Below, piece after piece: positions 1-64,000 of a stretch of 64,000 bases of DNA; position 1 is the stretch's first letter, and each line of letters starts with the position of its first letter. The notes beneath the pieces were generated by a model. That model made no database searches, was not told the DNA's origin, and worked only from the letters and a program-made list of their open reading frames with translations. Source of the DNA: Microbacterium sp. SSM24 (lineage in GTDB: Bacteria > Actinomycetota > Actinomycetes > Actinomycetales > Microbacteriaceae); assembly GCF_025989145.1 (NCBI RefSeq), contig NZ_JAPDNQ010000002.1:248001-312000 (forward strand), in the 5' to 3' direction. Made by a program: the position numbers and the translations under genes.

Positions 1-635
1 CCGACGTCGTGAGCCAGATCGCGCGTGAGATCGCGGCCGCCGTGGATCGCGTCGAGATCTCGATCGTCGTCGGCGGGGGCAACTTCTTCCGCGGCGCGGA
101 GCTCAGTCAGCGCGGTATGGACCGCGGGCGGGCCGACTACATGGGCATGCTCGGGACCGTCATGAACGCGCTGGCGCTGCAGGACTTCCTCGAGCAGGCG
201 GGCGCCGCCACCCGCGTGCAGTCGGCGATCTCGATGACCCAGGTCGCCGAGCCCTACATCCCGCGGCGGGCCGAGCGCCACATGGAGAAGGGCCGCGTCG
301 TCATCTTCGGCGCCGGCGCGGGCCTGCCCTACTTCTCCACCGACACGGTCGCGGCACAGCGCGCACTCGAGATCGACGCGCAGGAGGTCCTGGTCGCGAA
401 GAACGGCGTCGACGGCGTGTACACGGCCGATCCCCACAAGGACCCCTCGGCGACCAGGATCGATCGCATCACCTACCTGGATGCGCTGCAGCGCGGCCTG
501 AAGGTGGTCGACTCCACGGCCTTCAGCCTCTGCATGGACAACAAGATGGACATGCGCGTGTTCGGCATGGAGCCCGCAGGCAATGTCACCCGTGCGCTTC
601 TGGGCGAGCCGATCGGCACTCTGGTCACGGCGTGA
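1..635 (+). CDS. pyrH: UMP kinase (uridylate kinase), 5' end outside window
   Basis: Uridylate kinase phosphorylates UMP to UDP with ATP in the cytosol. The window opens inside the gene: the frame is already open at base 3 and about 210 residues are visible. Roughly 30 N-terminal residues, with the first phosphate loop, therefore lie off the edge. Visible family motifs are GGGNFFRG (nucleotide loop), [14 protein letters not shown] (UMP pocket helix), [13 protein letters not shown] and the C-terminal [13 protein letters not shown]. The GTG at base 9 is an internal codon, not the start. frr follows 50 bases downstream on the same strand, the usual actinobacterial order. Confidence 0.96.
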
Positions 636-649
636 AACGCCGCCCTGAG

Positions 650-655
650 TAGACT
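650..655 (+). promoter_or_regulatory. -10 hexamer TAGACT upstream of frr
   Basis: TAGACT lies in the pyrH-frr gap, 30 bases before the frr GTG. It predicts a short leader that contains the AAGGAG ribosome site at 675-680. No good -35 is visible. Confidence 0.5.
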
Positions 656-685
656 GGACCGAGCCCACCCCATGAAGGAGACACA

Positions 686-1240
686 GTGATCGCGGACGTC
701 TTGGCCGATGCCGGAGCGCGCATGGACCGCGCCGTCGAGGCTGCGAAGGAGGACTTCGCGACCGTTCGCACCGGACGTGCCAACCCGCAGCTGTTCCAGA
801 AGATCCTCGTCGACTACTACGGCACCCCCACGCCGCTGGCCCAGCTCGCCTCGATCAACAACCCCGAGGCGCGCACGCTGATCATCACGCCCTACGACAA
901 GTCGGCGCTGAAGGGGATCGAGCAGGCCATCCGCGACATCCCGAACCTCGGCGTCAACCCCACGAACGACGGCAATCTCGTGCGCGTGACGATGCCCGAG
1001 CTCACCGAGGAGCGCCGCAAGGAGTACGTGAAGCTCGTGCGCTCCAAGGGCGAGGACCACAAGGTGCATCTGCGCGGCATCCGACGCAAGTCCAAGGACG
1101 ACATCGACGCCCTCAAGAGCGAGGTCGGCGAAGACGAACTGACCCGTGCCGAGAAAGAGCTCGACGCCCTCACGCGCGCGCACGTCGATGCCATCGACGA
1201 GGCACTCAAGCGCAAAGAGGCGGAGCTTCTCGAGGTCTGA
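686..1240 (+). CDS. frr: Ribosome recycling factor
   Basis: RRF works with EF-G to split the post-termination ribosome so that subunits can be reused. The 184-residue length equals the family norm. The N-terminal part holds [10 protein letters not shown] and [14 protein letters not shown], and the C-terminal triple-helix coiled coil holds [20 protein letters not shown] and [12 protein letters not shown]. The GTG at 686 is chosen because AAGGAG ends five bases before it; an ATG at 672 is out of frame. The gene sits between pyrH and cdsA, and seven bases separate its stop from the cdsA ATG. Confidence 0.98.
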
Positions 1241-1247
1241 GACCTGG

Positions 1248-2372
1248 ATGGCCGAAGAATCAGATGACGCGTTCGGGGGCGAGCAGTCCGCTCCCGATGC
1301 GCCGCTGACCCGTCGCGAGGCGGCGGAAGCGCGCCGCGCGGAGACGACGACGCCCGCGGCGCCGTCCGAGGGCGCGATCCCGCCGATTCCACCTCTGCCC
1401 GTCACGGCCGTCGCAGGCGCGCCGGAAGCCTCACCGGCCATCCAGGCGCACCTGCGCGCCGCGCGGACCGAGTTCGAGAGTCAGGTCGCGCACGCCCGGG
1501 CGGAGTTCGAGGAGGCGAACGAGCGGATCAAGCAGCGCACGGGCCGCGATCTCATCGTGGCGACGCTCATCGGCGTCGCCGCCGGCGCTGTTCTCATCGG
1601 CTCGCTGATCTTCGTCAAGCAGCTCTTCGTGGTCTTCGCGCTGGCAGCGGCGCTCCTGGGCGTCTTCGAGTTCGCGCGCGCCCTCCGGGCATCGGGCCGG
1701 CGTGTGGATGTGGTGCCCCAGCTCGTCGTCGGTGCAGTGGTCGTCCTCTCGGGATACTTCTTCGATGCCTGGCTGCACTGGGTCGTCATCTTCGTCGCGG
1801 TCGCCGTCGTGGTGGTGTGGCGCCTTCTGGTGCAGATGGCCAGCCGGGATGGGCGGACCTACGGCAACGTGCTCGCCGACGTCCTGATCGCCGGATTCGT
1901 CCAGCTCTACGTCCCGTTCCTGGCGAGCCTGTGCGTCGTCCTGCTCGCCCAGGAGGGCGGGGAGTGGTGGGTGCTGTCGTTCATCGCGGTCGTGGTCGCT
2001 GCCGACACCGGCGCGTATGCCGCAGGCCTCACGTTCGGCCGTCATCCGATGGCGCCGCGGATCAGCCCGAAGAAGACGTGGGAGGGCTTCGCGGGAGCGG
2101 TGGTCGCCTCCGCCCTGGCCGGCGTGCTCCTGGCCATCTTCCTCCTCGGCCTCGACTGGTGGATGGGCATCGTCATCGGAATCGTGATCCTGGGCACGGC
2201 TACCGCCGGTGACCTCGGGGAATCGATGATCAAGCGCGACATGGGCATCAAGGACATGAGCTCGTGGCTGCCGGGTCACGGCGGAGTGCTCGATCGACTG
2301 GACTCGATCCTGCCCTCCACGGCGGCGGCACTTGCTCTGTACTATCTCTTCACCCCCCTGGTGGCATCATGA
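1248..2372 (+). CDS. cdsA: Phosphatidate cytidylyltransferase (CDP-diacylglycerol synthase)
   Basis: CdsA makes CDP-diacylglycerol from phosphatidate and CTP, the branch point of phospholipid synthesis, in the cytoplasmic membrane. The 374-residue protein has a charged, Ala/Pro-rich cytoplasmic N-terminus of about 95 residues that E. coli CdsA lacks, then about eight hydrophobic segments. The C-terminus carries the CDP-alcohol signature SMIKRDMGIKD...GHGGVLDRLD from about Ser326. The frame stays open upstream across frr, but the ATG at 1248, just past the frr stop, gives a sensible start. Its TGA overlaps the ATG of the next gene (ATGA). Confidence 0.95.
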   Translation: MAEESDDAFGGEQSAPDAPLTRREAAEARRAETTTPAAPSEGAIPPIPPLPVTAVAGAPEASPAIQAHLRAARTEFESQVAHARAEFEEANERIKQRTGRDLIVATLIGVAAGAVLIGSLIFVKQLFVVFALAAALLGVFEFARALRASGRRVDVVPQLVVGAVVVLSGYFFDAWLHWVVIFVAVAVVVVWRLLVQMASRDGRTYGNVLADVLIAGFVQLYVPFLASLCVVLLAQEGGEWWVLSFIAVVVAADTGAYAAGLTFGRHPMAPRISPKKTWEGFAGAVVASALAGVLLAIFLLGLDWWMGIVIGIVILGTATAGDLGESMIKRDMGIKDMSSWLPGHGGVLDRLDSILPSTAAALALYYLFTPLVAS

Positions 2373-2935
2373 CGACAGCTTCCGCACCCGCGCCGGCGGC
2401 GTTCCCCGAGGCTCACGGACGCGAGAAGGGATACGACCGGGCGGCGGTCGACGCCTTCCTCGCGAAAGCGCGCACGGCGTTCGAGGTCGGCGACGACCCC
2501 ATGACGGCATCCGACGTGCGAGAGGTCGCCTTCCCGCTCGTGCGACGCGGGTATGCGATCGCCTCGGTCGATGCGGCCCTCGGTCGCATCGAGGACGCGT
2601 TCGCGGCGAGAGAGCGCGAGTCGGCCCTCACGGGGCGCGGCGGGGTGCGCGCATGGGTCGGGCAGACCCGCGAGACCGCTCAGGCCGTGCTCGACCGACT
2701 GTCCCGCCCGCGCGGGCGGCGCTTCGATCGGGTGTCGTCGCTGCGGTACGGGTACCGCATCGACGAGGTCGATCTCGTCACCGACAAGATCGCCCGCTTC
2801 CTCGAGACGGACGAATCCGTGTCGGTCGAGCAGGTCCGCTCGGTGGCGTTCCGGATGCAGCGCGGCGGCTACCGGGAGTCCCAGGTGGATGCCGTCCTCG
2901 ACGCGGTCGTCGAGGTCATGCTGGCGGTCTCATGA
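2369..2935 (+). CDS. DivIVA-domain-like repeat protein
   Basis: A 188-residue soluble protein built from two related halves. Each half has two 'GY-x-x-x-x-VD' turns followed by an amphipathic helix: GYDRAAVDAFLAK and GYAIASVDAAL, then GYRIDEVDLV and GYRESQVDAVL. This is the small helical motif of actinobacterial DivIVA/Wag31-type domains, but the long coiled coil of a true DivIVA scaffold is missing, so its job is unknown. The start overlaps the cdsA stop (ATGA), which implies translational coupling to membrane lipid synthesis. A polar or membrane-curvature role is only inferred. Confidence 0.85.
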   Translation: MTTASAPAPAAFPEAHGREKGYDRAAVDAFLAKARTAFEVGDDPMTASDVREVAFPLVRRGYAIASVDAALGRIEDAFAARERESALTGRGGVRAWVGQTRETAQAVLDRLSRPRGRRFDRVSSLRYGYRIDEVDLVTDKIARFLETDESVSVEQVRSVAFRMQRGGYRESQVDAVLDAVVEVMLAVS

Positions 2936-2978
2936 CCTCGCGCGGCGCGCTCGGATGGCCTTCGCGCCGGCCGATCGG

Positions 2979-2984
2979 TAGACT
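2979..2984 (+). promoter_or_regulatory. -10 hexamer TAGACT, near-leaderless promoter
   Basis: TAGACT ends nine bases before the GTG at 2994. Any transcript from it would carry only about two or three leader bases, so no ribosome site is possible. Confidence 0.55.
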
Positions 2985-2993
2985 CGAGCCACT

Positions 2994-3725
2994 GTGACTT
3001 CTGGAAACGAGCTGATCCCGACCCGGCGTTCACGCCGACAGGACGTGTCGACCGTCGCAGGATCGCCTGTCGCCCGCCCTCGTCGTGCTCCCGCTCCGAG
3101 GCAGAGGTGGTCGCGTCGCCGCGGTGTGCTCGGCGTGTTCGCGGCCTTCGCGGCGGTCGGCTTCGTCGCGGCATACGTCGGTCCGACCGGCATGGCGCTC
3201 AGCGACGCGAACGCCGACGAGGGCTCCACCGTGTCGCTCTACGCGAATTCGATCGGCGATGTGCAGTCCTTCGCCTCGGGCGAAGACGCCGGTGACGCGC
3301 GGGCACTCGATCGCGGCAACTACACCGTCTACGTCAAGCCGAAGCCCAAGCCCGTCGTCGTCGTCGACGCGGCGGAGGCGTCGACATCGAACGGATGGAC
3401 GCCCCCGTTCGTGACGCCCGACCCGGGAAGTGCGCAGGCCATCGCCTACGGAATGGTCACTGCGCGCGGGTGGGGGGACAGCGAGTTCGCGTGCCTGGTG
3501 GCGCTGTGGAACAAGGAGTCCGGCTGGCGCGTCAACGCCTACAACGCCTCGAGCGGGGCGTACGGCATCCCGCAGGCTCTCCCCGGCAGCAAGATGGGCA
3601 GCGCCGGGGCTGACTGGGAGACGAACCCGGCGACGCAGATCGCGTGGGGCCTCGGCTACATCGGCGGCCGCTACGGAACGCCGTGCGGTGCGTGGGGTCA
3701 CTCGCAGAACGTCGGCTGGTACTGA
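2994..3725 (+). CDS. Secreted lytic transglycosylase-like protein (SLT fold)
   Basis: Predicted murein lytic transglycosylase anchored outside the membrane. The 243-residue protein has an Arg-rich cytoplasmic N-terminus, one membrane or signal segment (about 44-62), a linker with a KPKPKPVVVV stretch, and a C-terminal SLT-like domain. Key motifs are ALWNKESGW, with probable catalytic Glu175, and SSGAYGIPQALPGSKM. The end (GYIGGRYGTPCGAWGHSQ) matches the Gram-positive resuscitation and aggregation-promoting type of transglycosylase domain. It may remodel peptidoglycan during growth; the substrate is not deducible. Confidence 0.9.
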   Translation: MTSGNELIPTRRSRRQDVSTVAGSPVARPRRAPAPRQRWSRRRGVLGVFAAFAAVGFVAAYVGPTGMALSDANADEGSTVSLYANSIGDVQSFASGEDAGDARALDRGNYTVYVKPKPKPVVVVDAAEASTSNGWTPPFVTPDPGSAQAIAYGMVTARGWGDSEFACLVALWNKESGWRVNAYNASSGAYGIPQALPGSKMGSAGADWETNPATQIAWGLGYIGGRYGTPCGAWGHSQNVGWY

Positions 3726-3730
3726 GTTCG

Positions 3731-4015
3731 ATGCCGCGGTCGAACCGCCGGCGTACCGACTCGGGTGGCGACGACTCATTCGAGCGCATGCTCGCCGGGT
3801 GGAAGCGCACCGAAGTCCGTCGCGGCGTCGAGTGGACCGTGCAGCCGGTCTCCGTCGCGCAGGCGCTGAAGAGCTACGTGTGCCCCGGCTGCGGGCGCGA
3901 GATCTCCGCGGGAGTCGCGCACGTCGTCGCGTGGCGCGCAGACGGCGTCCTGGGCGACCGAGCCGACCTCGACGCCCGCCGGCATTGGCATCAGCACTGC
4001 TGGAAGCTGGCCTGA
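3731..4015 (+). CDS. Small zinc-knuckle protein of unknown function
   Basis: A 94-residue protein found widely in actinobacteria without an assigned function. An Arg-rich N-terminus is followed by YVCPGCGREI and a C-terminal RRHWHQHCW. The Cys-x-x-Cys and His/Cys residues could bind one zinc ion. Its ATG lies five bases after the transglycosylase stop, suggesting readthrough transcription. Streptomyces homologues are often labelled 'ATP/GTP-binding protein', but I see no P-loop here. Confidence 0.8.
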   Translation: MPRSNRRRTDSGGDDSFERMLAGWKRTEVRRGVEWTVQPVSVAQALKSYVCPGCGREISAGVAHVVAWRADGVLGDRADLDARRHWHQHCWKLA

Positions 4016-4041
4016 GGGCCCCTCGCAGAGAGTCGACCGAC

Positions 4042-4767
4042 ATGGAGATCCGAGGACCGCTCCTCCTCCCGGCGCGCCGGGAAGAGATCGAACTGGAGAC
4101 GATCGACGGCCTCACCCTCGTCGGTGAGCTCGCCGTCCCGCAGGACCGTGAGCCGGTGGCGACGCTCGTCACGCTGCATCCCCTTCCGACGGCCGGCGGC
4201 TTCATGGATTCGCACATCCTCCGCAAGGCCGCAGGGCGCCTGCCGGCTCTCGCCGATCTCGCCGTGCTGCGCTTCAACACCCGCGGCACCACCTCGTCCC
4301 GCGGTACGAGCGAGGGTGATTTCGACGGCGGCCGCGCGGAGGCCTTCGACGTCGCGGCGGCAATGGACTTCGTGCGTGAGCGCGGACTGCCGCGCCCGTG
4401 GCTCGTGGGGTGGTCGTTCGGAACCGAACTCGCCCTCAAATACGGCCGTGACCACGATGTCGAGGGTGCGGTCCTGCTCTCGCCGCCGCTTCACCGGGCC
4501 AGTGACGAGGAGGTCGCCGCCTGGGCCGACGATCAGCGTCGCCTGATCGTGCTGGTTCCCGAGTTCGACGACTATCTCCGACCGGATGCTGCCGCCCTGC
4601 GTTTCGCGAGCGTGCCCGACGCGGTCCTGATCCCCGTCGAGGGGGGAAAGCACCTGTGGGTCGGCGAGAATCAGACCCGACGGGTGCTGACCGAGATCGT
4701 CGCCGCGATCAACCCCGACGCGCTGCCCCTGCCGAACGAATGGAACGGCCCGGCCGCCGAGGACTGA
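4042..4767 (+). CDS. Alpha/beta hydrolase
   Basis: A 241-residue serine hydrolase. The nucleophile elbow is GWSFG (Ser125). An early LHPLPTAGGFMDSH resembles the His-containing oxyanion region of dienelactone-hydrolase-like or YdjP-like 'alpha/beta hydrolases of unknown substrate', and GGKHLW near the end supplies the catalytic His. No signal peptide is seen, so it is cytosolic. It follows the zinc-knuckle gene by 26 bases on the same strand and converges on the AI-2E-type transporter. Confidence 0.88.
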   Translation: MEIRGPLLLPARREEIELETIDGLTLVGELAVPQDREPVATLVTLHPLPTAGGFMDSHILRKAAGRLPALADLAVLRFNTRGTTSSRGTSEGDFDGGRAEAFDVAAAMDFVRERGLPRPWLVGWSFGTELALKYGRDHDVEGAVLLSPPLHRASDEEVAAWADDQRRLIVLVPEFDDYLRPDAAALRFASVPDAVLIPVEGGKHLWVGENQTRRVLTEIVAAINPDALPLPNEWNGPAAED

Positions 4768-4797
4768 CCTCTCGCAGACGCCGGCCGCGGCATCCGC

Positions 4798-5919
4798 TCA
4801 CCGCTCGTTCTGGCGCGGGATCACGACCTGGCGGTAGATGATCAGGATGCTGGCCGCCACCGGGATCGCGACGAGGGCGCCGAGCAGTCCGAGGAGCGCG
4901 CCGCCGGCCAGTGCGGCGATGACGACCACCGCGCCGGGCACCGACACGGCACGCCCCATGATGCGCGGCGAGATCACGTACGCCTCGATCTGCATGTAGA
5001 TGAGGTAGTAGATCGCCGCGATGAGGGCGGTGGTGGGGGAGCCGAGGCCCAGACAGAACAGCACGATGATGGTGGAGCCGGTCAGCGTGCCGACGAGCGG
5101 GATCAGCGAGAAGAAGAACGCGATCACGGCGAGCACCGCGGGGAACGGCGCGTTGATGATCGAGAGGAAGATCGCGCTGAGCACACCGTTGATCGCGCCG
5201 AGGCTGAGCTGGCCGATGACGTAGTAGCCGACCGAATCGGTGATCTGCTCGCCCAGGTCGATGAACCGCGCGCGCTTCGAAGCTGGGACGAGCTGGTACA
5301 CGGCGCGCTTGAGGTTCGGCGTGGAGGCGGTGAAGTAGATCGTCAGGATCAGGACGATGAACGCGCCGGCGAGCCCCGCCAGGACGGCACCGCCGATCGC
5401 GATGATCCCACCGCCGATCTGCTCGCCGATCGCCCCGACGTCGAGGGAGTTGAACCAGTCCTCGAGGTACATGAAGACGTCGTCGACCTTGAGGTTGGGG
5501 AACGTGGAGGCCATCCAGTCCTTGGCGTCGGCGACCGGATTCCAGTCGCCCGTCTCGACGAGATCCTGGATGTCGGCGACCAGCTGCGAGATCTGTCCCG
5601 CGATGATCGGGACGACCATCAGGATGATCCCGGCGAACGCGGCGAGGACCACCAGGATCGTGATGAGCACGGCCGCCCAGCGAGGAAGCTTGCGGCGCTC
5701 GAGCCACGCCACGATCGGGTCGAGCCCGAGCGAGAGGAACAGCGCCGTTCCGACATAGAGGAGGATCGTCGACAGGGTCTGGATGCTGCCGATGAGCACC
5801 AGTCCGAGTCCCACCCCGAGCGTCGCCACGAATGCGACCCGGAACGGATTGTGCACCTTCATTCGGCCCCCCGCCATCGTCGGCTCGAATGCCGACGTGT
5901 CTTCCGTCAGGATACGCAC
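4798..5919 (-). CDS. AI-2E family transporter (PerM-like membrane protein)
   Basis: A 373-residue integral membrane protein with about eight hydrophobic segments. It has the family pattern of two N-terminal helices (LYVGTALFLSLGLDPIVAWLE), a middle soluble loop with VETGDWNPVADAKDWM, and a C-terminal block with FFFSLIPLVGTLTG and YLIYMQIEAYVISPRIMGR. Members export small molecules or sodium; the name does not prove autoinducer-2 transport. The start is uncertain: the GTG at 5919 gives full length, while ATG at 5862 (MKVHNPF) removes 19 residues and keeps all helices. I see no strong ribosome site at either. Confidence 0.88.
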   Translation of the reverse strand: MRILTEDTSAFEPTMAGGRMKVHNPFRVAFVATLGVGLGLVLIGSIQTLSTILLYVGTALFLSLGLDPIVAWLERRKLPRWAAVLITILVVLAAFAGIILMVVPIIAGQISQLVADIQDLVETGDWNPVADAKDWMASTFPNLKVDDVFMYLEDWFNSLDVGAIGEQIGGGIIAIGGAVLAGLAGAFIVLILTIYFTASTPNLKRAVYQLVPASKRARFIDLGEQITDSVGYYVIGQLSLGAINGVLSAIFLSIINAPFPAVLAVIAFFFSLIPLVGTLTGSTIIVLFCLGLGSPTTALIAAIYYLIYMQIEAYVISPRIMGRAVSVPGAVVVIAALAGGALLGLLGALVAIPVAASILIIYRQVVIPRQNER

Positions 5920-5976
5920 TGAGGACGCTCAGCCTCGGGAATGGTCCCTCCCGGGCTGCTTTCAGGTCACTTTCGC

Positions 5977-5982
5977 TAGTCT
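5977..5982 (+). promoter_or_regulatory. -10 hexamer TAGTCT for the 6040 gene
   Basis: TAGTCT sits 57 bases before the GTG at 6040, inside the 120-base divergent gap with the AI-2E-type gene. It predicts a leader of about 50 bases containing GGAAAGG at 6024-6030. Confidence 0.45.
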
Positions 5983-6039
5983 GAAATGTCGGATCGAAGA
6001 CTCGCGGAACCCGTGCGAGTCCTGGAAAGGTGTTTCTTC

Positions 6040-7926
6040 GTGCGTTTCGTATGGGCCGTCGCGGCATTCGTGCTCGCCGCCGTGATGATCGGAGCGGGCA
6101 TCGCTCAGCGGACGGTCTTCCAAGGTCCCGACACCGCCGTCGCCGCGATCGCGGTCGACGAGGAGGCTCCCTACCTCGTGATCGATGGCTCGGTGCTCAA
6201 CGAGGTCGACGGCGCACAGACGCTGCGCGCGCAGGCCGACGGCGACATCTTCGCCGCCTACGGTCGCACCGCCGACATGACGGCGTGGCTCGCCGAGACC
6301 CCGTACAACGTGGCGAGCCTGGATGACCAGGGCGAGATCGTCACCGAACTGGTCGAGCCCGCGCCGCCCGCGGACACGACCGCCGATTCCTCCGCCACCG
6401 ACGACGCGAAGCCCGACGACGCGACGACGACCGACGACGCGGCGTCGACCGCCGGCGAGACGACAGACGGCGCCGCTGCCGTCGAGGAGCCGGCTCGCAG
6501 CCCCATCGGCTCCGACCTGTGGCTCGACGAGTTCCAGCAGAGCGACATCCTGATCGCACCGCTGCAGCTTCCGAAGGGCATGAGCGTGCTCGTCGCCACC
6601 GACGGCACCGCTTCCGCTCCGACCGCCGTGTCGGTCTCCTGGCCGATTCCCAACGCCACGCCGTGGGCGGGCCCGCTCATCGTCGGCGGCGGCATCGTCC
6701 TGGCGATCGGCGTGTTCCTGTACATCCTCGGCATCCGCCACGCGCGCCGGTCGCGCGGTCCCCGGCGCAAGGGCCTCCCGCTGGCCGTCACCGAGCCCAT
6801 CGACATCGCCGTCGAGGGCGCCGACAAGGGCGTGATCAGCTCGACGCCGCCGACTCGCCGCGCCGTGACTCGCGGTCGCCGATCGCTCGTGGTGCTGCCC
6901 GCCGTGGCCGTCTCGGCGCTGCTCTTCAGCGGATGCTCCGCCGAGGCGTGGCCGGACCTCGCGCCCACCCCGACGCCCTCGGCGTCGGCGACCGTCCTCG
7001 TGCCCGAGGGACAGCAGGCTCCCGCCGTCACGAAGCCGCAGGCCGAGCGCATCCTCGCGCGCATCGCCGACACCGTCTCCGAAGCGGATGCCGCGATGGA
7101 CGAGGATCTCGCGTCGACCCGCCTCGGCGGGGCGGCGCTGGCCGCGCGGTCCACCAACTACAAGCTGCGCGGAGCCATCGCCGACTATGCGGTGCCCGCC
7201 GCGATCCTCACCAAGCCGCTCGAGATCGTGCTTCCGCAGGCCTACGACGGCTGGCCCCGCTCCGTGATGACCGTGGTCGACGACGATGCGTCGAAGACGT
7301 CGAGCATCATGGTGCTCACGCAGGACGACCCGTGGGCGCCCTACAAGCTCTCGTACGTTGCGAGCCTCGAGGCATCCACGACGATGCCCGACCTTCATCC
7401 GGTGTACATCGGTGCCGTGCAGCCCGCGCCGAACTCGCAGTTCCTCGCGATCGCGCCGGAGGATCTCGCCGCGGCTTACTCCGACATCATCAACAAGGGC
7501 GAGAAGAGCGAGTTCTTCGACATGTTCGAGGCCGAGGGCGACGAGTTGCGCGAGCGCATCGCCGTCAACCGTCAGGAGCGCCTCGACGAGTTCAACAAGA
7601 CCGCCTCGAAGACCGGCAGCCTGACCTTCGCATCGGCGCCGGGCACGTTCGCTCCGTTCGCGCTCGCCACGGTCGAGAGCGGCGCGATCGTCGCGGTGAA
7701 CATCAACGAGACCGACACGGTGAAGCCGACCAACGCCGACGCGGTCATCAAGCTCGACAACAACGCCACGGTGAAGGCGCTGGCCGGCGCAGATCAGTCG
7801 GCGACCGGCTTCACGACCACGTTCACCGATCAGGTCTTCTTCTACGTGCCGACCCAGGGGTCGACCGAGAAGATCCGCCTGCTCGGGTACGCCTCCGACA
7901 TCCTCGACGCGAAGGTGATCAAGTGA
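6040..7926 (+). CDS. Three-span membrane protein with internal lipobox, unknown function
   Basis: A 628-residue protein I do not recognise functionally; relatives occur in Microbacteriaceae. The layout is an N-terminal membrane helix (about 4-22), an outside domain, a Thr/Ala/Asp-rich linker (about 110-150), a second helix (about 208-232), an Arg-rich cytoplasmic loop, then RRSLVVLPAVAVSALLFSGC. That last part looks like a complete lipoprotein signal with Cys299 as the lipidated residue. A second extracellular domain of about 325 residues follows. The GTG at 6040 is chosen over upstream codons because GGAAAGG precedes it at good spacing. The stop overlaps the next start (GTGA). Confidence 0.85.
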   Translation: MRFVWAVAAFVLAAVMIGAGIAQRTVFQGPDTAVAAIAVDEEAPYLVIDGSVLNEVDGAQTLRAQADGDIFAAYGRTADMTAWLAETPYNVASLDDQGEIVTELVEPAPPADTTADSSATDDAKPDDATTTDDAASTAGETTDGAAAVEEPARSPIGSDLWLDEFQQSDILIAPLQLPKGMSVLVATDGTASAPTAVSVSWPIPNATPWAGPLIVGGGIVLAIGVFLYILGIRHARRSRGPRRKGLPLAVTEPIDIAVEGADKGVISSTPPTRRAVTRGRRSLVVLPAVAVSALLFSGCSAEAWPDLAPTPTPSASATVLVPEGQQAPAVTKPQAERILARIADTVSEADAAMDEDLASTRLGGAALAARSTNYKLRGAIADYAVPAAILTKPLEIVLPQAYDGWPRSVMTVVDDDASKTSSIMVLTQDDPWAPYKLSYVASLEASTTMPDLHPVYIGAVQPAPNSQFLAIAPEDLAAAYSDIINKGEKSEFFDMFEAEGDELRERIAVNRQERLDEFNKTASKTGSLTFASAPGTFAPFALATVESGAIVAVNINETDTVKPTNADAVIKLDNNATVKALAGADQSATGFTTTFTDQVFFYVPTQGSTEKIRLLGYASDILDAKVIK

Positions 7927-8873
7927 CCGATCCCGCCTCGGGCGCCGCTCTGCGCGGCGCCGTGGACCTCTCTGCGCTGCGCAATCGACCTGCCCCGTCG
8001 GCCGCGGGGGACGGGCAGGGGCCGGCAGGTGCGGCATCCGTGCCGTCGCTCGTGATGGACGTCACCGACGAGACGTTCCCCCAGGTGCTCGAACTGTCGC
8101 GCACGGTCCCGGTCGTCATCGACCTGTGGGCGGAGTGGTGCGGGCCGTGCAAGCAGCTGAGCCCCGTGCTCGAGCGCGTCGTCACAGAACTCGGCGGACG
8201 CCTCCTGCTCGCGAAGGTCGACGTCGACGCCAACCCGCAGCTGTCCCAGGCATTCCGCGCTCAGTCGATCCCGTTGGTCGTCGCGCTCGTCGCGGGTCAG
8301 CCGGTCCCGCTGTTCACGGGCGCCGTCCCCGAGCAGCAGGTGCGCGAGGTCTTCGCCCAGCTCCTCCAGCTCGCGGCGCAGAACGGCGTGACGGGAACGG
8401 TCACCGCAGACGGGGCGTCCGAGACGGATGCTGCGGCCGAAGCCCCCGCGGAGCCGCCGCTCCCGCCGCTGCACGCCGAGGCGTTCGACGCGATCGAGGC
8501 GGGCGACTACCCGCGCGCGATCGCCGCGTACGAGAAGGCGCTCGCCGAGAACCCGAGGGACGCCGAGGCGCGCGCCGGTCTGGGGCAGGTCCGCCTGCTC
8601 GATCGTGTGCAGGGCGCCGACCTGCAGGCCGCGCGTGACGCCGCTGCCGCGGCGCCGACGGACATCGAGGCGCAGTTCGCGGTCGCCGATCTGGATCTGG
8701 CCGGCGGACACGTCGAGGACGCCTTCGCGCGACTGCTCGACCTGTTCGCACAGCTGCCGTCCGACGATCGTGCGCCGGTGCGTGAGCGTCTGCTCGAGCT
8801 GTTCGCCCTGGTCGGCGACGGCGACCCGCACGTCATCCGCGCGAGGGGCAGCCTCTCGTCGCTGCTGTTCTGA
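7923..8873 (+). CDS. Thioredoxin-TPR protein (YbbN/CnoX-like)
   Basis: A 316-residue cytosolic protein. A low-complexity N-terminus of about 45 residues leads into a thioredoxin fold with an intact WCGPC active site (Cys73, Cys76), DVDANPQLSQAF and the cis-Pro SIPLVV. The C-terminal half has TPR-like helices (AIEAGDYPRAIAAYEKAL). E. coli CnoX is a redox-regulated holdase working with GroEL and lacks the reactive CxxC pair; this protein retains both Cys, so it could also act as a reductase. GTGA overlap with the upstream membrane protein gene implies co-translation. Confidence 0.92.
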   Translation: MTDPASGAALRGAVDLSALRNRPAPSAAGDGQGPAGAASVPSLVMDVTDETFPQVLELSRTVPVVIDLWAEWCGPCKQLSPVLERVVTELGGRLLLAKVDVDANPQLSQAFRAQSIPLVVALVAGQPVPLFTGAVPEQQVREVFAQLLQLAAQNGVTGTVTADGASETDAAAEAPAEPPLPPLHAEAFDAIEAGDYPRAIAAYEKALAENPRDAEARAGLGQVRLLDRVQGADLQAARDAAAAAPTDIEAQFAVADLDLAGGHVEDAFARLLDLFAQLPSDDRAPVRERLLELFALVGDGDPHVIRARGSLSSLLF

Positions 8874-8900
8874 CCCGACGCCGGATCACCGACGCCGGTC

Positions 8901-11078
8901 TCAGCCCTGCGTGGGAGACGGTATGTGGGCCTCTGGATCGTGCCGGAGCCACAGCACGCCGAGCGGAGGCAGCACCATCTTCGTGCGACCCCCGTCGCCG
9001 GCGTGCACCATTCCGAGGTTCCCGACGCCCGAGCCGCCGTAGGCCTGCGCGTCGGAGTTGAGGATCTCGTGCCACACGCCACGCTCCGGGAGGTCGAGTT
9101 CGAAGGAGGTGATCGGCTCTCCCGAGAAGTTGCAGATCACCGCGACCGCGTTCCCGTGCCAGTCGCGGCGTGAGAACGCGATGACGTTCTGGTTCCACTG
9201 CGGCGCGCCCAGGCGGGTGAAGGCCGCGCCATCGCTGTCGCGCGCCCACAGGGCGGAGTGGTCGCGGTAGACCCGGTTGAGAGTCGCCACGAAATCCTGC
9301 AGCTGGGCGTGCGAAGGCTGGTCGAGCAGCCACCAGTCGAGCGATCGACCCTCGGACCATTCCGACAGCTGACCGAACTCCTGCCCCATGAACAGCAGCT
9401 GCTTGCCCGGGTGACCCCACATGTAGGCGAGGAACGCCCGCATGTTGGCGAGCTTCTGCCAGTGGTCTCCGGGCATCCGGCCGAACAGGCTGCCCTTGCC
9501 GTGCACCACCTCGTCATGGCTGATGGGCAGGACATAGTTCTCGCTGAACGCGTAGACGAACGAGAAGGACAGTTCGCCCTCATGGTGGGAGCGGTACATC
9601 GGATCGCGCTTGATGTACTGCAGGGAGTCGTTCATCCAGCCCATGTTCCACTTGAAGCCGAAGCCGAGACCGGCCTGGCTCGTCGGAGCCGTGACACCCG
9701 GGAAGCTGGTGGACTCCTCGGCGATCATCGCGATGCCCGGGTAGCGCTTGTACGCGGTCGCGGTGACCTCCTGCAGGAACCCGATCGCTTCGAGGTTCTC
9801 CCGGCCGCCGTGCACGTTCGGCACCCACTGGCCCTCTTCGCGGGAGTAATCGAGGTACAGCATCGAGGCGACGGCGTCGACGCGAAGTCCGTCGACGTGG
9901 AACTCCTCGAACCAGTACAGGGCGTTGGCCACGAGGAAGTTGCGCACTTCGCTGCGGCCGTAGTCGAAGATGTACGTGCCCCAGTCGCGGTGCTCACCCC
10001 GCCGAGGGTCCGCATGCTCGTACAGCGGCTCGCCGTCGAAGCGGGCGAGGGCGAACGCGTCCTTGGGGAAGTGGCCGGGAACCCAGTCCATGATCACGCC
10101 GATGTCGGCGCCGTGCAGGCGGTCGATGAGGTATCGGAGATCATCGGGGTGGCCGAATCGGCTCGTCGGGGCGTAGTAGCCGGTGACCTGGTAGCCCCAC
10201 GAGCCGCCGAACGGATGCTCCGCCAGCGGCAGGAACTCGATGTGCGTGAATCCCTGAGCGGTCACGTAGTCGATGAGCTGGTCAGCGGCATCCCGATACG
10301 ACAGGCCCGGTCGCCACGAGCCGAAGTGCAGTTCGTAGACCGACATCGGGCGCGACACCGGCGTCTCGCGGGCGCGGCGCGACATCCATCGGTCGTCCTC
10401 CCAGCGATACGAGGACTCCACGACGACGGATGCCGTGGCGGGCGGAACCTCGGCGAACCGGGCCATCGGGTCGGCCTTGGTCACCCACGCGCCGTTGCGG
10501 CCGAGCAGCTCGAACTTGTAGGTCGTGCCCGCTCCGATACCGGGGACGAAGAGCTCCCACACCCCGTTGCCGCCCATCGAGCGCATCGCGTGGCTCTTGC
10601 CGTCCCAGTCGTTGAACGACCCCGTCACCCGCACGGCGCGTGCGTTGGGCGCCCACACCGTGAACGCGGTGCCCGTGACTCCTTCGTGCTCGCGCACGTG
10701 TGCCCCGAGGACGCGCCACAACTCCTCGTGGCGCCCCTCTCCGATCAGGTGCAGATCGAGTTCGCCGATCGTCGGCGGAAAACGGTAGGGGTCGTCTGCG
10801 ACATAGTCCGCGGCATCCGGGTAGGTGGTCACCAGTTCGTAGCGGCGCTGGTCTCCGGAGCGGGTGCCCTCCCACACGCCGGCTCGCACGTGTTCGAGCG
10901 GGACCCGCGTGCCGTCGACGAAGACCGCCGTCACGCTGTGGGCGAGCGGACGTCGCGCGCGGATGACCCATTCGGCGGCGTCGGGACCGTCCTCCGCGGG
11001 ATGCATGCCGAGCACGGCATGCGGGTCGTGGTGGGCTCCAGCGCCGACCGCCTCGAGCACCTGATCTGACGGGGTCAT
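8901..11078 (-). CDS. glgB: 1,4-alpha-glucan branching enzyme
   Basis: GlgB cuts an alpha-1,4 chain and re-attaches it through an alpha-1,6 bond during glycogen synthesis. It has 725 residues, the long type: an N-terminal CBM48-like module with NARAVRVTGSFNDWDG, then a GH13 barrel. Catalytic residues by motif are Asp401 (GLRVDAVASMLYLDY), Glu454 (IAEES) and Asp522 (SHDEVVH); their spacing equals that in the E. coli enzyme. The start at 11078 overlaps the glgE stop (ATGA). The frame extends much further upstream, antisense to glgE coding sense, and that part is ignored. Confidence 0.97.
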   Translation of the reverse strand: MTPSDQVLEAVGAGAHHDPHAVLGMHPAEDGPDAAEWVIRARRPLAHSVTAVFVDGTRVPLEHVRAGVWEGTRSGDQRRYELVTTYPDAADYVADDPYRFPPTIGELDLHLIGEGRHEELWRVLGAHVREHEGVTGTAFTVWAPNARAVRVTGSFNDWDGKSHAMRSMGGNGVWELFVPGIGAGTTYKFELLGRNGAWVTKADPMARFAEVPPATASVVVESSYRWEDDRWMSRRARETPVSRPMSVYELHFGSWRPGLSYRDAADQLIDYVTAQGFTHIEFLPLAEHPFGGSWGYQVTGYYAPTSRFGHPDDLRYLIDRLHGADIGVIMDWVPGHFPKDAFALARFDGEPLYEHADPRRGEHRDWGTYIFDYGRSEVRNFLVANALYWFEEFHVDGLRVDAVASMLYLDYSREEGQWVPNVHGGRENLEAIGFLQEVTATAYKRYPGIAMIAEESTSFPGVTAPTSQAGLGFGFKWNMGWMNDSLQYIKRDPMYRSHHEGELSFSFVYAFSENYVLPISHDEVVHGKGSLFGRMPGDHWQKLANMRAFLAYMWGHPGKQLLFMGQEFGQLSEWSEGRSLDWWLLDQPSHAQLQDFVATLNRVYRDHSALWARDSDGAAFTRLGAPQWNQNVIAFSRRDWHGNAVAVICNFSGEPITSFELDLPERGVWHEILNSDAQAYGGSGVGNLGMVHAGDGGRTKMVLPPLGVLWLRHDPEAHIPSPTQG

Positions 11079-13159
11079 CGCTTCTCCTTGACGTGGAGGA
11101 TGTGCACGGGGTCGGTGAATGCGTCGAGCATCACGAAGTTGTGGTCCGACCACGTCCAGCGCGCACCGGTGACGAGGTCCTCGACGTCGAACGCATCGCC
11201 CGGTTCGACGCCCCACACCGTGGTGTCGAGGTGGACCATCGTCTGCCGCACGGAATGCGGGTCGGTGTTGGCGACCACGATGAGCGTGTCGCTGCGTCCC
11301 GTGGGCGAGAGCGCCCCCGGAAGGTGCTTCGCGAACACGAGGATCGCGTCGTCGTCGCTCCAGTGGACGGTGAGGTTGCGCAACTGGCGCAGCGCGGGGT
11401 GATCCCGCCGGATCTCGTTCAGGCGGCGAAGCCACGGGGCGAGGGAGTCGCCGCGTGCCTCCGCACCCTGCCAGTCGCGCACCTTGATCTCGTACTTCTC
11501 GTTGTCGATGTTCTCTTCCGACCCCGGTCGGGCGACGTTCTCGAACAGCTCGTACCCCGCGTAGACACCCCAGGTCGGGGCGGCCGTCGCGGCGAGCGCA
11601 GCACGGATCGCGTAGGCCGGTCGTCCGCCGAACTGGAGGTACTCCGTGAGGATGTCGTGGGTGTTCACGAACAGGTTCGGCCGCATGAAGTCGGCGGTCT
11701 CGGTCGCGATCGAGGTGAAGAACTCCTCGAGCTCCTGCTTCGTGTTGCGCCACGTGTAGTACGAGTAGCTCTGCTGGAATCCGGCCTTCGCCAGCGTCTG
11801 CATCACCTCGGGCCGCGAGAAGGCCTCGGCGAGGAAGATGATGTCGGGGCGCTCGGCGTTCACGGTTGCGATCAGCCACTCCCAGAACTCCAGCGGCTTC
11901 GTGTGGGGGTTGTCGACGCGGAAGATGGTCACGCCCTGGGCGATCCAGTGCCGCACGACCCGGAGCACCTCTGCGTAGACGCCGGCCGGATCGGTGTCGA
12001 AGTACACCGGGTAGATGTCCTGGTACTTCTTCGGCGGATTCTCGGCGTAGGCGATCGATCCGTCGGGCAGCCGGACGAACCACTCCGGGTGTTCCGCGAC
12101 CCACGGGTGGTCGGGCGAGGCGTTGAGAGCGAGGTCGAGAGCGACCTCCATCCCGTTCTCGGCCGCCGCCCTCACGAACGCGCGGAAGTCGGCCATGGTG
12201 CCGAGCTCCGGACTCACGGCATCGTGCCCGCCGTCCGGGGAGCCGATTCCGTAGGGCGATCCCGGGTCACCCGGCTCAGCGGTGAGGGTGTTGTTGCGGC
12301 CCTTGCGATTGGTCGTGCCGATCGGATGGACCGGAGGGATGTAGAGCACGTCGAAGCCCATGTCGCGGACGGCGGGAATCCGCGCACGCGCCGTGCGCAG
12401 GTTGCCCGGCTTCACCCGCCCGTCCTTGAATCGCCTGGCGCCCTCGGATCGGGGGAAGAACTCGTACCATGAGCCGACGCCGGCCCGCTCGCGTTCGACC
12501 AGGATCTCGAGCTGCGGTCCCTGCGCGGTGATCGACATGACCGGCCGCTGCGCGAAGAACCGGGCGATCGCGGGGTCGCGCACGATCGTCAGGGCGCCGT
12601 CGGTCCCCACATGCGCGTCGCGGAGCGCCGCAGCCGCTCCGGCGAGGGTCTTGCGCTCGGCTGCAGGACGGTCCCTCTCGGCTTGGGCGCGATCGAACAG
12701 GAGAGCGCCCATCTCACGCATGAGGTCGATGTCGACGCCGGCCTCGATCTTGACGTCGGCAGCGTGCTGCCACGTGAGGAACTCGTCTCCGAACGCCTCG
12801 AAGCGGAACGTCCACAGACCGTCCTCGCGCAGCGCGACCGCCGTCGCCCAGCGATCGAGCCCGTTCTCCAGAGGCGAGACACGGTGCAGGGATTCATCTC
12901 CCGAGGGGGAGTGGAGACGGAGGTGCACGCCGATGCGGTCGTGCCCCTCGCGGAACGCTGTCACCCCGAACGGCACTGCCTCTCCGTTGAAGGCTTTGGG
13001 CAGGTACGGCTCGCCGGGGATCGCCGGCGACGGCTTGGTGAGGGGGATGCGCCCGGTCGCGGTCGTGAAAGGGGATTCCTGCACAGGGGCCGCGCGGAGT
13101 GGGAGCGCGGAGGCGCTCCGCCAGGGACGTTCGGGGGTCGGACTCTTGGTCGATGCCAC
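11075..13159 (-). CDS. glgE: Alpha-1,4-glucan:maltose-1-phosphate maltosyltransferase
   Basis: GlgE extends alpha-1,4-glucans by adding maltosyl units from maltose-1-phosphate, the actinobacterial trehalose-to-glycogen route. It has 694 residues, normal for the family. Probable nucleophile Asp416 (FRVDNPHTKP), acid/base Glu445 (FLAEAFSRP) and Asp502 (NTHDILTEY) keep exactly the 29- and 57-residue spacings of the Streptomyces enzyme. Maltose-phosphate site motifs NPPKKYQDIYP and NTKQELEEF are present. GTG at 13159 is preceded by TAGGTT six bases away, so the mRNA is probably leaderless. glgB is translationally coupled downstream. Confidence 0.97.
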   Translation of the reverse strand: MASTKSPTPERPWRSASALPLRAAPVQESPFTTATGRIPLTKPSPAIPGEPYLPKAFNGEAVPFGVTAFREGHDRIGVHLRLHSPSGDESLHRVSPLENGLDRWATAVALREDGLWTFRFEAFGDEFLTWQHAADVKIEAGVDIDLMREMGALLFDRAQAERDRPAAERKTLAGAAAALRDAHVGTDGALTIVRDPAIARFFAQRPVMSITAQGPQLEILVERERAGVGSWYEFFPRSEGARRFKDGRVKPGNLRTARARIPAVRDMGFDVLYIPPVHPIGTTNRKGRNNTLTAEPGDPGSPYGIGSPDGGHDAVSPELGTMADFRAFVRAAAENGMEVALDLALNASPDHPWVAEHPEWFVRLPDGSIAYAENPPKKYQDIYPVYFDTDPAGVYAEVLRVVRHWIAQGVTIFRVDNPHTKPLEFWEWLIATVNAERPDIIFLAEAFSRPEVMQTLAKAGFQQSYSYYTWRNTKQELEEFFTSIATETADFMRPNLFVNTHDILTEYLQFGGRPAYAIRAALAATAAPTWGVYAGYELFENVARPGSEENIDNEKYEIKVRDWQGAEARGDSLAPWLRRLNEIRRDHPALRQLRNLTVHWSDDDAILVFAKHLPGALSPTGRSDTLIVVANTDPHSVRQTMVHLDTTVWGVEPGDAFDVEDLVTGARWTWSDHNFVMLDAFTDPVHILHVKEKR

Positions 13160-13165
13160 GTTCCG

Positions 13166-13171
13166 AACCTA
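13166..13171 (-). promoter_or_regulatory. Leaderless -10 for glgE
   Basis: Minus-strand TAGGTT with a six-base spacer to the GTG at 13159. It lies in the 68-base gap behind glgX, so glgE-glgB can be transcribed separately from glgX. Confidence 0.6.
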
Positions 13172-13227
13172 CCGGGCGTGCTGAGCAGTCGATAGGAGCT
13201 TGTGCGGCGCGCGGCCGGGCGGAATGA

Positions 13228-15312
13228 TCACTCCGCCCGGAAGAGGTGCATCGTGGTGCCGGGCACGTGCACCACCTCGCCCGGCTCGCAGACGGGGCGG
13301 GCAGCGCCCGGGGCTTCGTCGACGCTCGACCACAGCGGCACGTAGCGTTCGACGCCGTCGATATCGGGGAGCGTCACGTCGGTGTCGTGTTCGGCGCCGT
13401 GGACGATCAGCAGAATGCGGTTGAACTCCTCGTTCTCCGGGGTCGAGGCTGCGACGTACTGGAGCGTGCGGTGCGACGGGTTGGTCCATCGGTCGATCGA
13501 CATCGTCTCGCCGTGCTCGTCGTACCACTCCATGACCGAGGCGGACGGGATGTGCTCGTCGAGCCGAGCGAACCGGATGGGGCGAAGCGCCGGGTTCTCG
13601 CGTCGCATCCGCAGCAGATGCTGCACATGCGAGAACAGGTCCTGCTGCCAGGGTGCGTGCTCCCACGTGAGCCAGGTCAGCGGAGAGTCGTGACAGTAGG
13701 CGTTGTTGTTGCCCCGCTGCGTGCGTCCGAACTCGTCGCCCGCCGTCAGCATGGGGATGCCCGCCGACAGGAGCAGTGTTCCGAGGAGGTTCCGCATCGC
13801 CTTGCGGCGCACCGCCAGAATCGTGGCGTCGTCGGTCGGTCCTTCGGCGCCGTGGTTGAACGAGCGGTTCGTGTCGGCGCCGTCGCGGTTCTGCTCGCCG
13901 TTGCCCAGGTTGTGCTTCACGTCGTACGACACGAGGTCGCGCAGCGTGAAACCGTCGTGGGCGGTGACGAAGTTGACGCTCGCGAGCGGCCCGCGCTCGG
14001 CGGAGAAGGTGTTCGACGACCCCGCGAGACGCGTCGCGAACCCGCCGATGCCGACGGGCGCTGTCGATGCCCGGCGCGCGTAGTCGACGTCGCTCAGCCA
14101 GAAGTTGCGGACGCGATCGCGGTACCGGTCGTTCCACTCGCTCCAGCCCTCGCCGAAGTTGCCGGTCTGCCAGCCGCCCATGCCGACATCCCACGGCTCG
14201 GAGATCTTCTTGACGTCCGCGAGCTCGGGGTCGTCGATGATGGCGCGCAGCAGCGGATGCTCCGGAGTGAACTCGTGCGCGGCATCCCGTCCGAGGGTCG
14301 CGGCCAGATCGAACCGGAAGCCATCGATCTGCACGTCGCGCGCCCAGTAGCGCAGCGAATCCAGGACCAGGCGGGCCGCGGCATCCGTCGCGGTGTTCAC
14401 GGAGTTGCCGCAGCCGGTGACGTCGATGTACGCGCCGTCCTCCTGCTGGCGGTAGTAGGAACGGTTGTCGATGCCGCGCAGGCTCGAGCGCGGTCCGCCG
14501 ATGCCTTCCTCGGCGGTGTGGTTGTAGACGACGTCGAGGATGACCTCGAGTCCTGCCTCGTGCAGGAGGCGCACCATGCCCTTGAACTCGCGCAGGACGG
14601 CCTCGGGCCCCTCCCGGCGTGCCTGCTCGGTGGCGTAGGCGGCGTGGGGCGTGAAGAAGTTGAGGGAGTTGTAGCCCCAGTAATTGGCCAGTCCGTGCTG
14701 CAGCAGGCGCGGCTCGGTGGCGAAGGCGTGGACCGGCAGCAGTTCGATGCTGGTGACGCCGAGCGAGAGGAAATGCTCCACCATCGCCGGGTGGGCGAGT
14801 CCGGCATACGTGCCATGGAGCGCCGGTGGCACTCCGGGATGGCGCTTCGACATCCCCTTGAGGTGGCCCTCGTAGAGCACCGTGCGGTCCATCGGGACGC
14901 CCGGCTTGCCCACTCCGCCCCAGTCGAACGCCCCGTCGACGACGACGGAGCGCCAGTCGTCGTACCCGCCCCGCGTCAGGCCGCGTGCGTAGGGATCGAC
15001 GAGCAGCGTGCCGCGGTTGAACGTGTTGCCCGGTCCGTGGGGGCCGTCGACCCGCAGGGCGTAGCGGGTGCCCGGCCGGAGGAGCGGGGTGGTGACCTCC
15101 CACACGCCGCCGCCGATCGGCTGCAGCGAAACGCTGTCGACGGCCCAGTCGAGGTCGACGTCGTCGAACACGACGACCTCCATCGCATCGGCGGAACCGG
15201 ACCACACGCGCAGTGTTGCGCCATCGGCACCGAGGGTCACGCCGAGGCGGTCCAGGTCGGCGCTGTGCAGACCCGACGGAAGCATGAGCGCGGCGGACTC
15301 GAGACTGGGCAT
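13228..15312 (-). CDS. glgX: Glycogen debranching enzyme (GlgX/TreX isoamylase type)
   Basis: Cleaves alpha-1,6 branches of glycogen or limit dextrins. It has 694 residues: an N-terminal CBM48-like module (ATLRVWSGSADAMEVVVFDD), then a GH13_11 barrel with EVILDVVYNHTAE, the nucleophile motif DGFRFDLAATLGRD, the acid motif KISEPWDVG and FVTAHDGFTLRDLVSY. The ATG at 15312 has TACTGT seven bases upstream and starts directly with the carbohydrate module. Order on this strand is glgX, glgE, glgB, giving breakdown and synthesis enzymes side by side. Confidence 0.95.
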   Translation of the reverse strand: MPSLESAALMLPSGLHSADLDRLGVTLGADGATLRVWSGSADAMEVVVFDDVDLDWAVDSVSLQPIGGGVWEVTTPLLRPGTRYALRVDGPHGPGNTFNRGTLLVDPYARGLTRGGYDDWRSVVVDGAFDWGGVGKPGVPMDRTVLYEGHLKGMSKRHPGVPPALHGTYAGLAHPAMVEHFLSLGVTSIELLPVHAFATEPRLLQHGLANYWGYNSLNFFTPHAAYATEQARREGPEAVLREFKGMVRLLHEAGLEVILDVVYNHTAEEGIGGPRSSLRGIDNRSYYRQQEDGAYIDVTGCGNSVNTATDAAARLVLDSLRYWARDVQIDGFRFDLAATLGRDAAHEFTPEHPLLRAIIDDPELADVKKISEPWDVGMGGWQTGNFGEGWSEWNDRYRDRVRNFWLSDVDYARRASTAPVGIGGFATRLAGSSNTFSAERGPLASVNFVTAHDGFTLRDLVSYDVKHNLGNGEQNRDGADTNRSFNHGAEGPTDDATILAVRRKAMRNLLGTLLLSAGIPMLTAGDEFGRTQRGNNNAYCHDSPLTWLTWEHAPWQQDLFSHVQHLLRMRRENPALRPIRFARLDEHIPSASVMEWYDEHGETMSIDRWTNPSHRTLQYVAASTPENEEFNRILLIVHGAEHDTDVTLPDIDGVERYVPLWSSVDEAPGAARPVCEPGEVVHVPGTTMHLFRAE

Positions 15313-15319
15313 GCGAACT

Positions 15320-15325
15320 ACAGTA
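15320..15325 (-). promoter_or_regulatory. Leaderless -10 for glgX
   Basis: Minus-strand TACTGT, seven bases before the glgX ATG. No ribosome site lies between. Confidence 0.5.
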
Positions 15326-15351
15326 GTAAGCGCGTGAGTCGAGGACGTTAC

Positions 15352-15364
15352 GGAACCCGGTTCC
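15352..15364. promoter_or_regulatory. 13-bp dyad GGAACC-C-GGTTCC upstream of the cysteine desulfurase gene
   Basis: Perfect six-base arms around one central base, in the divergent gap between glgX and the desulfurase gene. It may be a regulator site, but no known operator was matched. Confidence 0.35.
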
Positions 15365-15426
15365 CGCTCGTGCGAGACCCAGACGCACCCTGCGGCCCTG
15401 CCGCTCCGAGGCCGGGAGGAGAGGCG

Positions 15427-16614
15427 ATGCAGGTCTACCTCGACCACGCGGCCACCACTCCGCTGCGCCCCGAGGCGCGTGCGGCGTGGCTCGACGCGTC
15501 GGGCGAGGTCGGCAACGCCTCGTCGATCCACGGCCGCGGGCAGGCGGCGCGCCGAACTCTCGAGGAGGCGCGCGAGCGGCTCGCCGCCGTCCTGGACTGC
15601 GACCCGATCGAGGTGGTCTTCACGTCCGGGGGGACCGAGGCGGTCAATCTCGCGGTGAAGGGGCTGTGGTGGTCGAGGGCGGAGGGCACGGATGCCGTCG
15701 TCCTGCCCGACGGTGAGCACCACGCGACCCTCGACGCGGCGGAGTGGCTGCGCACCTCGCACGATGCGGTGATCCGGCCCGCTCCGCTGACGGCGAGCGG
15801 GGCGATCGATCCCGCCGTGTTCGTCGCGCGCCTTCCCGGCGCGGCATTCGCCACCGCCCTGGTCGCCAACAACGAGGTGGGAACCGTCAACGACGCCGCC
15901 GCGCTGACCGCCGCCGCCGGTGCGAGCGACGTCCCGCTCCATCTCGACGCCGTCGCCGCCTTCGGCCACCTTCCGGTGTCGTTCCGCCGTTGGCGGGCGG
16001 ATGCCTCCGCCCACGGCGGTTTGGTCGCGCTCAGCGTGTCGGCCCACAAGATCGGGGGCCCGGTGGGCGTCGGGGCGCTCATCGTCTCGCGTCATGCCCG
16101 GCTCGCTCCGCTGCTTCACGGCGGTGGCCAGCAGCGCGGACTGCGAGCGGGAACGCAGGACGTCGCGGGTGCGACCGCCTTCGCCGTCGCTGCGGAGCTG
16201 GCCGAGGCGGAACGCGAGTCCGAGGCTCGGCGGCTGGGCGCACTGCGCGATGAACTCGTGCGCGGCATCCTCTCGTCCGTCCCGTCGGCGGAGCTGCTCG
16301 GCGACCCTTCGCAGCGCATCCCGGGCAACGCGCATCTGCTCTTCGCGGGGGCGAGCGGCGAGACGCTCCTGTTCCTGCTCGATCAGGCGGGGATCGCCGT
16401 CTCGACGGGCTCGGCCTGCCAGGCCGGCATCCCGGAGCCGTCGCACGTCGTGACGGCGATGGGGCGGACGGATGCGGAGGCCCGGCAGGTGCTGCGCCTC
16501 ACCCTCGGTCGCACGTCGGAGAGCGCCGACGTCTCCGCCGTCATCGCCGTGCTGCCCGAGCTCGTGGAGCGGGCGCGCGCGGCATCCGGGTCCCGGTCAG
16601 GCACGGGTTCGTAG
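15427..16614 (+). CDS. Cysteine desulfurase (IscS/NifS-like)
   Basis: A PLP enzyme that takes sulfur from L-cysteine as an enzyme-bound persulfide. The 395-residue protein has YLDHAATTPLRPEA at the N-terminus, GEHHA, the PLP-binding Lys208 in SAHKIGGPVG and the sulfur-carrying Cys331 in STGSACQAGIPEPSHV. The long Cys loop marks it as IscS-like (class I). GGGAGGAG precedes the ATG. mnmA follows nine bases later, so it very likely feeds sulfur to tRNA 2-thiouridylation; Fe-S cluster supply is also possible but no scaffold gene is nearby. Confidence 0.94.
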   Translation: MQVYLDHAATTPLRPEARAAWLDASGEVGNASSIHGRGQAARRTLEEARERLAAVLDCDPIEVVFTSGGTEAVNLAVKGLWWSRAEGTDAVVLPDGEHHATLDAAEWLRTSHDAVIRPAPLTASGAIDPAVFVARLPGAAFATALVANNEVGTVNDAAALTAAAGASDVPLHLDAVAAFGHLPVSFRRWRADASAHGGLVALSVSAHKIGGPVGVGALIVSRHARLAPLLHGGGQQRGLRAGTQDVAGATAFAVAAELAEAERESEARRLGALRDELVRGILSSVPSAELLGDPSQRIPGNAHLLFAGASGETLLFLLDQAGIAVSTGSACQAGIPEPSHVVTAMGRTDAEARQVLRLTLGRTSESADVSAVIAVLPELVERARAASGSRSGTGS

Positions 16615-16617
16615 ACT
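16612..16617 (+). promoter_or_regulatory. Leaderless -10 for mnmA
   Basis: TAGACT inside the last codons of the desulfurase gene, with six bases to the mnmA ATG. It gives mnmA its own promoter within the pair. Confidence 0.6.
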
Positions 16618-16623
16618 GGACCC

Positions 16624-17721
16624 ATGAAGATCCTCGCGGCCATGAGCGGTGGCGTCGATTCCGCCGTCGCGGCCGCACGGGCCGTGGATGCCGGGCACGA
16701 CGTCGTCGGCGTCCACCTCGCGCTCTCACGGGCAGGCGGAACGCTGCGCACCGGAAGCCGCGGCTGCTGCACGATCGAGGACGCGATGGACGCGCGGCGG
16801 GCGGCCGATCGCCTCGGCATCCCGTTCTACGTGTGGGACTTCTCCGAGCGGTTCCGCGACGACGTGATCGAGGACTTCGTGTCCGAGTACCGCGCGGGCC
16901 GCACTCCGAACCCGTGCATGCGATGCAACGAGAAGATCAAGTTCGCCGCGCTCCTGGAGCGTGCCCTGGAACTCGGATTCGACGCCGTATGCACCGGGCA
17001 CTACGCGACGCTGGTGGACACCCCCGCCGGCCTCGAACTGCACAGGGCTTCGGATGCCGCCAAGGACCAGTCCTATGTGCTCGGCGTGCTGACGGCGCAG
17101 CAGCTCGCGCACACCTACTTTCCGCTGGGCTCGACGCCGTCCAAGGCGATCGTGCGAGCGGAGGCGGAGGCGCGGGGCCTCGCGGTCGCGCAGAAGCCCG
17201 ACAGTCACGACATCTGCTTCATTCCCGACGGCGACACGCGCGGGTGGCTGGCCGAGCGGGTCGGCACCGCGACCGGTGAGGTCGTCGACCGTACCGGTGC
17301 GGTGGTGGGAAGCCACGAGGGAGCGCACGCGTTCACCGTCGGCCAGCGTCGCGGGCTCTCGCTCGGGGTTCCGGCGCCCGACGGCAAGCCGCGGTTCGTG
17401 CTCGAGGTGCGGCCGGTCTCCAACACCGTGGTCGTCGGCCCGAAGGAGGCGCTGGCCACCGCCGAAATCGCGGGGGAGCGGCACTCCTGGGCCGGACGTC
17501 CGCAGCCCGAAGGCGCCTTCGCGTGCCATGTGCAGATCCGCGCGCACGCCGACCCCGTTCCGGCACGGGCGGTGCTCGACGGCGGCGTGCTGACCGTCGT
17601 TCCGGAGTCGCCCTTCGAGGGCGTCGCGCCGGGGCAGACCGCGGTGCTCTACGACGGCACGCGGGTGATCGGCCAGTTCACGATCGATCGCACCGTCTCG
17701 GCCGTCCCCGTCGACGCGTAG
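16624..17721 (+). CDS. mnmA: tRNA-specific 2-thiouridylase
   Basis: MnmA adenylates and thiolates U34 of tRNA-Lys, -Glu and -Gln. The 365-residue protein has the ATP pyrophosphatase loop [12 protein letters not shown] at the N-terminus, then the catalytic Cys98 ([10 protein letters not shown]) and Cys198 ([11 protein letters not shown]), equivalent to Cys102 and Cys199 of E. coli. The GQRRGLSLG motif and a C-terminal beta barrel are intact. Its sulfur donor is probably the desulfurase encoded immediately upstream. ATG 16624 is the only start that keeps the P-loop near the N-terminus. Confidence 0.97.
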
Positions 17722-17747
17722 CCCCGTCGCCTGTCGGTGGCGGCTCC

Positions 17748-20111
<2,364 letters not shown>

Positions 20112-20193
20112 TCCGGCGGCGACCTAATTGGCGCGATCCCCAGTGTCGTAGGTATGTTCTAATCTCGGAGTCCTCCGACGAAGGGACTTCGAG

Positions 20194-20688
20194 ATGACCA
20201 TGATCCCCGACCCCGCCATGGTGGCCTGGCTCGACCAGCAGGACAAGCGCACGGCGCAGACGATCCGCAGCCACGGGACGAGCATCGAGTACGTGACCGG
20301 AGACATGCGCCGGCGTCTGACGCCGTTCGCCTACACCATCGGACTGTTCGGCATGGGGCATCCCGAGCTCCTCGTCTTCGGTCTCGACGCGCGCACCACG
20401 GGGCTCCTCCTCAACGACGTCGCCGACCGGGTGCGCGCCGGGCAGGACGTCGTGGCGGGCGAGCTCCTCGAGTTCTCCGGCTGGGGTCACCGGGTGACGG
20501 TCGAAACGGTGCCCAATCCCGGCGACATCGCGTTCGCCGCCAATCGCTTCTACCAGCGTCCCGATGACTTCTCGGTCGACGTGCTCCAGCTCACCTATGA
20601 CGACCGCGAGGGGCGGTTCCCGTGGCAGGACGGCTACGAGAACGCGGTGTGGATCCAGCCGCGGCCGGGGGAGTTCACGGCGTGGTGA
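20194..20688 (+). CDS. DUF4262 domain protein
   Basis: A 164-residue cytosolic protein matching the DUF4262 pattern: TPFAYTIGLFGMGHPELLVFGL near the N-terminus and VLQLTYDDREGRFPW near the C-terminus. The function of the family is not established. The ATG at 20194 has AAGGGA about eight bases upstream and a TAATCT hexamer at 20160-20165. It converges on the acyl-CoA ligase gene with 14 bases between the two stops. Confidence 0.85.
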   Translation: MTMIPDPAMVAWLDQQDKRTAQTIRSHGTSIEYVTGDMRRRLTPFAYTIGLFGMGHPELLVFGLDARTTGLLLNDVADRVRAGQDVVAGELLEFSGWGHRVTVETVPNPGDIAFAANRFYQRPDDFSVDVLQLTYDDREGRFPWQDGYENAVWIQPRPGEFTAW

Positions 20689-20702
20689 GGGCCGCGAGTG
20701 TG

Positions 20703-22403
20703 TCAGTCCCCGGAGTTCAAGGAGAGGAGCTTGTCACGCACCTGCCGGCGCAGCACCTTGCCGATCAGCGACGTGGGCAACTCGTCGACGACGAAGATGC
20801 GGCGCGGCACCTTATAGGGAGTCAGGATCCCGCGCACCGACGCGCGGATCTCCTCGACGTCGAGGTCCGCGCCGGGGGTGACCACGACGGCGGCGACGAC
20901 CTCCTCGCCCGAGTGTTCGCTCGGCAGACCGACGACCGCGGCGTCCTCGACCCGCGGATGCTGTCGCAGCGCGTTCTCGACCTCGGTGGGCGCGACGTTG
21001 AATCCGCCCGTGATGATCAGCTCCTTGATGCGGTCGACGATGCGTACGAAGCCCGCATCGTCGATCGTCACGATGTCGCCCGTGCGGAACCACCCTTCCG
21101 TGAAGACCGCTTCGGTCTCCTCGGGCTTGCCGTAGTAGCCGCCGAAGACCTGCGGTCCGCGCACGACGAGCTCGCCGCGCTCTCCGCGTGGCACGTCCTG
21201 CGTGGGGTCGTCGGGGTCGACGACCCGGCACTCGGTGCCGGGGAGCGGCAGGCCGACCGTGCCCGACACGCGGTTCGCGGCCACAGGGTTGGCCATCAGC
21301 ACGGGGGAGCATTCGCTCAGTCCGTACCCCTCGACCAGGTATCCCCCCGAAGCCTCCTCGAACGGCACGACGAGCTCGTGAGGCAGTGCCATCGCGCCCG
21401 AGATCGCGACCTGGGTGCCGGCGATCGACACACCCTTCTCCTTCGCGGCCTTGAGCAGACGATCCGCGATGGGGGGCACCAGCGGGAGGAAGGTCGCGGG
21501 GTGCTTCTTGGTCACTTCGAGCACCATGTCGGGATCGAACCGCGGGAAGAGCACCAGCCGCGCTCCCATCGACATCGCGAAGGTCAAGCACAGCGTCAGT
21601 CCGTAGGCGTGGAACATCGGCAGCACGGCGTAGACCACGCAGCCGTCGCCGCGCACGATCGACGGCACCCACGCTCTCGCCTGGGCGGCGTTGGAAAGAA
21701 GGTTGCGGTGCGTCAGCGAGGCGCCCTTGGGGGTGCCGGTCGTGCCGCTCGTGTACTGGATCAGAGCGAGGTCGTCGGTAGCGGGCCTCGGGTGGGACGC
21801 AGGGAGCGGCTCGGTCCCGACGATGCTCTTCCACGCGATGGCGCCCGTGACACGCTCGGTCAGCGCCGTGCGGGCCTCTCGGGCCTTCGTGATCGGAAGG
21901 CGCAGCGCGACGCGGGTGGTCCAGGGCATCGCGGCGGTGATGTCCACCGAGATGAGCGAGGCGACCGCGAGATCCGCGGGGAACTCCTGCACGGTCGCCA
22001 CGACCTTCGACCACACGATCGCGTGCTTCGCGCCGTGGCCCTCGAACTGCTTGCGCAGCTCGCGTGGCGTGTACAGCGGATTGTGCTCGACGACGACGGC
22101 GCCCAGCCGGAGGATCGCGTAGAACGCCACGATGTGCTGCGGACAGTTCGGGAGCACGATCGCGACGGGGTCTCCGGCGCGCACGCCCTGCGCACGCAGT
22201 CCAGCCGCGGCGCGTTCGATCTGCTCTTGGAGCGATCGGTACGACGTCGTACGTCCGAAGAACTGCAGGGCGGGGGCATCCGGGTAGTCGCGTGCCGATG
22301 CCTCGACGATGTCGATGAGCGAGCCGGTCACCGGCTCGAGATCTTGGGGTACGCCTTCGGCGTAGCTGGCGATCCACGGGCGCGGGGGGTCATAGAGCGT
22401 CAC
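20703..22403 (-). CDS. Long-chain fatty-acid CoA ligase (FadD-like)
   Basis: An adenylate-forming ligase that activates fatty acids through an acyl-AMP and loads CoA. The 566 residues include the P-loop YTSGTTGTPKGASLTH, the motif VEGYGLSECSPV, GWFRTGDIVTID and the C-terminal catalytic-lysine region PTSLIGKVLRR. Chain-length preference cannot be read directly. The frame runs upstream for another 88 codons, but GTG 22403 has TAGGCT exactly seven bases before it and starts close to where homologues do. Confidence 0.93.
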   Translation of the reverse strand: MTLYDPPRPWIASYAEGVPQDLEPVTGSLIDIVEASARDYPDAPALQFFGRTTSYRSLQEQIERAAAGLRAQGVRAGDPVAIVLPNCPQHIVAFYAILRLGAVVVEHNPLYTPRELRKQFEGHGAKHAIVWSKVVATVQEFPADLAVASLISVDITAAMPWTTRVALRLPITKAREARTALTERVTGAIAWKSIVGTEPLPASHPRPATDDLALIQYTSGTTGTPKGASLTHRNLLSNAAQARAWVPSIVRGDGCVVYAVLPMFHAYGLTLCLTFAMSMGARLVLFPRFDPDMVLEVTKKHPATFLPLVPPIADRLLKAAKEKGVSIAGTQVAISGAMALPHELVVPFEEASGGYLVEGYGLSECSPVLMANPVAANRVSGTVGLPLPGTECRVVDPDDPTQDVPRGERGELVVRGPQVFGGYYGKPEETEAVFTEGWFRTGDIVTIDDAGFVRIVDRIKELIITGGFNVAPTEVENALRQHPRVEDAAVVGLPSEHSGEEVVAAVVVTPGADLDVEEIRASVRGILTPYKVPRRIFVVDELPTSLIGKVLRRQVRDKLLSLNSGD

Positions 22404-22410
22404 GGCGCCC

Positions 22411-22416
22411 AGCCTA
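22411..22416 (-). promoter_or_regulatory. Leaderless -10 for the acyl-CoA ligase gene
   Basis: Minus-strand TAGGCT, seven bases before GTG 22403. It decides this start against the longer frame. Confidence 0.6.
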
Positions 22417-22485
22417 CGCCCGGGCTCGAGCGCGTCAGAGGACCGAGCGGGCGCTTGCCCGCCGGGAGCGTCCCGGCGTTCCGAA

Positions 22486-22491
22486 TAGACT
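22486..22491 (+). promoter_or_regulatory. Leaderless -10 for gatC
   Basis: TAGACT followed by GTCCGG and then the gatC GTG. It is probably the main promoter of gatCAB. Confidence 0.65.
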
Positions 22492-22497
22492 GTCCGG

Positions 22498-22797
22498 GTG
22501 TCTGAAATCACCCCCGATCTCGTGCGCCATCTCGGTGTACTCGCCCGGATCCAGCTGAGCGACGAGGAGGTCCACCGCCTCACCGGCCAGCTCGACGTCA
22601 TCGTCGACAACATCGCGAAGGTATCCGAGGTCGCCACCCCCGACGTCGTGGCCACGAGCCACCCCATTGCGATGCAGAACGTGTTCCGCCCCGACGTCGT
22701 GAGCGGTCAGCTGACGCCCGCGCAGGTGCTGCAGAACGCTCCGGATGCCGCGGACGGCCGATTCCGCGTGACGGCGATCCTCGGCGAAGAGCAGTGA
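22498..22797 (+). CDS. gatC: Aspartyl/glutamyl-tRNA amidotransferase subunit C
   Basis: GatC is the small linker subunit that ties GatA and GatB together in the enzyme converting Glu-tRNA-Gln (and Asp-tRNA-Asn) to the amide. It has 99 residues, the usual length, with [20 protein letters not shown] at the N-terminus and the PTSHP-like segment [15 protein letters not shown] in the middle. First gene of gatC-gatA-gatB. Confidence 0.96.
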
Positions 22798-22805
22798 GGA
22801 CCCTC

Positions 22806-24317
22806 GTGACTGATCTGACCAAGCTCAGCGCCGCTGCGCTCGCTGAGAAGCTCGCCTCGCGCGAAGTCTCCAGTGTGGAGGCCACACAGGCGCATCTCGA
22901 CCGCATCGCGGCAGTGGACGGCGACGTACACGCCTTCCTGCACGTGAGCGACACCGCTCTCGATGCGGCCGCCGACATCGACCGCCGCCGCGCGGCGGGC
23001 GAGCAGCTCGGCCCCGTCGCCGGCGTTCCGCTTGCCGTCAAGGACGTGCTCGTCACGACCGACATGCCTTCGACGAGCGGATCGAGGATCCTCGAGGGCT
23101 ACATGTCGCCGTACGACGCCACCGTCGTCGCACGTTCTCGAGCCGCGGGGCTCGTGCCGCTGGGCAAGACGAACATGGACGAGTTCGCGATGGGCTCGTC
23201 GACGGAGCACTCGGCGTACGGCCCGACGCGCAACCCGTGGGATCTCGACCGCATCCCCGGCGGGTCCGGCGGAGGCTCCGCTGCGGCGGTGGCTGCCTTC
23301 GAGGCGCCGCTCGCCCTCGGCTCCGACACGGGCGGCTCGATCCGTCAGCCCGCGCATGTCACCGGCACCGTGGGCCTCAAGCCGACCTACGGGGGAGTCA
23401 GCCGATACGGAGCGATCGCACTGGCATCGAGCCTCGACCAGGTCGGACCCGTCGCGCGCACCGTGCTCGACGCCGGACTGCTCCACGACGTCATCGGCGG
23501 CCACGACCCGCAGGACTCCACGTCTCTCTCCGACGCGTGGCCATCGTTCGCCGAGGCCGCACGTGAGGGTGCCCGCGGCGATGTCCTCAAGGGACTCAGG
23601 GTGGGCGTGATCAAGGAGCTTCCCGACGAGGGCTTTCAGTCCGGGGTGTCGGCGTCCTTCCGTGCCGCACTCGCTGCGATGGAGGCACAGGGCGCCGAGA
23701 TCGTCGAGATAAGCGCACCGCACTTCGAGTACGGCGTCGCTGCCTACTATCTGATCCTGCCCGCCGAGGCATCCAGCAACCTCGCGAAATTCGACTCGGT
23801 TCGCTTCGGCCTGCGCGTCGACGTACCGGGCGGCACAGTGGAAGACGTCATGGCCGCGACCCGCGACCGCGGCTTCGGCGACGAGGTGAAGCGCCGCATC
23901 ATCCTCGGCACCTACGCCCTCTCCGCCGGGTACTACGACGCGTACTACGGCTCAGCGCAGAAGGTGCGCACGCTCATCCAGCGCGACTTCGACGCGGCCT
24001 TCGCGAACGTCGACGTCATCGCCACGCCCTCGGCGCCGACCACCGCCTTCCGTCTCGGCGAGAAGATCGACGACCCGATGCAGATGTACCTCAACGATGT
24101 GACCACGATCCCCGCGAACCTCGCGGGCGTGCCCGGCATCTCGATCCCGTCCGGCCTCGCGGCAGAAGACGGGCTTCCGGTCGGCATCCAGTTCCTCGCC
24201 CCTGCGCGGGAGGATGCGCGCCTCTACCGCGTGGGCGCGGCCCTCGAAGCCGTGCTGCTCGACTCATGGGGTGCGCCGCTGCTCGATCGCGCCCCGATCC
24301 TCGGAGGAGGACGCTGA
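22806..24317 (+). CDS. gatA: Aspartyl/glutamyl-tRNA amidotransferase subunit A
   Basis: GatA is the amidase subunit that releases ammonia from glutamine. It has 503 residues with a complete Ser-cisSer-Lys triad: Lys79 (PLAVKDVL), Ser154 ([12 protein letters not shown]) and Ser178 ([11 protein letters not shown]), the same numbers as in Staphylococcus aureus GatA. That agreement favours the GTG at 22806, preceded by GAGGA, over the overlapping GTG at 22794. Its stop overlaps the gatB start (TGATG). Confidence 0.96.
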
Positions 24318-25834
24318 TGGCCAAGGACAAGCTGATGGACTTCGACCGGGCGCTCGAGCTGTTCGAGCCGGTACTCGGGTTCGAGGTGCACGTCGAGCTC
24401 AACACGAAGACCAAGATGTTCTCGGGGGCTGCGAACCCCGCGCACGCCGACAACCACGGCGCGGCGCCCAACACGCTGGTAGCCCCCGTCGACATGGGCC
24501 TGCCGGGCTCGCTCCCGACCGTCAACGCCGAGGCCATCCGGTACTCGATCAGCCTGGGGCTCTCGCTCGGCTGCTCGATCGCGCCCTCGAGCCGCTTCGC
24601 ACGGAAGAACTACTTCTACCCCGATCTCGGCAAGAACTACCAGATCTCCCAGTACGACGAGCCGATCGCCTTCGAAGGACAGGTCGACGTCGAGCTCGCC
24701 GACGGAACGGTCGTCACCGTGCCGATCGAACGTGCGCACATGGAGGAGGATGCCGGCAAGCTGACGCACGTCGGCGGCTCGACCGGGCGCATCCAGGGCG
24801 CCGAGTACTCGCTCGTCGACTACAACCGCGCGGGCGTGCCGCTCGTGGAGATCGTCACGAAGCCGATCTTCGGCGCCGAGCACCGCGCGCCCGAGATCGC
24901 GAAGGCGTATGTCCAGACGATCCGTGACATCGTGCTCGCGCTCGGGATCTCCGAGGCCCGCATGGAGCGCGGGAATCTGCGCTGCGACGCCAACGTCTCC
25001 CTGCGCCCGCGCGGCCAGGAGAAGCTCGGCACGCGCACCGAGACGAAGAACGTCAACTCGATGCGGTCCGTGGAGCGCGCCGTGCGCTACGAGATCCAGC
25101 GCCAGGCGGCCATCCTCGACGCCGGCGGCTCGATCATCCAGGAGACCCGTCACTGGCACGAGGACACCGGGACCACCTCGCCGGGTCGGCCGAAGTCCGA
25201 CGCCGACGACTACCGGTACTTCCCGGAGCCCGACCTGCTTCCCGTCGCCCCCGCACCGGAGCTGATCGAGGAGCTGCGCGCCGCACTGCCCGAACCGCCG
25301 GCCGCGCGCCGCCGTCGGCTGAAGGCCGATTGGGGATTCACCGACCTGGAGTTCCAGGATGTCGTCAACGGCGGCCTCCTCGCCGAGGTCGAGGCGACGG
25401 TCGCCGCCGGCGCCGCACCGGCGTCCGCGCGCAAGTGGTGGACCGGCGAGCTCACGCGCATCGCGAACGCCGAGGGACGTGAAGCATCCGATCTCGTCAC
25501 ACCGGCGGATGTCGCGGCGCTCCAGGGTCTCGTCGATGCGGGCACGCTCACCGACAAGCTCGCCCGCCAGGTGCTCGAGGGCGTCGTCGCCGGCGAAGGG
25601 ACGCCGCAGCAGGTCGTCGACGCTCGCGGGCTGGCCGTCGTATCGGACGACGGCGCGCTGATCGCGGCGATCGATGAGGCGCTCGCCTCGCAGCCCGATG
25701 TGCTCGAGAAGATCCGTGATGGCAAGGTCCAGGCCGCTGGTGCGGTGATCGGCGCCGTCATGAAGGCGATGAAGGGCCAGGCCGACGCCGCTCGCGTGCG
25801 CGAGCTCGTGCTGGAACGCGCCGCCGCATCCTGA
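24317..25834 (+). CDS. gatB: Aspartyl/glutamyl-tRNA amidotransferase subunit B
   Basis: GatB is the kinase-amidotransferase subunit that phosphorylates the mischarged aminoacyl group and accepts ammonia from GatA. It has 505 residues with [16 protein letters not shown], the signature [27 protein letters not shown], and the tRNA-binding YqeY/tail domain at the C-terminus ([19 protein letters not shown]). The ATG overlaps the gatA stop by one base and GGAGGA lies eight bases upstream. Confidence 0.97.
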
Positions 25835-25906
25835 TCCGCTTACCGCCGACTGCGCCGTGCTCTCCCAGAGCGCGGCGCCGTCGGTGGTTCGGGGGAGAAT
25901 CGAGTC

Positions 25907-27172
25907 ATGGGACGCGGTGACGGCACAGGGCGACTGGTCTCCGCCGACGATGCGGACGACGCAGGAACCGGCATCCTCCACGTCGACATGGACGCGTTCT
26001 ACGCGTCGGTCGAGCAACTCGACGACCCTTCGCTTCTCGGCAAGCCCATCATCGTCGGCGCGCCCGACGGTCGGTCGGTCGTCTCGAGCGCGTCGTACGA
26101 GGCGCGCCGGTTCGGCGTGCGGTCCGCGATGCCCGTCGGACAGGCTCTGCGGCTGTGTCCGACCGCGATCGTCGTCCTTCCGCACTTCGACCGCTATCTC
26201 GAGCTCTCCGCCCAGGTGATGGGCATCTTCCGCGATGTCACGCCGCTCGTCGAGCCGCTGTCGATCGACGAGGCGTTCCTCGACGTACGCGGCGTCCGGC
26301 GCCTGTGGGGAAGTCCGGGTGTCATCGCCCGTGCCCTGCGCGCCCGGCTGAGGGAGGAGACCGGCCTCGTCTGCAGCGTCGGCGTCGCGGCGACCAAGCA
26401 TGTCGCCAAGATGGCGTCCACCCTCAGCAAGCCGGACGGCCTGCTCATCGTCGCCGAGTCGGGCACCGAGGCGTTCCTCCGGCCGCAGTCGGTGCGGGCG
26501 CTGTGGGGGGTGGGTCCGAAAGCGGCGGAGTCGCTGCAGGGCCGCGGCATCCGCACCGTCGCCGATGTTCTCGACACCCCTCGCGAGGTTCTCGACAGGG
26601 CGCTCGGGCGGGCCATGGGGGAGCGAATCTGGCACCTCGCGCGCGGGATCGACCATCGCGAGGTCGACACGTCGCGCGTCGAGAAGAGCGTCGGCCACGA
26701 AGAGACGTTCCACGAAGACATCGCCGATCCGATCATTCTCCGAGCGGAGCTGAGGCGTCTGGCCGACCGGGTGGGGGCACGACTGCGCGCCGGCGGCTGG
26801 GAGGCCTCCACGATCGCGATCAAGGTGCGCTTCGCCGACTTCAGCACGATCTCCCGCTCGCAGACCCTTCCGGAGCCGACGGCGGTCGGTCAGCGGATCG
26901 GCGATGCCGCGCACGAGCTGTTCGAGTCCGTCGAGCGACCCCTTCCCGTGCGCCTGATCGGTGTGCGGGCCGAGAGGCTGCAAGGCGCCGGCTCCGCCCC
27001 GCTCGCGCTGTGGGATGACGACCAGGAGTGGCGCCGGATCGAAGACGCTCTCGATGGTGCGGCCGCCCGCTTCGGACGCGGCGCAGTCACCCGCGCGACA
27101 CTGCTCGGCGCCGCACGAGGCGGAGGCACCCTCCCGTCGAACCCGCCCGCGCCGAAGCTCGATCAGGGCTGA
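25907..27172 (+). CDS. dinB: DNA polymerase IV (Y family)
   Basis: A translesion DNA polymerase. The 421 residues contain the catalytic HVDMDAFYASVEQ, SYEARRFGVRSAMP, SIDEAFLDV, the helix-hairpin-helix region ALWGVGPKAAESLQGRG and the little-finger domain with SRSQTLPEPT. The end gives no clear QxxLF-type clamp motif. Unlike the ssb region, the 72 bases upstream show no LexA-type box, so SOS control is not supported here. GAGAAT lies six bases before the ATG, a weak variant of the leaderless pattern. Confidence 0.95.
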   Translation: MGRGDGTGRLVSADDADDAGTGILHVDMDAFYASVEQLDDPSLLGKPIIVGAPDGRSVVSSASYEARRFGVRSAMPVGQALRLCPTAIVVLPHFDRYLELSAQVMGIFRDVTPLVEPLSIDEAFLDVRGVRRLWGSPGVIARALRARLREETGLVCSVGVAATKHVAKMASTLSKPDGLLIVAESGTEAFLRPQSVRALWGVGPKAAESLQGRGIRTVADVLDTPREVLDRALGRAMGERIWHLARGIDHREVDTSRVEKSVGHEETFHEDIADPIILRAELRRLADRVGARLRAGGWEASTIAIKVRFADFSTISRSQTLPEPTAVGQRIGDAAHELFESVERPLPVRLIGVRAERLQGAGSAPLALWDDDQEWRRIEDALDGAAARFGRGAVTRATLLGAARGGGTLPSNPPAPKLDQG

Positions 27173-27192
27173 CACCGGCAGGTCACGACGGG

Positions 27193-27198
27193 TAGCGT
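27193..27198 (+). promoter_or_regulatory. Leaderless -10 for the GerW-like gene
   Basis: TAGCGT, spacer GGTGAC, then ATG 27205. Confidence 0.55.
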
Positions 27199-27204
27199 GG
27201 TGAC

Positions 27205-27525
27205 ATGCCCAACATCGCACTCGAACTCGGTCAGCAGTCCGCGTCCTTCGGCGTCACGAGCGCCTACGGCGAGCAGCAGGATGTCGACGGCATCCGGGTG
27301 ATCCCGGTCGCGTTCACGTGGTCGGGCTTCGGCGGCGGATCCGACGAGGCCGGCAACGGCGGTGGCGGTGGCGGGGGCTGGTCCGTGCCGCTGGGCGCTT
27401 ACATCCGCCGCGGCGATGATCTCCGCTTCGAGCCGAACGTCGTGTCGATGCTCGCCGTGGCGATTCCGTTCGTCTTCTTCGCCGGTCGCGCGCTCAGCCG
27501 TGTCATCCGCGCCCTCAAGAAGTAA
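27205..27525 (+). CDS. GerW/YtfJ-like small protein
   Basis: A 106-residue protein resembling the GerW (YtfJ) family: SAYGEQQDVDGIRVIPVAFTW, then a Gly-rich run (GGGSDEAGNGGGGGGGW) and LGAYIRRGDDLRFEPN. The C-terminus adds a hydrophobic segment (VVSMLAVAIPFVFFAGRAL) that may be a membrane anchor. Bacillus YtfJ concerns spore germination, but this lineage does not sporulate, so the role must differ. The next gene starts inside it. Confidence 0.8.
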   Translation: MPNIALELGQQSASFGVTSAYGEQQDVDGIRVIPVAFTWSGFGGGSDEAGNGGGGGGGWSVPLGAYIRRGDDLRFEPNVVSMLAVAIPFVFFAGRALSRVIRALKK

Positions 27526-28093
27526 CTCCGGTCCGGTCGCACACGCACTCGACGCCGCGGCGTCGAGCCTCATCGTCGCGATCAGGGAGCTTGCGGCGGC
27601 GAATCCGGTGGTTCTCATCGATGGCCGCAGCGGCGCCGGAAAGACGTCGCTCGCGAAGACGCTCGTTGCGCGCTGGCCGCTGGCGGGACGTGTGCAGCTC
27701 GTCGCTCTCGATTCGATCTACCCCGGATGGGATGGTCTGGACGCCGGCGTCGCCCTCGCGCGCGAGCAGGTGCTTGCGCCGCACGCGCGGGGCCTGGTCG
27801 GCGTGTGGCAACGGTGGGATTGGGAAGTCGGCGCGCCGGCCGAGGCGCACGCCGTGGATCCGTCGCTGCCGCTCGTGGTCGAGGGGTCCGGCGTCCTGAC
27901 GGCTGAGACCCGCCGGCTGGGTGACGTGCGGGTGTGGCTCGAGTCGCCCGCGCGCTCCCGCCGTGACCGCGCGCTCGCTCGTGACGGCGACAGCTATCGG
28001 CCTCACTGGGACCGCTGGGCACGCCAGGAGGTGGCTCACGTCGACCGCGACGGGCCGGCGCGACTCGCGACACACGTCTTCGACGTCCCGTGA
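27500..28093 (+). CDS. P-loop nucleotide kinase (uridine-kinase-like)
   Basis: A 197-residue ATP-binding protein. The Walker A motif is IDGRSGAGKTSLA, followed by QLVALDSIYPGWDGLD, which resembles the Asp-x-x-Tyr region of uridine and pantothenate kinases. The LID-like part is RDRALARDGDSYRPHWDRWARQE. Substrate unknown. The only in-frame start is GTG 27500, 26 bases inside the GerW-like gene; the overlap suggests coupling. It converges on the DUF2017 gene with 10 bases between stops. Confidence 0.82.
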   Translation: MSSAPSRSNSGPVAHALDAAASSLIVAIRELAAANPVVLIDGRSGAGKTSLAKTLVARWPLAGRVQLVALDSIYPGWDGLDAGVALAREQVLAPHARGLVGVWQRWDWEVGAPAEAHAVDPSLPLVVEGSGVLTAETRRLGDVRVWLESPARSRRDRALARDGDSYRPHWDRWARQEVAHVDRDGPARLATHVFDVP

Positions 28094-28103
28094 CGGGCTC
28101 TGA

Positions 28104-28595
28104 TCAGTCGGAGCCGTCGACGGCCTTCACCAGTCCGTCCAGGCGGTAGCCGAGCCAGTCGTAGATTCCGAACCGCGGATCGTCGGCGTCGTGGTCGTCG
28201 ATGTCGTCGATGCCCAGGCGTGTGGCGAGCACGAGCCGGATGGCGGCGAGCGTTCGGAGCCACGCTGCGACGGCGGGATCATCGAGCGGTATCGCGACGG
28301 TCTCCCGCAGGGCAGGGTCATCAGGGTCTTCCGAGATGTCGGATGCCGCCTCCAGCGTCGCGAGCATGGCTGCGGCGTCGTCACGGCGTCGGTCCAGGAG
28401 GTCGCTCTCGGTCAGCTCGCGGAACTCCCGCGCCGCGTCGGCATCCTCGTAGGCATCGGGGGTGAGGCGCTCGATGGCAGGATCGCCGTCCGCTGTCTCG
28501 GCGCCGTCGACCAGGTCGGCGAACTGGGCGACCAGGCCGGTGAGATGCGCGGCTTCGATCCTCGTCAGTTCGAGGGCGATGATCCGCCCGTTCAC
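28104..28595 (-). CDS. DUF2017 family protein (AosR-like)
   Basis: A 163-residue acidic cytosolic protein of the DUF2017 family. The mycobacterial member Rv1332 (AosR) is an oxidative-stress regulator, and it also lies next to clpS. Visible are RIIALELTRIEAAHLTGLVA, a very Asp/Glu-rich centre, and the C-terminal FGIYDWLGYRLDGLVKAV. GTG 28595 overlaps the clpS stop (GTGA). A transcription role is inherited from the family and not visible in the sequence. Confidence 0.85.
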   Translation of the reverse strand: MNGRIIALELTRIEAAHLTGLVAQFADLVDGAETADGDPAIERLTPDAYEDADAAREFRELTESDLLDRRRDDAAAMLATLEAASDISEDPDDPALRETVAIPLDDPAVAAWLRTLAAIRLVLATRLGIDDIDDHDADDPRFGIYDWLGYRLDGLVKAVDGSD

Positions 28596-28897
28596 GCGGG
28601 AGCCTGTCGGACCGTGGCCCACAGCCCGTAGTCGTGCATGGCGCGCGCGTGCAGCTCCATCTGCTCACGGGCGCCCTCGGCGACGATGGCGTGCCCGTCG
28701 TTGTGCACGGTCAGCATCAGGCGCTCCGCGTCCTCGCGTGCCAAGCCGAAGTACTCGCGGAAGACGTGTGCGACGTAGCTCATCAGGTTGACGGGGTCGT
28801 CCCACACCACGGTCTGCCACGGGCGCTGCGACACCGGCAGGGCGTTGGCAGACGCGTCACGCTCGGTATCGAGGTCGGGCGCCGCGAGCGGAACCAT
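28592..28897 (-). CDS. clpS: ATP-dependent Clp protease adaptor
   Basis: ClpS delivers N-degron proteins to ClpAP/ClpCP. The 101-residue core matches the family: WQTVVWDDPVNLMSYVAHVF, LMLTVHNDGHAIVAEGAREQ and the C-terminal LHARAMHDYGLWATV. The N-degron pocket residues of DDPVN, M and the HNDGHA loop are intact. ATG 28897 overlaps the metallopeptidase stop by one base; GTG 28900 or 28906 would add one to three residues. Confidence 0.95.
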   Translation of the reverse strand: MVPLAAPDLDTERDASANALPVSQRPWQTVVWDDPVNLMSYVAHVFREYFGLAREDAERLMLTVHNDGHAIVAEGAREQMELHARAMHDYGLWATVRQAPA

Positions 28898-29247
28898 CAC
28901 GCCCACCCCAGCTCGTGCAGCCGGTCGTCATCGATCCCATAGAAATGCGCGATCTCGTGGACCAGCGTCGTGTGCAGTTCGTCGCGCAGTTCGTCCGCGG
29001 TCTCGCACACCGCGAGATGGGACTCGCGGTAGACGATGATGCGATCGGGGAGTTCTCCGACGCCGTACCTGTCGCGCTCGGTGAGGGCCCAGCCGTCGTA
29101 CAGGCCGAGAAGATCGAGGCTGCCGTCTTCAGGGCGGTCTTCGACCACGAACACGACGTTGTCGAGCCCCTCGACCATGTCGTCGGGGAGGAGATCGAGT
29201 TCGTCGATCACGAGTTGCTCGAAGGCCGCGGCATCCATCTCCATCAT
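28897..29247 (-). CDS. Minimal zinc metallopeptidase family protein
   Basis: A 116-residue zincin of the small bacterial 'metallopeptidase family' (DUF1025 type). The active site is HEIAHFYGID: two His plus Glu of HExxH, with the following Gly-Ile-Asp where the third ligand sits. ELDLLPDDMVEGLDNVVFVVE and LLGLYDGWALTERD are typical of the family. Heads the minus-strand chain metallopeptidase-clpS-DUF2017, all overlapping, which suggests a shared role in protein turnover. Confidence 0.88.
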   Translation of the reverse strand: MMEMDAAAFEQLVIDELDLLPDDMVEGLDNVVFVVEDRPEDGSLDLLGLYDGWALTERDRYGVGELPDRIIVYRESHLAVCETADELRDELHTTLVHEIAHFYGIDDDRLHELGWA

Positions 29248-29421
29248 GATGCCTCGCTTCTCCGCCGGTGGGTCGCGATTCTCGCGGTTTCAAGCGGCTT
29301 GCCCGGGTATCGGCGGGAACCGCCCACCCCCACCGCCGACATCACCAGCGTACCCGCGGCCGGCTACGTCCCTCGACGTGTCACCGCGGTCCTCCGCGCC
29401 GCGGCTGACGACCCCGTCACG

Positions 29422-29520
29422 TCAGGAGAGGGAGTCCCGGCTGCGGGAGAGACGCTTCGCCATGACCGCACCGATCACGTTCACGAGCACCGCGTACCCG
29501 GCCAACGCTGCGATCAGCAC
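29422..29520 (-). CDS. Possible 32-residue single-span membrane peptide
   Basis: A tiny frame beginning at GTG 29520: one hydrophobic helix (LIAALAGYAVLVNVIGAVMA) followed by a basic, Ser-rich tail (KRLSRSRDSLS). The hydrophobic-then-positive layout is typical of small membrane proteins with the C-terminus inside. No clear ribosome site is adjacent, and no other start exists before the upstream in-frame stop. It ends 174 bases before the metallopeptidase start. Confidence 0.4.
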   Translation of the reverse strand: MLIAALAGYAVLVNVIGAVMAKRLSRSRDSLS

Positions 29521-29539
29521 CCCGATGACGACGCGCCCG

Positions 29540-29770
29540 TCACCCTCGACGCCGCACCCCTTCCGATCGGTTCGACAGCTCAGCGGCTCGAATCTCGTAC
29601 TCGTGCTGAGCGGTCACCTTCTGGTCGTCCCAGTCCGCATGATCTCGGGCGATATCAGCCAGGTTCAGGGCGGCGGTGGGTTCGTACCCGAGGTTCGACC
29701 AGTACCTGCGCGAGCGTCGGGTCTTTCTCCTGACGGCGGCGATGCTGTCTTTGTCTGGCGTCTCTGACAC
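29540..29770 (-). CDS. Small charged hypothetical protein
   Basis: A 76-residue, highly charged protein of unknown function: basic N-terminal stretch (VRRKTRRSRRYWSNLGYEP), then an acidic middle (LADIARDHADWDDQKVTAQH). GTG 29770 is preceded by GGGAGGAACA; ATG 29782 is an alternative. Codon positions are less GC-biased than neighbours, so it may be fast-evolving. The ribosome site can fold into a hairpin (29776-29791). Confidence 0.5.
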   Translation of the reverse strand: MSETPDKDSIAAVRRKTRRSRRYWSNLGYEPTAALNLADIARDHADWDDQKVTAQHEYEIRAAELSNRSEGVRRRG

Positions 29771-29775
29771 TGTTC

Positions 29776-29791
29776 CTCCCATAAGAGGGAG
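29776..29791 (-). promoter_or_regulatory. Small hairpin covering the ribosome site of the 29540-29770 ORF
   Basis: In the minus-strand transcript CTCCC and GGGAG pair around a six-base loop. The 3' arm is the Shine-Dalgarno sequence itself, so folding would block initiation at GTG 29770. The stem is only five base pairs. Confidence 0.3.
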
Positions 29792-29809
29792 TGCGGAGTC
29801 ACCCGATTC

Positions 29810-29840
29810 ATGACGCGCACGACGAATGACGCGCACGACG
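29810..29840. repeat. 16-bp tandem duplication
   Basis: ATGACGCGCACGACGA at 29810-29825 is repeated at once at 29826-29840 with 15 matching bases. It lies in the gap between tRNA-His and the small charged ORF. Confidence 0.85.
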
Positions 29841-29896
29841 TGCGGAAAGATCCGATGCGGAGTCGATCCATGTTCCCGTGACCATCGGGAACTACT

Positions 29897-29973
29897 TGGG
29901 GTGAGTAACGGGGCTCGAACCCGCGACATCGGCCACCACAAGGCCGCGCTCTACCAACTGAGCTATACCCACC
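29897..29973 (-). tRNA. tRNA-His (GUG)
   Basis: Full cloverleaf on the minus strand. The acceptor stem GTGGGTA pairs with TACTCAC, with an encoded G at -1 facing C73, the histidine identity pair. The D arm is GCTC/GAGC, the anticodon loop TTGTGGT has GTG, and the T loop is TTCGAGC. CCA is encoded (29897-29899). Confidence 0.97.
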
Positions 29974-30009
29974 ATGTCTCCCGCATGAGCGGGCAACCAG
30001 AAGATTCTC

Positions 30010-30636
30010 TCACACGTTGGACGTGAACGACGAAACGGCTGCCGCCGCGGCCGCACGCGCGCCGTCGCTGGTGGGACCGGGCTCGGGGACGAAGACGGCC
30101 TGGCGATAGTACGCGAGCTCGCGAATCGATTCGAGGATGTCAGCGAGGGCGCGATGGCCGCCGTCCTTCGCAGGAGCGTGAATGTACGCGCGGGGATACC
30201 AGCGGCGTGAGAGCTCCTTGATGCTCGACACATCGACGTTGCGGTAGTGGAGCCAGTGGTCGATGCGCGGCATGTACTTCGCGATGAACATGCGATCGGT
30301 GCCGATGGTGTTGCCGGCCAGCGGAGCCTTGCCCTCCAGGGGAACGAACTGCTGGATGTACTCGAGGGCCTGGAACTCGGCATCCGCCACACTGACACCG
30401 TGCGGGATCTCGTCGAGCAGCCCCGATTTCGCGTGCATCTTCGTCACGAACTCGTTCATGTTGGCCAGCGCAGACGCATCGGGCTTGATGACCACCTGGA
30501 ACCCCGGATGCATCGGCCGCAACTCGAAGTCTGTGACGACGACGGCGATCTCGACGAGTTCGTCGACCGCCAGGTCGAGACCGGTCATCTCGCAGTCGAT
30601 CCAGACAAGTCGGTCGTTTTCAGGTGCCCCCACCAT
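30010..30636 (-). CDS. orn: Oligoribonuclease
   Basis: Orn degrades two- to five-base RNAs, including pGpG, to mononucleotides. The 208-residue DEDDh exonuclease shows Exo I LVWIDCEMTGLDL, Exo II NTIGTDRMFIAKYMPR and Exo III HRALADILESI. The ATG at 30636 is chosen over 30645 because TAGGAT lies exactly seven bases upstream. The gene sits between tRNA-Arg and tRNA-His on the same strand. The Ala-rich tail after residue 190 is longer than in E. coli. Confidence 0.96.
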   Translation of the reverse strand: MVGAPENDRLVWIDCEMTGLDLAVDELVEIAVVVTDFELRPMHPGFQVVIKPDASALANMNEFVTKMHAKSGLLDEIPHGVSVADAEFQALEYIQQFVPLEGKAPLAGNTIGTDRMFIAKYMPRIDHWLHYRNVDVSSIKELSRRWYPRAYIHAPAKDGGHRALADILESIRELAYYRQAVFVPEPGPTSDGARAAAAAAVSSFTSNV

Positions 30637-30643
30637 GCGCTCC

Positions 30644-30649
30644 ATCCTA
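30644..30649 (-). promoter_or_regulatory. Leaderless -10 for orn
   Basis: Minus-strand TAGGAT, seven-base spacer to ATG 30636. It shows orn need not depend on the tRNA-Arg promoter. Confidence 0.55.
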
Positions 30650-30699
30650 TTGACGGCCCCGGACGCCGTCTGTTCGGCACGGGCGCCGACGGCCAAATG

Positions 30700-30772
30700 C
30701 CCCCCCGGGAGGATTCGAACCCCCGACCTTGCGGGTAGAAACCGCTCGCTCTGTCCCCTGAGCTACGGAGGG
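30700..30772 (-). tRNA. tRNA-Arg (UCU)
   Basis: Minus-strand cloverleaf. The acceptor CCCTCCG pairs with CGGGGGG (one G-T pair), the D arm is GCTC/GAGC, the anticodon loop TTTCTAC gives TCT, and the T arm is GGGGG-TTCGAAT-CCTCC. Pair 27-43 appears to be A-A. CCA is not encoded, unlike tRNA-His. Confidence 0.92.
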
Positions 30773-30786
30773 AAGGGTGAGAGAAC

Positions 30787-30816
30787 AGGCTATCGGTTCG
30801 CGTGGCCGGTCGTCGA
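30787..30816 (-). promoter_or_regulatory. Promoter of tRNA-Arg
   Basis: Minus strand: TCGACG (30811-30816) as -35, 18-base spacer, TAGCCT (30787-30792) as -10, 14 bases before the tRNA. Confidence 0.45.
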
Positions 30817-30880
30817 AGGCTGGCGTACGGCGCGCAGGCGGCGTAGCGTCAGCAGCGGACGCACCGAAAGGAGTTCGCTC

Positions 30881-31093
30881 ATGAGCACCACGGAGACGCA
30901 CCACCCCCTCTGGGTCGCATACGGCCAGTCGGGAGTCGTCGGCAGCATTCGCAAGGACGACGACGGCTACACCGTGACGATGGCCGGAGCCGACGGATCG
31001 GCCGGAAGCTATCCCTCGATGGAGATCGCGAAGAGCGCGCTCCACTCTCGCATGACTCCAGGGAGTGATTGGCCGCAGTTCCGGGAGCATTGA
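30881..31093 (+). CDS. Small hypothetical protein
   Basis: A 70-residue protein with PLWVAYGQSGVVGSIRKDDD, a likely two- or three-stranded sheet, and GSYPSMEIAKSALHSRM, a helix. Known only as a conserved short protein in Microbacteriaceae; no function. AAAGGAG precedes the ATG at good spacing, which supports it strongly as a gene. Confidence 0.72.
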   Translation: MSTTETHHPLWVAYGQSGVVGSIRKDDDGYTVTMAGADGSAGSYPSMEIAKSALHSRMTPGSDWPQFREH

Positions 31094-31125
31094 CACCCGG
31101 GAGCGGTCGAGAACTCGTCAGACCG

Positions 31126-31752
31126 TCAGTCGCTTGAAGCGACGACCTCGCGGGGTGCGCGACTCGCATCGACGACCCCGCGTCGCGTGTCGAGCAGCGG
31201 AAGCGCGATATGCACGAGCGGGCCGATGAGGAACGCGAACAGGACGGTGCCGATCCCCACCGTGCCGCCGAGGAGCCAGCCGATCGAGAGAACGGTGAGC
31301 TCTACGAGCGCGCGACAGGTCCAGATGGGCCATCCGAGTCGCTTGTGCATGCCGGTCATCAATCCGTCACGCGGCCCGGGCCCGAAGTGCGCGCCGATGT
31401 AGAGACCTGAGGCGAGAGCAACGACGAGGATGCCGCCGAGCAGGACCGCGAACTGCGCGAGAGTCCCCGAAACGGGGGGGAATATCGAGAGGACGACTTG
31501 CATGCTCGTCCCGACCAGCAGGATGTTCGCGATCGTTCCGACGCCGGGCTTCTGACGCAGCGGGATCCAGAGGAGGAGAACGAAGAACCCGAGGATGTTG
31601 GCGACCCAGCCGATGCCGATTCCGGTGTGGATGGAGATGCCCTCGGCCAGCACAGTCCAGGGATCGACGCCCAGCCCGGCCTGCACGGTCATCGCACAGC
31701 CCACGCCGTAGAGGACGAGACCGATGAGCAGCTGGATGACGCGACGAACCAT
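31126..31752 (-). CDS. YczE/YitT-type integral membrane protein
   Basis: A 208-residue protein with about five hydrophobic spans. The family motifs are LYGVGCAMTVQAGLGVDPWT near the N-terminus and GLYIGAHFGPGPRDGLMTG in the centre. Bacillus YczE is a membrane protein of unclear biochemical role, reported to affect non-ribosomal peptide production. It is divergent from a MocR-type regulator with 61 bases between start codons, the arrangement known for yczE and yczR, so that regulator very probably controls it. Confidence 0.88.
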   Translation of the reverse strand: MVRRVIQLLIGLVLYGVGCAMTVQAGLGVDPWTVLAEGISIHTGIGIGWVANILGFFVLLLWIPLRQKPGVGTIANILLVGTSMQVVLSIFPPVSGTLAQFAVLLGGILVVALASGLYIGAHFGPGPRDGLMTGMHKRLGWPIWTCRALVELTVLSIGWLLGGTVGIGTVLFAFLIGPLVHIALPLLDTRRGVVDASRAPREVVASSD

Positions 31753-31760
31753 GCAACCAT

Positions 31761-31796
31761 CCAATCGCAGGATTGGCTTGGCTGGAACAGTCCAAT
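31761..31796. promoter_or_regulatory. Probable operator array between the yczE-like and MocR-type genes
   Basis: Two overlapping dyads: CCAATC (31761-31766) with GATTGG (31771-31776), then TTGGCTG (31778-31784), three bases, CAGTCCAA (31788-31795). The CCAAT/ATTGG half-site recurs at 31761, 31772 and 31792. The array fills the space between both start codons. Confidence 0.55.
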
Positions 31797-31801
31797 GTGC
31801 G

Positions 31802-31807
31802 TAATCT
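31802..31807 (+). promoter_or_regulatory. Leaderless -10 for the MocR-type regulator
   Basis: TAATCT, spacer GGCCCC, ATG 31814. The hexamer begins six bases after the last half-site, so a bound regulator would touch the -35 region. Confidence 0.6.
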
Positions 31808-31813
31808 GGCCCC

Positions 31814-33238
31814 ATGGACTCTCGGATCTCCGCGCGTGCGCTGGCAGCGGCGCTGGGCGGGTGGCGTACGCGCGAGCCGGCGTATGAGGCACTGGCGGAC
31901 AGCATCCGCCTGCTGTGCCTCGACAACAGACTCGCGCCCCGCACCGCACTGCCCGCCGAGCGCGAGCTCGCGAGCGCGCTGCGGCTCAGCCGGAGCACGG
32001 TTGCCGCCGCGTACCGCAGTCTGCGCGAGACGGCGCACATCGCGAGCCTTCGCGGATCGGGCAGTGTCACTCTGCCCCTGCAGCGCCGGGATCCTGGACG
32101 CACCGTCGCCGTCGAGGGAATGATCGACCTGCAGCAGGCGAGTCCGCCGGCGTGGCCCGGTCTTGCCGGGGTCATGAGCCAGGTCGCGGCGGGCGCTGCC
32201 GCGCTCGTGTCGCGGGTGGGCTACGACGTGCTCGGAAGCCTCGAGCTTCGCGAGGCGATCGCCGCGCACTACGAGCGGCGCGGGATTCCCACCAGCCCGG
32301 CCGAGGTATTGGTCACGACCGGTGCACAGAGCGCGATCCATCTGGTGGCATCCGTGCTGCTGGGGCGTGGGGACCGCGTCGTGGTCGAGACGCCGACGTA
32401 CCCGCACGCCGTCGATGCGCTGCGGCGATCCGGAGCTCGCCTGGTAGGGGTTCCCGTGACGACCGACGCCGGATGGGACGTGGACCGTGCAGAGCAGGCG
32501 TTCGCACGCACCCTGCCGGTGATGGCCTACCTCATGCCTGACTTCCAGAACCCGACGGGTCGCTCGATGGAGTCGAGCGAGCGGGACGCGTTCCTCTTGG
32601 CGGCCGAACGTGCGGGGTCGATGCTCGTGCTGGATGAGACCACGGCGGATCTCGACATCGATCGCGGGCCGGCGCCGGCGGGATTCGTCGGCGCGGACCC
32701 TGCCGGGGTCGTGAGGATCGGATCGCTGGGCAAGACGGTGTGGGGCGGGCTCCGCGTGGGGTGGATCCGGGCCGAAGGGGACCTCGTGCGCCGTTTCGTC
32801 GCCGCACGCCCCGCGCACGATCTGGGCACTCCGGAGTTTGAGCAGGCGGTCGCGACGGCGCTCTTCGACGACTTCGCGGTCATCGCCGCCCAGCGTTCCG
32901 CACTGCTTCGCGCCGGGCGGGATGCTCTCACCACCGCGCTTCGCAGCAGCCTCCCGTCGTGGCGCGTCCCGCACGCTGCCGGTGGCGTCTCGCTCTGGAT
33001 CGAGCTTGACGCCCCGTTGAGCTCTGCTCTCGTGATGGATGTGCGGGCGAAGGGGGTGCTGCTCTCGGCCGGACCGCGATTCTCGGTGGACGGGGGGCAC
33101 GACCGTCACCTTCGCGTGCCCTTCACCGCCCCTCCTGACGAGGCGGTGCGAGCCGTGCGGCTTCTCGCGGAGTCCTGGGAGCGGGTCAAAGCGGGCGTTC
33201 CGGTCTCGCTCGTGGATCAGTTCGAGTCGATCGTCTGA
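31814..33238 (+). CDS. MocR/GntR-type PLP-dependent transcription regulator (YczR-like)
   Basis: A 474-residue chimeric regulator. The winged helix (about 20-85) holds LAPRTALPAERELASALRLS and STVAAAYRSLRE; the aminotransferase-like fold I domain (about 105-465) holds VTTGAQSAIHLVASVLL, MPDFQNPTGRSM and the PLP Lys307 in IGSLGKTVWGGLRVGW. Such proteins sense PLP, amino compounds or both. The divergent YczE-type gene is the likely target and autoregulation through the shared dyads is likely. The effector is unknown. Confidence 0.93.
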   Translation: MDSRISARALAAALGGWRTREPAYEALADSIRLLCLDNRLAPRTALPAERELASALRLSRSTVAAAYRSLRETAHIASLRGSGSVTLPLQRRDPGRTVAVEGMIDLQQASPPAWPGLAGVMSQVAAGAAALVSRVGYDVLGSLELREAIAAHYERRGIPTSPAEVLVTTGAQSAIHLVASVLLGRGDRVVVETPTYPHAVDALRRSGARLVGVPVTTDAGWDVDRAEQAFARTLPVMAYLMPDFQNPTGRSMESSERDAFLLAAERAGSMLVLDETTADLDIDRGPAPAGFVGADPAGVVRIGSLGKTVWGGLRVGWIRAEGDLVRRFVAARPAHDLGTPEFEQAVATALFDDFAVIAAQRSALLRAGRDALTTALRSSLPSWRVPHAAGGVSLWIELDAPLSSALVMDVRAKGVLLSAGPRFSVDGGHDRHLRVPFTAPPDEAVRAVRLLAESWERVKAGVPVSLVDQFESIV

Positions 33239-33240
33239 TC

Positions 33241-33501
33241 TCACCGCGCGAACCTCAGACAGTCGAGCGCGTCCGACAGGCTCCAGAAATCGCCGAGGTC
33301 GAGAAAGGCGCGAGATGTGGCATGGAAGCGCCGGGCGCGATACTGGATGGCGCCGCCCTTCGCGAGTGCCTGGAGGTGCCCGATGACGACTCCGCGTCGG
33401 TCGACGACGCGCCACAATGAGGGGGCGGCTTCGAGGAGGCGCACGGGGACGCCGGATGGGATCTTCGGCGGTGCGATCGTCGGGGTGTCGGTCATCGTCA
33501 T
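33241..33501 (-). CDS. Small hypothetical protein under a probable LexA box
   Basis: An 86-residue protein. The centre, PSLWRVVDRRGVVIGHLQAL, looks like a short beta sheet; the end is SRAFLDLGDFWSLSDALDCL. No known family is recognised. ATG 33501 has AAGGGAG seven bases upstream. A near-perfect SOS operator overlaps its likely -10 (TATGTT), and it is divergent from ssb, so a role in DNA damage response is inferred. It converges on the regulator gene with two bases between. Confidence 0.78.
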   Translation of the reverse strand: MTMTDTPTIAPPKIPSGVPVRLLEAAPSLWRVVDRRGVVIGHLQALAKGGAIQYRARRFHATSRAFLDLGDFWSLSDALDCLRFAR

Positions 33502-33519
33502 GGTGTAACTCCCTTCGAT

Positions 33520-33535
33520 TCGAACATATGTGCGA
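33520..33535. promoter_or_regulatory. LexA (SOS) box
   Basis: TCGAACATATGTGCGA matches the actinobacterial operator TCGAAC-N4-GTTCGA at 11 of 12 fixed bases. It covers a minus-strand TATGTT hexamer 22 bases before ATG 33501. Confidence 0.65.
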
Positions 33536-33648
33536 CCTCCGACATCGATCGTGATCCGGTTCCTCCCCAGACGCGCACGTCGGGCGGGCATCCTCAGTTC
33601 CCGGTGGCTCGGCCCGAGCGGACGCCTGCGCACGCCAGATTCGACTCA

Positions 33649-33683
33649 CCGCCGGCGCTCGACGGGCACTCGAGCGCCGGCGG
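33649..33683 (+). promoter_or_regulatory. 14-bp perfect inverted repeat in the ssb leader
   Basis: CCGCCGGCGCTCGA (33649-33662), loop CGGGCAC, TCGAGCGCCGGCGG (33670-33683). It ends 36 bases before the ssb GTG and has no T-run after it. Confidence 0.6.
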
Positions 33684-33719
33684 GTCCGGGGAGGGTCCTC
33701 GGAGGCAGGAGGAGAAGAA

Positions 33720-34229
33720 GTGAATGACACGATCACGATCACGGGGAATCTGGCGAACGACCCCGAACTCAAGCACACGCAGGACGGACTCGTCATCGCG
33801 TCCTTCCGTGTGGGCAGCGGACGACGCAGGTTCGACAAACCGTCGAACGCGTGGGTCGACGCCGGCACCAACTGGTACGCCGTCTCGGCGTTTCGTAGTC
33901 TCGGCGAGCACGTGCACGCGTCACTGCGCCGCGGGGACCGCGTGGTGCTGACGGGTCGCCTGAGGATTCGCAGCTGGGAGAACGGCACCGCTCGCGGCAC
34001 TGCGGTCGAGATCGAGGCAGACGCGATCGGTCACGACCTGATGTGGGGGACGACCGTGTTCACGAAGGTCGCGCGCGCATCCGCGCCCGTACCGGAAGAG
34101 GCGTGGGAGCCCACGAACGAGGGGGCCGATGCGTGGGCGGCACCCGGCAATCCGGCGCCGTCGTCCGCTTCACCGAGCGCCGAGGAGCCGCGCCCGCTGG
34201 CGCTCGTCGGCACTGAAACGCCGTTCTGA
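33720..34229 (+). CDS. ssb: Single-stranded DNA-binding protein (second, Microbacteriaceae type)
   Basis: A 169-residue OB-fold protein: NDTITITGNLANDPELKHTQ, ASFRVGSGRRRF, NWYAVSAFRSLGEHVHASL and GDRVVLTGRLRIRSWENGT. The tail is disordered and rich in Ala/Pro and lacks the acidic DDDIPF tip of replicative SSB (it ends LALVGTETPF). That argues for an accessory SSB in repair or recombination, which fits the SOS box nearby. GTG 33720 follows AGGAGGAGAAG. The frame at ATG 33724 is different and is rejected. Confidence 0.93.
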   Translation: MNDTITITGNLANDPELKHTQDGLVIASFRVGSGRRRFDKPSNAWVDAGTNWYAVSAFRSLGEHVHASLRRGDRVVLTGRLRIRSWENGTARGTAVEIEADAIGHDLMWGTTVFTKVARASAPVPEEAWEPTNEGADAWAAPGNPAPSSASPSAEEPRPLALVGTETPF

Positions 34230-34260
34230 GCTCACAGCGGGCGCTCGGGGTAGCGGGACC

Positions 34261-34266
34261 TATACT
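34261..34266 (+). promoter_or_regulatory. Leaderless -10 for the lipoprotein gene
   Basis: TATACT, spacer CGCTCC, GTG 34273; close to the ideal TATAAT. Confidence 0.6.
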
Positions 34267-34272
34267 CGCTCC

Positions 34273-34797
34273 GTGGCCCGATACCCCGAGCGATTCCCGC
34301 CTTCACGCGCCGCTCGCGGATACGCCGCCGCGCTGATCGCAGCACTCGCCCTCACCGTTGCCGGCTGCACGGTCGCGCCACCGGTCGGGCCATCGGCGAG
34401 CCCCGATCCGAGCGGCAGTCCGTCGGCGACGTCGACCCCGTCGCCATCGAGTACGGCGGCGAGCCCCGCGATCGTTCCGGATGGGAACGCGTACGACAAC
34501 CTGCCGGTGTTCACGGCGGTCACCGAGCAGGTGTGGGCATCGGCCGATCGAGTGTCGGGGCGAGCCTATATCGACGCTCTCGTCCGCGCGGGCTTCGACA
34601 AGTCGGCGATGGAGGTGACAGCCGACCTCACCACGATCGGCAATCCCGTGGAGAGCATCCAGTTCTCCGTGCAATGGGGCGAGCAGTGCCTCGTCGGACA
34701 GGTGGGTCCCACAACGGGTGATCCCGTCACCGTCGTCATGCCGGTCGTCCCGGAGGACGGTTGCCTCGTCGCAGAGACGCGCGCAATCGACTGGTGA
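34273..34797 (+). CDS. Secreted lipoprotein, DUF6993-like
   Basis: A 174-residue protein with a basic N-terminus, a hydrophobic segment ending in the lipobox LTVAGC, then a Ser/Pro/Thr linker. The folded part (about 75-174) has RAYIDALVRAGFDKSAMEVT, FSVQWGEQCLVGQVG and CLVAETRAIDW, which I match by memory to DUF6993; function unknown. Two further Cys could form a disulfide outside the cell. Confidence 0.85.
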   Translation: MARYPERFPPSRAARGYAAALIAALALTVAGCTVAPPVGPSASPDPSGSPSATSTPSPSSTAASPAIVPDGNAYDNLPVFTAVTEQVWASADRVSGRAYIDALVRAGFDKSAMEVTADLTTIGNPVESIQFSVQWGEQCLVGQVGPTTGDPVTVVMPVVPEDGCLVAETRAIDW

Positions 34798-34852
34798 GTC
34801 TCCCCCCGGCGACGCCGAGCCTGACGTCGCCGCTGCGCCATCTCACGGCCGG

Positions 34853-34858
34853 TAGGCT
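34853..34858 (+). promoter_or_regulatory. -10 hexamer TAGGCT for ettA
   Basis: TAGGCT, 43 bases before the ettA ATG. It gives a leader of about 36 bases with AGGAGA at 34883-34888. Confidence 0.45.
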
Positions 34859-34901
34859 GGGACGCTGACGTCGTCACGGTTTAGGAGAACGTTCACTCGA
34901 T

Positions 34902-36573
<1,672 letters not shown>

Positions 36574-36581
<8 letters not shown>

Positions 36582-37092
36582 CGCCGCAGGCGACCTCCGA
36601 GTCGGCCCCGGCCGGCGCCTCCACATCCCCATCCACCTGCGGTGGGGAGACCTCGACGCGTTCAACCACGTCAACAACACCGCGATGCTGAAACTGCTCG
36701 AGGAGGCCCGCGTACGCGCGTTCTGGCTGCCTCAGCCCGGCGAGGTCGCCCCCGACACCGCGGTCCTCGAATCGAGCATCCATAGCGGCGTGCTCACGCT
36801 GATCGCGCGACAGGAGATCGAGTACCTGGCGCCGGTGCCGTACCAGCGGCATCCGCTCGACGTCCAGATGTGGTTCGGCAAGCTCGGCGGCTCGAGCATC
36901 GAGGTCTGCTACGACGTGTGCAGCCCGGTCGAGACCGCCGGCGACAGCGGGCAGACGGTCTACGCGCGCGCCACGACGGTCGTCGTGAAGGTGGATGCCG
37001 AGTCCGGGCGTCCGCTGCGCCTCTCCACCACGGAGCGCGACGCCTGGGCGCCCTACCTCGGCGAGTCCATCGAGTACGCGCACCGACGCTGA
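36574..37092 (+). CDS. Acyl-CoA thioesterase, hotdog fold (4HBT)
   Basis: A 172-residue single-hotdog thioesterase: LRWGDLDAFNHVNNTAML with the catalytic Asp, then ARQEIEYLAPVPYQRHPLDV. Such enzymes hydrolyse acyl- or aromatic-acyl-CoA. GTG 36574 lies eight bases inside ettA, an overlap suggesting coupling. A second, unrelated-length TesB-type thioesterase faces it four bases away. Confidence 0.92.
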
Positions 37093-37096
37093 CGCC

Positions 37097-37999
37097 TCAC
37101 GCGAGCGGGTCTCCCTGGGGAATGCGCACCATGATCTCCTGAGCCACGCTGGCCAGCAGGGTGCCGTCTTCGGCGTAGACCCGTCCGGTCGCCAATCCGC
37201 GCCCGCCCCGCGCGCTCGGCGACTCCTGGACGTACAGCATCCACTCGTCCACCCGCCCGAAACGGTGCCACCACATCGCGTGGTCCAGGCTCGCCACCTT
37301 CAGCCCGCGCATCGCCCACGGGATGCCGTGCGCCCGGAGGATCGATTCCTGGATCGTCAGATCGCTGAGGTACGCCAGCGCGGCACGATGGATCGCCGGA
37401 TCGTCGGGGATCGGCCGGCGGACCTTCATCCACACCGCCTGGCTGGGCGCTCTGTCGCCCTCGACCGACAGGTAGATCGGCGACGGGACGTGCCGCAGAT
37501 CGACCGGACGGTCGGTGAACAGGCGCTTCGACATCGGATGCAGGCCCTTCAGGTGCGCCTCGATGTCGGGCAGATCATCGGGGCGGGGCACGCCGTCGGG
37601 CATAGACGCCTGGTGTTCGATTCCCGGGTCCTCGTCCTGGAACGACGCGATCATCGAGAAGATCGGCACGCCCTCCTGAAACGCCTGCGTGCGTCGGGTC
37701 GAGAACGAACGCCCGTCATGGATGCGATCCACGGCGAACGTGATCCCCTTCGCCGAGTCGCCCGGGCGCAGGAAGTATCCGTGCATCGAATGGACTGTGC
37801 GGCCCTCGGGAATGGTCCGCTCCGCAGCGATGATCGACTGCGCGAGCACCTGCCCGCCGTAGACCCGGCCGAGCGGCATCGACTGCGATTCGCCGGTGAA
37901 GATGTCCTCCGTCGTGCGCGCATCCGACCCCGCGAGATCGAGCACGGACAGCATCGAGGCCACGGGGTCGGGATCGGGCTCCCAGTCGACCTGGTCCAC
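37097..37999 (-). CDS. tesB: Acyl-CoA thioesterase II (TesB)
   Basis: A 300-residue double-hotdog thioesterase. Typical pieces are GRVYGGQVLAQSIIAAERTI, SMHGYFLRPGDSAKGITF, VKVASLDHAMWWHRF (containing the catalytic Asp) and GRGLATGRVYAEDGTLLASV with the Gln/Thr region. It hydrolyses medium- to long-chain acyl-CoA. GTG 37999 follows GGGAAGGGAG. Together with the 4HBT gene, the cell has two thioesterases end to end. Confidence 0.94.
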   Translation of the reverse strand: MDQVDWEPDPDPVASMLSVLDLAGSDARTTEDIFTGESQSMPLGRVYGGQVLAQSIIAAERTIPEGRTVHSMHGYFLRPGDSAKGITFAVDRIHDGRSFSTRRTQAFQEGVPIFSMIASFQDEDPGIEHQASMPDGVPRPDDLPDIEAHLKGLHPMSKRLFTDRPVDLRHVPSPIYLSVEGDRAPSQAVWMKVRRPIPDDPAIHRAALAYLSDLTIQESILRAHGIPWAMRGLKVASLDHAMWWHRFGRVDEWMLYVQESPSARGGRGLATGRVYAEDGTLLASVAQEIMVRIPQGDPLA

Positions 38000-38042
38000 G
38001 GATCTCCCTTCCCGGGGCCCACGCCCCCATCGCTCCGCTTGG

Positions 38043-38048
38043 TAGCTT
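38043..38048 (+). promoter_or_regulatory. Leaderless -10 for the 38056 gene
   Basis: TAGCTT, seven-base spacer to ATG 38056. Confidence 0.5.
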
Positions 38049-38055
38049 AGAGGCG

Positions 38056-38733
38056 ATGTCCCCCCGCCTTCTGCTCGCCGACGCCGAGTCCGCCGCCGAC
38101 GCGCTGACCTTCGCCGGTCGCGCGGACCGCTTCACCGACGAACCGGTCCGGCTGCAGGCGAACGGGGGAGTGCTCGTCATGACGGCGGCTCCGCTCGCAC
38201 CGCGGGGCATCGGGGATGCCACCCCGACGGTGCTCGCGATGCGAACCCTGGGAGCGGACCCCGAGCTGGTGTGCGACCTCGTGGTCGAGGCATCCGCCCT
38301 CAGCGCCGCGCCCGACGATGCGACCGCCGTGCAGCTGCCCGAGACGGCGCTTTCACCCGCGTGGGCCGGCATCGCTCCGCCCCGGTCGGGGTGGACCGCT
38401 CGCGGCGGCGTCGACGCGTCGCAGCTGGCCGCCAGAGCGCAGGGAGGCATCGCACGCGTCGCCGAGGCGGTGCCGACGGACGCGGGCGAGGACGTCGTCC
38501 GCGCGATCCGCGCGGCCGTGTGGGGCGCGCCCGACGCGGAGCTCGAAGGACTTCCGCTCGGCGCGGCCTTCGCCGCGATGAGCATGGGATTCATCAGCGG
38601 CGCCGAGACCGCTCGCGTGTTCACGAGCGGTCCGTGGACCCGTGTGAGCCTCGATCGCGGTCATGTCATCGTGCGCGGGCCCGTCGCCGTAGGACTCACC
38701 GCCGTGCGGCGCACCGGTACGTCCGCCCCCTGA
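38056..38733 (+). CDS. Conserved actinobacterial hypothetical protein
   Basis: A 225-residue protein rich in Ala and acidic residues without membrane segments. Recognisable pieces are LLADAESAADALTFAGRADR and MSMGFISGAETARVF. I do not know a function. It is divergent from tesB (56 bases between starts) and converges on the flavoprotein gene. Confidence 0.78.
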   Translation: MSPRLLLADAESAADALTFAGRADRFTDEPVRLQANGGVLVMTAAPLAPRGIGDATPTVLAMRTLGADPELVCDLVVEASALSAAPDDATAVQLPETALSPAWAGIAPPRSGWTARGGVDASQLAARAQGGIARVAEAVPTDAGEDVVRAIRAAVWGAPDAELEGLPLGAAFAAMSMGFISGAETARVFTSGPWTRVSLDRGHVIVRGPVAVGLTAVRRTGTSAP

Positions 38734-38757
38734 CCTGCGGGTCCCCGCGCGAGGCGC

Positions 38758-40428
38758 TCAGACGGCGCCGGCGGCCGCCCGACCCGCAGTCCGGCCGGAG
38801 AACAGGCATCCGCCGACGAACGTGCCCTCGAGTGCACGGTAGCCATGCACGCCGCCGCCGCCGAAGCCGCTCGCTTCCCCCGCCGCGTACAGGCCGGGGA
38901 TCGGTTCGCCGCTCTCGCCGAGCGCGCGGCCCGCCAAGTCGGTCTCGATCCCGCCGAGCGACTTGCGCGTGAGCACGTGGAGCTTCACCGCGATCAGCGG
39001 CCCGGACTTCGGGTCGAGGATGCGGTGAGGGTTCGCCGTGCGGATCAAGCGATCGCCGCGGTACGAGCGCGCCGAGCGCAGCATCGCGATCTGCGCGTCC
39101 TTCGTGAAGTCGTTGTCGATCTCGCGATCACGCGCCTCGACCTCGAACCGCACGCGTTCCCCGTCGAGCACGTCGCCGCCCGGGAGCGCCCGCATTCCGG
39201 TGATCAGTTCGTCCAGGGTGTCGCGCACGACGAAATCGGCGCCCTTGTCCATGAACGCCTGAACGGGTCCGGCAGCGCCCTTCCCGAGCCGCGACTTCGC
39301 GAGCAGGCGCACGTCCTTGCCGGTCAGATCGGGGTTCTGCTCGCTTCCCGAGAGGGTGAACTCCTTCTCGATGATCTGCTGCGAAAGAACGAACCACGAG
39401 TGGTCGTGCCCGGTCGCGCGCAGGTGGGCGAGCGTCCCGAGCGTGTCGAAGCCGGGAAAGAGGGGCACGGGCAGTCGGGTGCCGGTCGCGTCGAGCCACA
39501 CGGATGAGGGCCCGGGAAGGATGCGGATGCCGTGATCAGGCCAGACCGGATCCCAGTTCTGGATGCCCTCGACGTAGTGCCACATGCGGTCGCCGTTGAT
39601 GAGCCGCGCGCCGGCGGCCTCCGACACGCCCTGCATCGAGCCGTCGACGTACGCGGGCACACCGGCCACCATGGTGGCGGGAGCCGTGCCGAGCCGCTCC
39701 GGCCATGCGCGGCGGACGAGCTCGTGGTTGCCGCCGATGCCGCCCGACGAGACGATCGTCGCACCCGCCGTGATCGCGAACGACCCGACGACCTCACGCG
39801 AGGATGCGACGCCGCGGGCGGCGCCCGAGGGTGCGAGGATCTCGCCCTCTGCGCCCGTGACGGCTCCGTTCGTGAGGGTCAGCGCGGTGACGCGGTGGCG
39901 CGGCAGGATCGTGATGCGGCCTTGGCCTTCGCCGGCCTCGACGGAGGCCTGGAACGGCGCGACGATTCCCGGGCCCGTTCCCCACGTGATGTGGAACCGG
40001 GGGACGGAGTTGCCGGGACCGGTCGCCGTGTACCCGCCCCGCTCGGCCCACCCCACGACCGGGAAGAATCCGACCCCCTTCTCCTTCAGCCAGGCGCGCT
40101 TCTCCTGATGTGCGAACTGCAGGTAGGCCTCCGCCCAGCGCCGGGGCCACAGATCCTCCTCGCGGTCGAACGCGGCGTTGCCGAACCAGTCCTGGCGAGC
40201 GAGCTCGATCGAATCCTTGATCCCCATCCGGCGCTGCTCCGGCGAGTCGATGAAGAACAGTCCGCCGAAGGACCACCAGGCCTGTCCGCCGAGGTTCGAG
40301 CGGGGCTCCTGGTCGACGATCACGACGCGCTTCCCTGCGGCGACGGCCTCGGAGGCGGCCACGAGACCGGCGAGGCCCCATCCGATCACGAGGACGTCCG
40401 TGGTGTGCGTGGTGGGGTCTGCGGGCAT
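38758..40428 (-). CDS. FAD-dependent dehydrogenase (KstD/fumarate-reductase-like)
   Basis: A 556-residue flavoprotein. The Rossmann loop is DVLVIGWGLAGLVAASEA with VIVDQEPRSNLGGQAWW, and the C-terminal FAD motif is GLYAAGEASGFGGGGVHG. The family label 'FAD-binding dehydrogenase' covers 3-ketosteroid dehydrogenase relatives, but no steroid genes are nearby and the true substrate is unknown. No signal peptide. A G-rich tract sits right upstream of its start. Confidence 0.9.
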   Translation of the reverse strand: MPADPTTHTTDVLVIGWGLAGLVAASEAVAAGKRVVIVDQEPRSNLGGQAWWSFGGLFFIDSPEQRRMGIKDSIELARQDWFGNAAFDREEDLWPRRWAEAYLQFAHQEKRAWLKEKGVGFFPVVGWAERGGYTATGPGNSVPRFHITWGTGPGIVAPFQASVEAGEGQGRITILPRHRVTALTLTNGAVTGAEGEILAPSGAARGVASSREVVGSFAITAGATIVSSGGIGGNHELVRRAWPERLGTAPATMVAGVPAYVDGSMQGVSEAAGARLINGDRMWHYVEGIQNWDPVWPDHGIRILPGPSSVWLDATGTRLPVPLFPGFDTLGTLAHLRATGHDHSWFVLSQQIIEKEFTLSGSEQNPDLTGKDVRLLAKSRLGKGAAGPVQAFMDKGADFVVRDTLDELITGMRALPGGDVLDGERVRFEVEARDREIDNDFTKDAQIAMLRSARSYRGDRLIRTANPHRILDPKSGPLIAVKLHVLTRKSLGGIETDLAGRALGESGEPIPGLYAAGEASGFGGGGVHGYRALEGTFVGGCLFSGRTAGRAAAGAV

Positions 40429-40445
40429 GTCGACTCCTTTGTCGA

Positions 40446-40472
40446 GGGGGTGGGGGGATGGGGTGGGGTGGG
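40446..40472 (+). other. Potential G-quadruplex tract
   Basis: Five runs of three to six G separated by T, AT, T and T: 27 bases in all, in the 51-base gap between the flavoprotein start and the globin stop. It is on the template strand for both genes. Confidence 0.6.
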
Positions 40473-40479
40473 AAGCGGG

Positions 40480-40950
40480 TCAGTCAGCGGGCGGGACGGC
40501 GGTGACGGAGAGCGACGGACCGGATGCCGCATCCCGCCCGCCCGAAGCAGGGCCGATGCCGCTCGGCTCGAACGTGTTCACCATCGCATGCGCGGCGCGC
40601 TGCAGATAGTCCCACAGCGTGGCCTCGTGCAGCGGCGAGAGATGGAGCTCGTCGACCGCCACGCGCATGTGTGCGAGCCAGCGGTCGCGCGCATCCGGAT
40701 TGACGTGGAAGGGTGCGTGGCGCATCCGCAGGCGCGGGTGACCCCGTTGCTCGCTGTAGGTCGTCGGGCCGCCCCAGTACTGCTCGAGGAAGCCGGTGAG
40801 CCGCTCCTTGGCGGGACCGAGGTCCTCCTCGGGATACATCGGTCGCAGCACGTCGTCGTCGGCGACGCCGCGGTAGAACGCGTCGACCAGGCGCACGAAT
40901 GCGTCGTGACCGCCGATCTCGTCGTAGAAGCTCAGGGGAACGGCGCTCAC
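40480..40950 (-). CDS. Truncated haemoglobin, group II (HbO type)
   Basis: A 156-residue 2-on-2 globin. SFYDEIGGHDAFVRLVDAFY, the linker MYPEEDLGPAKERL and EQYWGGPTTYSEQRGHPRLR match mycobacterial HbO closely; the proximal His is His78 (RMRHAPFHV). HbO proteins bind oxygen tightly and are linked to peroxidase or NO chemistry. A tail of about 28 residues (GPASGGRDAASGPSLSV) is extra. GTG 40950 overlaps the MscS stop (GTGA). Confidence 0.94.
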   Translation of the reverse strand: MSAVPLSFYDEIGGHDAFVRLVDAFYRGVADDDVLRPMYPEEDLGPAKERLTGFLEQYWGGPTTYSEQRGHPRLRMRHAPFHVNPDARDRWLAHMRVAVDELHLSPLHEATLWDYLQRAAHAMVNTFEPSGIGPASGGRDAASGPSLSVTAVPPAD

Positions 40951-42026
40951 GGCGTCGCCTCCGGCTCGTCGCCCGTCTCGGGCGCGGTCTTGGACGTGCG
41001 TTTGGGCTTCCACACGGGCCGGGACGCCGCGGGCGGCGGCGCGACGGGCGTCGGCTTGGTCTTGGGCGGGTTCGCTCCGCGTACGCGCTGGGCGCCCTCG
41101 ATGCCCGTCGGCATGATCGTGTTCAGTGCGGGCAGCGTGATGCCCGCCTCATCGAGCGCCTTCTTCACCCGCATCCGGAGCTCGCGCGCGACGTCGTCCT
41201 TCGCGTTGGCGCGCGTCTTCATCACGAGTCGGATGACCAGCGCATCGCCCGAGATCGACTCGAGGCCCCACACCTCGGGCTGTTCGAGGATGCGGGTGCG
41301 CCACTTCGCGTCCTTCGCGAGCGCGCGCGCCGTGTCGAGCAGGATCTTCTCGACCTCGTCGATGTCGGCATCCACCGGGATCGACAGATCGATGATGACC
41401 CGCGACCAGCCCTGCGACAGGTTGCCGATACGGGTGATCTCGCCGTTGCGCACGTACCAGAGCGTGCCGTTGACATCGCGCACATGGGTCACGCGCACGC
41501 TGACGTACTCCACGATTCCCGACGCGAGGCCGAGATCGACGACGTCGCCGATGCCCACCTGGTCCTCGGCCACGATGAAGATGCCGTTGAGCACGTCCTT
41601 GACGATGTTCTGCGCGCCGAAGCCGAGGCCTGCGCCGATCGCGGCGGTCAGGAGCGTCAGCGATCCCAGCGCGGTGGGAGCCAGAACGTTGATGATGAGG
41701 AGAATGGCCACGATCGCGACCGTGACGCCGACGATGTTCTGAAGGATCGACCCGAGGGTGCGCGTGCGCTGGACGAGCCGCACCGACGCGAGCGGCGATC
41801 GCTCGAGCGCCTGGGTGTCATCGACATTGGCCTTCGACTTCGCCCCGCTGACGATGCGGTTCACCACTCTGTGGATCACGATGCGGAGGATCCACGTGAT
41901 GATGAGCGCGCCGACGATGATGCCGGCGACGGTGAGCGCGTTCCAGCCCGCCTTCGCGAGGAACCCCAGGAACTCGGTCCACAGCGTGGGCGCGGCGGGA
42001 TCGGTGGAAGTGGAGAGGGGCATCAT
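40947..42026 (-). CDS. Mechanosensitive ion channel (MscS family)
   Basis: A 359-residue channel. It has three or four N-terminal spans, then the pore helix region AIGAGLGFGAQNIVKDVLNG, the beta domain VGIGDVVDLGLASGIVEYVS and NGTLWYVRNGEITRIGN, and a cytoplasmic alpha/beta domain. The Pro/Lys-rich C-tail (KPTPVAPPPAAS) is unusual. ATG 42026 is preceded at seven bases by TAGGAT, so it is probably leaderless. Opens on hypo-osmotic shock; coupling to a globin gene is unexplained. Confidence 0.93.
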   Translation of the reverse strand: MMPLSTSTDPAAPTLWTEFLGFLAKAGWNALTVAGIIVGALIITWILRIVIHRVVNRIVSGAKSKANVDDTQALERSPLASVRLVQRTRTLGSILQNIVGVTVAIVAILLIINVLAPTALGSLTLLTAAIGAGLGFGAQNIVKDVLNGIFIVAEDQVGIGDVVDLGLASGIVEYVSVRVTHVRDVNGTLWYVRNGEITRIGNLSQGWSRVIIDLSIPVDADIDEVEKILLDTARALAKDAKWRTRILEQPEVWGLESISGDALVIRLVMKTRANAKDDVARELRMRVKKALDEAGITLPALNTIMPTGIEGAQRVRGANPPKTKPTPVAPPPAASRPVWKPKRTSKTAPETGDEPEATP

Positions 42027-42033
42027 CGTGTCG

Positions 42034-42039
42034 ATCCTA
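42034..42039 (-). promoter_or_regulatory. Leaderless -10 for the MscS-family gene
   Basis: Minus-strand TAGGAT, seven bases before ATG 42026. Confidence 0.55.
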
Positions 42040-42092
42040 ACGACGGATGCCTCGGTCCCACCTGAACGCGGGGCCGAGGCATCCGATCACGA

Positions 42093-44639
42093 CTACTGCG
42101 CGTCGCGCTCCTGCACGGAGAGGGCGCGCTCGACGCCGGCGAGGTTCTCTGCGACGAGACGCCGCAGCGCCGGAGCGGCATCGGCGTGGGTCTCGAGCCA
42201 GCCGCGCGTGGCGTCGCGCAGCGCGAGGTTCGCGAGCGGCGACGGGTACAGCCCGAAGATCAGGTACTCGGCGATCTTGTAGCTGCGCGACTCCCAGATC
42301 GGCAGGAGCGCGGCGAAGTACGGCTCGACGTACGAGCCGAGCAGGTCGCGTCCCGCAGGATGCACGAAGCCGAGCGCGGCGGAGCGCACGATCGTGTTGG
42401 GCAGGTCGTCCTGATCGACGAGCGACGACCAGGCGGCGGCCTTCGCCTCGGCGGTCGGGAGTGCGGCCTTCGCCTGTGCGGCGAACTCACCGCCCTTCGC
42501 GGTGTTGTCGGCGGCGAGCGCCGCATCGATGTCGTCGCCGGTCACGACGCCTCCCGCGGCGAGACCCACGAGCAGCTGCCACGAGAGGTCGGTGTCGATG
42601 TCGAGTCCGGAGAACGACACCTCGCCCTCGCGCACGCGGCGAACATTCTCCCACTGCGCAGGCGTCGCCGCCGCGCTCGCGAAGGCGGTGACGAACTGCA
42701 GCTGGCTGTCGCTGCCCGCCTCGGCGCCCTCGGCCAGCGACCACAGGGCGTCGGCGACCTTCTGACGGGTGACGTCGCGCTTCTCGGGTGCGACATACGC
42801 GTTGGCGGCGAGCAGCAGCTGTGCGAGCGTGGTGCGCACGGTCGTCGACTCGGTCTCGGAGCCGATGTTGCGCAGCACGAGGTCGACGTAGTCGGAGGCG
42901 GACGCCTCGGCATCGCGCGTCTGATCCCAGGCCGCACCCCACACGAGCGAGCGGGCGAGCGGATCGCTGATCTTCGCGAGGTGGTCGATCGCCGTCTGCA
43001 GCGAGCGCTCGTCGAGCCGGATCTTCGCGTACGCGAGATCCTCGTCGTTGAGCAGCACGAGGTCGGGACGCTTCACTCCCTTGAGCGCGGGCATCTCAGT
43101 GAGGTCGCCGTCCACATCGAGCTCGACGTGATGCACGCGCACCAGGGTGTCGCCCTCGAGGGAGTAGAAGCCCACGCCGAGGCGGTGGGGACGGATGGTC
43201 GGGTAGTCGGCGGGAGCCGTCTGGACGATGGCGAAACGCGTGATGGTGCCGTCGACATCGGTCGCGATCTCGGGGGACAGGGTGTTGACTCCCGCGGTCT
43301 CGAGCCACTTCTTCGACCAGGTCGACAGCTCACGGCCGCTCGTGGTCTCGAGCTCTGAGAGCAGGTCGGAGAGCTCGGTGTTCGACCACTCGTGCTTCTT
43401 GAAGTACGCCGCGACACCCGCGAAGAACTGCTCGATGCCCACCCACGCGGCGAGCTGCTTGAGCACCGAACCGCCCTTGGCGTACGTGATGCCGTCGAAG
43501 TTGACCTGCACGTCCTCGAGATCGTTGATCTGAGCGACGACGGGGTGGGTGGAGGGGAGCTGGTCCTGGCGGTACGCCCAGGTCTTCTCCATCGCGTTGA
43601 ACGTGGTCCAGGCCTCGGTCCATTCGGTGGCTTCGGCGGTCGCGATGGTCGACGCCCATTCGGCGAACGACTCGTTCAGCCACAGGTCGTTCCACCACTT
43701 CATCGTCACGAGGTCGCCGAACCACATGTGGGCGAGCTCGTGGAGGATCGTGACGACGCGACGCTCCTTCACGGCATCGGTGACCTTCGAGCGGAAGACG
43801 TAGCTCTCGGTGAACGTGACCGCGCCTGCATTCTCCATCGCGCCCGCGTTGAATTCGGGCACGAAGAGCTGGTCGTACTTCTCGAACGGGTACGCGTAGT
43901 CGAACTTGTCCTCGAAGTAGGTGAAGCCCTGACGCGTCTTCTCGAAGATGTAGTCGGCGTCGAGGTACTGCCACAGGCTCTTGCGGCCGTACACGCCGAG
44001 CGGGACGACGCGCCCGGAGGCGCTGGTCAGTTCGGAGAACGTGGCTTCGTACGGTCCGGCGATGAGGGCCGTGATGTAGGAGGAGATGCGGGGGGTGACG
44101 GGGAACGCCCACGTCGCCGTCCCATCGCCGTGATCCTGCGGCTCGGGCGTGGGGGAGTTGGACACGACCTTCCACGCCGCGGGCGCGGTCACGGAGAACC
44201 GGAAGGTCGCCTTCAGGTCGGGCTGCTCGAAGACGGCGAACATGCGCCGCGAGTCGGGCACCTCGAACTGCGAGTAGAGGTACGCCTCGCCGTCGACCGG
44301 GTCGACGAACCGGTGGAGTCCCTCGCCGGTGTTCGTGTAGAGGCAGTCGGCGTCGATGACGAGCTCGTTCTCGGCGGCGAGGCCGGTGAGCGCGATGCGC
44401 GAGTCGGCGAACGCGGTCGCCGGGTCGATGGCGCGACCGTTGAGCGTGATCTGGCGGATGTGGCGCGCGATCAGGTCGATGAAGGTATCGGCGCCGGCGG
44501 TGGCCGAGAAGCGGATGACAGTGCGCGACGCGAAGACCTCGGCACCCTTCGTCAGGTCGAGCACGACGTCGTACGAGTGCGTGTCGACGATGGCTCGGCG
44601 CTCTTGCGCCTCGATGCGGGTGAGGTTCTCTCCAGGCAC
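42093..44639 (-). CDS. pepN: Aminopeptidase N (M1 family)
   Basis: A cytosolic zinc aminopeptidase of 848 residues, the actinobacterial length. The exopeptidase motif is NAGAMENAGAVTF; zinc ligands are His300 and His304 of HELAH plus the Glu in NESFAEW. The C-terminal helical domain (ERAP1-C-like) is complete. GTG 44639 is chosen over GTG 44678 because GGGAG stands about eight bases upstream and homologues begin PGENLTRIEAQ. It contains just one GGATGC word in 2.5 kb, in line with its strong codon bias. Confidence 0.96.
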   Translation of the reverse strand: MPGENLTRIEAQERRAIVDTHSYDVVLDLTKGAEVFASRTVIRFSATAGADTFIDLIARHIRQITLNGRAIDPATAFADSRIALTGLAAENELVIDADCLYTNTGEGLHRFVDPVDGEAYLYSQFEVPDSRRMFAVFEQPDLKATFRFSVTAPAAWKVVSNSPTPEPQDHGDGTATWAFPVTPRISSYITALIAGPYEATFSELTSASGRVVPLGVYGRKSLWQYLDADYIFEKTRQGFTYFEDKFDYAYPFEKYDQLFVPEFNAGAMENAGAVTFTESYVFRSKVTDAVKERRVVTILHELAHMWFGDLVTMKWWNDLWLNESFAEWASTIATAEATEWTEAWTTFNAMEKTWAYRQDQLPSTHPVVAQINDLEDVQVNFDGITYAKGGSVLKQLAAWVGIEQFFAGVAAYFKKHEWSNTELSDLLSELETTSGRELSTWSKKWLETAGVNTLSPEIATDVDGTITRFAIVQTAPADYPTIRPHRLGVGFYSLEGDTLVRVHHVELDVDGDLTEMPALKGVKRPDLVLLNDEDLAYAKIRLDERSLQTAIDHLAKISDPLARSLVWGAAWDQTRDAEASASDYVDLVLRNIGSETESTTVRTTLAQLLLAANAYVAPEKRDVTRQKVADALWSLAEGAEAGSDSQLQFVTAFASAAATPAQWENVRRVREGEVSFSGLDIDTDLSWQLLVGLAAGGVVTGDDIDAALAADNTAKGGEFAAQAKAALPTAEAKAAAWSSLVDQDDLPNTIVRSAALGFVHPAGRDLLGSYVEPYFAALLPIWESRSYKIAEYLIFGLYPSPLANLALRDATRGWLETHADAAPALRRLVAENLAGVERALSVQERDAQ

Positions 44640-44780
44640 TGCAATGCTCCCGTGGGTGTGGGTGGATACGGCGGGCACGGCGTTGATGACACCGGCGGCA
44701 ACCGCTACAGCCTATTCCAGCCTCCGGTCCGGCGCGTCACCGATGAATCCCGGCGTCCCGGGCGGTGCGAGGATGGAGGA

Positions 44781-45980
44781 GTGATTTCGGCAGAAGACAC
44801 CTCGGTCCCTTTCGCGTCGCCGGCCGCGGCATCCGGATCCCCCTTCGTGGAGGAGTCCGTCGCCTACGACGGGATTCTCCTCGCGGGCTTCGGCGGGCCG
44901 GAGGGGCAGGACGACGTGATCCCGTTCCTGCGGAACGTCACGCGTGGCCGCGGAATCCCCGACGAACGGCTCGAAGAGGTCGCCCACCACTACCGGCACT
45001 TCGACGGCATCAGCCCGATCAACGCCCAGAACCGCGCGCTCAAGGCGGCGCTGGAGGCGGAATTGGAGCGTCGGGGGATCGCCCTGCCCGTCTTCTGGGG
45101 CAACCGCAACTGGGCGCCGTATCTCGAGGAGGCGGTGACGGATGCCGCATCCTCCGGCCGCACCAACCTGCTGGCCCTCGCGACCAGCGCGTACTCCTCG
45201 TTCTCGAGCTGCCGGCAGTACCGCGAAGACTTCGCGCGCGTGCTCACCGACACCGGTCTCGCCGGCACCGTCACGATCGACAAGGTGCGGCAGTTCTTCG
45301 ATCACCCCGGATTCGTTCAGCCGTTCGTCGACGGGGTGCGCGATGCGGTGGCGGGATTCCTTGCCGACGGCATCCCGCCGGAATCGGTGCGGGTGCTTTT
45401 CTCGACGCACAGCATTCCGACCGCCGATGCCGAGCGCTCGGGGCCCCGTGAGGGCGACCCCGCGCATCGAGACCTCGGCGAGGGCGGCGCCTATGCCGCG
45501 CAGCACCTCGCGGTCGCGGAGGTCGTGATGGCGGCCGTCGCAGCCGAGATCCCGTCCGCTGCGCGCATCGGCTGGGAGCTGGTCTACCAGAGCCGCTCCG
45601 GTCCGCCGAGCCAGCCGTGGCTCGAACCCGACGTCAACGACGTCATCGCCGATCTGCCGGGCGCCGGCGTCGCAGCCATCGCCATCGTGCCGCTGGGCTT
45701 TATGAGCGACCACATGGAGGTTCTCTGGGATCTCGACACGGAGGCGATGGATGCCGCCGCCGAGGTCGGCATCCGTGCCGTCCGCACGCAGACCCCCGGT
45801 GTCGATCCCGTGTTCGTCTCGGGGCTGATCGACCTCGTCGTCGAGCGCCTCGAGGGAACACCGGCCGTGGATCGGCCGCACGCGACGAACCTCGGACCCT
45901 GGTTCGACGTGTGCCGTCCGGCGTGCTGCGAGAACGTGCGCGCAGGCTTCAAGCCGGCCGCCGCCGGCATCGCGCCCTGA
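44781..45980 (+). CDS. hemH: Ferrochelatase (coproporphyrin ferrochelatase in actinobacteria)
   Basis: Inserts iron into the porphyrin; in actinobacteria the substrate is coproporphyrin III. It has 399 residues, longer than usual because of an N-terminal extension of about 25 and an extended C-terminus. Active-site His210 lies in FSTHSIPTAD; the acidic site is in WELVYQSRSGPPSQPWLEPD. Cys144 (SSCRQY) and Cys378, 382, 383 (DVCRPACCEN) suggest the [2Fe-2S] cluster reported for mycobacterial ferrochelatase. GTG 44781 follows GGAGGA closely and GAGGA further out. Confidence 0.94.
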   Translation: MISAEDTSVPFASPAAASGSPFVEESVAYDGILLAGFGGPEGQDDVIPFLRNVTRGRGIPDERLEEVAHHYRHFDGISPINAQNRALKAALEAELERRGIALPVFWGNRNWAPYLEEAVTDAASSGRTNLLALATSAYSSFSSCRQYREDFARVLTDTGLAGTVTIDKVRQFFDHPGFVQPFVDGVRDAVAGFLADGIPPESVRVLFSTHSIPTADAERSGPREGDPAHRDLGEGGAYAAQHLAVAEVVMAAVAAEIPSAARIGWELVYQSRSGPPSQPWLEPDVNDVIADLPGAGVAAIAIVPLGFMSDHMEVLWDLDTEAMDAAAEVGIRAVRTQTPGVDPVFVSGLIDLVVERLEGTPAVDRPHATNLGPWFDVCRPACCENVRAGFKPAAAGIAP

Positions 45981-46038
45981 CCCCCGGCATGGCCCCCTGA
46001 CCGCCGTCACCCGCGCCGGAAGCCCCGGCGCCGCTCCC

Positions 46039-46044
46039 TAGGAT
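46039..46044 (+). promoter_or_regulatory. Leaderless -10 for rpiB
   Basis: TAGGAT with seven bases to ATG 46052. It favours that start over ATG 46043, which overlaps the hexamer. Confidence 0.55.
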
Positions 46045-46051
46045 GGTGCCC

Positions 46052-46597
46052 ATGCGCATCCACATCGCGACCGACCACGCCGGCCTCGAGTTCTCCACGC
46101 AGCTGCAGCACCATCTGGCGGCCGCCGGCCACGAGGTGATCGACCACGGCCCCATCGAGTACGACGCGCTCGACGACTATCCGGCGTTCTGCATCCGCGC
46201 CGCCCAGGCTGTCGTGCGCGATCAGAGCGCGGGGATCGACGCCCTCGGGGTCGTCTTCGGCGGATCGGGCAACGGCGAGCAGATCGCGGCCAACAAGGTC
46301 GTCGGTGTGCGCGCGGCGCTCGCCTGGAGCATCGCGACCGCCGAGCTCGCACGCGAGCACAACGACGCGAACGTGATCGCGATCGGTGCACGCCAGCACA
46401 CCTTCGACGAGGCGGCGACGTTCATCGACCGCTTCATCGCCACCCCGTTCTCGGGCGAGGAGCGTCATGCGCGCCGCATCGGCCAGCTCGCCGCCTTCGA
46501 GGAGGACGGCTCGTTGGAGCCGGACCCGCGTGCGAGCACCGGGCAGCCCGATGTGCTCGCCGCCGACGACAGCTCCTTCGACCCCGAGGCGGGCTGA
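46052..46597 (+). CDS. rpiB: Ribose-5-phosphate isomerase B
   Basis: Interconverts ribulose- and ribose-5-phosphate. The 181 residues are longer than the 150 of E. coli RpiB because of an acidic tail (EEDGSLEPDPRASTG). HIATDHAGLEF, the phosphate/anion loop VFGGSGNGEQIAANK and HNDANVIAIGARQHT are conserved. In the loop Ser replaces the Cys of the E. coli enzyme, as in the mycobacterial class. The nei-type gene follows seven bases later. Confidence 0.95.
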   Translation: MRIHIATDHAGLEFSTQLQHHLAAAGHEVIDHGPIEYDALDDYPAFCIRAAQAVVRDQSAGIDALGVVFGGSGNGEQIAANKVVGVRAALAWSIATAELAREHNDANVIAIGARQHTFDEAATFIDRFIATPFSGEERHARRIGQLAAFEEDGSLEPDPRASTGQPDVLAADDSSFDPEAG

Positions 46598-46604
46598 CCC
46601 GGCG

Positions 46605-47603
46605 ATGCCCGAGGGTCACTCCGTCCACCGGATCGCCCGCCAGTTCGATCGGAACTTCGTCGGTCGCACAGTCGCGGCCTCGAGTCCGCAGGGGCGGTTC
46701 GTCGAAGGCGCGGCGCTGATCGACGGCCGCACCGCGACGGCGGTGAGGGCGGTCGGCAAGCAGATGTTCCTGGAGTTCGACGACGATCTCTGGCTGCGTG
46801 TGCATCTCGGCATGTACGGGGCGTGGGACTTCGCCGGTGAGATCCTCGTCGATCCCACCATCGCGTCGGCCAACGGCCGCATGGGACAGACGAACCAGCG
46901 CGGGACCGACCTCGTCGCACCGATCCTCGACTCCGCCGGCGAGAACTCGCTGACCTCGATCGGCGCCCCACGCAGGACCCGGGTCCATGTGCGGATGTCG
47001 GAGCAGACGACGGGACTCGCAGACGACGGCGATCAATGGCCGCCCGCGGTCGTCGGACAGGTGCGTCTGCGGCTGCTCACGCCCTCGACGGCGGCGGACC
47101 TGCGCGGGCCTACCGCGTGCGCACTCCAGACCCCCGACGAGGTCGCTGCGACGATCGCCAAGCTCGGGCCCGACCCCCTCGTCGACGACGTCGCGGAGGG
47201 CGAGGAGCGGTTCGCCGCGGTCGTCCGCCGCAAGCCCACGCCGATCGGGCTGCTGCTTATGGACCAGTCCGTCGTGAGCGGGATCGGTAACGTCTACCGC
47301 GCCGAGCTGCTCTACCGGGCCCGGCTGAACCCGCACACTCCGGGGCGCGATGTGCCCGAAGAGCTCGTGCGCGAGCTGTGGCGCGACTGGGTGCGACTCC
47401 TTGCGATCGGGGTCGAGACCGGCCAGATGATGACGATGGACGACCTGGCGCCCGACGCGTACCGCCAGGCGATGGCGAGCCGCGACGACCGGCACTGGGT
47501 CTATCACCGCGCGGGGCTGCCGTGTCGGGTGTGCGGCACCGAGATCGTCGTCGAGGAGGTCGCCACGCGCAAGCTGTACTGGTGCCCCTCGTGCCAGCGC
47601 TGA
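46605..47603 (+). CDS. DNA glycosylase/AP lyase, Fpg/Nei family
   Basis: A 332-residue base-excision repair enzyme. It starts MPEGHSVHRIA with the catalytic Pro2 and Glu3, has RVHLGMYG, the H2TH region LLLMDQSVVSGIGNVYRAE and a C-terminal four-Cys zinc finger (PCRVCG, WCPSCQ). MPEGH and the longer insert near residue 95 fit the actinobacterial Nei1-like group, which excises oxidised pyrimidines, rather than MutM. Exact substrate is inferred. Confidence 0.92.
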   Translation: MPEGHSVHRIARQFDRNFVGRTVAASSPQGRFVEGAALIDGRTATAVRAVGKQMFLEFDDDLWLRVHLGMYGAWDFAGEILVDPTIASANGRMGQTNQRGTDLVAPILDSAGENSLTSIGAPRRTRVHVRMSEQTTGLADDGDQWPPAVVGQVRLRLLTPSTAADLRGPTACALQTPDEVAATIAKLGPDPLVDDVAEGEERFAAVVRRKPTPIGLLLMDQSVVSGIGNVYRAELLYRARLNPHTPGRDVPEELVRELWRDWVRLLAIGVETGQMMTMDDLAPDAYRQAMASRDDRHWVYHRAGLPCRVCGTEIVVEEVATRKLYWCPSCQR

Positions 47604-47630
47604 TCACGGCCCCGGGCCGGCGCCGACCGT

Positions 47631-47636
47631 AGGCTG
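47631..47636 (+). promoter_or_regulatory. Leaderless -10 for the PaiB-type gene
   Basis: TAGGCT, spacer GGGAGCC minus its last base (six bases), ATG 47643. Confidence 0.55.
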
Positions 47637-47642
47637 GGAGCC

Positions 47643-48281
47643 ATGCGCCAGAACCCGAGCTTCGCGATGACGGATGTCACCGAGCTGCGCCGTCTCATCG
47701 ACGCGAACCCCTGGATGACCCTCGTCAGCGCGACCGACGACGGGCTCGTCGCGTCGCACTACGCCGTCCTGCTCGACGGCGACCGGGACGACCTCACGAT
47801 CGTCGGCCACGTCGGCAAGCCCGACGACCTCATCCATGGGCTCGGCGAGCGCGAGCTGCTGGTGGTGGTGCAGGGTCCACACGGGTACATCTCTCCCAGT
47901 TGGTACGGCGACGCCCCGAACGTCCCCACGTGGAACTTCGTCTCCGCCCACCTGACCGGCGTCCCCGAGATCCTCACCCCCGAGGAGAACCTGCGCGTGC
48001 TGGACCGTCTCGTCGCGCGTTTCGAGAGCGGGATGCCGCAGCCCCGCCTGCTGTGGGAGCGCCCGAACGATCCTGACTACGTCACGCGGCTCGAGCGGGG
48101 CACGGTCGGATTCCGGCTCACGCCGACGAAGGTGGTCGCCAAGCGCAAGCTCAGCCAGAACAGGCCCGACGACGTCGTCGAGACGATCATCGCGCAGCTC
48201 GGCGAGGGTGGCGCGTACGTCGATCCGCGACTGCCCGCGGAGATGCAGCGCGCCCTCGATGCTCGCAGGGCCGCCCGGTGA
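47643..48281 (+). CDS. FMN-binding protein, PaiB type
   Basis: A 212-residue split-barrel flavin-binding protein. NPSFAMTDVTELRRLIDANP, LVASHYAVLLD, HGYISPSWYGDAPNVPTWNF and the C-terminal VAKRKLSQNRP are the family hallmarks. Bacillus PaiB was named as a negative transcription regulator, but this fold has no DNA-binding domain and may be an oxidoreductase. GTGA overlap ties it to the following amidohydrolase. Confidence 0.93.
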   Translation: MRQNPSFAMTDVTELRRLIDANPWMTLVSATDDGLVASHYAVLLDGDRDDLTIVGHVGKPDDLIHGLGERELLVVVQGPHGYISPSWYGDAPNVPTWNFVSAHLTGVPEILTPEENLRVLDRLVARFESGMPQPRLLWERPNDPDYVTRLERGTVGFRLTPTKVVAKRKLSQNRPDDVVETIIAQLGEGGAYVDPRLPAEMQRALDARRAAR

Positions 48282-49783
48282 GCGCCGTTCGCGGAGAGAG
48301 CCCCGCTGTCCTCGCCGACGTGCGGCTGACCGGGTCGCAGCGCACCGACCCGTTCGTCGACGACCTCGTCGATGTGCACCTCGCAGACGGAGTCGTCGTC
48401 GACATCGCGCCGGCGCGAGCCCTCCCGCGCACCGGCCTCGTGGTCGACGGCGGCGGTGGCTGGCTCGTTCCCGGCCTGTGGGACCACCACGTGCACGTCG
48501 TGCAGTGGGCGCTGGCAGCCCAGCGCGAGGCGCTCGGCACGGCGTCCTCCGCTGCCCACGCGGCTGCCCTGATGGGCGCCGCCGCTTCGCTGCCCGACGG
48601 CCGTCGCATCGGGACGGGGTTCCGCGACGCCCTGTGGCCCGACGCCCCGACGCTCGAGGTGCTGGACGCCGCGACCGGAGACGTGCCGACCTATCTGATC
48701 AATGCCGACGTCCACAGCGTGTGGCTGAACTCGGCCGCGCTGCGCCGCGAGGGTCTCACTCCCGACGGCGTCGGCCTCCTCCGGGAGGCGCCCGCGTTCG
48801 AGATCTCCCGACGACTCAACGCCGTCGCACCCGAGGTCTCCGATCCGCTGGTGGTGCAAATGGCGCAGGATGCCGCAGCCCGCGGCGTCGTCGGCCTCGT
48901 GGACCTCGACATGGCGTGGAACGAGGATGCCTGGGCACGGCGCACGAGCGCCGGGTTCGACGCCCTGCGGGTCTCGTTCGGGATCTATCCGGAGTTCCTC
49001 GACCGGGCGATCGCCGACGGACTGCGCACGGGCGATCCCGCGCGGGGCGCGGCATCCGATCTCGCCCGCGTGGGCCCCCTCAAGGTCATCACGGACGGAT
49101 CCCTCGGCACCCGTACGGCGGCGTGCTCGCACGCGTACCCGGGAGACCCGCACAATCTCGGCCTCCTGACCGTCGACATCGCGACGCTCGTCGACCTCAT
49201 GACCCGTGCGACGGGGGCGGGGATCGCCTCGGCGATCCACGCGATCGGCGACGTCGCGAACACGCACGCGCTCGACGCCTACGCCGCCACGGGGGCATGG
49301 GGCACGATCGAGCACGCGCAGCTGGTCGCGCACGCCGACATCCCGCGGTTCGGACGCCTCGGCGTCGCCGCCAGCGTGCAGCCCGAGCACGCCATCGACG
49401 ACCGCGATATGACCGACACCATCTGGGCCGGGCAGACCGCGCAGCCGTACCCGCTGCGCTCGCTCGCCGACACCGGAGCGAATCTGCTGTTCGGGTCGGA
49501 CGCGCCCGTGTCGCCGCTCGACCCCTGGGCGGCGATGGCCGCGGCCGTCTTCCGCACCCGCGACGGTCGAGAGCCGTGGCAGGCGCACCAGCGCCTCGAC
49601 GCCGCGACGGCGCTCGGAGCATCGACGTACGGCGGCTCCGCGACTCCCGCCCGCATCGAGCCCGGCATGCGCGCGGACCTCGCCGTCTGCGCGCATGATC
49701 CGCTGCGTGCGAGCGAGTCCGAGATGCGCGGCATGGAGGTGCGGGCGACGCTCCTCGAAGGCAGGCTCACCCACCTCGCCTGA
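48278..49783 (+). CDS. Metal-dependent amidohydrolase (YtcJ-like)
   Basis: A 501-residue amidohydrolase-3 type enzyme. The metal HxH motif is LWDHHVHVVQW; further ligands are probably in SAIHAIGDVANTHALD, IEHAQLV and LLFGSDAPVSPLDPW. Shape and size fit exoenzyme-regulatory/YtcJ proteins that act on N-substituted formamides or related amides; substrate unknown. It is translationally coupled to the PaiB-type gene. Confidence 0.9.
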   Translation: MSAVRGESPAVLADVRLTGSQRTDPFVDDLVDVHLADGVVVDIAPARALPRTGLVVDGGGGWLVPGLWDHHVHVVQWALAAQREALGTASSAAHAAALMGAAASLPDGRRIGTGFRDALWPDAPTLEVLDAATGDVPTYLINADVHSVWLNSAALRREGLTPDGVGLLREAPAFEISRRLNAVAPEVSDPLVVQMAQDAAARGVVGLVDLDMAWNEDAWARRTSAGFDALRVSFGIYPEFLDRAIADGLRTGDPARGAASDLARVGPLKVITDGSLGTRTAACSHAYPGDPHNLGLLTVDIATLVDLMTRATGAGIASAIHAIGDVANTHALDAYAATGAWGTIEHAQLVAHADIPRFGRLGVAASVQPEHAIDDRDMTDTIWAGQTAQPYPLRSLADTGANLLFGSDAPVSPLDPWAAMAAAVFRTRDGREPWQAHQRLDAATALGASTYGGSATPARIEPGMRADLAVCAHDPLRASESEMRGMEVRATLLEGRLTHLA

Positions 49784-49871
49784 CGTCCGGCGTGGAGGGG
49801 GGGTCAGCCCCCGTCTCGATCGGGGTGGGGATCGGATGCCGTCCCGCGGCCTCGCTCACGAGGCTGGAGTC

Positions 49872-51422
49872 ATGGTCCTGCCCGCTCCCTCGCCCCTTCC
49901 GGCGGCCCCCACCGTCCCGCGGCGCCGTCGTCGTGGACTCGTCGCCGTGCTCATCGCCGTCCCGCTCGTGGTGCTTGCCGTCGGGGTGGCCGCGTGGTTC
50001 GCCGTCAACTCCTCTCGACCCGCCCCTCCCGCCCCCGGAACGACGTCCTTCACGCAGCCCCTGCTGATTCCGGAGCTCGCCCCGTCCACGCTCGAGGACG
50101 GCGTCCGCGTGTTCCGGCTCGAGCCGCGCGAGAGCCGCACGACGTTCGTCGCGCAGGGCGAGACCCCGACGCTCGGCTACAACGGCTCCTATCTGGGTCC
50201 GACCCTCGTCGCTGCGCGCGGCGAGCGCGTCCGCGTCGAGGTCCACAACGCACTGGACGAGAGCACGACGGTCCACTGGCACGGCATGCATCTCCCGGCG
50301 GTGATGGACGGCGGCCCGCACACCCCGATCGCGGCGGGCACGACGTGGGCGCCGGAGTGGCTCATCGATCAGCCCGCGGCATCCCTCTGGTACCACCCGC
50401 ATCTCCACGGTCGGACGCGGGAACAGGTGGACGCAGGGCTGGCGGGGATGTTCCTCCTCACGGATGACACCGAGGGCGCGCTCGCACTTCCCCGCGAGTA
50501 CGGCGTGGACGACGTGCCCCTCATCGTGCAGGACCGCTCCTTCAGCGCGGACGGGGCGTTCGCCGGCGGCCTCGGCATGCAGTTCGACGGCGTGCTCGGC
50601 GACACGATCCTCGTGAACGGCACGGTCGGTCCGTACTTCGAGGCCTCGACGGAGCGGGTGCGGCTGCGCCTGCTCAACGGGTCGAGTGCGCGCATGTACG
50701 ACTTCGCGTTCGACGACGGCCGCACGTTCGACCTGATCGGAACGGACGGTGGTCTGCTCACGGCGCCGGTTCCCGTCACCAGCATCCCGCTGTCACCGGG
50801 GGAGCGCGCCGAGATCGTCGTGACCGTGCGACCCGGGGACGAGACCGTGCTCCGCTCGCAGGCGCCGGATCCCGCGCTGCACGCGGGCGGCGCGGCGTTC
50901 GACGTGCTTCAGCTGCGGAGCGCAGCGTCTCTGACGCCGTCGCCGGAGGTTCCGCGCAGGCTCGTCGACATCCAGGACGCGAGCGATGCGGATGCCGCCG
51001 CGCATCGCACGTTCGTGATGTCCGGCCACGACATCAACGACACGCAGATGGATCTCGGGCGCGTGGACTTCGCGGCGATCGTGGACACGCGAGAGGTCTG
51101 GACGGTGCGCAACGACAATCCGCTGCCGCACTCGTTCCACGTGCACGACACGCAGTTCCGCGTGCTCAGCATCGACGGGGAGCCACCGCCCGCTCGCCTG
51201 TCGGGGTGGAAGGACACGATTCCGCTCGAGTGGGACCGCGAGTACCGGCTGCTCGTGAGCTTCGAGGACTACGTCGACCCGACCACACCGTACATGTTCC
51301 ACTGCCACCTGCTGTGGCACGAGGACCAGGGCATGATGGGACAGTTCCTGGTCGTCGAAGAGGGCCAACAGCCCGATCTGCGACGTCCCGAGGGAGACAG
51401 CGATGACCACCATGACCACTGA
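49872..51422 (+). CDS. Membrane-anchored multicopper oxidase
   Basis: A 516-residue multicopper oxidase (CueO/laccase type). After a basic start and one membrane helix (about 23-44), it shows all four copper motifs: HWHGMH, WYHPHLHGRT, HSFHVHD and HCHLLWHEDQGMMGQF with the T1 Cys and axial Met. It likely oxidises Cu(I) or other metals or phenols outside the cell. The C-terminus DSDDHHDH is created by overlap with the histidine-kinase start, 20 bases. No copper-resistance pump is nearby. Confidence 0.94.
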   Translation: MVLPAPSPLPAAPTVPRRRRRGLVAVLIAVPLVVLAVGVAAWFAVNSSRPAPPAPGTTSFTQPLLIPELAPSTLEDGVRVFRLEPRESRTTFVAQGETPTLGYNGSYLGPTLVAARGERVRVEVHNALDESTTVHWHGMHLPAVMDGGPHTPIAAGTTWAPEWLIDQPAASLWYHPHLHGRTREQVDAGLAGMFLLTDDTEGALALPREYGVDDVPLIVQDRSFSADGAFAGGLGMQFDGVLGDTILVNGTVGPYFEASTERVRLRLLNGSSARMYDFAFDDGRTFDLIGTDGGLLTAPVPVTSIPLSPGERAEIVVTVRPGDETVLRSQAPDPALHAGGAAFDVLQLRSAASLTPSPEVPRRLVDIQDASDADAAAHRTFVMSGHDINDTQMDLGRVDFAAIVDTREVWTVRNDNPLPHSFHVHDTQFRVLSIDGEPPPARLSGWKDTIPLEWDREYRLLVSFEDYVDPTTPYMFHCHLLWHEDQGMMGQFLVVEEGQQPDLRRPEGDSDDHHDH

Positions 51423-52797
51423 CGCGCCCGCGAGCGTGGCCGCCCCGACGGGCTTCTGGGCCTCGTACGGTCGAGCCTGGACCCGCACGCCCGGCAGCGC
51501 CGTCTACCTTCTCGCCGTGTTCGTGCTGGCGATGGTTTCGGTGAGCGTGCTCGCCGCGCTGTTCTGGACCGGCGTCGGGCTCCTGGTGCTCGTGATCGGT
51601 CTGCCGATCGTCGTCGGCACCCTGTTCGTGGCGCGCGGCTTCGGAACAGCCGACCGCGGCCTGCTGTGGCTCACCGGACTGCCCCGCATCGGAGAGCCGG
51701 AGTGGAATCGCGACCGGCCCGGCACCGGCGGGTTCTGGATGACGCTCACACGCCCGGTGCGCAACGCGCACTACTGGATCTACCTCGTGCACGGCATGAT
51801 CGTGAGCCCGATCATCAGCACGATCTCGTTCGCTCTCACGACGGTGTGGCTGAGTGTCGGGCTCGGCGGACTCACCTATTCGTTCTGGGGAGCGTTCCTC
51901 CCGCGCGGCTACGGCAGCGACGGGGACGGGGGCGCGTGGGGACAGTACGTCTCCGAGGCGCTGCCCTGGCTGTTCGGCTCGTGGTCCTCGTGGACCGTCG
52001 AGGTGGTGCTCTACTCCATCGCCGGAATCGTGTTCACCTTCACGATGCCGTGGGTGCTCGGCGGACTCGCCCTCGCGCACCATTCCGTCGCGACGGGGAT
52101 GCTCGGCCGCTGGGAGTCCGACGACCTCGCCGCCGAAGTGCGCGCCGAGGCCGCCGCCCGCTCCTCGGCCGTTCAGGCCGAGGACGTCGCGCTCCGCCGC
52201 CTCGAGCGCGACATCCACGACGGCCCGCAGCAGCGCCTCGTGCGCCTCCAGCTCGATCTCGCGGCTCTCGAGCGCCGCGCCGAGTCCGGGGACGCGGATG
52301 CCGCAGCCGAGCTCGCACGCGAGGCGCGGGGCCACGCCAAAGCGGCGCTCGACGAGCTGCGCGCCCTGTCCAGCGGCGTGGCGCCGCCGCTCCTGCAGGA
52401 TCGCGGGCTGGCCGCCGCACTCGCGGCGACGGCGGCGGGTGCGCCCCTGACGGTGCACACCGACATCGATCCGCTGATCGACCAGGTGACCAGCCCCGAG
52501 GTGGCCCGCACCGTGTACTTCGTCGTCGCCGAGCTGCTCACGAACGTGGTGAAGCACTCCGGCGCCTCCGCTGTCACGCTCAAAGCTGCGCTGCGACCTT
52601 CGGTCAGCGGGACGCCGTCGATGCTGGATGTCTGGGTCGTGGACAACGGGCGCGGGGGAGCCGCCTACTCGCCCGGTCACGGTCTGGAGGGACTGCGCGA
52701 GCGCATCGCGGGGCTGCGGGGAATGCTCGTCGTCGACAGTCCCGTGGGCGGCCCGACCTCCGTGGGCGCGCACGTCCCACTCGCCGCGGCGTCATGA
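51403..52797 (+). CDS. Sensor histidine kinase (HisKA_3/NarL type)
   Basis: A 464-residue membrane kinase. An N-terminal 'putative sensor' domain with about four to six spans (LAVFVLAMVSVSVLAALFW, LVLVIGLPIVVGTLFVARGF) is followed by a coiled region and the phospho-acceptor His272 (RRLERDIHDGPQQRL), then a GHKL ATPase with ELLTNVVKHS and WVVDNGRGG and GHGLEGLRERI. It phosphorylates the regulator encoded next (ATGA overlap). Signal unknown; being embedded in the oxidase 3' end points to cell-envelope or metal stress. Confidence 0.94.
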   Translation: MTTMTTDAPASVAAPTGFWASYGRAWTRTPGSAVYLLAVFVLAMVSVSVLAALFWTGVGLLVLVIGLPIVVGTLFVARGFGTADRGLLWLTGLPRIGEPEWNRDRPGTGGFWMTLTRPVRNAHYWIYLVHGMIVSPIISTISFALTTVWLSVGLGGLTYSFWGAFLPRGYGSDGDGGAWGQYVSEALPWLFGSWSSWTVEVVLYSIAGIVFTFTMPWVLGGLALAHHSVATGMLGRWESDDLAAEVRAEAAARSSAVQAEDVALRRLERDIHDGPQQRLVRLQLDLAALERRAESGDADAAAELAREARGHAKAALDELRALSSGVAPPLLQDRGLAAALAATAAGAPLTVHTDIDPLIDQVTSPEVARTVYFVVAELLTNVVKHSGASAVTLKAALRPSVSGTPSMLDVWVVDNGRGGAAYSPGHGLEGLRERIAGLRGMLVVDSPVGGPTSVGAHVPLAAAS

Positions 52798-53477
52798 GCG
52801 CTCCCTATGCTGGCGGTGTGCCAGATGACGAGCCGGTGCGCGTGGTTCTCGTCGAGGACTCCGTCCTCCTGCGGGAGGGACTGGTGCGCCTCTTCGACGA
52901 GGCCGGCTACGTCACCGCCGGGGCATGGGGTGACGCCGAGGGCATCGTCGAGCGTGTGAGGGAGGCACGGGCGGATGTCGCCATCCTCGACGTCCGTCTC
53001 CCCCCGGGATTTCGGGACGAGGGGATCCGTGCGGCGCTGACGCTGCGCTCCGCGCTTCCCGACGTGGGCATCCTCGTGCTCAGCCAGTACGTCGAAGGCG
53101 TCTACGCGCGGGAGCTTCTCGCGGGCGGCGACGGCGGGGTCGGCTACCTCCTGAAGGACCGCGTGACCTCGCTGGAGGAGTTCACGGATGCCGTGCACCG
53201 CGTCCGCGAGCGCGGGACGGTCCTCGATCCGCTGGTCGTGCAGGGGCTGATCGCGTCGAGACCGGATCCGCTCGCGACGCTCACCCCGCGCGAGCGCGAC
53301 GTGCTGACGCTCATGGCGGAGGGACGCAGCAATGCGAGCATCGCGGCACGGCTGTTCATCGGGGTCGGCGCCGTGGAGAAGAACATCAGCGCCATCTTCG
53401 CGAAGCTCGGGCTCGAGGAGTCGGGCACAGAGCACCGTCGCGTGCTCGCCGTGCTCGCGTTCCTGCAGCGGGGCTGA
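52794..53477 (+). CDS. LuxR/NarL-family response regulator
   Basis: A 227-residue regulator. Receiver domain with phospho-acceptor Asp66 (VAILDVRLPPGF) and the Lys of GYLLKDRV; C-terminal LuxR HTH with TPRERDVLTLMAEGRSNASI and GAVEKNISAIFAKL. Partner of the upstream kinase. Two starts are possible: ATG 52794 overlapping the kinase stop, or GTG 52818, which has its own TATGCT hexamer six bases upstream and fits homologues better at the N-terminus. Confidence 0.94.
   Translation: MSAPYAGGVPDDEPVRVVLVEDSVLLREGLVRLFDEAGYVTAGAWGDAEGIVERVREARADVAILDVRLPPGFRDEGIRAALTLRSALPDVGILVLSQYVEGVYARELLAGGDGGVGYLLKDRVTSLEEFTDAVHRVRERGTVLDPLVVQGLIASRPDPLATLTPRERDVLTLMAEGRSNASIAARLFIGVGAVEKNISAIFAKLGLEESGTEHRRVLAVLAFLQRG
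52806..52811 (+). promoter_or_regulatory. Internal leaderless -10 for the response regulator
   Basis: TATGCT, spacer GGCGGT, GTG 52818. It would make a regulator without the kinase and eight residues shorter. Confidence 0.4.
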
Positions 53478-53480
53478 CAC

Positions 53481-53516
53481 GCACAACGCCCCCGGCGGCG
53501 GCCGGGGGCGTTGTGC
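53481..53516. terminator. Strong bidirectional hairpin terminator
   Basis: Perfect 16-base stem GCACAACGCCCCCGGC with loop GGCG. It starts four bases after the response-regulator stop and lies 18 bases beyond the dps stop, so it serves both converging genes. No U-tract follows. Confidence 0.85.
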
Positions 53517-53534
53517 AGACTCAGGGGATCTCGA

Positions 53535-54017
53535 TCACTCGGCCAGGTGGGCGAAGAGGAACCAGCGGTCCTTCTCGAGCGTCTCCTTGATGCCGATCGC
53601 GACATCCTGGCTCGTGAGGTCGAACTCGTCGAGTCCGTCGATCGCGGCCTGGACGTCGGCGATCACGAGGTCCATGTCGGCGATCACGGTGCGGATGAGC
53701 GCATCCCACTGGGTGAACCCGGCAGGGACCGTGGAGGTGGTCTTGGCGGCGACCGTGCTCGCACGGGCGTCGATCGGCAGGCCCAGGGCGACGATGCGCT
53801 CGGCGGCCTGGTCGGCGCCGGCCTGCGCGTTGGCGACGACCGAGTCGAGCAGTTCGTGGATCGCGATGAAGTTGGCGCCGCGGACGTTCCAGTGAGCCTG
53901 CTTGCCGTTGACGGCGAGCGCCTGGAGCCCGAGGACCACGGGGGTGAGGAACTGGGCGCTGGCTGCGGCCACAGTCGGGTCGGCGGCGGTGGCGGGGGTG
54001 GTGTTCGTCTTCGTCAT
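53535..54017 (-). CDS. dps: Dps family DNA-binding ferritin
   Basis: Dodecameric iron-storing and DNA-protecting protein of 160 residues. The interface ferroxidase centre is complete: His42 (KQAHWNVRG), His54 (IAIHELLDS), Asp69 and Glu73 (AGADQAAER), with the spacing of Listeria Dps. The N-terminus is Thr/Ala-rich with only one Lys, so DNA binding may be weak. ATG 54017 follows GGAG at seven bases. The leader holds a 9-bp dyad. Confidence 0.95.
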   Translation of the reverse strand: MTKTNTTPATAADPTVAAASAQFLTPVVLGLQALAVNGKQAHWNVRGANFIAIHELLDSVVANAQAGADQAAERIVALGLPIDARASTVAAKTTSTVPAGFTQWDALIRTVIADMDLVIADVQAAIDGLDEFDLTSQDVAIGIKETLEKDRWFLFAHLAE

Positions 54018-54035
54018 GTCTCGTCTCCATCTTCG

Positions 54036-54065
54036 GGAGGACGCCTTCTGCGACGTGCGTCCTCC
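54036..54065. promoter_or_regulatory. Dyad in the dps leader
   Basis: GGAGGACGC (54036-54044), 12 bases, GCGTCCTCC (54057-54065). It lies between the predicted -10 and the ribosome site of dps. Confidence 0.5.
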
Positions 54066-54075
54066 AGTGGTTGCA

Positions 54076-54103
54076 ACGCTACTCAGACCGGGACATTCCG
54101 CAA
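54076..54103 (-). promoter_or_regulatory. Promoter of dps
   Basis: Minus strand: TTGCGG (54098-54103), 16-base spacer, TAGCGT (54076-54081). Confidence 0.5.
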
Positions 54104-54176
54104 GCAAGACAAGGCTCCGCTAACCCGGTGTCGCGAGCATCCGACCTGTCGGGACGGATTGTCAGCCCGGACCGGC

Positions 54177-54182
54177 TAACGT
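54177..54182 (+). promoter_or_regulatory. Leaderless -10 for the acyltransferase gene
   Basis: TAACGT, spacer CGTTGA, GTG 54189. Confidence 0.55.
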
Positions 54183-54188
54183 CGTTGA

Positions 54189-56333
54189 GTGCCTTCCGCC
54201 GATCACGACCTCGGACCCCAGAATCTCGGTCAGCCTGCCGTGCAGGTGACGCGAGAGCCGCGCGACCGGTCGCCCGAGCACGCCGAGCCCTCGCGCTACA
54301 TCCCTCATGTGCAGGGGCTTCGAGCGATCGCCGTGCTGGCGGTCGTCCTCTACCACTTCTGGCCCGCGCGCTTCTCCGGCGGATACGTCGGCGTCGACAT
54401 CTTCTTCGTGATCTCGGGCTTCCTCATCACCTCGCACCTGATGCGCGAGCTGACGGCGACGGGCACCGTGCGCCTCGGCCAATTCTGGGCACGCCGCGCG
54501 CGGCGCCTGCTGCCGGCATCCCTTCTGGTCCTGCTCGTGTGCGCGATCGTCGCGATGTCGCCCTACCTGACGCCGACCTCGGCGCTTCCGAACGAGGTGC
54601 GCGAGATCCTCGCCTCGACGTTCTACGTCGAGAACTGGTACCTCGCGCTGAACTCGGCCGACTACCTGAACCACTCCGGCGACCCGACCACTGTTCAGCA
54701 CTACTGGTCGCTGTCGCTCGAGGAGCAGTTCTACGTCATGTGGCCGCTGCTGATGCTGCTGGCGGCGTGGATCGGCGTGAAATGGTTCCGCGGGGCGCGA
54801 CGTCGCGCGGTCATCACCACGCTGGCGGTGGTCTCGCTGGTCTCGTTCGCCTTCTGCGTCGTCTTCACGATCACCAATCCGGCTCCCGCCTACTTCGTGA
54901 CCTTCGGCCGCATGTGGCAGTTCGGCGTCGGCGCGATGATCGCGCTCGTCCCGCTGCTGCGAGTGCGCAACGCGGTGGGCAGCTTCCTGCTCGGCTGGGG
55001 CGGCATCGCGGTTCTCGTGTACGTCATCTTCCAGTTCGACGGGCAGACGCCGTTCCCCGGATACATGGCCGTCCTTCCCACACTCGGTGCGGCCGCGGTG
55101 ATCGCCGCGTCGAACACCCGGCGCTGGTGGTACCCCACGCGCGTGCTCGCGATCCGGCCGGCCCAGTTCGTGGGCGACATCTCCTACTCGCTCTACCTGT
55201 GGCACTGGCCGCTGATCATCATCGCGCCCTCCGTGCCCTTCTGGGGCTTGACGATCTACCACCGTGTCGCGCTGCTCGGCGTGTGCTTCGTGCTGGCATG
55301 GCTCACGAAGAGATTCGTCGAGGACCCGGTGCGGCAGTGGAAGGTCCTCACATCGAGGCCCGCGCGCGCCACGCTGTGGAGTTCCCTCGGCGCGATGGTC
55401 GTCGTCGCGCTGGTCGCGGCAACGGCGTGGTTCGTCAACGCGCCCGCCTACAACGCCGGCTTCCGTGCCATCCAGGAGCTGCAGGAGAACCCGCCGCCGT
55501 GCTTCGGTGCGGCGTCCGTGCTGGATCCGACCTGCGCGTCCGCCGACTTCGGCGACCAGATCCTTCCCGCGCCCGGCTTCGCCGGAATCGATCGGCCGCA
55601 GATGGGGGACTGCTTCGTGCAGCTCACCGACGCGCGACCGGTCTCGTGCACGCTCGGCTCGGACGATCCCGACGCGCCGCGGGTCGCGCTCATCGGCGAC
55701 AGCCACGCCTACCAGCTCATCTCGACGTTCGATCGCATGGCCGAGGCGGAGGGCTGGCAGGTCGTCACCTGGCTCAAGGGCGCATGCCCGTGGAACACGA
55801 CGCCGCTCGCGACGCCCGGCGCGTTCGGCGATGCCTGCACCGAGTGGCGTGAGGCCGTCACCGCAGACCTCGCCGCGGCGGACGTCGACGCGGTGTTCAC
55901 CGCGGCGATCGCGACCACGCCGTACTCGTCGGCCGGATTCGACTCGTCGTACGACGCGGCGGTCGCCGGCTACGTCGACGCGTGGGACGAGATGCTCGAC
56001 CGCGGCATCCCCGTCATCACCGTCGTCGACAACCCGGTGTGGGAGACCGACCCGAACAAGTGCCTGCGCACGCGCGAGCAGTCCGAGTGCGTCGGCGCCA
56101 GGTCTGACGTGCTCGTGGCGGACGATCCGCTGCGGGAGGCGGCATCCCAGCGCGACGGGGTCACCCTTCTCGACTTCACGGATGTCTTCTGCGATGACGA
56201 GACCTGCTCGCCGGTGATCGGAGGGGCGAACGTCTACCGCGATCAGGACCACCTCACCGTGACCTTCGCCGACACCCTCGCCCCCTGGTACACCGCGGCG
56301 ATCAAGGAGCGCCTCGCGACCACCGCGCCGTAG
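54189..56333 (+). CDS. OafA/YrhL-type acyltransferase with SGNH domain
   Basis: A 714-residue membrane O-acyltransferase. About ten or eleven spans form the acyltransferase-3 domain (YIPHVQGLRAIAVLAVVLYH with its active-site His, FFVISGFLITSHLMRE, YWSLSLEEQFYVMWPLL). A C-terminal SGNH domain outside has Ser505 (LIGDSHAYQL) and the Asp/His pair in RDQDHLTV. Such two-domain enzymes acetylate cell-surface polysaccharide or peptidoglycan. No sugar-synthesis cluster is present, so the acceptor is unknown. Confidence 0.94.
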   Translation: MPSADHDLGPQNLGQPAVQVTREPRDRSPEHAEPSRYIPHVQGLRAIAVLAVVLYHFWPARFSGGYVGVDIFFVISGFLITSHLMRELTATGTVRLGQFWARRARRLLPASLLVLLVCAIVAMSPYLTPTSALPNEVREILASTFYVENWYLALNSADYLNHSGDPTTVQHYWSLSLEEQFYVMWPLLMLLAAWIGVKWFRGARRRAVITTLAVVSLVSFAFCVVFTITNPAPAYFVTFGRMWQFGVGAMIALVPLLRVRNAVGSFLLGWGGIAVLVYVIFQFDGQTPFPGYMAVLPTLGAAAVIAASNTRRWWYPTRVLAIRPAQFVGDISYSLYLWHWPLIIIAPSVPFWGLTIYHRVALLGVCFVLAWLTKRFVEDPVRQWKVLTSRPARATLWSSLGAMVVVALVAATAWFVNAPAYNAGFRAIQELQENPPPCFGAASVLDPTCASADFGDQILPAPGFAGIDRPQMGDCFVQLTDARPVSCTLGSDDPDAPRVALIGDSHAYQLISTFDRMAEAEGWQVVTWLKGACPWNTTPLATPGAFGDACTEWREAVTADLAAADVDAVFTAAIATTPYSSAGFDSSYDAAVAGYVDAWDEMLDRGIPVITVVDNPVWETDPNKCLRTREQSECVGARSDVLVADDPLREAASQRDGVTLLDFTDVFCDDETCSPVIGGANVYRDQDHLTVTFADTLAPWYTAAIKERLATTAP

Positions 56334-56342
56334 CCGGATCGA

Positions 56343-56348
56343 TAGGGT
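56343..56348 (+). promoter_or_regulatory. Leaderless -10 for the gamma carbonic anhydrase gene
   Basis: TAGGGT, spacer CGTGGC, ATG 56355. Confidence 0.55.
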
Positions 56349-56354
56349 CGTGGC

Positions 56355-56897
56355 ATGACGATCTCGCAAGACGCCGCCGTCCTCGCGGTCGCGGGGCGCG
56401 CCCCCGGCATCCATCCGGAGGCGTTCGTCGCCTCCGGCGCTCGCGTGATCGGAGACGTCACCCTCGCTGCGGGCGCCAGCGTCTGGTACAACGCGGTGCT
56501 GCGGGGCGACAGCGACACGATCACCGTTGGTGCGGGGAGCAATCTCCAGGACAACGTCTCCGTGCACGTCGATGCGGGCCACCCTGTCGTCATCGGCAGC
56601 AACGTGTCGGTGGGTCACAACGCCGTCGTGCACGGGTGCACGATCGGCGACGGATCGCTCATCGGCATGGGGAGCGTGGTTCTCTCGGGCGCAGTGATCG
56701 GAGACGGATGCCTCGTCGCGGCCGGTGCGGTCGTGCTCGAGGGCACGGTCGTCCCGCCGGGGTCTCTCGTGGCCGGTGTGCCGGCGAAGGTGCGACGGGA
56801 GCTCACCGACGAGGAGCGCGCGGGCATCGTGCGCAACGCCGACGCCTACCTCGCGCACCTGGCCGTGCACCGAGGTGCGAGGCCGACCGCCGGCTGA
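56355..56897 (+). CDS. Gamma carbonic anhydrase family protein
   Basis: A 180-residue left-handed beta-helix protein with hexapeptide repeats (VIGDVTLAAGASVWYNAVLR). Three His likely bind the metal: SVHVDAGHPVVIGSNVSVGH and NAVVHGCTIGDG. Length and lack of the acidic proton-shuttle loop place it with the CamH/YrdA group, in which carbonic anhydrase activity varies. Converges on a hydrolase gene with a single base between stops. Confidence 0.93.
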   Translation: MTISQDAAVLAVAGRAPGIHPEAFVASGARVIGDVTLAAGASVWYNAVLRGDSDTITVGAGSNLQDNVSVHVDAGHPVVIGSNVSVGHNAVVHGCTIGDGSLIGMGSVVLSGAVIGDGCLVAAGAVVLEGTVVPPGSLVAGVPAKVRRELTDEERAGIVRNADAYLAHLAVHRGARPTAG

Positions 56898-56898
56898 C

Positions 56899-57810
56899 TC
56901 AGTCGGCGCTCGCCTTGGGCGGCGGGTGGTGCTTGCCGCGGTGCACCTCGTAGAGCCGCACGTAGCCCGGCCATGACGGGTCGTTCACGATGGCCTCATC
57001 GTCCATGAAGGCACGGATGACGTGCGCGAGCTGGCCGGGGTGACTGAAGTTGATCGCGTGCGCCGCGCCCTCGAGGAGGACGACGAGGACGTGACTGTCG
57101 GTCTGACTCGCGATCTCATCGACACGGTGCGCGTGGGGGAGCAGCGGGTCGCGTTCGCCGAGCACCACGAGAGTGGGGATCTTCATCTCGAGCAGCCGCT
57201 GCAGCGACGGATACTGCGTCAGCGCCTTGAACATGCGCACCGTGCTGGGTACGCCGAAGCGCACGTAGTCGGGCACGGCGACGCGCGCCATGCGGGTGGG
57301 CTCGCGCGGGGCATCCTTCGAGAGCTGTGTGATCGCGCGGCGCAGCGGCTGGTTGAAGAGCCCGCCCGCGGGGGAGACGAGGACGGCGCGGTCGATCCGC
57401 TCCGGGTAGGTGTGGGCGAACTCGATGATGACGGGGCATCCCATCGAGTTGCCGACCAGCGTGGCCTTCTCGACGCCGCGGTCGTCCATGAAGTCGCGGG
57501 CCGCTTCGGCGAGGTCGGGGATGTCGAGCATGTCCCGCCGCTTTCCGCTGCGGCCGAAGCCCGGGAGGTCGGGCACATACGTGTGGAACTCGTCGGCGAG
57601 CCGCTCCGCCGTCGGCAGCAGGTAGCGACCGGACAGTCCGAAGCCGTGCACGTGCATCATCACGCGCGGGTCGTCGGGCCGCACCGGCGACTCCCGGTAG
57701 AAGACGTCGACGTCGTCGATGCGCGTCCACTTCTCGGCGAGGGTGGATGCTGGGCGGCGCGGCAGCTTCCGCGGCTTCGGCGCTTGTGCCGGCGGTGTCG
57801 GCTCGGCCAT
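56899..57810 (-). CDS. Alpha/beta hydrolase
   Basis: A 303-residue hydrolase of the epoxide-hydrolase/MhpC-like type: oxyanion HVHGFGLSGR, DLPGFGRSGKRRD, nucleophile Ser122 in LVGNSMGCPV, acid in LGERDPLLPH and His in LEGAAHAINFSHPGQL. Soluble, no signal peptide. GGGAG seven bases before ATG 57810 fixes the start. Its substrate cannot be read. Confidence 0.9.
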   Translation of the reverse strand: MAEPTPPAQAPKPRKLPRRPASTLAEKWTRIDDVDVFYRESPVRPDDPRVMMHVHGFGLSGRYLLPTAERLADEFHTYVPDLPGFGRSGKRRDMLDIPDLAEAARDFMDDRGVEKATLVGNSMGCPVIIEFAHTYPERIDRAVLVSPAGGLFNQPLRRAITQLSKDAPREPTRMARVAVPDYVRFGVPSTVRMFKALTQYPSLQRLLEMKIPTLVVLGERDPLLPHAHRVDEIASQTDSHVLVVLLEGAAHAINFSHPGQLAHVIRAFMDDEAIVNDPSWPGYVRLYEVHRGKHHPPPKASAD

Positions 57811-57996
57811 CGCGTTCTCCCTCGTGTGTCCGGTCCCTCTGCCGAATTCTGCCGCGCGGCGGCCGTGTGCGTAAGTATGAGGCGGAGGAAATCACCCTCC
57901 CGCCGTCGCACGGGGAGCGCAGCCCGGTGCCGAAGGCGAGAGGGTACCGTGGCAGGCGCGCCGCAGCGGGTGGCGCGGGAACCGGGAGGACGACCC

Positions 57997-59430
57997 ATGA
58001 GCATCGTGCGGGAGATCTTCCGTCGCAAGCCGGTCCTTCCGCCGGCACCGACGCCGGGCGGTCTGACTCGCGGTATCGGCACCTTCCAGCTCGCGATGCT
58101 GGGCGTCGGTGCGACGATCGGCACGGGCGTCTTCTTCGTCATGCATGAGGCCGTGCCGCTCGCCGGGCCCGCGGTCATCGTCGCGTTCGTGGTCGCCGCC
58201 ATCGCGGCCGGCCTGTCGGCGGTCTGCTACGCCGAGATGGCCTCGGCCGTGCCGGTGTCCGGATCGACCTACTCCTACGCCTACGCCACGCTCGGCGAGG
58301 TCGTCGCGATCGGCGTCGCCGCGTGCCTGGTGCTCGAGTACGGCGTGTCGACCGCGGCCGTCGCCTCGGGCTGGAGCGGCTACCTCGGTCGTCTCGTCGG
58401 AGATCTCTTCGGCTGGACCATCCCGACCGCGCTGACCGTGGGTCCGCTCGAGGGCGGGCTCATCAATCTGCCCTCGGTCGTGCTGGTCGGCCTGTGCGCG
58501 CTGCTGCTGATCCGAGGGACGCGGGAGTCGGCGACCGTCAACACCGTCATGGTGATCATCAAGATCGGCGTGCTGCTGATGTTCGGCGCGATCGCCATCA
58601 GCGCGTTCAACGCCGACAACTTCGCCGATTTCGCGCCGCACGGTGCTGCCGGCGTGACCGCCGCCGCCGGAACCATCTTCTTCACCTTCATCGGGCTCGA
58701 CGCCGTGTCCACGGCCGGGGACGAGGTGCGTGATCCGCAGCGGTCGCTGCCGCGGGCCATCCTGATCGCGCTGGCGGTCGTCGTGGCGGTGTACCTCTTC
58801 GTCGCTTTCGCCGCGGTCGGCGCGCAGCCGTGGCAGGACTTCGAGGACCCCGACCAGCAGAGCGCCGGTCTCGCCGTGATCCTCGGCGACGTGCTCGGCG
58901 CACAGTGGCCGGCGACCGTGCTCGCGGCCGGAGCGGTGATCTCGATCTTCTCGGTCACGCTCGTGACACTGTTCGGGCAGAGCCGCATCCTTCACGCCAT
59001 CGGACGGGACGGCCTGCTGCCGCGGCCGTTCGCCCGCGTGGCACCGCACACGCACACGCCGGTGTTCTCGACGGTCGTCGCGGCGGTGGTGGTCGCTCTC
59101 CTGGCCGGATTCATTCCGCTGTCGAACCTGTGGGACCTGGTGTCGATGGGCACCCTCGTCGCCTTCATCGTCGTGTCGCTGGCCGTGATGGTGCTGCGGC
59201 GCACACGACCCGACCTGCCCCGCGCATTCCGCGTTCCCGGGTATCCCGTCACGCCGATCCTGTCGATCCTGGCGTGCGGCTACCTGATCTCGGGTCTCGG
59301 CTGGGAGACGTACGCATGGTTCGCCGCGTGGGTCCTCGTCGTGCTCGCGTTCTACCTGCTGTGGGGCCGCCGTCACAGCCTGCTCGCGAGCGCTCGGGAG
59401 GGGACGGATGCCGCATCCCCGACTCCGTAG
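57997..59430 (+). CDS. Amino acid permease (APC superfamily)
   Basis: A 477-residue transporter with about 12 spans. The family features are LAMLGVGATIGTGVFFVMHE in span 1, FFTFIGLDAVSTAGDEVRDP near spans 6-7, and RPFARVAPHTHTPVFSTV. It is close to cationic amino acid (CAT/YfnA-type) permeases. ATG 57997 has GGGAGGA six bases upstream. The divergent gap to the hydrolase (186 bases) holds its promoter, though no clear -10 is evident. Confidence 0.93.
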   Translation: MSIVREIFRRKPVLPPAPTPGGLTRGIGTFQLAMLGVGATIGTGVFFVMHEAVPLAGPAVIVAFVVAAIAAGLSAVCYAEMASAVPVSGSTYSYAYATLGEVVAIGVAACLVLEYGVSTAAVASGWSGYLGRLVGDLFGWTIPTALTVGPLEGGLINLPSVVLVGLCALLLIRGTRESATVNTVMVIIKIGVLLMFGAIAISAFNADNFADFAPHGAAGVTAAAGTIFFTFIGLDAVSTAGDEVRDPQRSLPRAILIALAVVVAVYLFVAFAAVGAQPWQDFEDPDQQSAGLAVILGDVLGAQWPATVLAAGAVISIFSVTLVTLFGQSRILHAIGRDGLLPRPFARVAPHTHTPVFSTVVAAVVVALLAGFIPLSNLWDLVSMGTLVAFIVVSLAVMVLRRTRPDLPRAFRVPGYPVTPILSILACGYLISGLGWETYAWFAAWVLVVLAFYLLWGRRHSLLASAREGTDAASPTP

Positions 59431-59505
59431 CGAGGACTCCGCCACCGTCAACCCCATCCCGGTCTCCCGCGCATCGCGTTAGCGTGAATCGACGGAAGGA
59501 CTCTC

Positions 59506-60150
59506 ATGGCCCGCATCCTGATCTTCGGCGGACACGGAAAGGTCGCCCTGCTGCTCGAGCCGATGCTCGTGGCCCAGGGGCACACCGTGACAGCGGTCAT
59601 CCGCAACCCCGACCACGAGGCCGACGTCGCGGCGACCGGCGCGCAGCCGCTGGTGGCCGACATCGAGTCGTTGGACGTCGGCCAGCTGACCAACGTGATC
59701 GGCGGCAACGACGTCGTCATCTGGTCGGCCGGCGCAGGCGGCGGTGATCCCGCCCGCACATACGCCGTCGATCGCGACGCGGCGATCCGATCGATGACCG
59801 CAGCGTCGGCGGCCTCGGTCACGCGGTACGTCATGGTGTCGTGGATCGGTTCCCGCGAAGACCACGGCGTCGACGCGGAGTCTTCGTTCTTCGCCTATGC
59901 CGATGCGAAGTGGGCGGCCGACGCGCACCTCGCGGCGAGCGATCTGGACTGGACGATCCTCGCGCCGGGCACGCTCACCCTCGACGCTCCCACGGGCCGC
60001 ATCGCCCTCGACCCCGAAGGTCGCGGCGAGGTGTCGCGCGCGGATGTGGCCGCCGTGATCGCGGCGACCGTCTCCGACGACACGACGATCGGCCGCACTC
60101 TGCGGTTCGGTGCGGGGGACGAGCACATCGGCCACGCCGTGGCGGGCTGA
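59506..60150 (+). CDS. NAD(P)-binding Rossmann protein (atypical SDR)
   Basis: A 214-residue protein of the NAD(P)H-binding, NmrA/SDR_a5 type. The dinucleotide loop is ARILIFGGHGKVALLLE; other pieces are VVIWSAGAG and YADAKWAADAHLAAS with the Tyr/Lys-like pair displaced, so catalysis is doubtful. It may be a redox sensor or reductase. TAGCGT lies 32 bases before the ATG, with GGAAGGA as ribosome site, so this gene has a normal leader. Confidence 0.9.
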   Translation: MARILIFGGHGKVALLLEPMLVAQGHTVTAVIRNPDHEADVAATGAQPLVADIESLDVGQLTNVIGGNDVVIWSAGAGGGDPARTYAVDRDAAIRSMTAASAASVTRYVMVSWIGSREDHGVDAESSFFAYADAKWAADAHLAASDLDWTILAPGTLTLDAPTGRIALDPEGRGEVSRADVAAVIAATVSDDTTIGRTLRFGAGDEHIGHAVAG

Positions 60151-60166
60151 GCCCCGTGGCCCGGGT

Positions 60167-60376
60167 TCAGTCGATCAGGGTGAAGCGAGGACCCGCGACG
60201 CCGTCGCGATCGACCGCCTCGTTCCACATACCGACGGGCCGCACCCACAGCCCCTGCTCGCCCGAGAGCGGCCGGTAGACGACGAGCTCCTCCTCGGTCT
60301 CGGAGTGGCGTGCGACGCCGATGACCGTGTAGAGGCCTCCCTTGAAATGGCGGTACGTGCCGGGCGCGATCGTCAT
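60167..60376 (-). CDS. DUF1653 domain protein
   Basis: A 69-residue protein with the DUF1653 pattern: PGTYRHFKGGLYTVIGVARH and LVVYRPLSGEQGLWVRP then MWNE. It is a small beta-rich fold of unknown function. Divergent from the alcohol dehydrogenase gene with 54 bases between the start codons; both have a leaderless -10. Confidence 0.9.
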   Translation of the reverse strand: MTIAPGTYRHFKGGLYTVIGVARHSETEEELVVYRPLSGEQGLWVRPVGMWNEAVDRDGVAGPRFTLID

Positions 60377-60382
60377 GCGCCC

Positions 60383-60388
60383 ACCCTA
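60383..60388 (-). promoter_or_regulatory. Leaderless -10 for the DUF1653 gene
   Basis: Minus-strand TAGGGT, six bases before ATG 60376. Confidence 0.55.
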
Positions 60389-60416
60389 CGGGCGGTCCCG
60401 CCCGACCGCGGGTCGG
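60389..60416. promoter_or_regulatory. Two overlapping dyads between divergent -10 hexamers
   Basis: CGGGCGG-TC-CCGCCCG (60389-60404) and CCGACC-GCG-GGTCGG (60402-60416) share three bases. They fill the 30 bases that separate the two -10 elements, where both -35 regions must lie. Confidence 0.45.
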
Positions 60417-60418
60417 CC

Positions 60419-60424
60419 TAGGCT
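60419..60424 (+). promoter_or_regulatory. Leaderless -10 for the alcohol dehydrogenase gene
   Basis: TAGGCT, spacer CGACAC, ATG 60431. Confidence 0.6.
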
Positions 60425-60430
60425 CGACAC

Positions 60431-61480
60431 ATGCTTGCCACCGTCATCCACGCTCCGCGCGACATCCGCGTCGAAGAGGTCCCCGATCCTTCCCTCTCCA
60501 CCGGCGCCGACGCCATCGTCCGCGTCGTCGCCGCCTGCGTGTGCGGTTCGGACCTCTGGCCCTACCGCGGCGTCACCCCGACCGACGAGCCCCACCGCAT
60601 CGGCCATGAGTTCGTGGGGGTCGTGGAGGAGGTCGGCCCCGAGGTCCGCGCGGTGAAGCCGGGCGACTTCGTCATCGCGCCGTTCTACGTGTGCGACGGG
60701 ACGTGCGCCAACTGCCGCAACGGTGTGAGCACGTCGTGCCTCGCCGGCGGCTGGTGGGGGAGCGACGACCGGTTCGGCGGCTTCGCCGACGGCGGGCAGG
60801 GCGAGCGCGTGCGCGTGCCGCTCGCCGACGGCACCCTCGCCGTCGTACCGGGTCCGGTGGCCGACGAGGAGATTCCCGGGCTGCTGACTCTGAGCGACGT
60901 CATGGGCACGGGCCACCATGCCGCCGTGTCCGCGGGCGTCGGCGCCGGCGATACGGTGGCCGTCGTCGGGGACGGCGCGGTCGGCCTCTGCGCGATCATC
61001 GCGGCGAAGCGGCTCGGAGCCACGACGATCATCGCCATGTCGCGGCATCCGCAGCGCCAGGCACTTGCGCGCGAGTTCGGCGCCACCGACATCGTCGAAG
61101 AGCGAGGGGATGCCGGGGTCGCGCGCATCCGCGAGCTCACCGGTGGAATCGGCGCCGATCGCGTGCTCGAGTGCGTGGGCACCAAGGAGTCGATGGACCA
61201 GGCGCTGCGCTCGGCCCGGCCCGGCGGCCGCGTCGGCTACGTCGGCGTCCCGAACGGCGGTCCCGAGCTGCCGATCCGCCAGATGTTCGGCCGGAACGTC
61301 GGCGTCGCCGGGGGGGTGGCGCCGGTGCGCGGCTACATCGAGGAGCTCCTGCCCGACGTGCGGTCGGGGGCCATCCGCCCGGGTCTGGTCTTCGATCTGG
61401 AGCTGCCGCTCGCGGAAGCGGCCGAAGCCTACGCGGCGATGGACGAGCGTCGCGCGACGAAGGTGCTGCTTCGCCCGTAG
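60431..61480 (+). CDS. Zinc-dependent alcohol dehydrogenase family protein
   Basis: A 349-residue MDR oxidoreductase. Catalytic zinc ligands are Cys in CVCGSDLWPYRG and the His/Glu in RIGHEFVGVVEE. The structural zinc loop is CDGTCANCRNGVSTSC; the NAD(P) loop is VAVVGDGAVGLCAIIAAKRL. The alcohol or aldehyde is unknown. It ends 229 bases before rpsA. Confidence 0.94.
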   Translation: MLATVIHAPRDIRVEEVPDPSLSTGADAIVRVVAACVCGSDLWPYRGVTPTDEPHRIGHEFVGVVEEVGPEVRAVKPGDFVIAPFYVCDGTCANCRNGVSTSCLAGGWWGSDDRFGGFADGGQGERVRVPLADGTLAVVPGPVADEEIPGLLTLSDVMGTGHHAAVSAGVGAGDTVAVVGDGAVGLCAIIAAKRLGATTIIAMSRHPQRQALAREFGATDIVEERGDAGVARIRELTGGIGADRVLECVGTKESMDQALRSARPGGRVGYVGVPNGGPELPIRQMFGRNVGVAGGVAPVRGYIEELLPDVRSGAIRPGLVFDLELPLAEAAEAYAAMDERRATKVLLRP

Positions 61481-61521
61481 CGCCCGGCCCGGGAACATCG
61501 CGGGCGCGGCCCGCGTTCTGT

Positions 61522-61527
61522 TACTCT
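61522..61527 (+). promoter_or_regulatory. -10 hexamer TACTCT for rpsA
   Basis: TACTCT (in the string GTTACTCTGG) predicts a start site near 61534 and a leader of about 175 bases. Confidence 0.5.
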
Positions 61528-61531
61528 GGAG

Positions 61532-61593
61532 TGTCACTCGTGTGGCTCTCTTGCCACGCCTCGGCTCCGGCTTCCGCCAGGAGCAGAGTGACA
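61532..61593 (+). promoter_or_regulatory. Branched RNA fold at the 5' end of the rpsA leader
   Basis: TGTCACTC (61532-61539) pairs perfectly with GAGTGACA (61586-61593). It encloses two hairpins: GTGGC/GCCAC (61542-61546 with 61553-61557) and GCTCC/GGAGC (61564-61568 with 61580-61584). This is a three-way junction at the very start of the transcript. Confidence 0.45.
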
Positions 61594-61709
61594 TCGCACC
61601 ACAACAATCCGCTTCGCTTCGGCTCGAGGCTTCCGTTCGCCATCGTGCGACCGGAGGGCAGAATCTCGGACCGAGCCCGACACCCAACCCAACAAGGACA
61701 ACCCACTAC

Positions 61710-63158
61710 ATGACTACCGCAACGACCGCCCCGGCCACCAAGCAGGTCGCCATCAACGACATCGGATCTGCTGAGGACTTCCTGGCCGCGGTCGAATTGA
61801 CCCTCAAGTTCTTCAACGACGGCGACCTCATCGAAGGAACCGTCGTGAAGATCGACCGCGACGAGGTCCTCCTCGACGTCGGCTACAAGACCGAGGGTGT
61901 CATCCCCTCGCGCGAGCTCTCCATCAAGCACGACGTCGACCCCAACGAGGTCGTCAAGGTCGGCGACGCCGTCGAGGCGCTCGTTCTCCAGAAGGAGGAC
62001 AAGGAAGGCCGCCTCATCCTGTCGAAGAAGCGCGCTCAGTACGAGCGCGCCTGGGGTGACGTCGAGAAGATCAAGGAGAACGACGGTGTCGTGACCGGTT
62101 CGGTCATCGAGGTCGTCAAGGGTGGTCTCATCGTCGACATCGGCCTCCGCGGCTTCCTCCCCGCGTCGCTCATCGAGCTGCGCCGCGTCCGCGACCTCAC
62201 GCCGTACCTCGGCCAGGAGATCGAGGCGAAGATCCTCGAGCTCGACAAGAACCGCAACAACGTCGTGCTCTCGCGCCGCGCTCTGCTCGAGCAGACGCAG
62301 TCCGAGTCGCGCACCACGTTCCTGAACAACCTGCACAAGGGTCAGGTCCGCAAGGGCGTCGTCTCGTCGATCGTCAACTTCGGTGCGTTCGTCGATCTGG
62401 GCGGCGTGGACGGCCTCGTGCACGTCTCCGAGCTCTCGTGGAAGCACATCGAGCACGCCTCCGAGGTCGTCGAGGTCGGCCAGGAGGTCACCGTCGAGAT
62501 CCTCGAGGTCGACCTGGACCGCGAGCGCGTGTCGCTCTCGCTCAAGGCGACCCAGGAGGACCCGTGGCAGGTCTTCGCCCGCACGCACGCGATCGGTCAG
62601 GTCGCGCCGGGCAAGGTCACCAAGCTGGTCCCGTTCGGTGCGTTCGTGCGCGTCGCAGACGGCATCGAGGGCCTCGTGCACATCTCGGAGCTGTCGGGCA
62701 AGCACGTCGAGCTCGCCGAGCAGGTCGTGTCGGTCGGCGAAGAGGTCTTCGTCAAGATCATCGACATCGACCTCGAGCGTCGCCGCATCTCGCTCTCGCT
62801 CAAGCAGGCGAACGAGTCGGTCGACCCCAACGGCACCGAGTTCGACCCCGCCCTCTACGGCATGGTCACGGAGTACGACGAGAACGGCGAGTACAAGTAC
62901 CCCGAGGGCTTCGACCCCGAGACCAACGCCTGGCTCGAGGGCTTCGACGCCCAGCGCGAGAAGTGGGAGCAGGAGTACGCCGCTGCCCAGGGTCGCTGGG
63001 AGGCTCACAAGGCTGCTGTCGCCAAGGCCCTCGAGGCCGAGGCGAACGCGCCCGTCGAGACCGGCTCCTCGAGCTTCTCCTCGGAGAGCGCCTCGAGCGG
63101 CACGCTGGCCGACGACGAGGCTCTCGCCGCACTGCGCGAGAAGCTGTCGGGCCGCTGA
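61710..63158 (+). CDS. rpsA: 30S ribosomal protein S1
   Basis: S1 brings mRNA to the 30S subunit. The 482-residue actinobacterial form has four S1 OB-folds (about 35-105, 120-190, 205-280 and 290-365), each with a 'G-x-V...G-x-F-V' pattern such as GVVSSIVNFGAFVDLGGVDG and GKVTKLVPFGAFVRVADGIE. An acidic low-complexity tail follows (Glu/Ala/Ser-rich). ATG 61710 follows AAGGACA. Codon bias is extreme and the gene has no GGATGC/GCATCC word, unlike its neighbours. Confidence 0.98.
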   Translation: MTTATTAPATKQVAINDIGSAEDFLAAVELTLKFFNDGDLIEGTVVKIDRDEVLLDVGYKTEGVIPSRELSIKHDVDPNEVVKVGDAVEALVLQKEDKEGRLILSKKRAQYERAWGDVEKIKENDGVVTGSVIEVVKGGLIVDIGLRGFLPASLIELRRVRDLTPYLGQEIEAKILELDKNRNNVVLSRRALLEQTQSESRTTFLNNLHKGQVRKGVVSSIVNFGAFVDLGGVDGLVHVSELSWKHIEHASEVVEVGQEVTVEILEVDLDRERVSLSLKATQEDPWQVFARTHAIGQVAPGKVTKLVPFGAFVRVADGIEGLVHISELSGKHVELAEQVVSVGEEVFVKIIDIDLERRRISLSLKQANESVDPNGTEFDPALYGMVTEYDENGEYKYPEGFDPETNAWLEGFDAQREKWEQEYAAAQGRWEAHKAAVAKALEAEANAPVETGSSSFSSESASSGTLADDEALAALREKLSGR

Positions 63159-63205
63159 TCTCCGGATCAACGATCGAGTAGCGCACAGCGCTCATCGAGA
63201 TCCAG

Positions 63206-63237
63206 AAAGGGCCGGGACCTTCGGGTTCCGGCCCTTT
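63206..63237 (+). terminator. rpsA terminator with TTCG loop
   Basis: AAAGGGCCGGGACC, loop TTCG, GGTTCCGGCCCTTT: a 14-pair stem with one G-T pair, closed by a UUCG tetraloop, ending in TTT. It is 48 bases after the stop codon. Confidence 0.9.
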
Positions 63238-63268
63238 CGCCTGCTCCGACGATGTCGGAGCGGGTTCC

Positions 63269-63274
63269 TAGACT
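63269..63274 (+). promoter_or_regulatory. Leaderless -10 for the GIY-YIG gene
   Basis: TAGACT, seven-base spacer, GTG 63282. It rules against ATG 63252, which lies upstream of the hexamer. Confidence 0.6.
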
Positions 63275-63281
63275 CGCGTCC

Positions 63282-63833
63282 GTGCCCGATCAATGCCTCG
63301 TGAGGAGCGGATGCCGCGGCTCCGTCTCGCCGGAGTCGCCGGTGTCGCTGTGCGACTGGCACCTGGCGGCGGCATCCGAATGGGAGCAGTCCCGCCACGG
63401 AGTCACCGACGTCCTGCCGTCGCCGTGCGGTCTGTGCGGGTCGCCACTGGGCGTGCGGTACCCGTCCGGGTGGCTCTGCGCCGTGTGCGAATGGCGCCAC
63501 GGCGAACTCGTCGACCATGAGCTTCCGCCGCCCCGAGTCGACGTCGTGTACTACCTCCGCTTCGACGATCGGATCAAGATCGGCACGACGGGCAACCCCC
63601 GGCAGCGGCTGTCCGCGATCTGGCACCACGAGCTGCTCGCCTTCGAACGCGGGGACCGCACGCGCGAGCGCCGTCGCCACACGGAGTTCGCGGAAGATCG
63701 CTTCACCGGCACGGAGTGGTTCCGCCGGTCTCCGGCGCTGCTCGCGCACATCGACGTGCTCGCCGCGGGCGTCGATGATCCATGGGCCCTCCACGCGCGC
63801 TGGACCAGCGAGGCGATCGCCCGAGGCGCGTGA
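63282..63833 (+). CDS. GIY-YIG-like nuclease-family protein with Cys knuckles
   Basis: A 183-residue protein. The N-terminal half has CLVRSGC, LCDWH, PCGLCGSPLG and LCAVCEWRH, likely one or two zinc knuckles. The C-terminal half resembles the T5orf172/GIY-YIG fold: VVYYLRFDDRIKIGTTGNPR, a Lys/Arg-rich helix, and the probable metal Glu in GTEWFRR. In the canonical family 'GIY-YIG' is replaced by VYYL...KIG. A nuclease role is inferred from the family. Confidence 0.82.
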   Translation: MPDQCLVRSGCRGSVSPESPVSLCDWHLAAASEWEQSRHGVTDVLPSPCGLCGSPLGVRYPSGWLCAVCEWRHGELVDHELPPPRVDVVYYLRFDDRIKIGTTGNPRQRLSAIWHHELLAFERGDRTRERRRHTEFAEDRFTGTEWFRRSPALLAHIDVLAAGVDDPWALHARWTSEAIARGA

Positions 63834-63902
63834 ACCGAGGGCAGCGCCCGACGGTTTCCGATCCGTCTCGCGTGCCCCGCGCGCGGTTGGCGCGGCATCC
63901 GT

Positions 63903-63908
63903 TACTTT
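63903..63908 (+). promoter_or_regulatory. Leaderless -10 for the right-edge ORF
   Basis: TACTTT, spacer CACCAT, ATG 63915. Confidence 0.4.
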
Positions 63909-63914
63909 CACCAT

Positions 63915-64000
63915 ATGGTCGGCGCGCCGAACGGCGAACAGCGTCGCGCTCGGCGTCCGCCTGAAGCGCGCAGCACTCGCGCGCGCATGACCTGGCTGCG
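63915..64000 (+). CDS. Start of an unidentified gene, cut by the window edge
   Basis: An open frame of 28 codons from ATG 63915 to the window end, with a very basic start (MVGAPNGEQRRARRPPEA, then STRARMTWL). The hexamer six bases upstream fits the start pattern used by many genes here. Basic residues before a hydrophobic turn could lead into a membrane protein. It cannot be identified from this fragment. Confidence 0.4.
   Translation, partial: MVGAPNGEQRRARRPPEARSTRARMTWL

Follow-up and report, generated by a model that had tools for sequence, protein, structure and literature searches.

A highly iterated GGAT word in Microbacterium sp. SSM24 as a candidate DNA uptake sequence of Microbacteriaceae

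Introduction

The window analysed here, a stretch of 64,000 nucleotides of Microbacterium DNA, is crowded with a short word, GGATGC/GCATCC, that bends codon choice. The question raised by this locus is what makes the word so frequent. Several known systems can be compared with it. Cyanobacterial HIP1 is a palindromic octamer that is highly iterated, and methylation is linked to some HIP1-type words; Chi and KOPS are short over-represented words that are strand-polarised; the Pasteurellaceae USS has flanking preferences. DNA uptake sequences are self-recognition tags by which a few bacteria select the DNA that they import; in a 2025 paper, the Gram-negative Neisseriaceae and Pasteurellaceae are the only families stated to have them. 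The Neisseriaceae DUS is described in sections of PMC3630211 as non-palindromic, 10-12 nt long and present in hundreds to thousands of copies, both as single copies and as inverted pairs at terminators, with dialects between related species that share an invariant 3-nt core. For the Pasteurellaceae USS the predicted receptor is a minor pilin (a section of PMC12616744). In the open-licence literature, partly judged by title, no report of an uptake word in Microbacterium or other Actinobacteria was found, and the occurrences of the octamer GGATGCCG among the matches listed were apparently primer or oligo sequences, as judged by titles and the beginnings of abstracts.

Word counts in the window and the genome

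Exact counting gave 59 GGATGC and 82 GCATCC on the plus strand of the window, so that the approximate numbers of the original prediction (~57 and ~80) were about right, as was its octamer count (~58 on both strands). The octamer GGATGCCG is found in 60 copies on both strands, compared to 8.3 expected under a second-order Markov model; read on the plus strand, these are 25 copies of GGATGCCG and 35 of CGGCATCC. Among the 6-mers of the window, GGATGC ranks first at Markov orders 2-4 (141 vs 65.2 at order 2) and third at order 1. CGGCATCC/GGATGCCG is the top 8-mer at orders 1-3 (60 vs 6.9, 8.3, and 11.2, respectively); at order 6 it no longer stands out (60 vs 49.3), since the excess is by then contained in its heptamers. 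The copies used in the following sections are listed here together with the genes concerned.

1..64000, both strands: whole window, 60 octamer copies and 82 GGATGCC
4788..4796, minus strand: CGGATGCCG, intergenic
8032..8040, minus strand: CGGATGCCG, intergenic
40522..40534, plus strand: 13-mer GGATGCCGCATCC, two facing GGATGC with one base between them, Asp-Ala-Ala-Ser
42042..42089, intergenic: CGGATGCCTCGGTCC...GGCCGAGGCATCCG as a convergent pair, folding as RNA into a near-perfect hairpin (-37.4 kcal/mol)
42093-44639, minus strand: pepN (Pfam), one GGATGC
44827..44835, minus strand: CGGATGCCG, intergenic
45140..45152, plus strand: 13-mer GGATGCCGCATCC, Asp-Ala-Ala-Ser
49833..49841, plus strand: CGGATGCCG, intergenic
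59406..59418, plus strand: 13-mer GGATGCCGCATCC, Asp-Ala-Ala-Ser, close to the 3' end of a gene for an amino-acid permease
61710..63158, plus strand: rpsA (S1 domains), no GGATGC/GCATCC
63308..63316, plus strand: CGGATGCCG, intergenic, downstream of rpsA, facing the copy at 63370
63370..63378, minus strand: CGGATGCCG, intergenic
63893..63901, minus strand: CGGATGCCG, intergenic

Beyond the window, copy numbers stay high chromosome-wide. The whole genome (3.4 Mb) contains 3,639 copies of GGATGCCG, about one per kb, divided into 1826 and 1813 on the two strands, against 99 and 77 copies of the reversed word, and the density of the word over 21 genome stretches ranges from 0.55 to 2.2 per kb. In a 464 kb sample, the word family provides the top 7-, 8-, 9-, and 10-mer at Markov orders 2 and 3, and the enrichment rises with length: observed and expected numbers are 677 and 132 for GGATGCC, 283 and 30 for CGGATGCCG, and 215 and 8.5 for GGATGCCGCG. 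We concluded that the over-representation is real, that by Markov models and synonymous-codon shuffling it is stronger than first stated, and that the excess does not vanish elsewhere on the chromosome.

Codon choice at the word

In coding DNA of the window, GGATGCCG occurs 53 times, compared to 11.7±2.9 under synonymous-codon shuffling with a maximum of 20 in 100 shuffles. For the word counts, 443 were observed vs 101 after synonymous shuffling and 160 after a two-base-context shuffle, in which two bases on each side are preserved and which is the closest approach made to a codon-pair shuffle. Codon-pair-aware shuffling had been set beforehand as a possible refutation; neither the synonymous nor the neighbour-preserving shuffle reproduced the counts, and codon usage as the cause is ruled out by the two shuffles.

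The original prediction had also proposed that the word forces GAT for Asp and GCA for Ala before Ser, and the 464 kb sample bears this out: of 302 Asp codons that follow G and precede GCC, 220 are GAT, compared to 19% among Asp codons as a whole, and of 187 Ala codons that follow G and precede TCC, 140 are GCA, compared to 493 of 5,862 when every Ala codon after G is counted. Part of the counts does come from Gly-Ile, as suggested, with contributions from Asp-Ala and Ala-Ser. The 13-mer GGATGCNGCATCC is present three times as described, always encoding Asp-Ala-Ala-Ser, with one start corrected from 45141 to 45140. The absence of the word from rpsA and the single GGATGC in pepN were confirmed as well, but the general fading with codon selection read from these two genes was not: over 292 genes, the word shows no significant trend with codon selection (Spearman -0.06, p 0.32).

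Shape, strand and placement of the word

The extended logo from 111 intergenic copies is asymmetric, approximately rCGGATGCCkCGgCC, and the word is non-palindromic and spans ~12-15 bp including flanks. The predicted hexamer/octamer stands as an iterated genomic word, while the true word is longer. No strand polarity was detected over the 21 stretches (p 0.66), as had been stated; both strands being equal, strand polarity, Chi and KOPS were rejected.

The word is denser in intergenic DNA (2.1/kb) than in coding DNA (1.38/kb). Facing (convergent) pairs no more than 60 bp apart number 28 in the 464 kb sample, vs 11 divergent pairs, and the intergenic share is 11/28 and 4/11, respectively. Of the 11 intergenic convergent pairs, nine fold as stems and are located no more than 75 bp from the 3' end of a gene. 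Such a pair at 42042..42089 immediately follows the 3' end of pepN and is probably a terminator made of two word copies. Close convergent pairs are nevertheless scarce, with 28 among 677 GGATGCC copies. Orthologous sites turn over: with congeners pooled, the word is kept at 19/91 sites vs 2442/11223 for control 7-mers, and the closest congener keeps 9/11 word sites.

Related words in other Microbacteriaceae

Relatives carry related words of their own with GGAT in common (CGGATGCTG, CGGATGGCC, GGATGCGG, GGATGACC, GGATGCCC, and CGGATCCG). These dialects hold GGAT constant and vary in the 3' half. GGAT/ATCC is found within the top 8-mer of 11 of the 32 sampled genomes, where about one would be expected by chance. 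CGGATGCTG is present at 466-976 copies per strand in four of five g23 genomes and at 153/163 in the fifth, vs 4-195 in the other 27 genomes. The dialect can differ inside one genus (G032 and G220), and three dialects, CGGATGCCG, CGGATGGCC, and CGGATCCG, occur in genus g1; CGGATCCG is palindromic and shows weaker enrichment.

Tad pilus and competence genes

The genome of the window has its own comEA-comEC operon and two Tad loci, an arrangement like that of Micrococcus luteus competence (two tad clusters with comEA/comEC), in which transformation requires the Flp pilus according to passages of PMC4322843; the term "uptake sequence" is absent from the main text of that paper. The Tad-1 operon was found in 47 of the 49 most word-rich genomes (300 or more copies per strand and Mb; 49 such among 231 genomes kept), with a genus-level p of 2e-4 that ignores kinship and counts one dialect. 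Exceptions exist on both sides: G171 (g65) and G208 are word-rich without Tad-1, G083 and G068 have dialect words without a Tad-1 match, and in 40-60 kb of G073, G090, and G125 a clear GGAT word was missing despite the presence of Tad-1.

Other candidates were rejected. ComEC does not discriminate, as it is present in 46/46 genomes, word carriers and non-carriers alike, nor does the second Tad locus, which is present in 31/31 genomes, word-rich or not. PilB-type type IV pili were rejected as driver: PF05157 was detected in 12/28 genomes and not in the word-rich G010 and G034. Among 15-16 sequences, which gives low power, no column of TadE, TadF, TadG or Flp split the CCG dialect from the others at p<0.01; TadA, TadB, and TadC had one dialect-splitting column each at the same threshold, as might arise by chance. 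A pattern search of ComEC flanks in relatives found ComEA at 1/7 loci in one set and 0/20 in another.

Interpretation and alternatives

The non-palindromic length, the intergenic density, the gene-end hairpins and the GGAT dialects argue for a DNA uptake sequence rather than a HIP1 word, a methylation site or a segregation signal, and the word is probably a DNA-uptake-type self-recognition sequence of Microbacteriaceae. Like the Neisseriaceae DUS, it is high-copy and non-palindromic, forms inverted terminator-like pairs and has dialects with an invariant core; unlike the DUS, its core is GGAT, not CTG, and its host is a Gram-positive member of Actinomycetota. Neisseriaceae use a type IV pilus with the receptor ComP, whereas a Tad/Flp pilus is proposed here. 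With the Pasteurellaceae USS it shares the high copy number, but the sequences are unrelated, the Microbacterium word being GC-rich with a GC-rich downstream arm. A DUS-like system in these Gram-positive bacteria would work via the Tad pilus and ComEA/ComEC. Word-bearing DNA would be bound by a minor pilin of the Tad (Flp) pilus or by some other component at the cell surface and handed by the pilus to ComEA/ComEC; homologous recombination would then fix alleles with the word more often, molecular drive would pile up the word wherever protein sequence permits, bending codon choice, and a new dialect would begin with a changed receptor specificity.

A modification-linked word of the HIP1 kind, kept or made by a methyltransferase or repair system with no uptake role, is unlikely. 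The original comparison to HIP1 holds for a highly iterated word beyond codon usage, and a high-copy, unpolarised, codon-bending word would suit such an origin; the analogy is loose, however, for unlike HIP1, GGATGCCG is non-palindromic, and the word with its flanks is longer (~12-15 bp), hairpin-paired and divided into dialects. No one-base neighbour of GGATGCC in the 464 kb sample has a deficit able to feed the excess of 545: GGACGCC is found 226 times vs 226.9 expected, and the largest deficit, in GCATGCC (78 vs 144), involves a transversion. This lack of a matching deficit argues against methyl-C decay, and C-to-T decay of GGACGC, prompted by the depleted CGGACG/GCGTCC in the window, is ruled out with GGACGCC at expectation. 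Specificity over at least 12 bases in a non-palindromic logo, hairpin pairs at gene ends, and a constant GGAT with a changing 3' half speak against modification too.

The equal strands, the dialects that differ within one genus, and the hairpin arrangement make a Chi-like or other recombination/replication-restart hotspot, recognised by enzymes of the RecBCD/AddAB type or by FtsK, distinctly unlikely, even though the word is short and dense in the host and its 9-mer is not enriched in pooled phages. A chromosome-wide binding site for a nucleoid protein or a chromosome organiser would agree with the wide spread and the long, binding-site-like logo. We regard it as very unlikely: with congeners pooled, sites are kept no better than control words (the closest congener is different in this respect), the gene-end hairpins are given no reason, and for dialects to arise, a DNA-binding protein of the chromosome would have to be rewired repeatedly. 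Asp-Ala, Ala-Ser, and Gly-Ile do supply part of the counts and hairpins do occur, but an artefact of codon-pair or amino-acid usage, or a mobile hairpin element having seeded the genome, is highly improbable given shuffles that fall far below the observed 443, a higher non-coding density and the small number of close convergent pairs.

Returning to the uptake sequence, we lean slightly towards a broader reading, in which the whole family shares a self/non-self language for natural transformation with at least six GGAT dialects, read by a component of the Tad (Flp) pilus. It would be a third, independently evolved uptake-sequence system and the first in Gram-positives, with the within-genus dialect switches (g1) acting as gene-exchange barriers. 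If true, the occurrence of a third system in a different phylum, with a different kind of pilus, would mean that such words evolve repeatedly, and many dialect-bearing species would be at hand to study the co-evolution of receptor and word. It would also explain a strong codon bias of a large bacterial family and suggest a simple way to test the natural transformability of these bacteria. Uptake of a synthetic plasmid by a Microbacterium in mixed culture is reported in a section of PMC10257627; therefore any word preference need not be absolute.

Word counts in Microbacterium phages

In four Microbacterium phages pooled (168.8 kb), whose hosts may use other dialects, CGGATGCCG is present 6 times vs 6.3 expected. 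The octamer GGATGCCG is found 34 times vs 16.8 in the same pool, compared to a host excess of ~8.5-fold. Phage Clayda5 carries 13 copies of GGATGCCG vs 3.9 expected.

Length and Distribution of the Word

Exact counting found 59 GGATGC and 82 GCATCC on the plus strand of the window (GC content 69.4%), and GGATGC was its top over-represented 6-mer under Markov orders 2-4, in agreement with the original prediction. At orders 1 to 3, CGGCATCC/GGATGCCG ranked first among 8-mers (35 and 25 plus-strand copies, respectively); at order 6 it fell near expectation (60 observed vs. 49.3 expected) because its heptamers already hold the excess. The count stays high chromosome-wide: the 3.4-Mb genome (three contigs) carries 1826 forward and 1813 reverse copies of GGATGCCG, compared to 99 and 77 of the word read backwards, and 50 copies of the 13-mer GGATGCNGCATCC, compared to none of its reversed control.

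Word length was examined under a second-order Markov model in a 464-kb sample of the same genome (the window and a further 20 stretches, each 20 kb long). Enrichment became stronger with longer words: GGATGCC was observed 677 times vs. 132 expected, CGGATGCCG 283 vs. 30, GGATGCCGCG 215 vs. 8.5, and CGGATGCCGC 204 vs. 9.6. The iterated word is real, and it is longer than the hexamer or octamer claimed at first. Most one-base neighbors of GGATGCC were at most twofold off expectation; GGATGTC (183 vs. 76) and GGATGCT (130 vs. 68) were in excess and GCATGCC (78 vs. 144) was in deficit. The CGGATGCCG neighbors CGGATGTCG (52 observed/20 expected), CGGATGCTG (42/10) and CGGATGCCT (57/10) were also in excess, and its position 1 tolerated substitution. 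The logo of 111 intergenic copies reads approximately rrCGGATGCC(G/T/C)CGgCC. Words around GCACAAACGGA occurred 18-20 times in the same sample, far above expectation.

Codon usage as the source of the word was rejected. Coding DNA of the sample (420 genes from a simple gene caller of our own, 88.6% coding) contains 443 GGATGCCG. Synonymous within-gene shuffling gave 101 ± 8 (maximum 123, 30 shuffles), and preserving one or two neighboring bases per side raised this only to 123.5 and 160 (20 shuffles each). Between G and GCC, GAY was GAT in 220 of 302 cases; between G and TCC, GCN was GCA in 140 of 187. Word density was higher in intergenic (2.1 per kb) than in coding DNA (1.38 per kb). We therefore concluded that codon choice follows the word, which was the predicted direction.

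The predicted absence of strand polarity held over the 21 stretches (heterogeneity p = 0.66), in which word strand also showed no significant correlation with GC skew. Gaps between copies were approximately exponentially distributed. Density was mildly uneven across stretches (p = 3e-4); two 20-kb stretches, L011 and L022, were lowest (0.55 and 0.65 per kb), L011 also having the lowest GC content of the sample (66.5%), and both are possibly recently acquired DNA. Among pairs at most 60 bp apart, 28 were convergent vs. 11 divergent (intergenic, 11 and 4). Of the 11 intergenic convergent pairs, nine form a stem and have a gene 3′ end no more than 75 bp away, for example:

42042-42089, convergent pair folding as a stem, after pepN

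The remaining two are flanked by divergent gene starts, and their folds are less regular. Separately, an interspersed inverted-repeat element with ends CCGGCGCATAACTCCTGCA and TGCAGGAGTTATGCGCCG about 80 bases apart was present in several copies in the sampled stretches (L009:10203-11400; L018:3876-4135) and resembles a family of small palindromic (REP-like) repeats.

Turnover and Dialects in Relatives

Window positions 42001-60000 were aligned with 10 congeners, using same-letter words as controls. The word was kept at 19 of 91 orthologous positions, compared to 2442 of 11223 for control words. In the closest genome (G010) it was kept at 9 of 11 (control 27%), and in the other nine pooled at 10 of 80. 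The aligned DNA of G220 and G032 contained 15 and 6 words of their own dialects, none at the window's word sites. The word is unbound to position across the congeners' divergence.

GGATGCCG occurs 342 to 2,491 times per strand in 34 other genomes of the window's genus group (g1), 122 to 486 times in 23 genomes from other families of the order, and patchily across 299 family genomes. In a non-random sample of 32 genomes (11-60 kb from each, selected to include high, intermediate and low counts, leaving out one 289-base piece and missing stretches), the top 8-mer contained GGAT or ATCC in 11. Sampling was then extended in 21 genomes, whose selection rested in part on an already visible signal.

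Best words in sampled relatives (observed/expected)
G142, GGATGCTG, 50/1.9
G077, GGATGCGG, 49/4.3
G083, GGATGCGG, 47/8.1
G032, GGATGGCC, 34/5.5
G109, GGATGACC, 29/4.6
G068, GGATGCCC, 26/3.2
G220, CGGATCCG, 106/21.2
G091, CGGATCCG, 58/11.7

A clear GGAT word was absent from the samples of G108, G071, G102, G090, G074, G073, and G125. Whole-genome dialect counts cover the CCG and CTG forms only; CGGATGCTG reached 976/967, 780/782, 480/466, 494/536 and 153/163 in five genomes of another genus (g23), and stayed at 4-195 per strand in the 27 remaining genomes. Dialects thus vary from one genus to another as well as inside g1. The CGGATCCG dialect is palindromic and includes GGATCC, and is less certainly the same kind of word. 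In both genomes of genus g56, CGGATGCTG repeats mostly at 24-base multiples (G091:C1:871710-871934; G165:C1:1326058-1326333), apparently a local tandem repeat. CACGCCCACG, found 18 times in 40 kb of G073 (L039 and L040) with overlapping variants, likewise looks like a local tandem repeat and not a genome word.

Four pooled Microbacterium phages (168.8 kb), whose hosts' dialects may differ, contained 6 CGGATGCCG vs. 6.3 expected and 34 GGATGCCG vs. 16.8 expected; phage Clayda5 alone had 13 vs. 3.9 for the latter.

Competence Genes and Comparison with Uptake Sequences

In the window's own genome (G000), comEA (SLBB and HHH_3 domains) overlaps comEC, and two Tad pilus loci are present:

G000:C2:69.4-73.9 kb, Tad-1, compact operon TadA-TadB-TadC-Flp-TadE-TadF-TadG
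G000:C1:360303-361205, second Tad ATPase (Tad-2)

Pfam matches back the Tad-1 ATPase, two T2SSF proteins, TadE and a Tad/TadG-like protein; Flp and TadF were named from position and size. ComEC was found in 46/46 genomes, the Tad-2 ATPase in 31/31 and TadE (PF07811) in 29/32; the three in which TadE was missed (G108, G177, and G092) have few copies of GGATGCCG (41-273 per strand). PilB-type (MshEN, PF05157) domains occur at G000:C2:213113-213322 and C2:765767-766027, so genes of a type IV pilus, or related ones, may be present as well; PF05157 is patchy in relatives (12/28).

Tad-1 was compared across 231 of the 299 family genomes, those with completeness of at least 90% and a size of at least 2.0 Mb (68 dropped); carriers matched the TadA-1 profile at E < 1e-80, three genomes at 1e-87 to 1e-97 being taken as carriers, and 23 of the non-matching genomes were assigned by subtraction. 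Median GGATGCCG per strand per Mb was 210 in 161 carriers vs. 103 in 70 non-carriers (p = 1.4e-11, kinship ignored), and at least 300 was reached by 47 and 2 of them, respectively. At the genus level (49 vs. 20) p was 2.2e-4, with no phylogenetic correction. The word is loosely associated with the competence-type pilus, with exceptions in both directions.

The word, its length, arrangement, turnover and dialects, with a partial phage control, are established by these counts. It resembles the DNA uptake sequence (DUS) of Neisseriaceae in density, asymmetry, hairpin pairs and dialects. One study describes eight DUS dialects with a common three-base core; copies also lie inside genes, and inverted pairs are numerous in all dialect genomes and suggestive of terminators (PMC3630211). 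By these sequence traits the word is a candidate DUS; it may be recognized during DNA uptake, and molecular drive via transformation would have spread it through the genome. Motif-based DNA discrimination is described as known only for Neisseriaceae and Pasteurellaceae (PMC12616744).

Micrococcus luteus has comEC and comEA, and its transformation and pilus formation need two tad clusters, according to excerpts of PMC4322843. By eye, the N-termini of M. luteus TadF and Flp printed in a section of PMC6370729 resemble Tad-1 TadF and Tad-2 Flp here, respectively. A passage of PMC10257627 reports that a spiked plasmid was acquired by Microbacterium in mixed culture.
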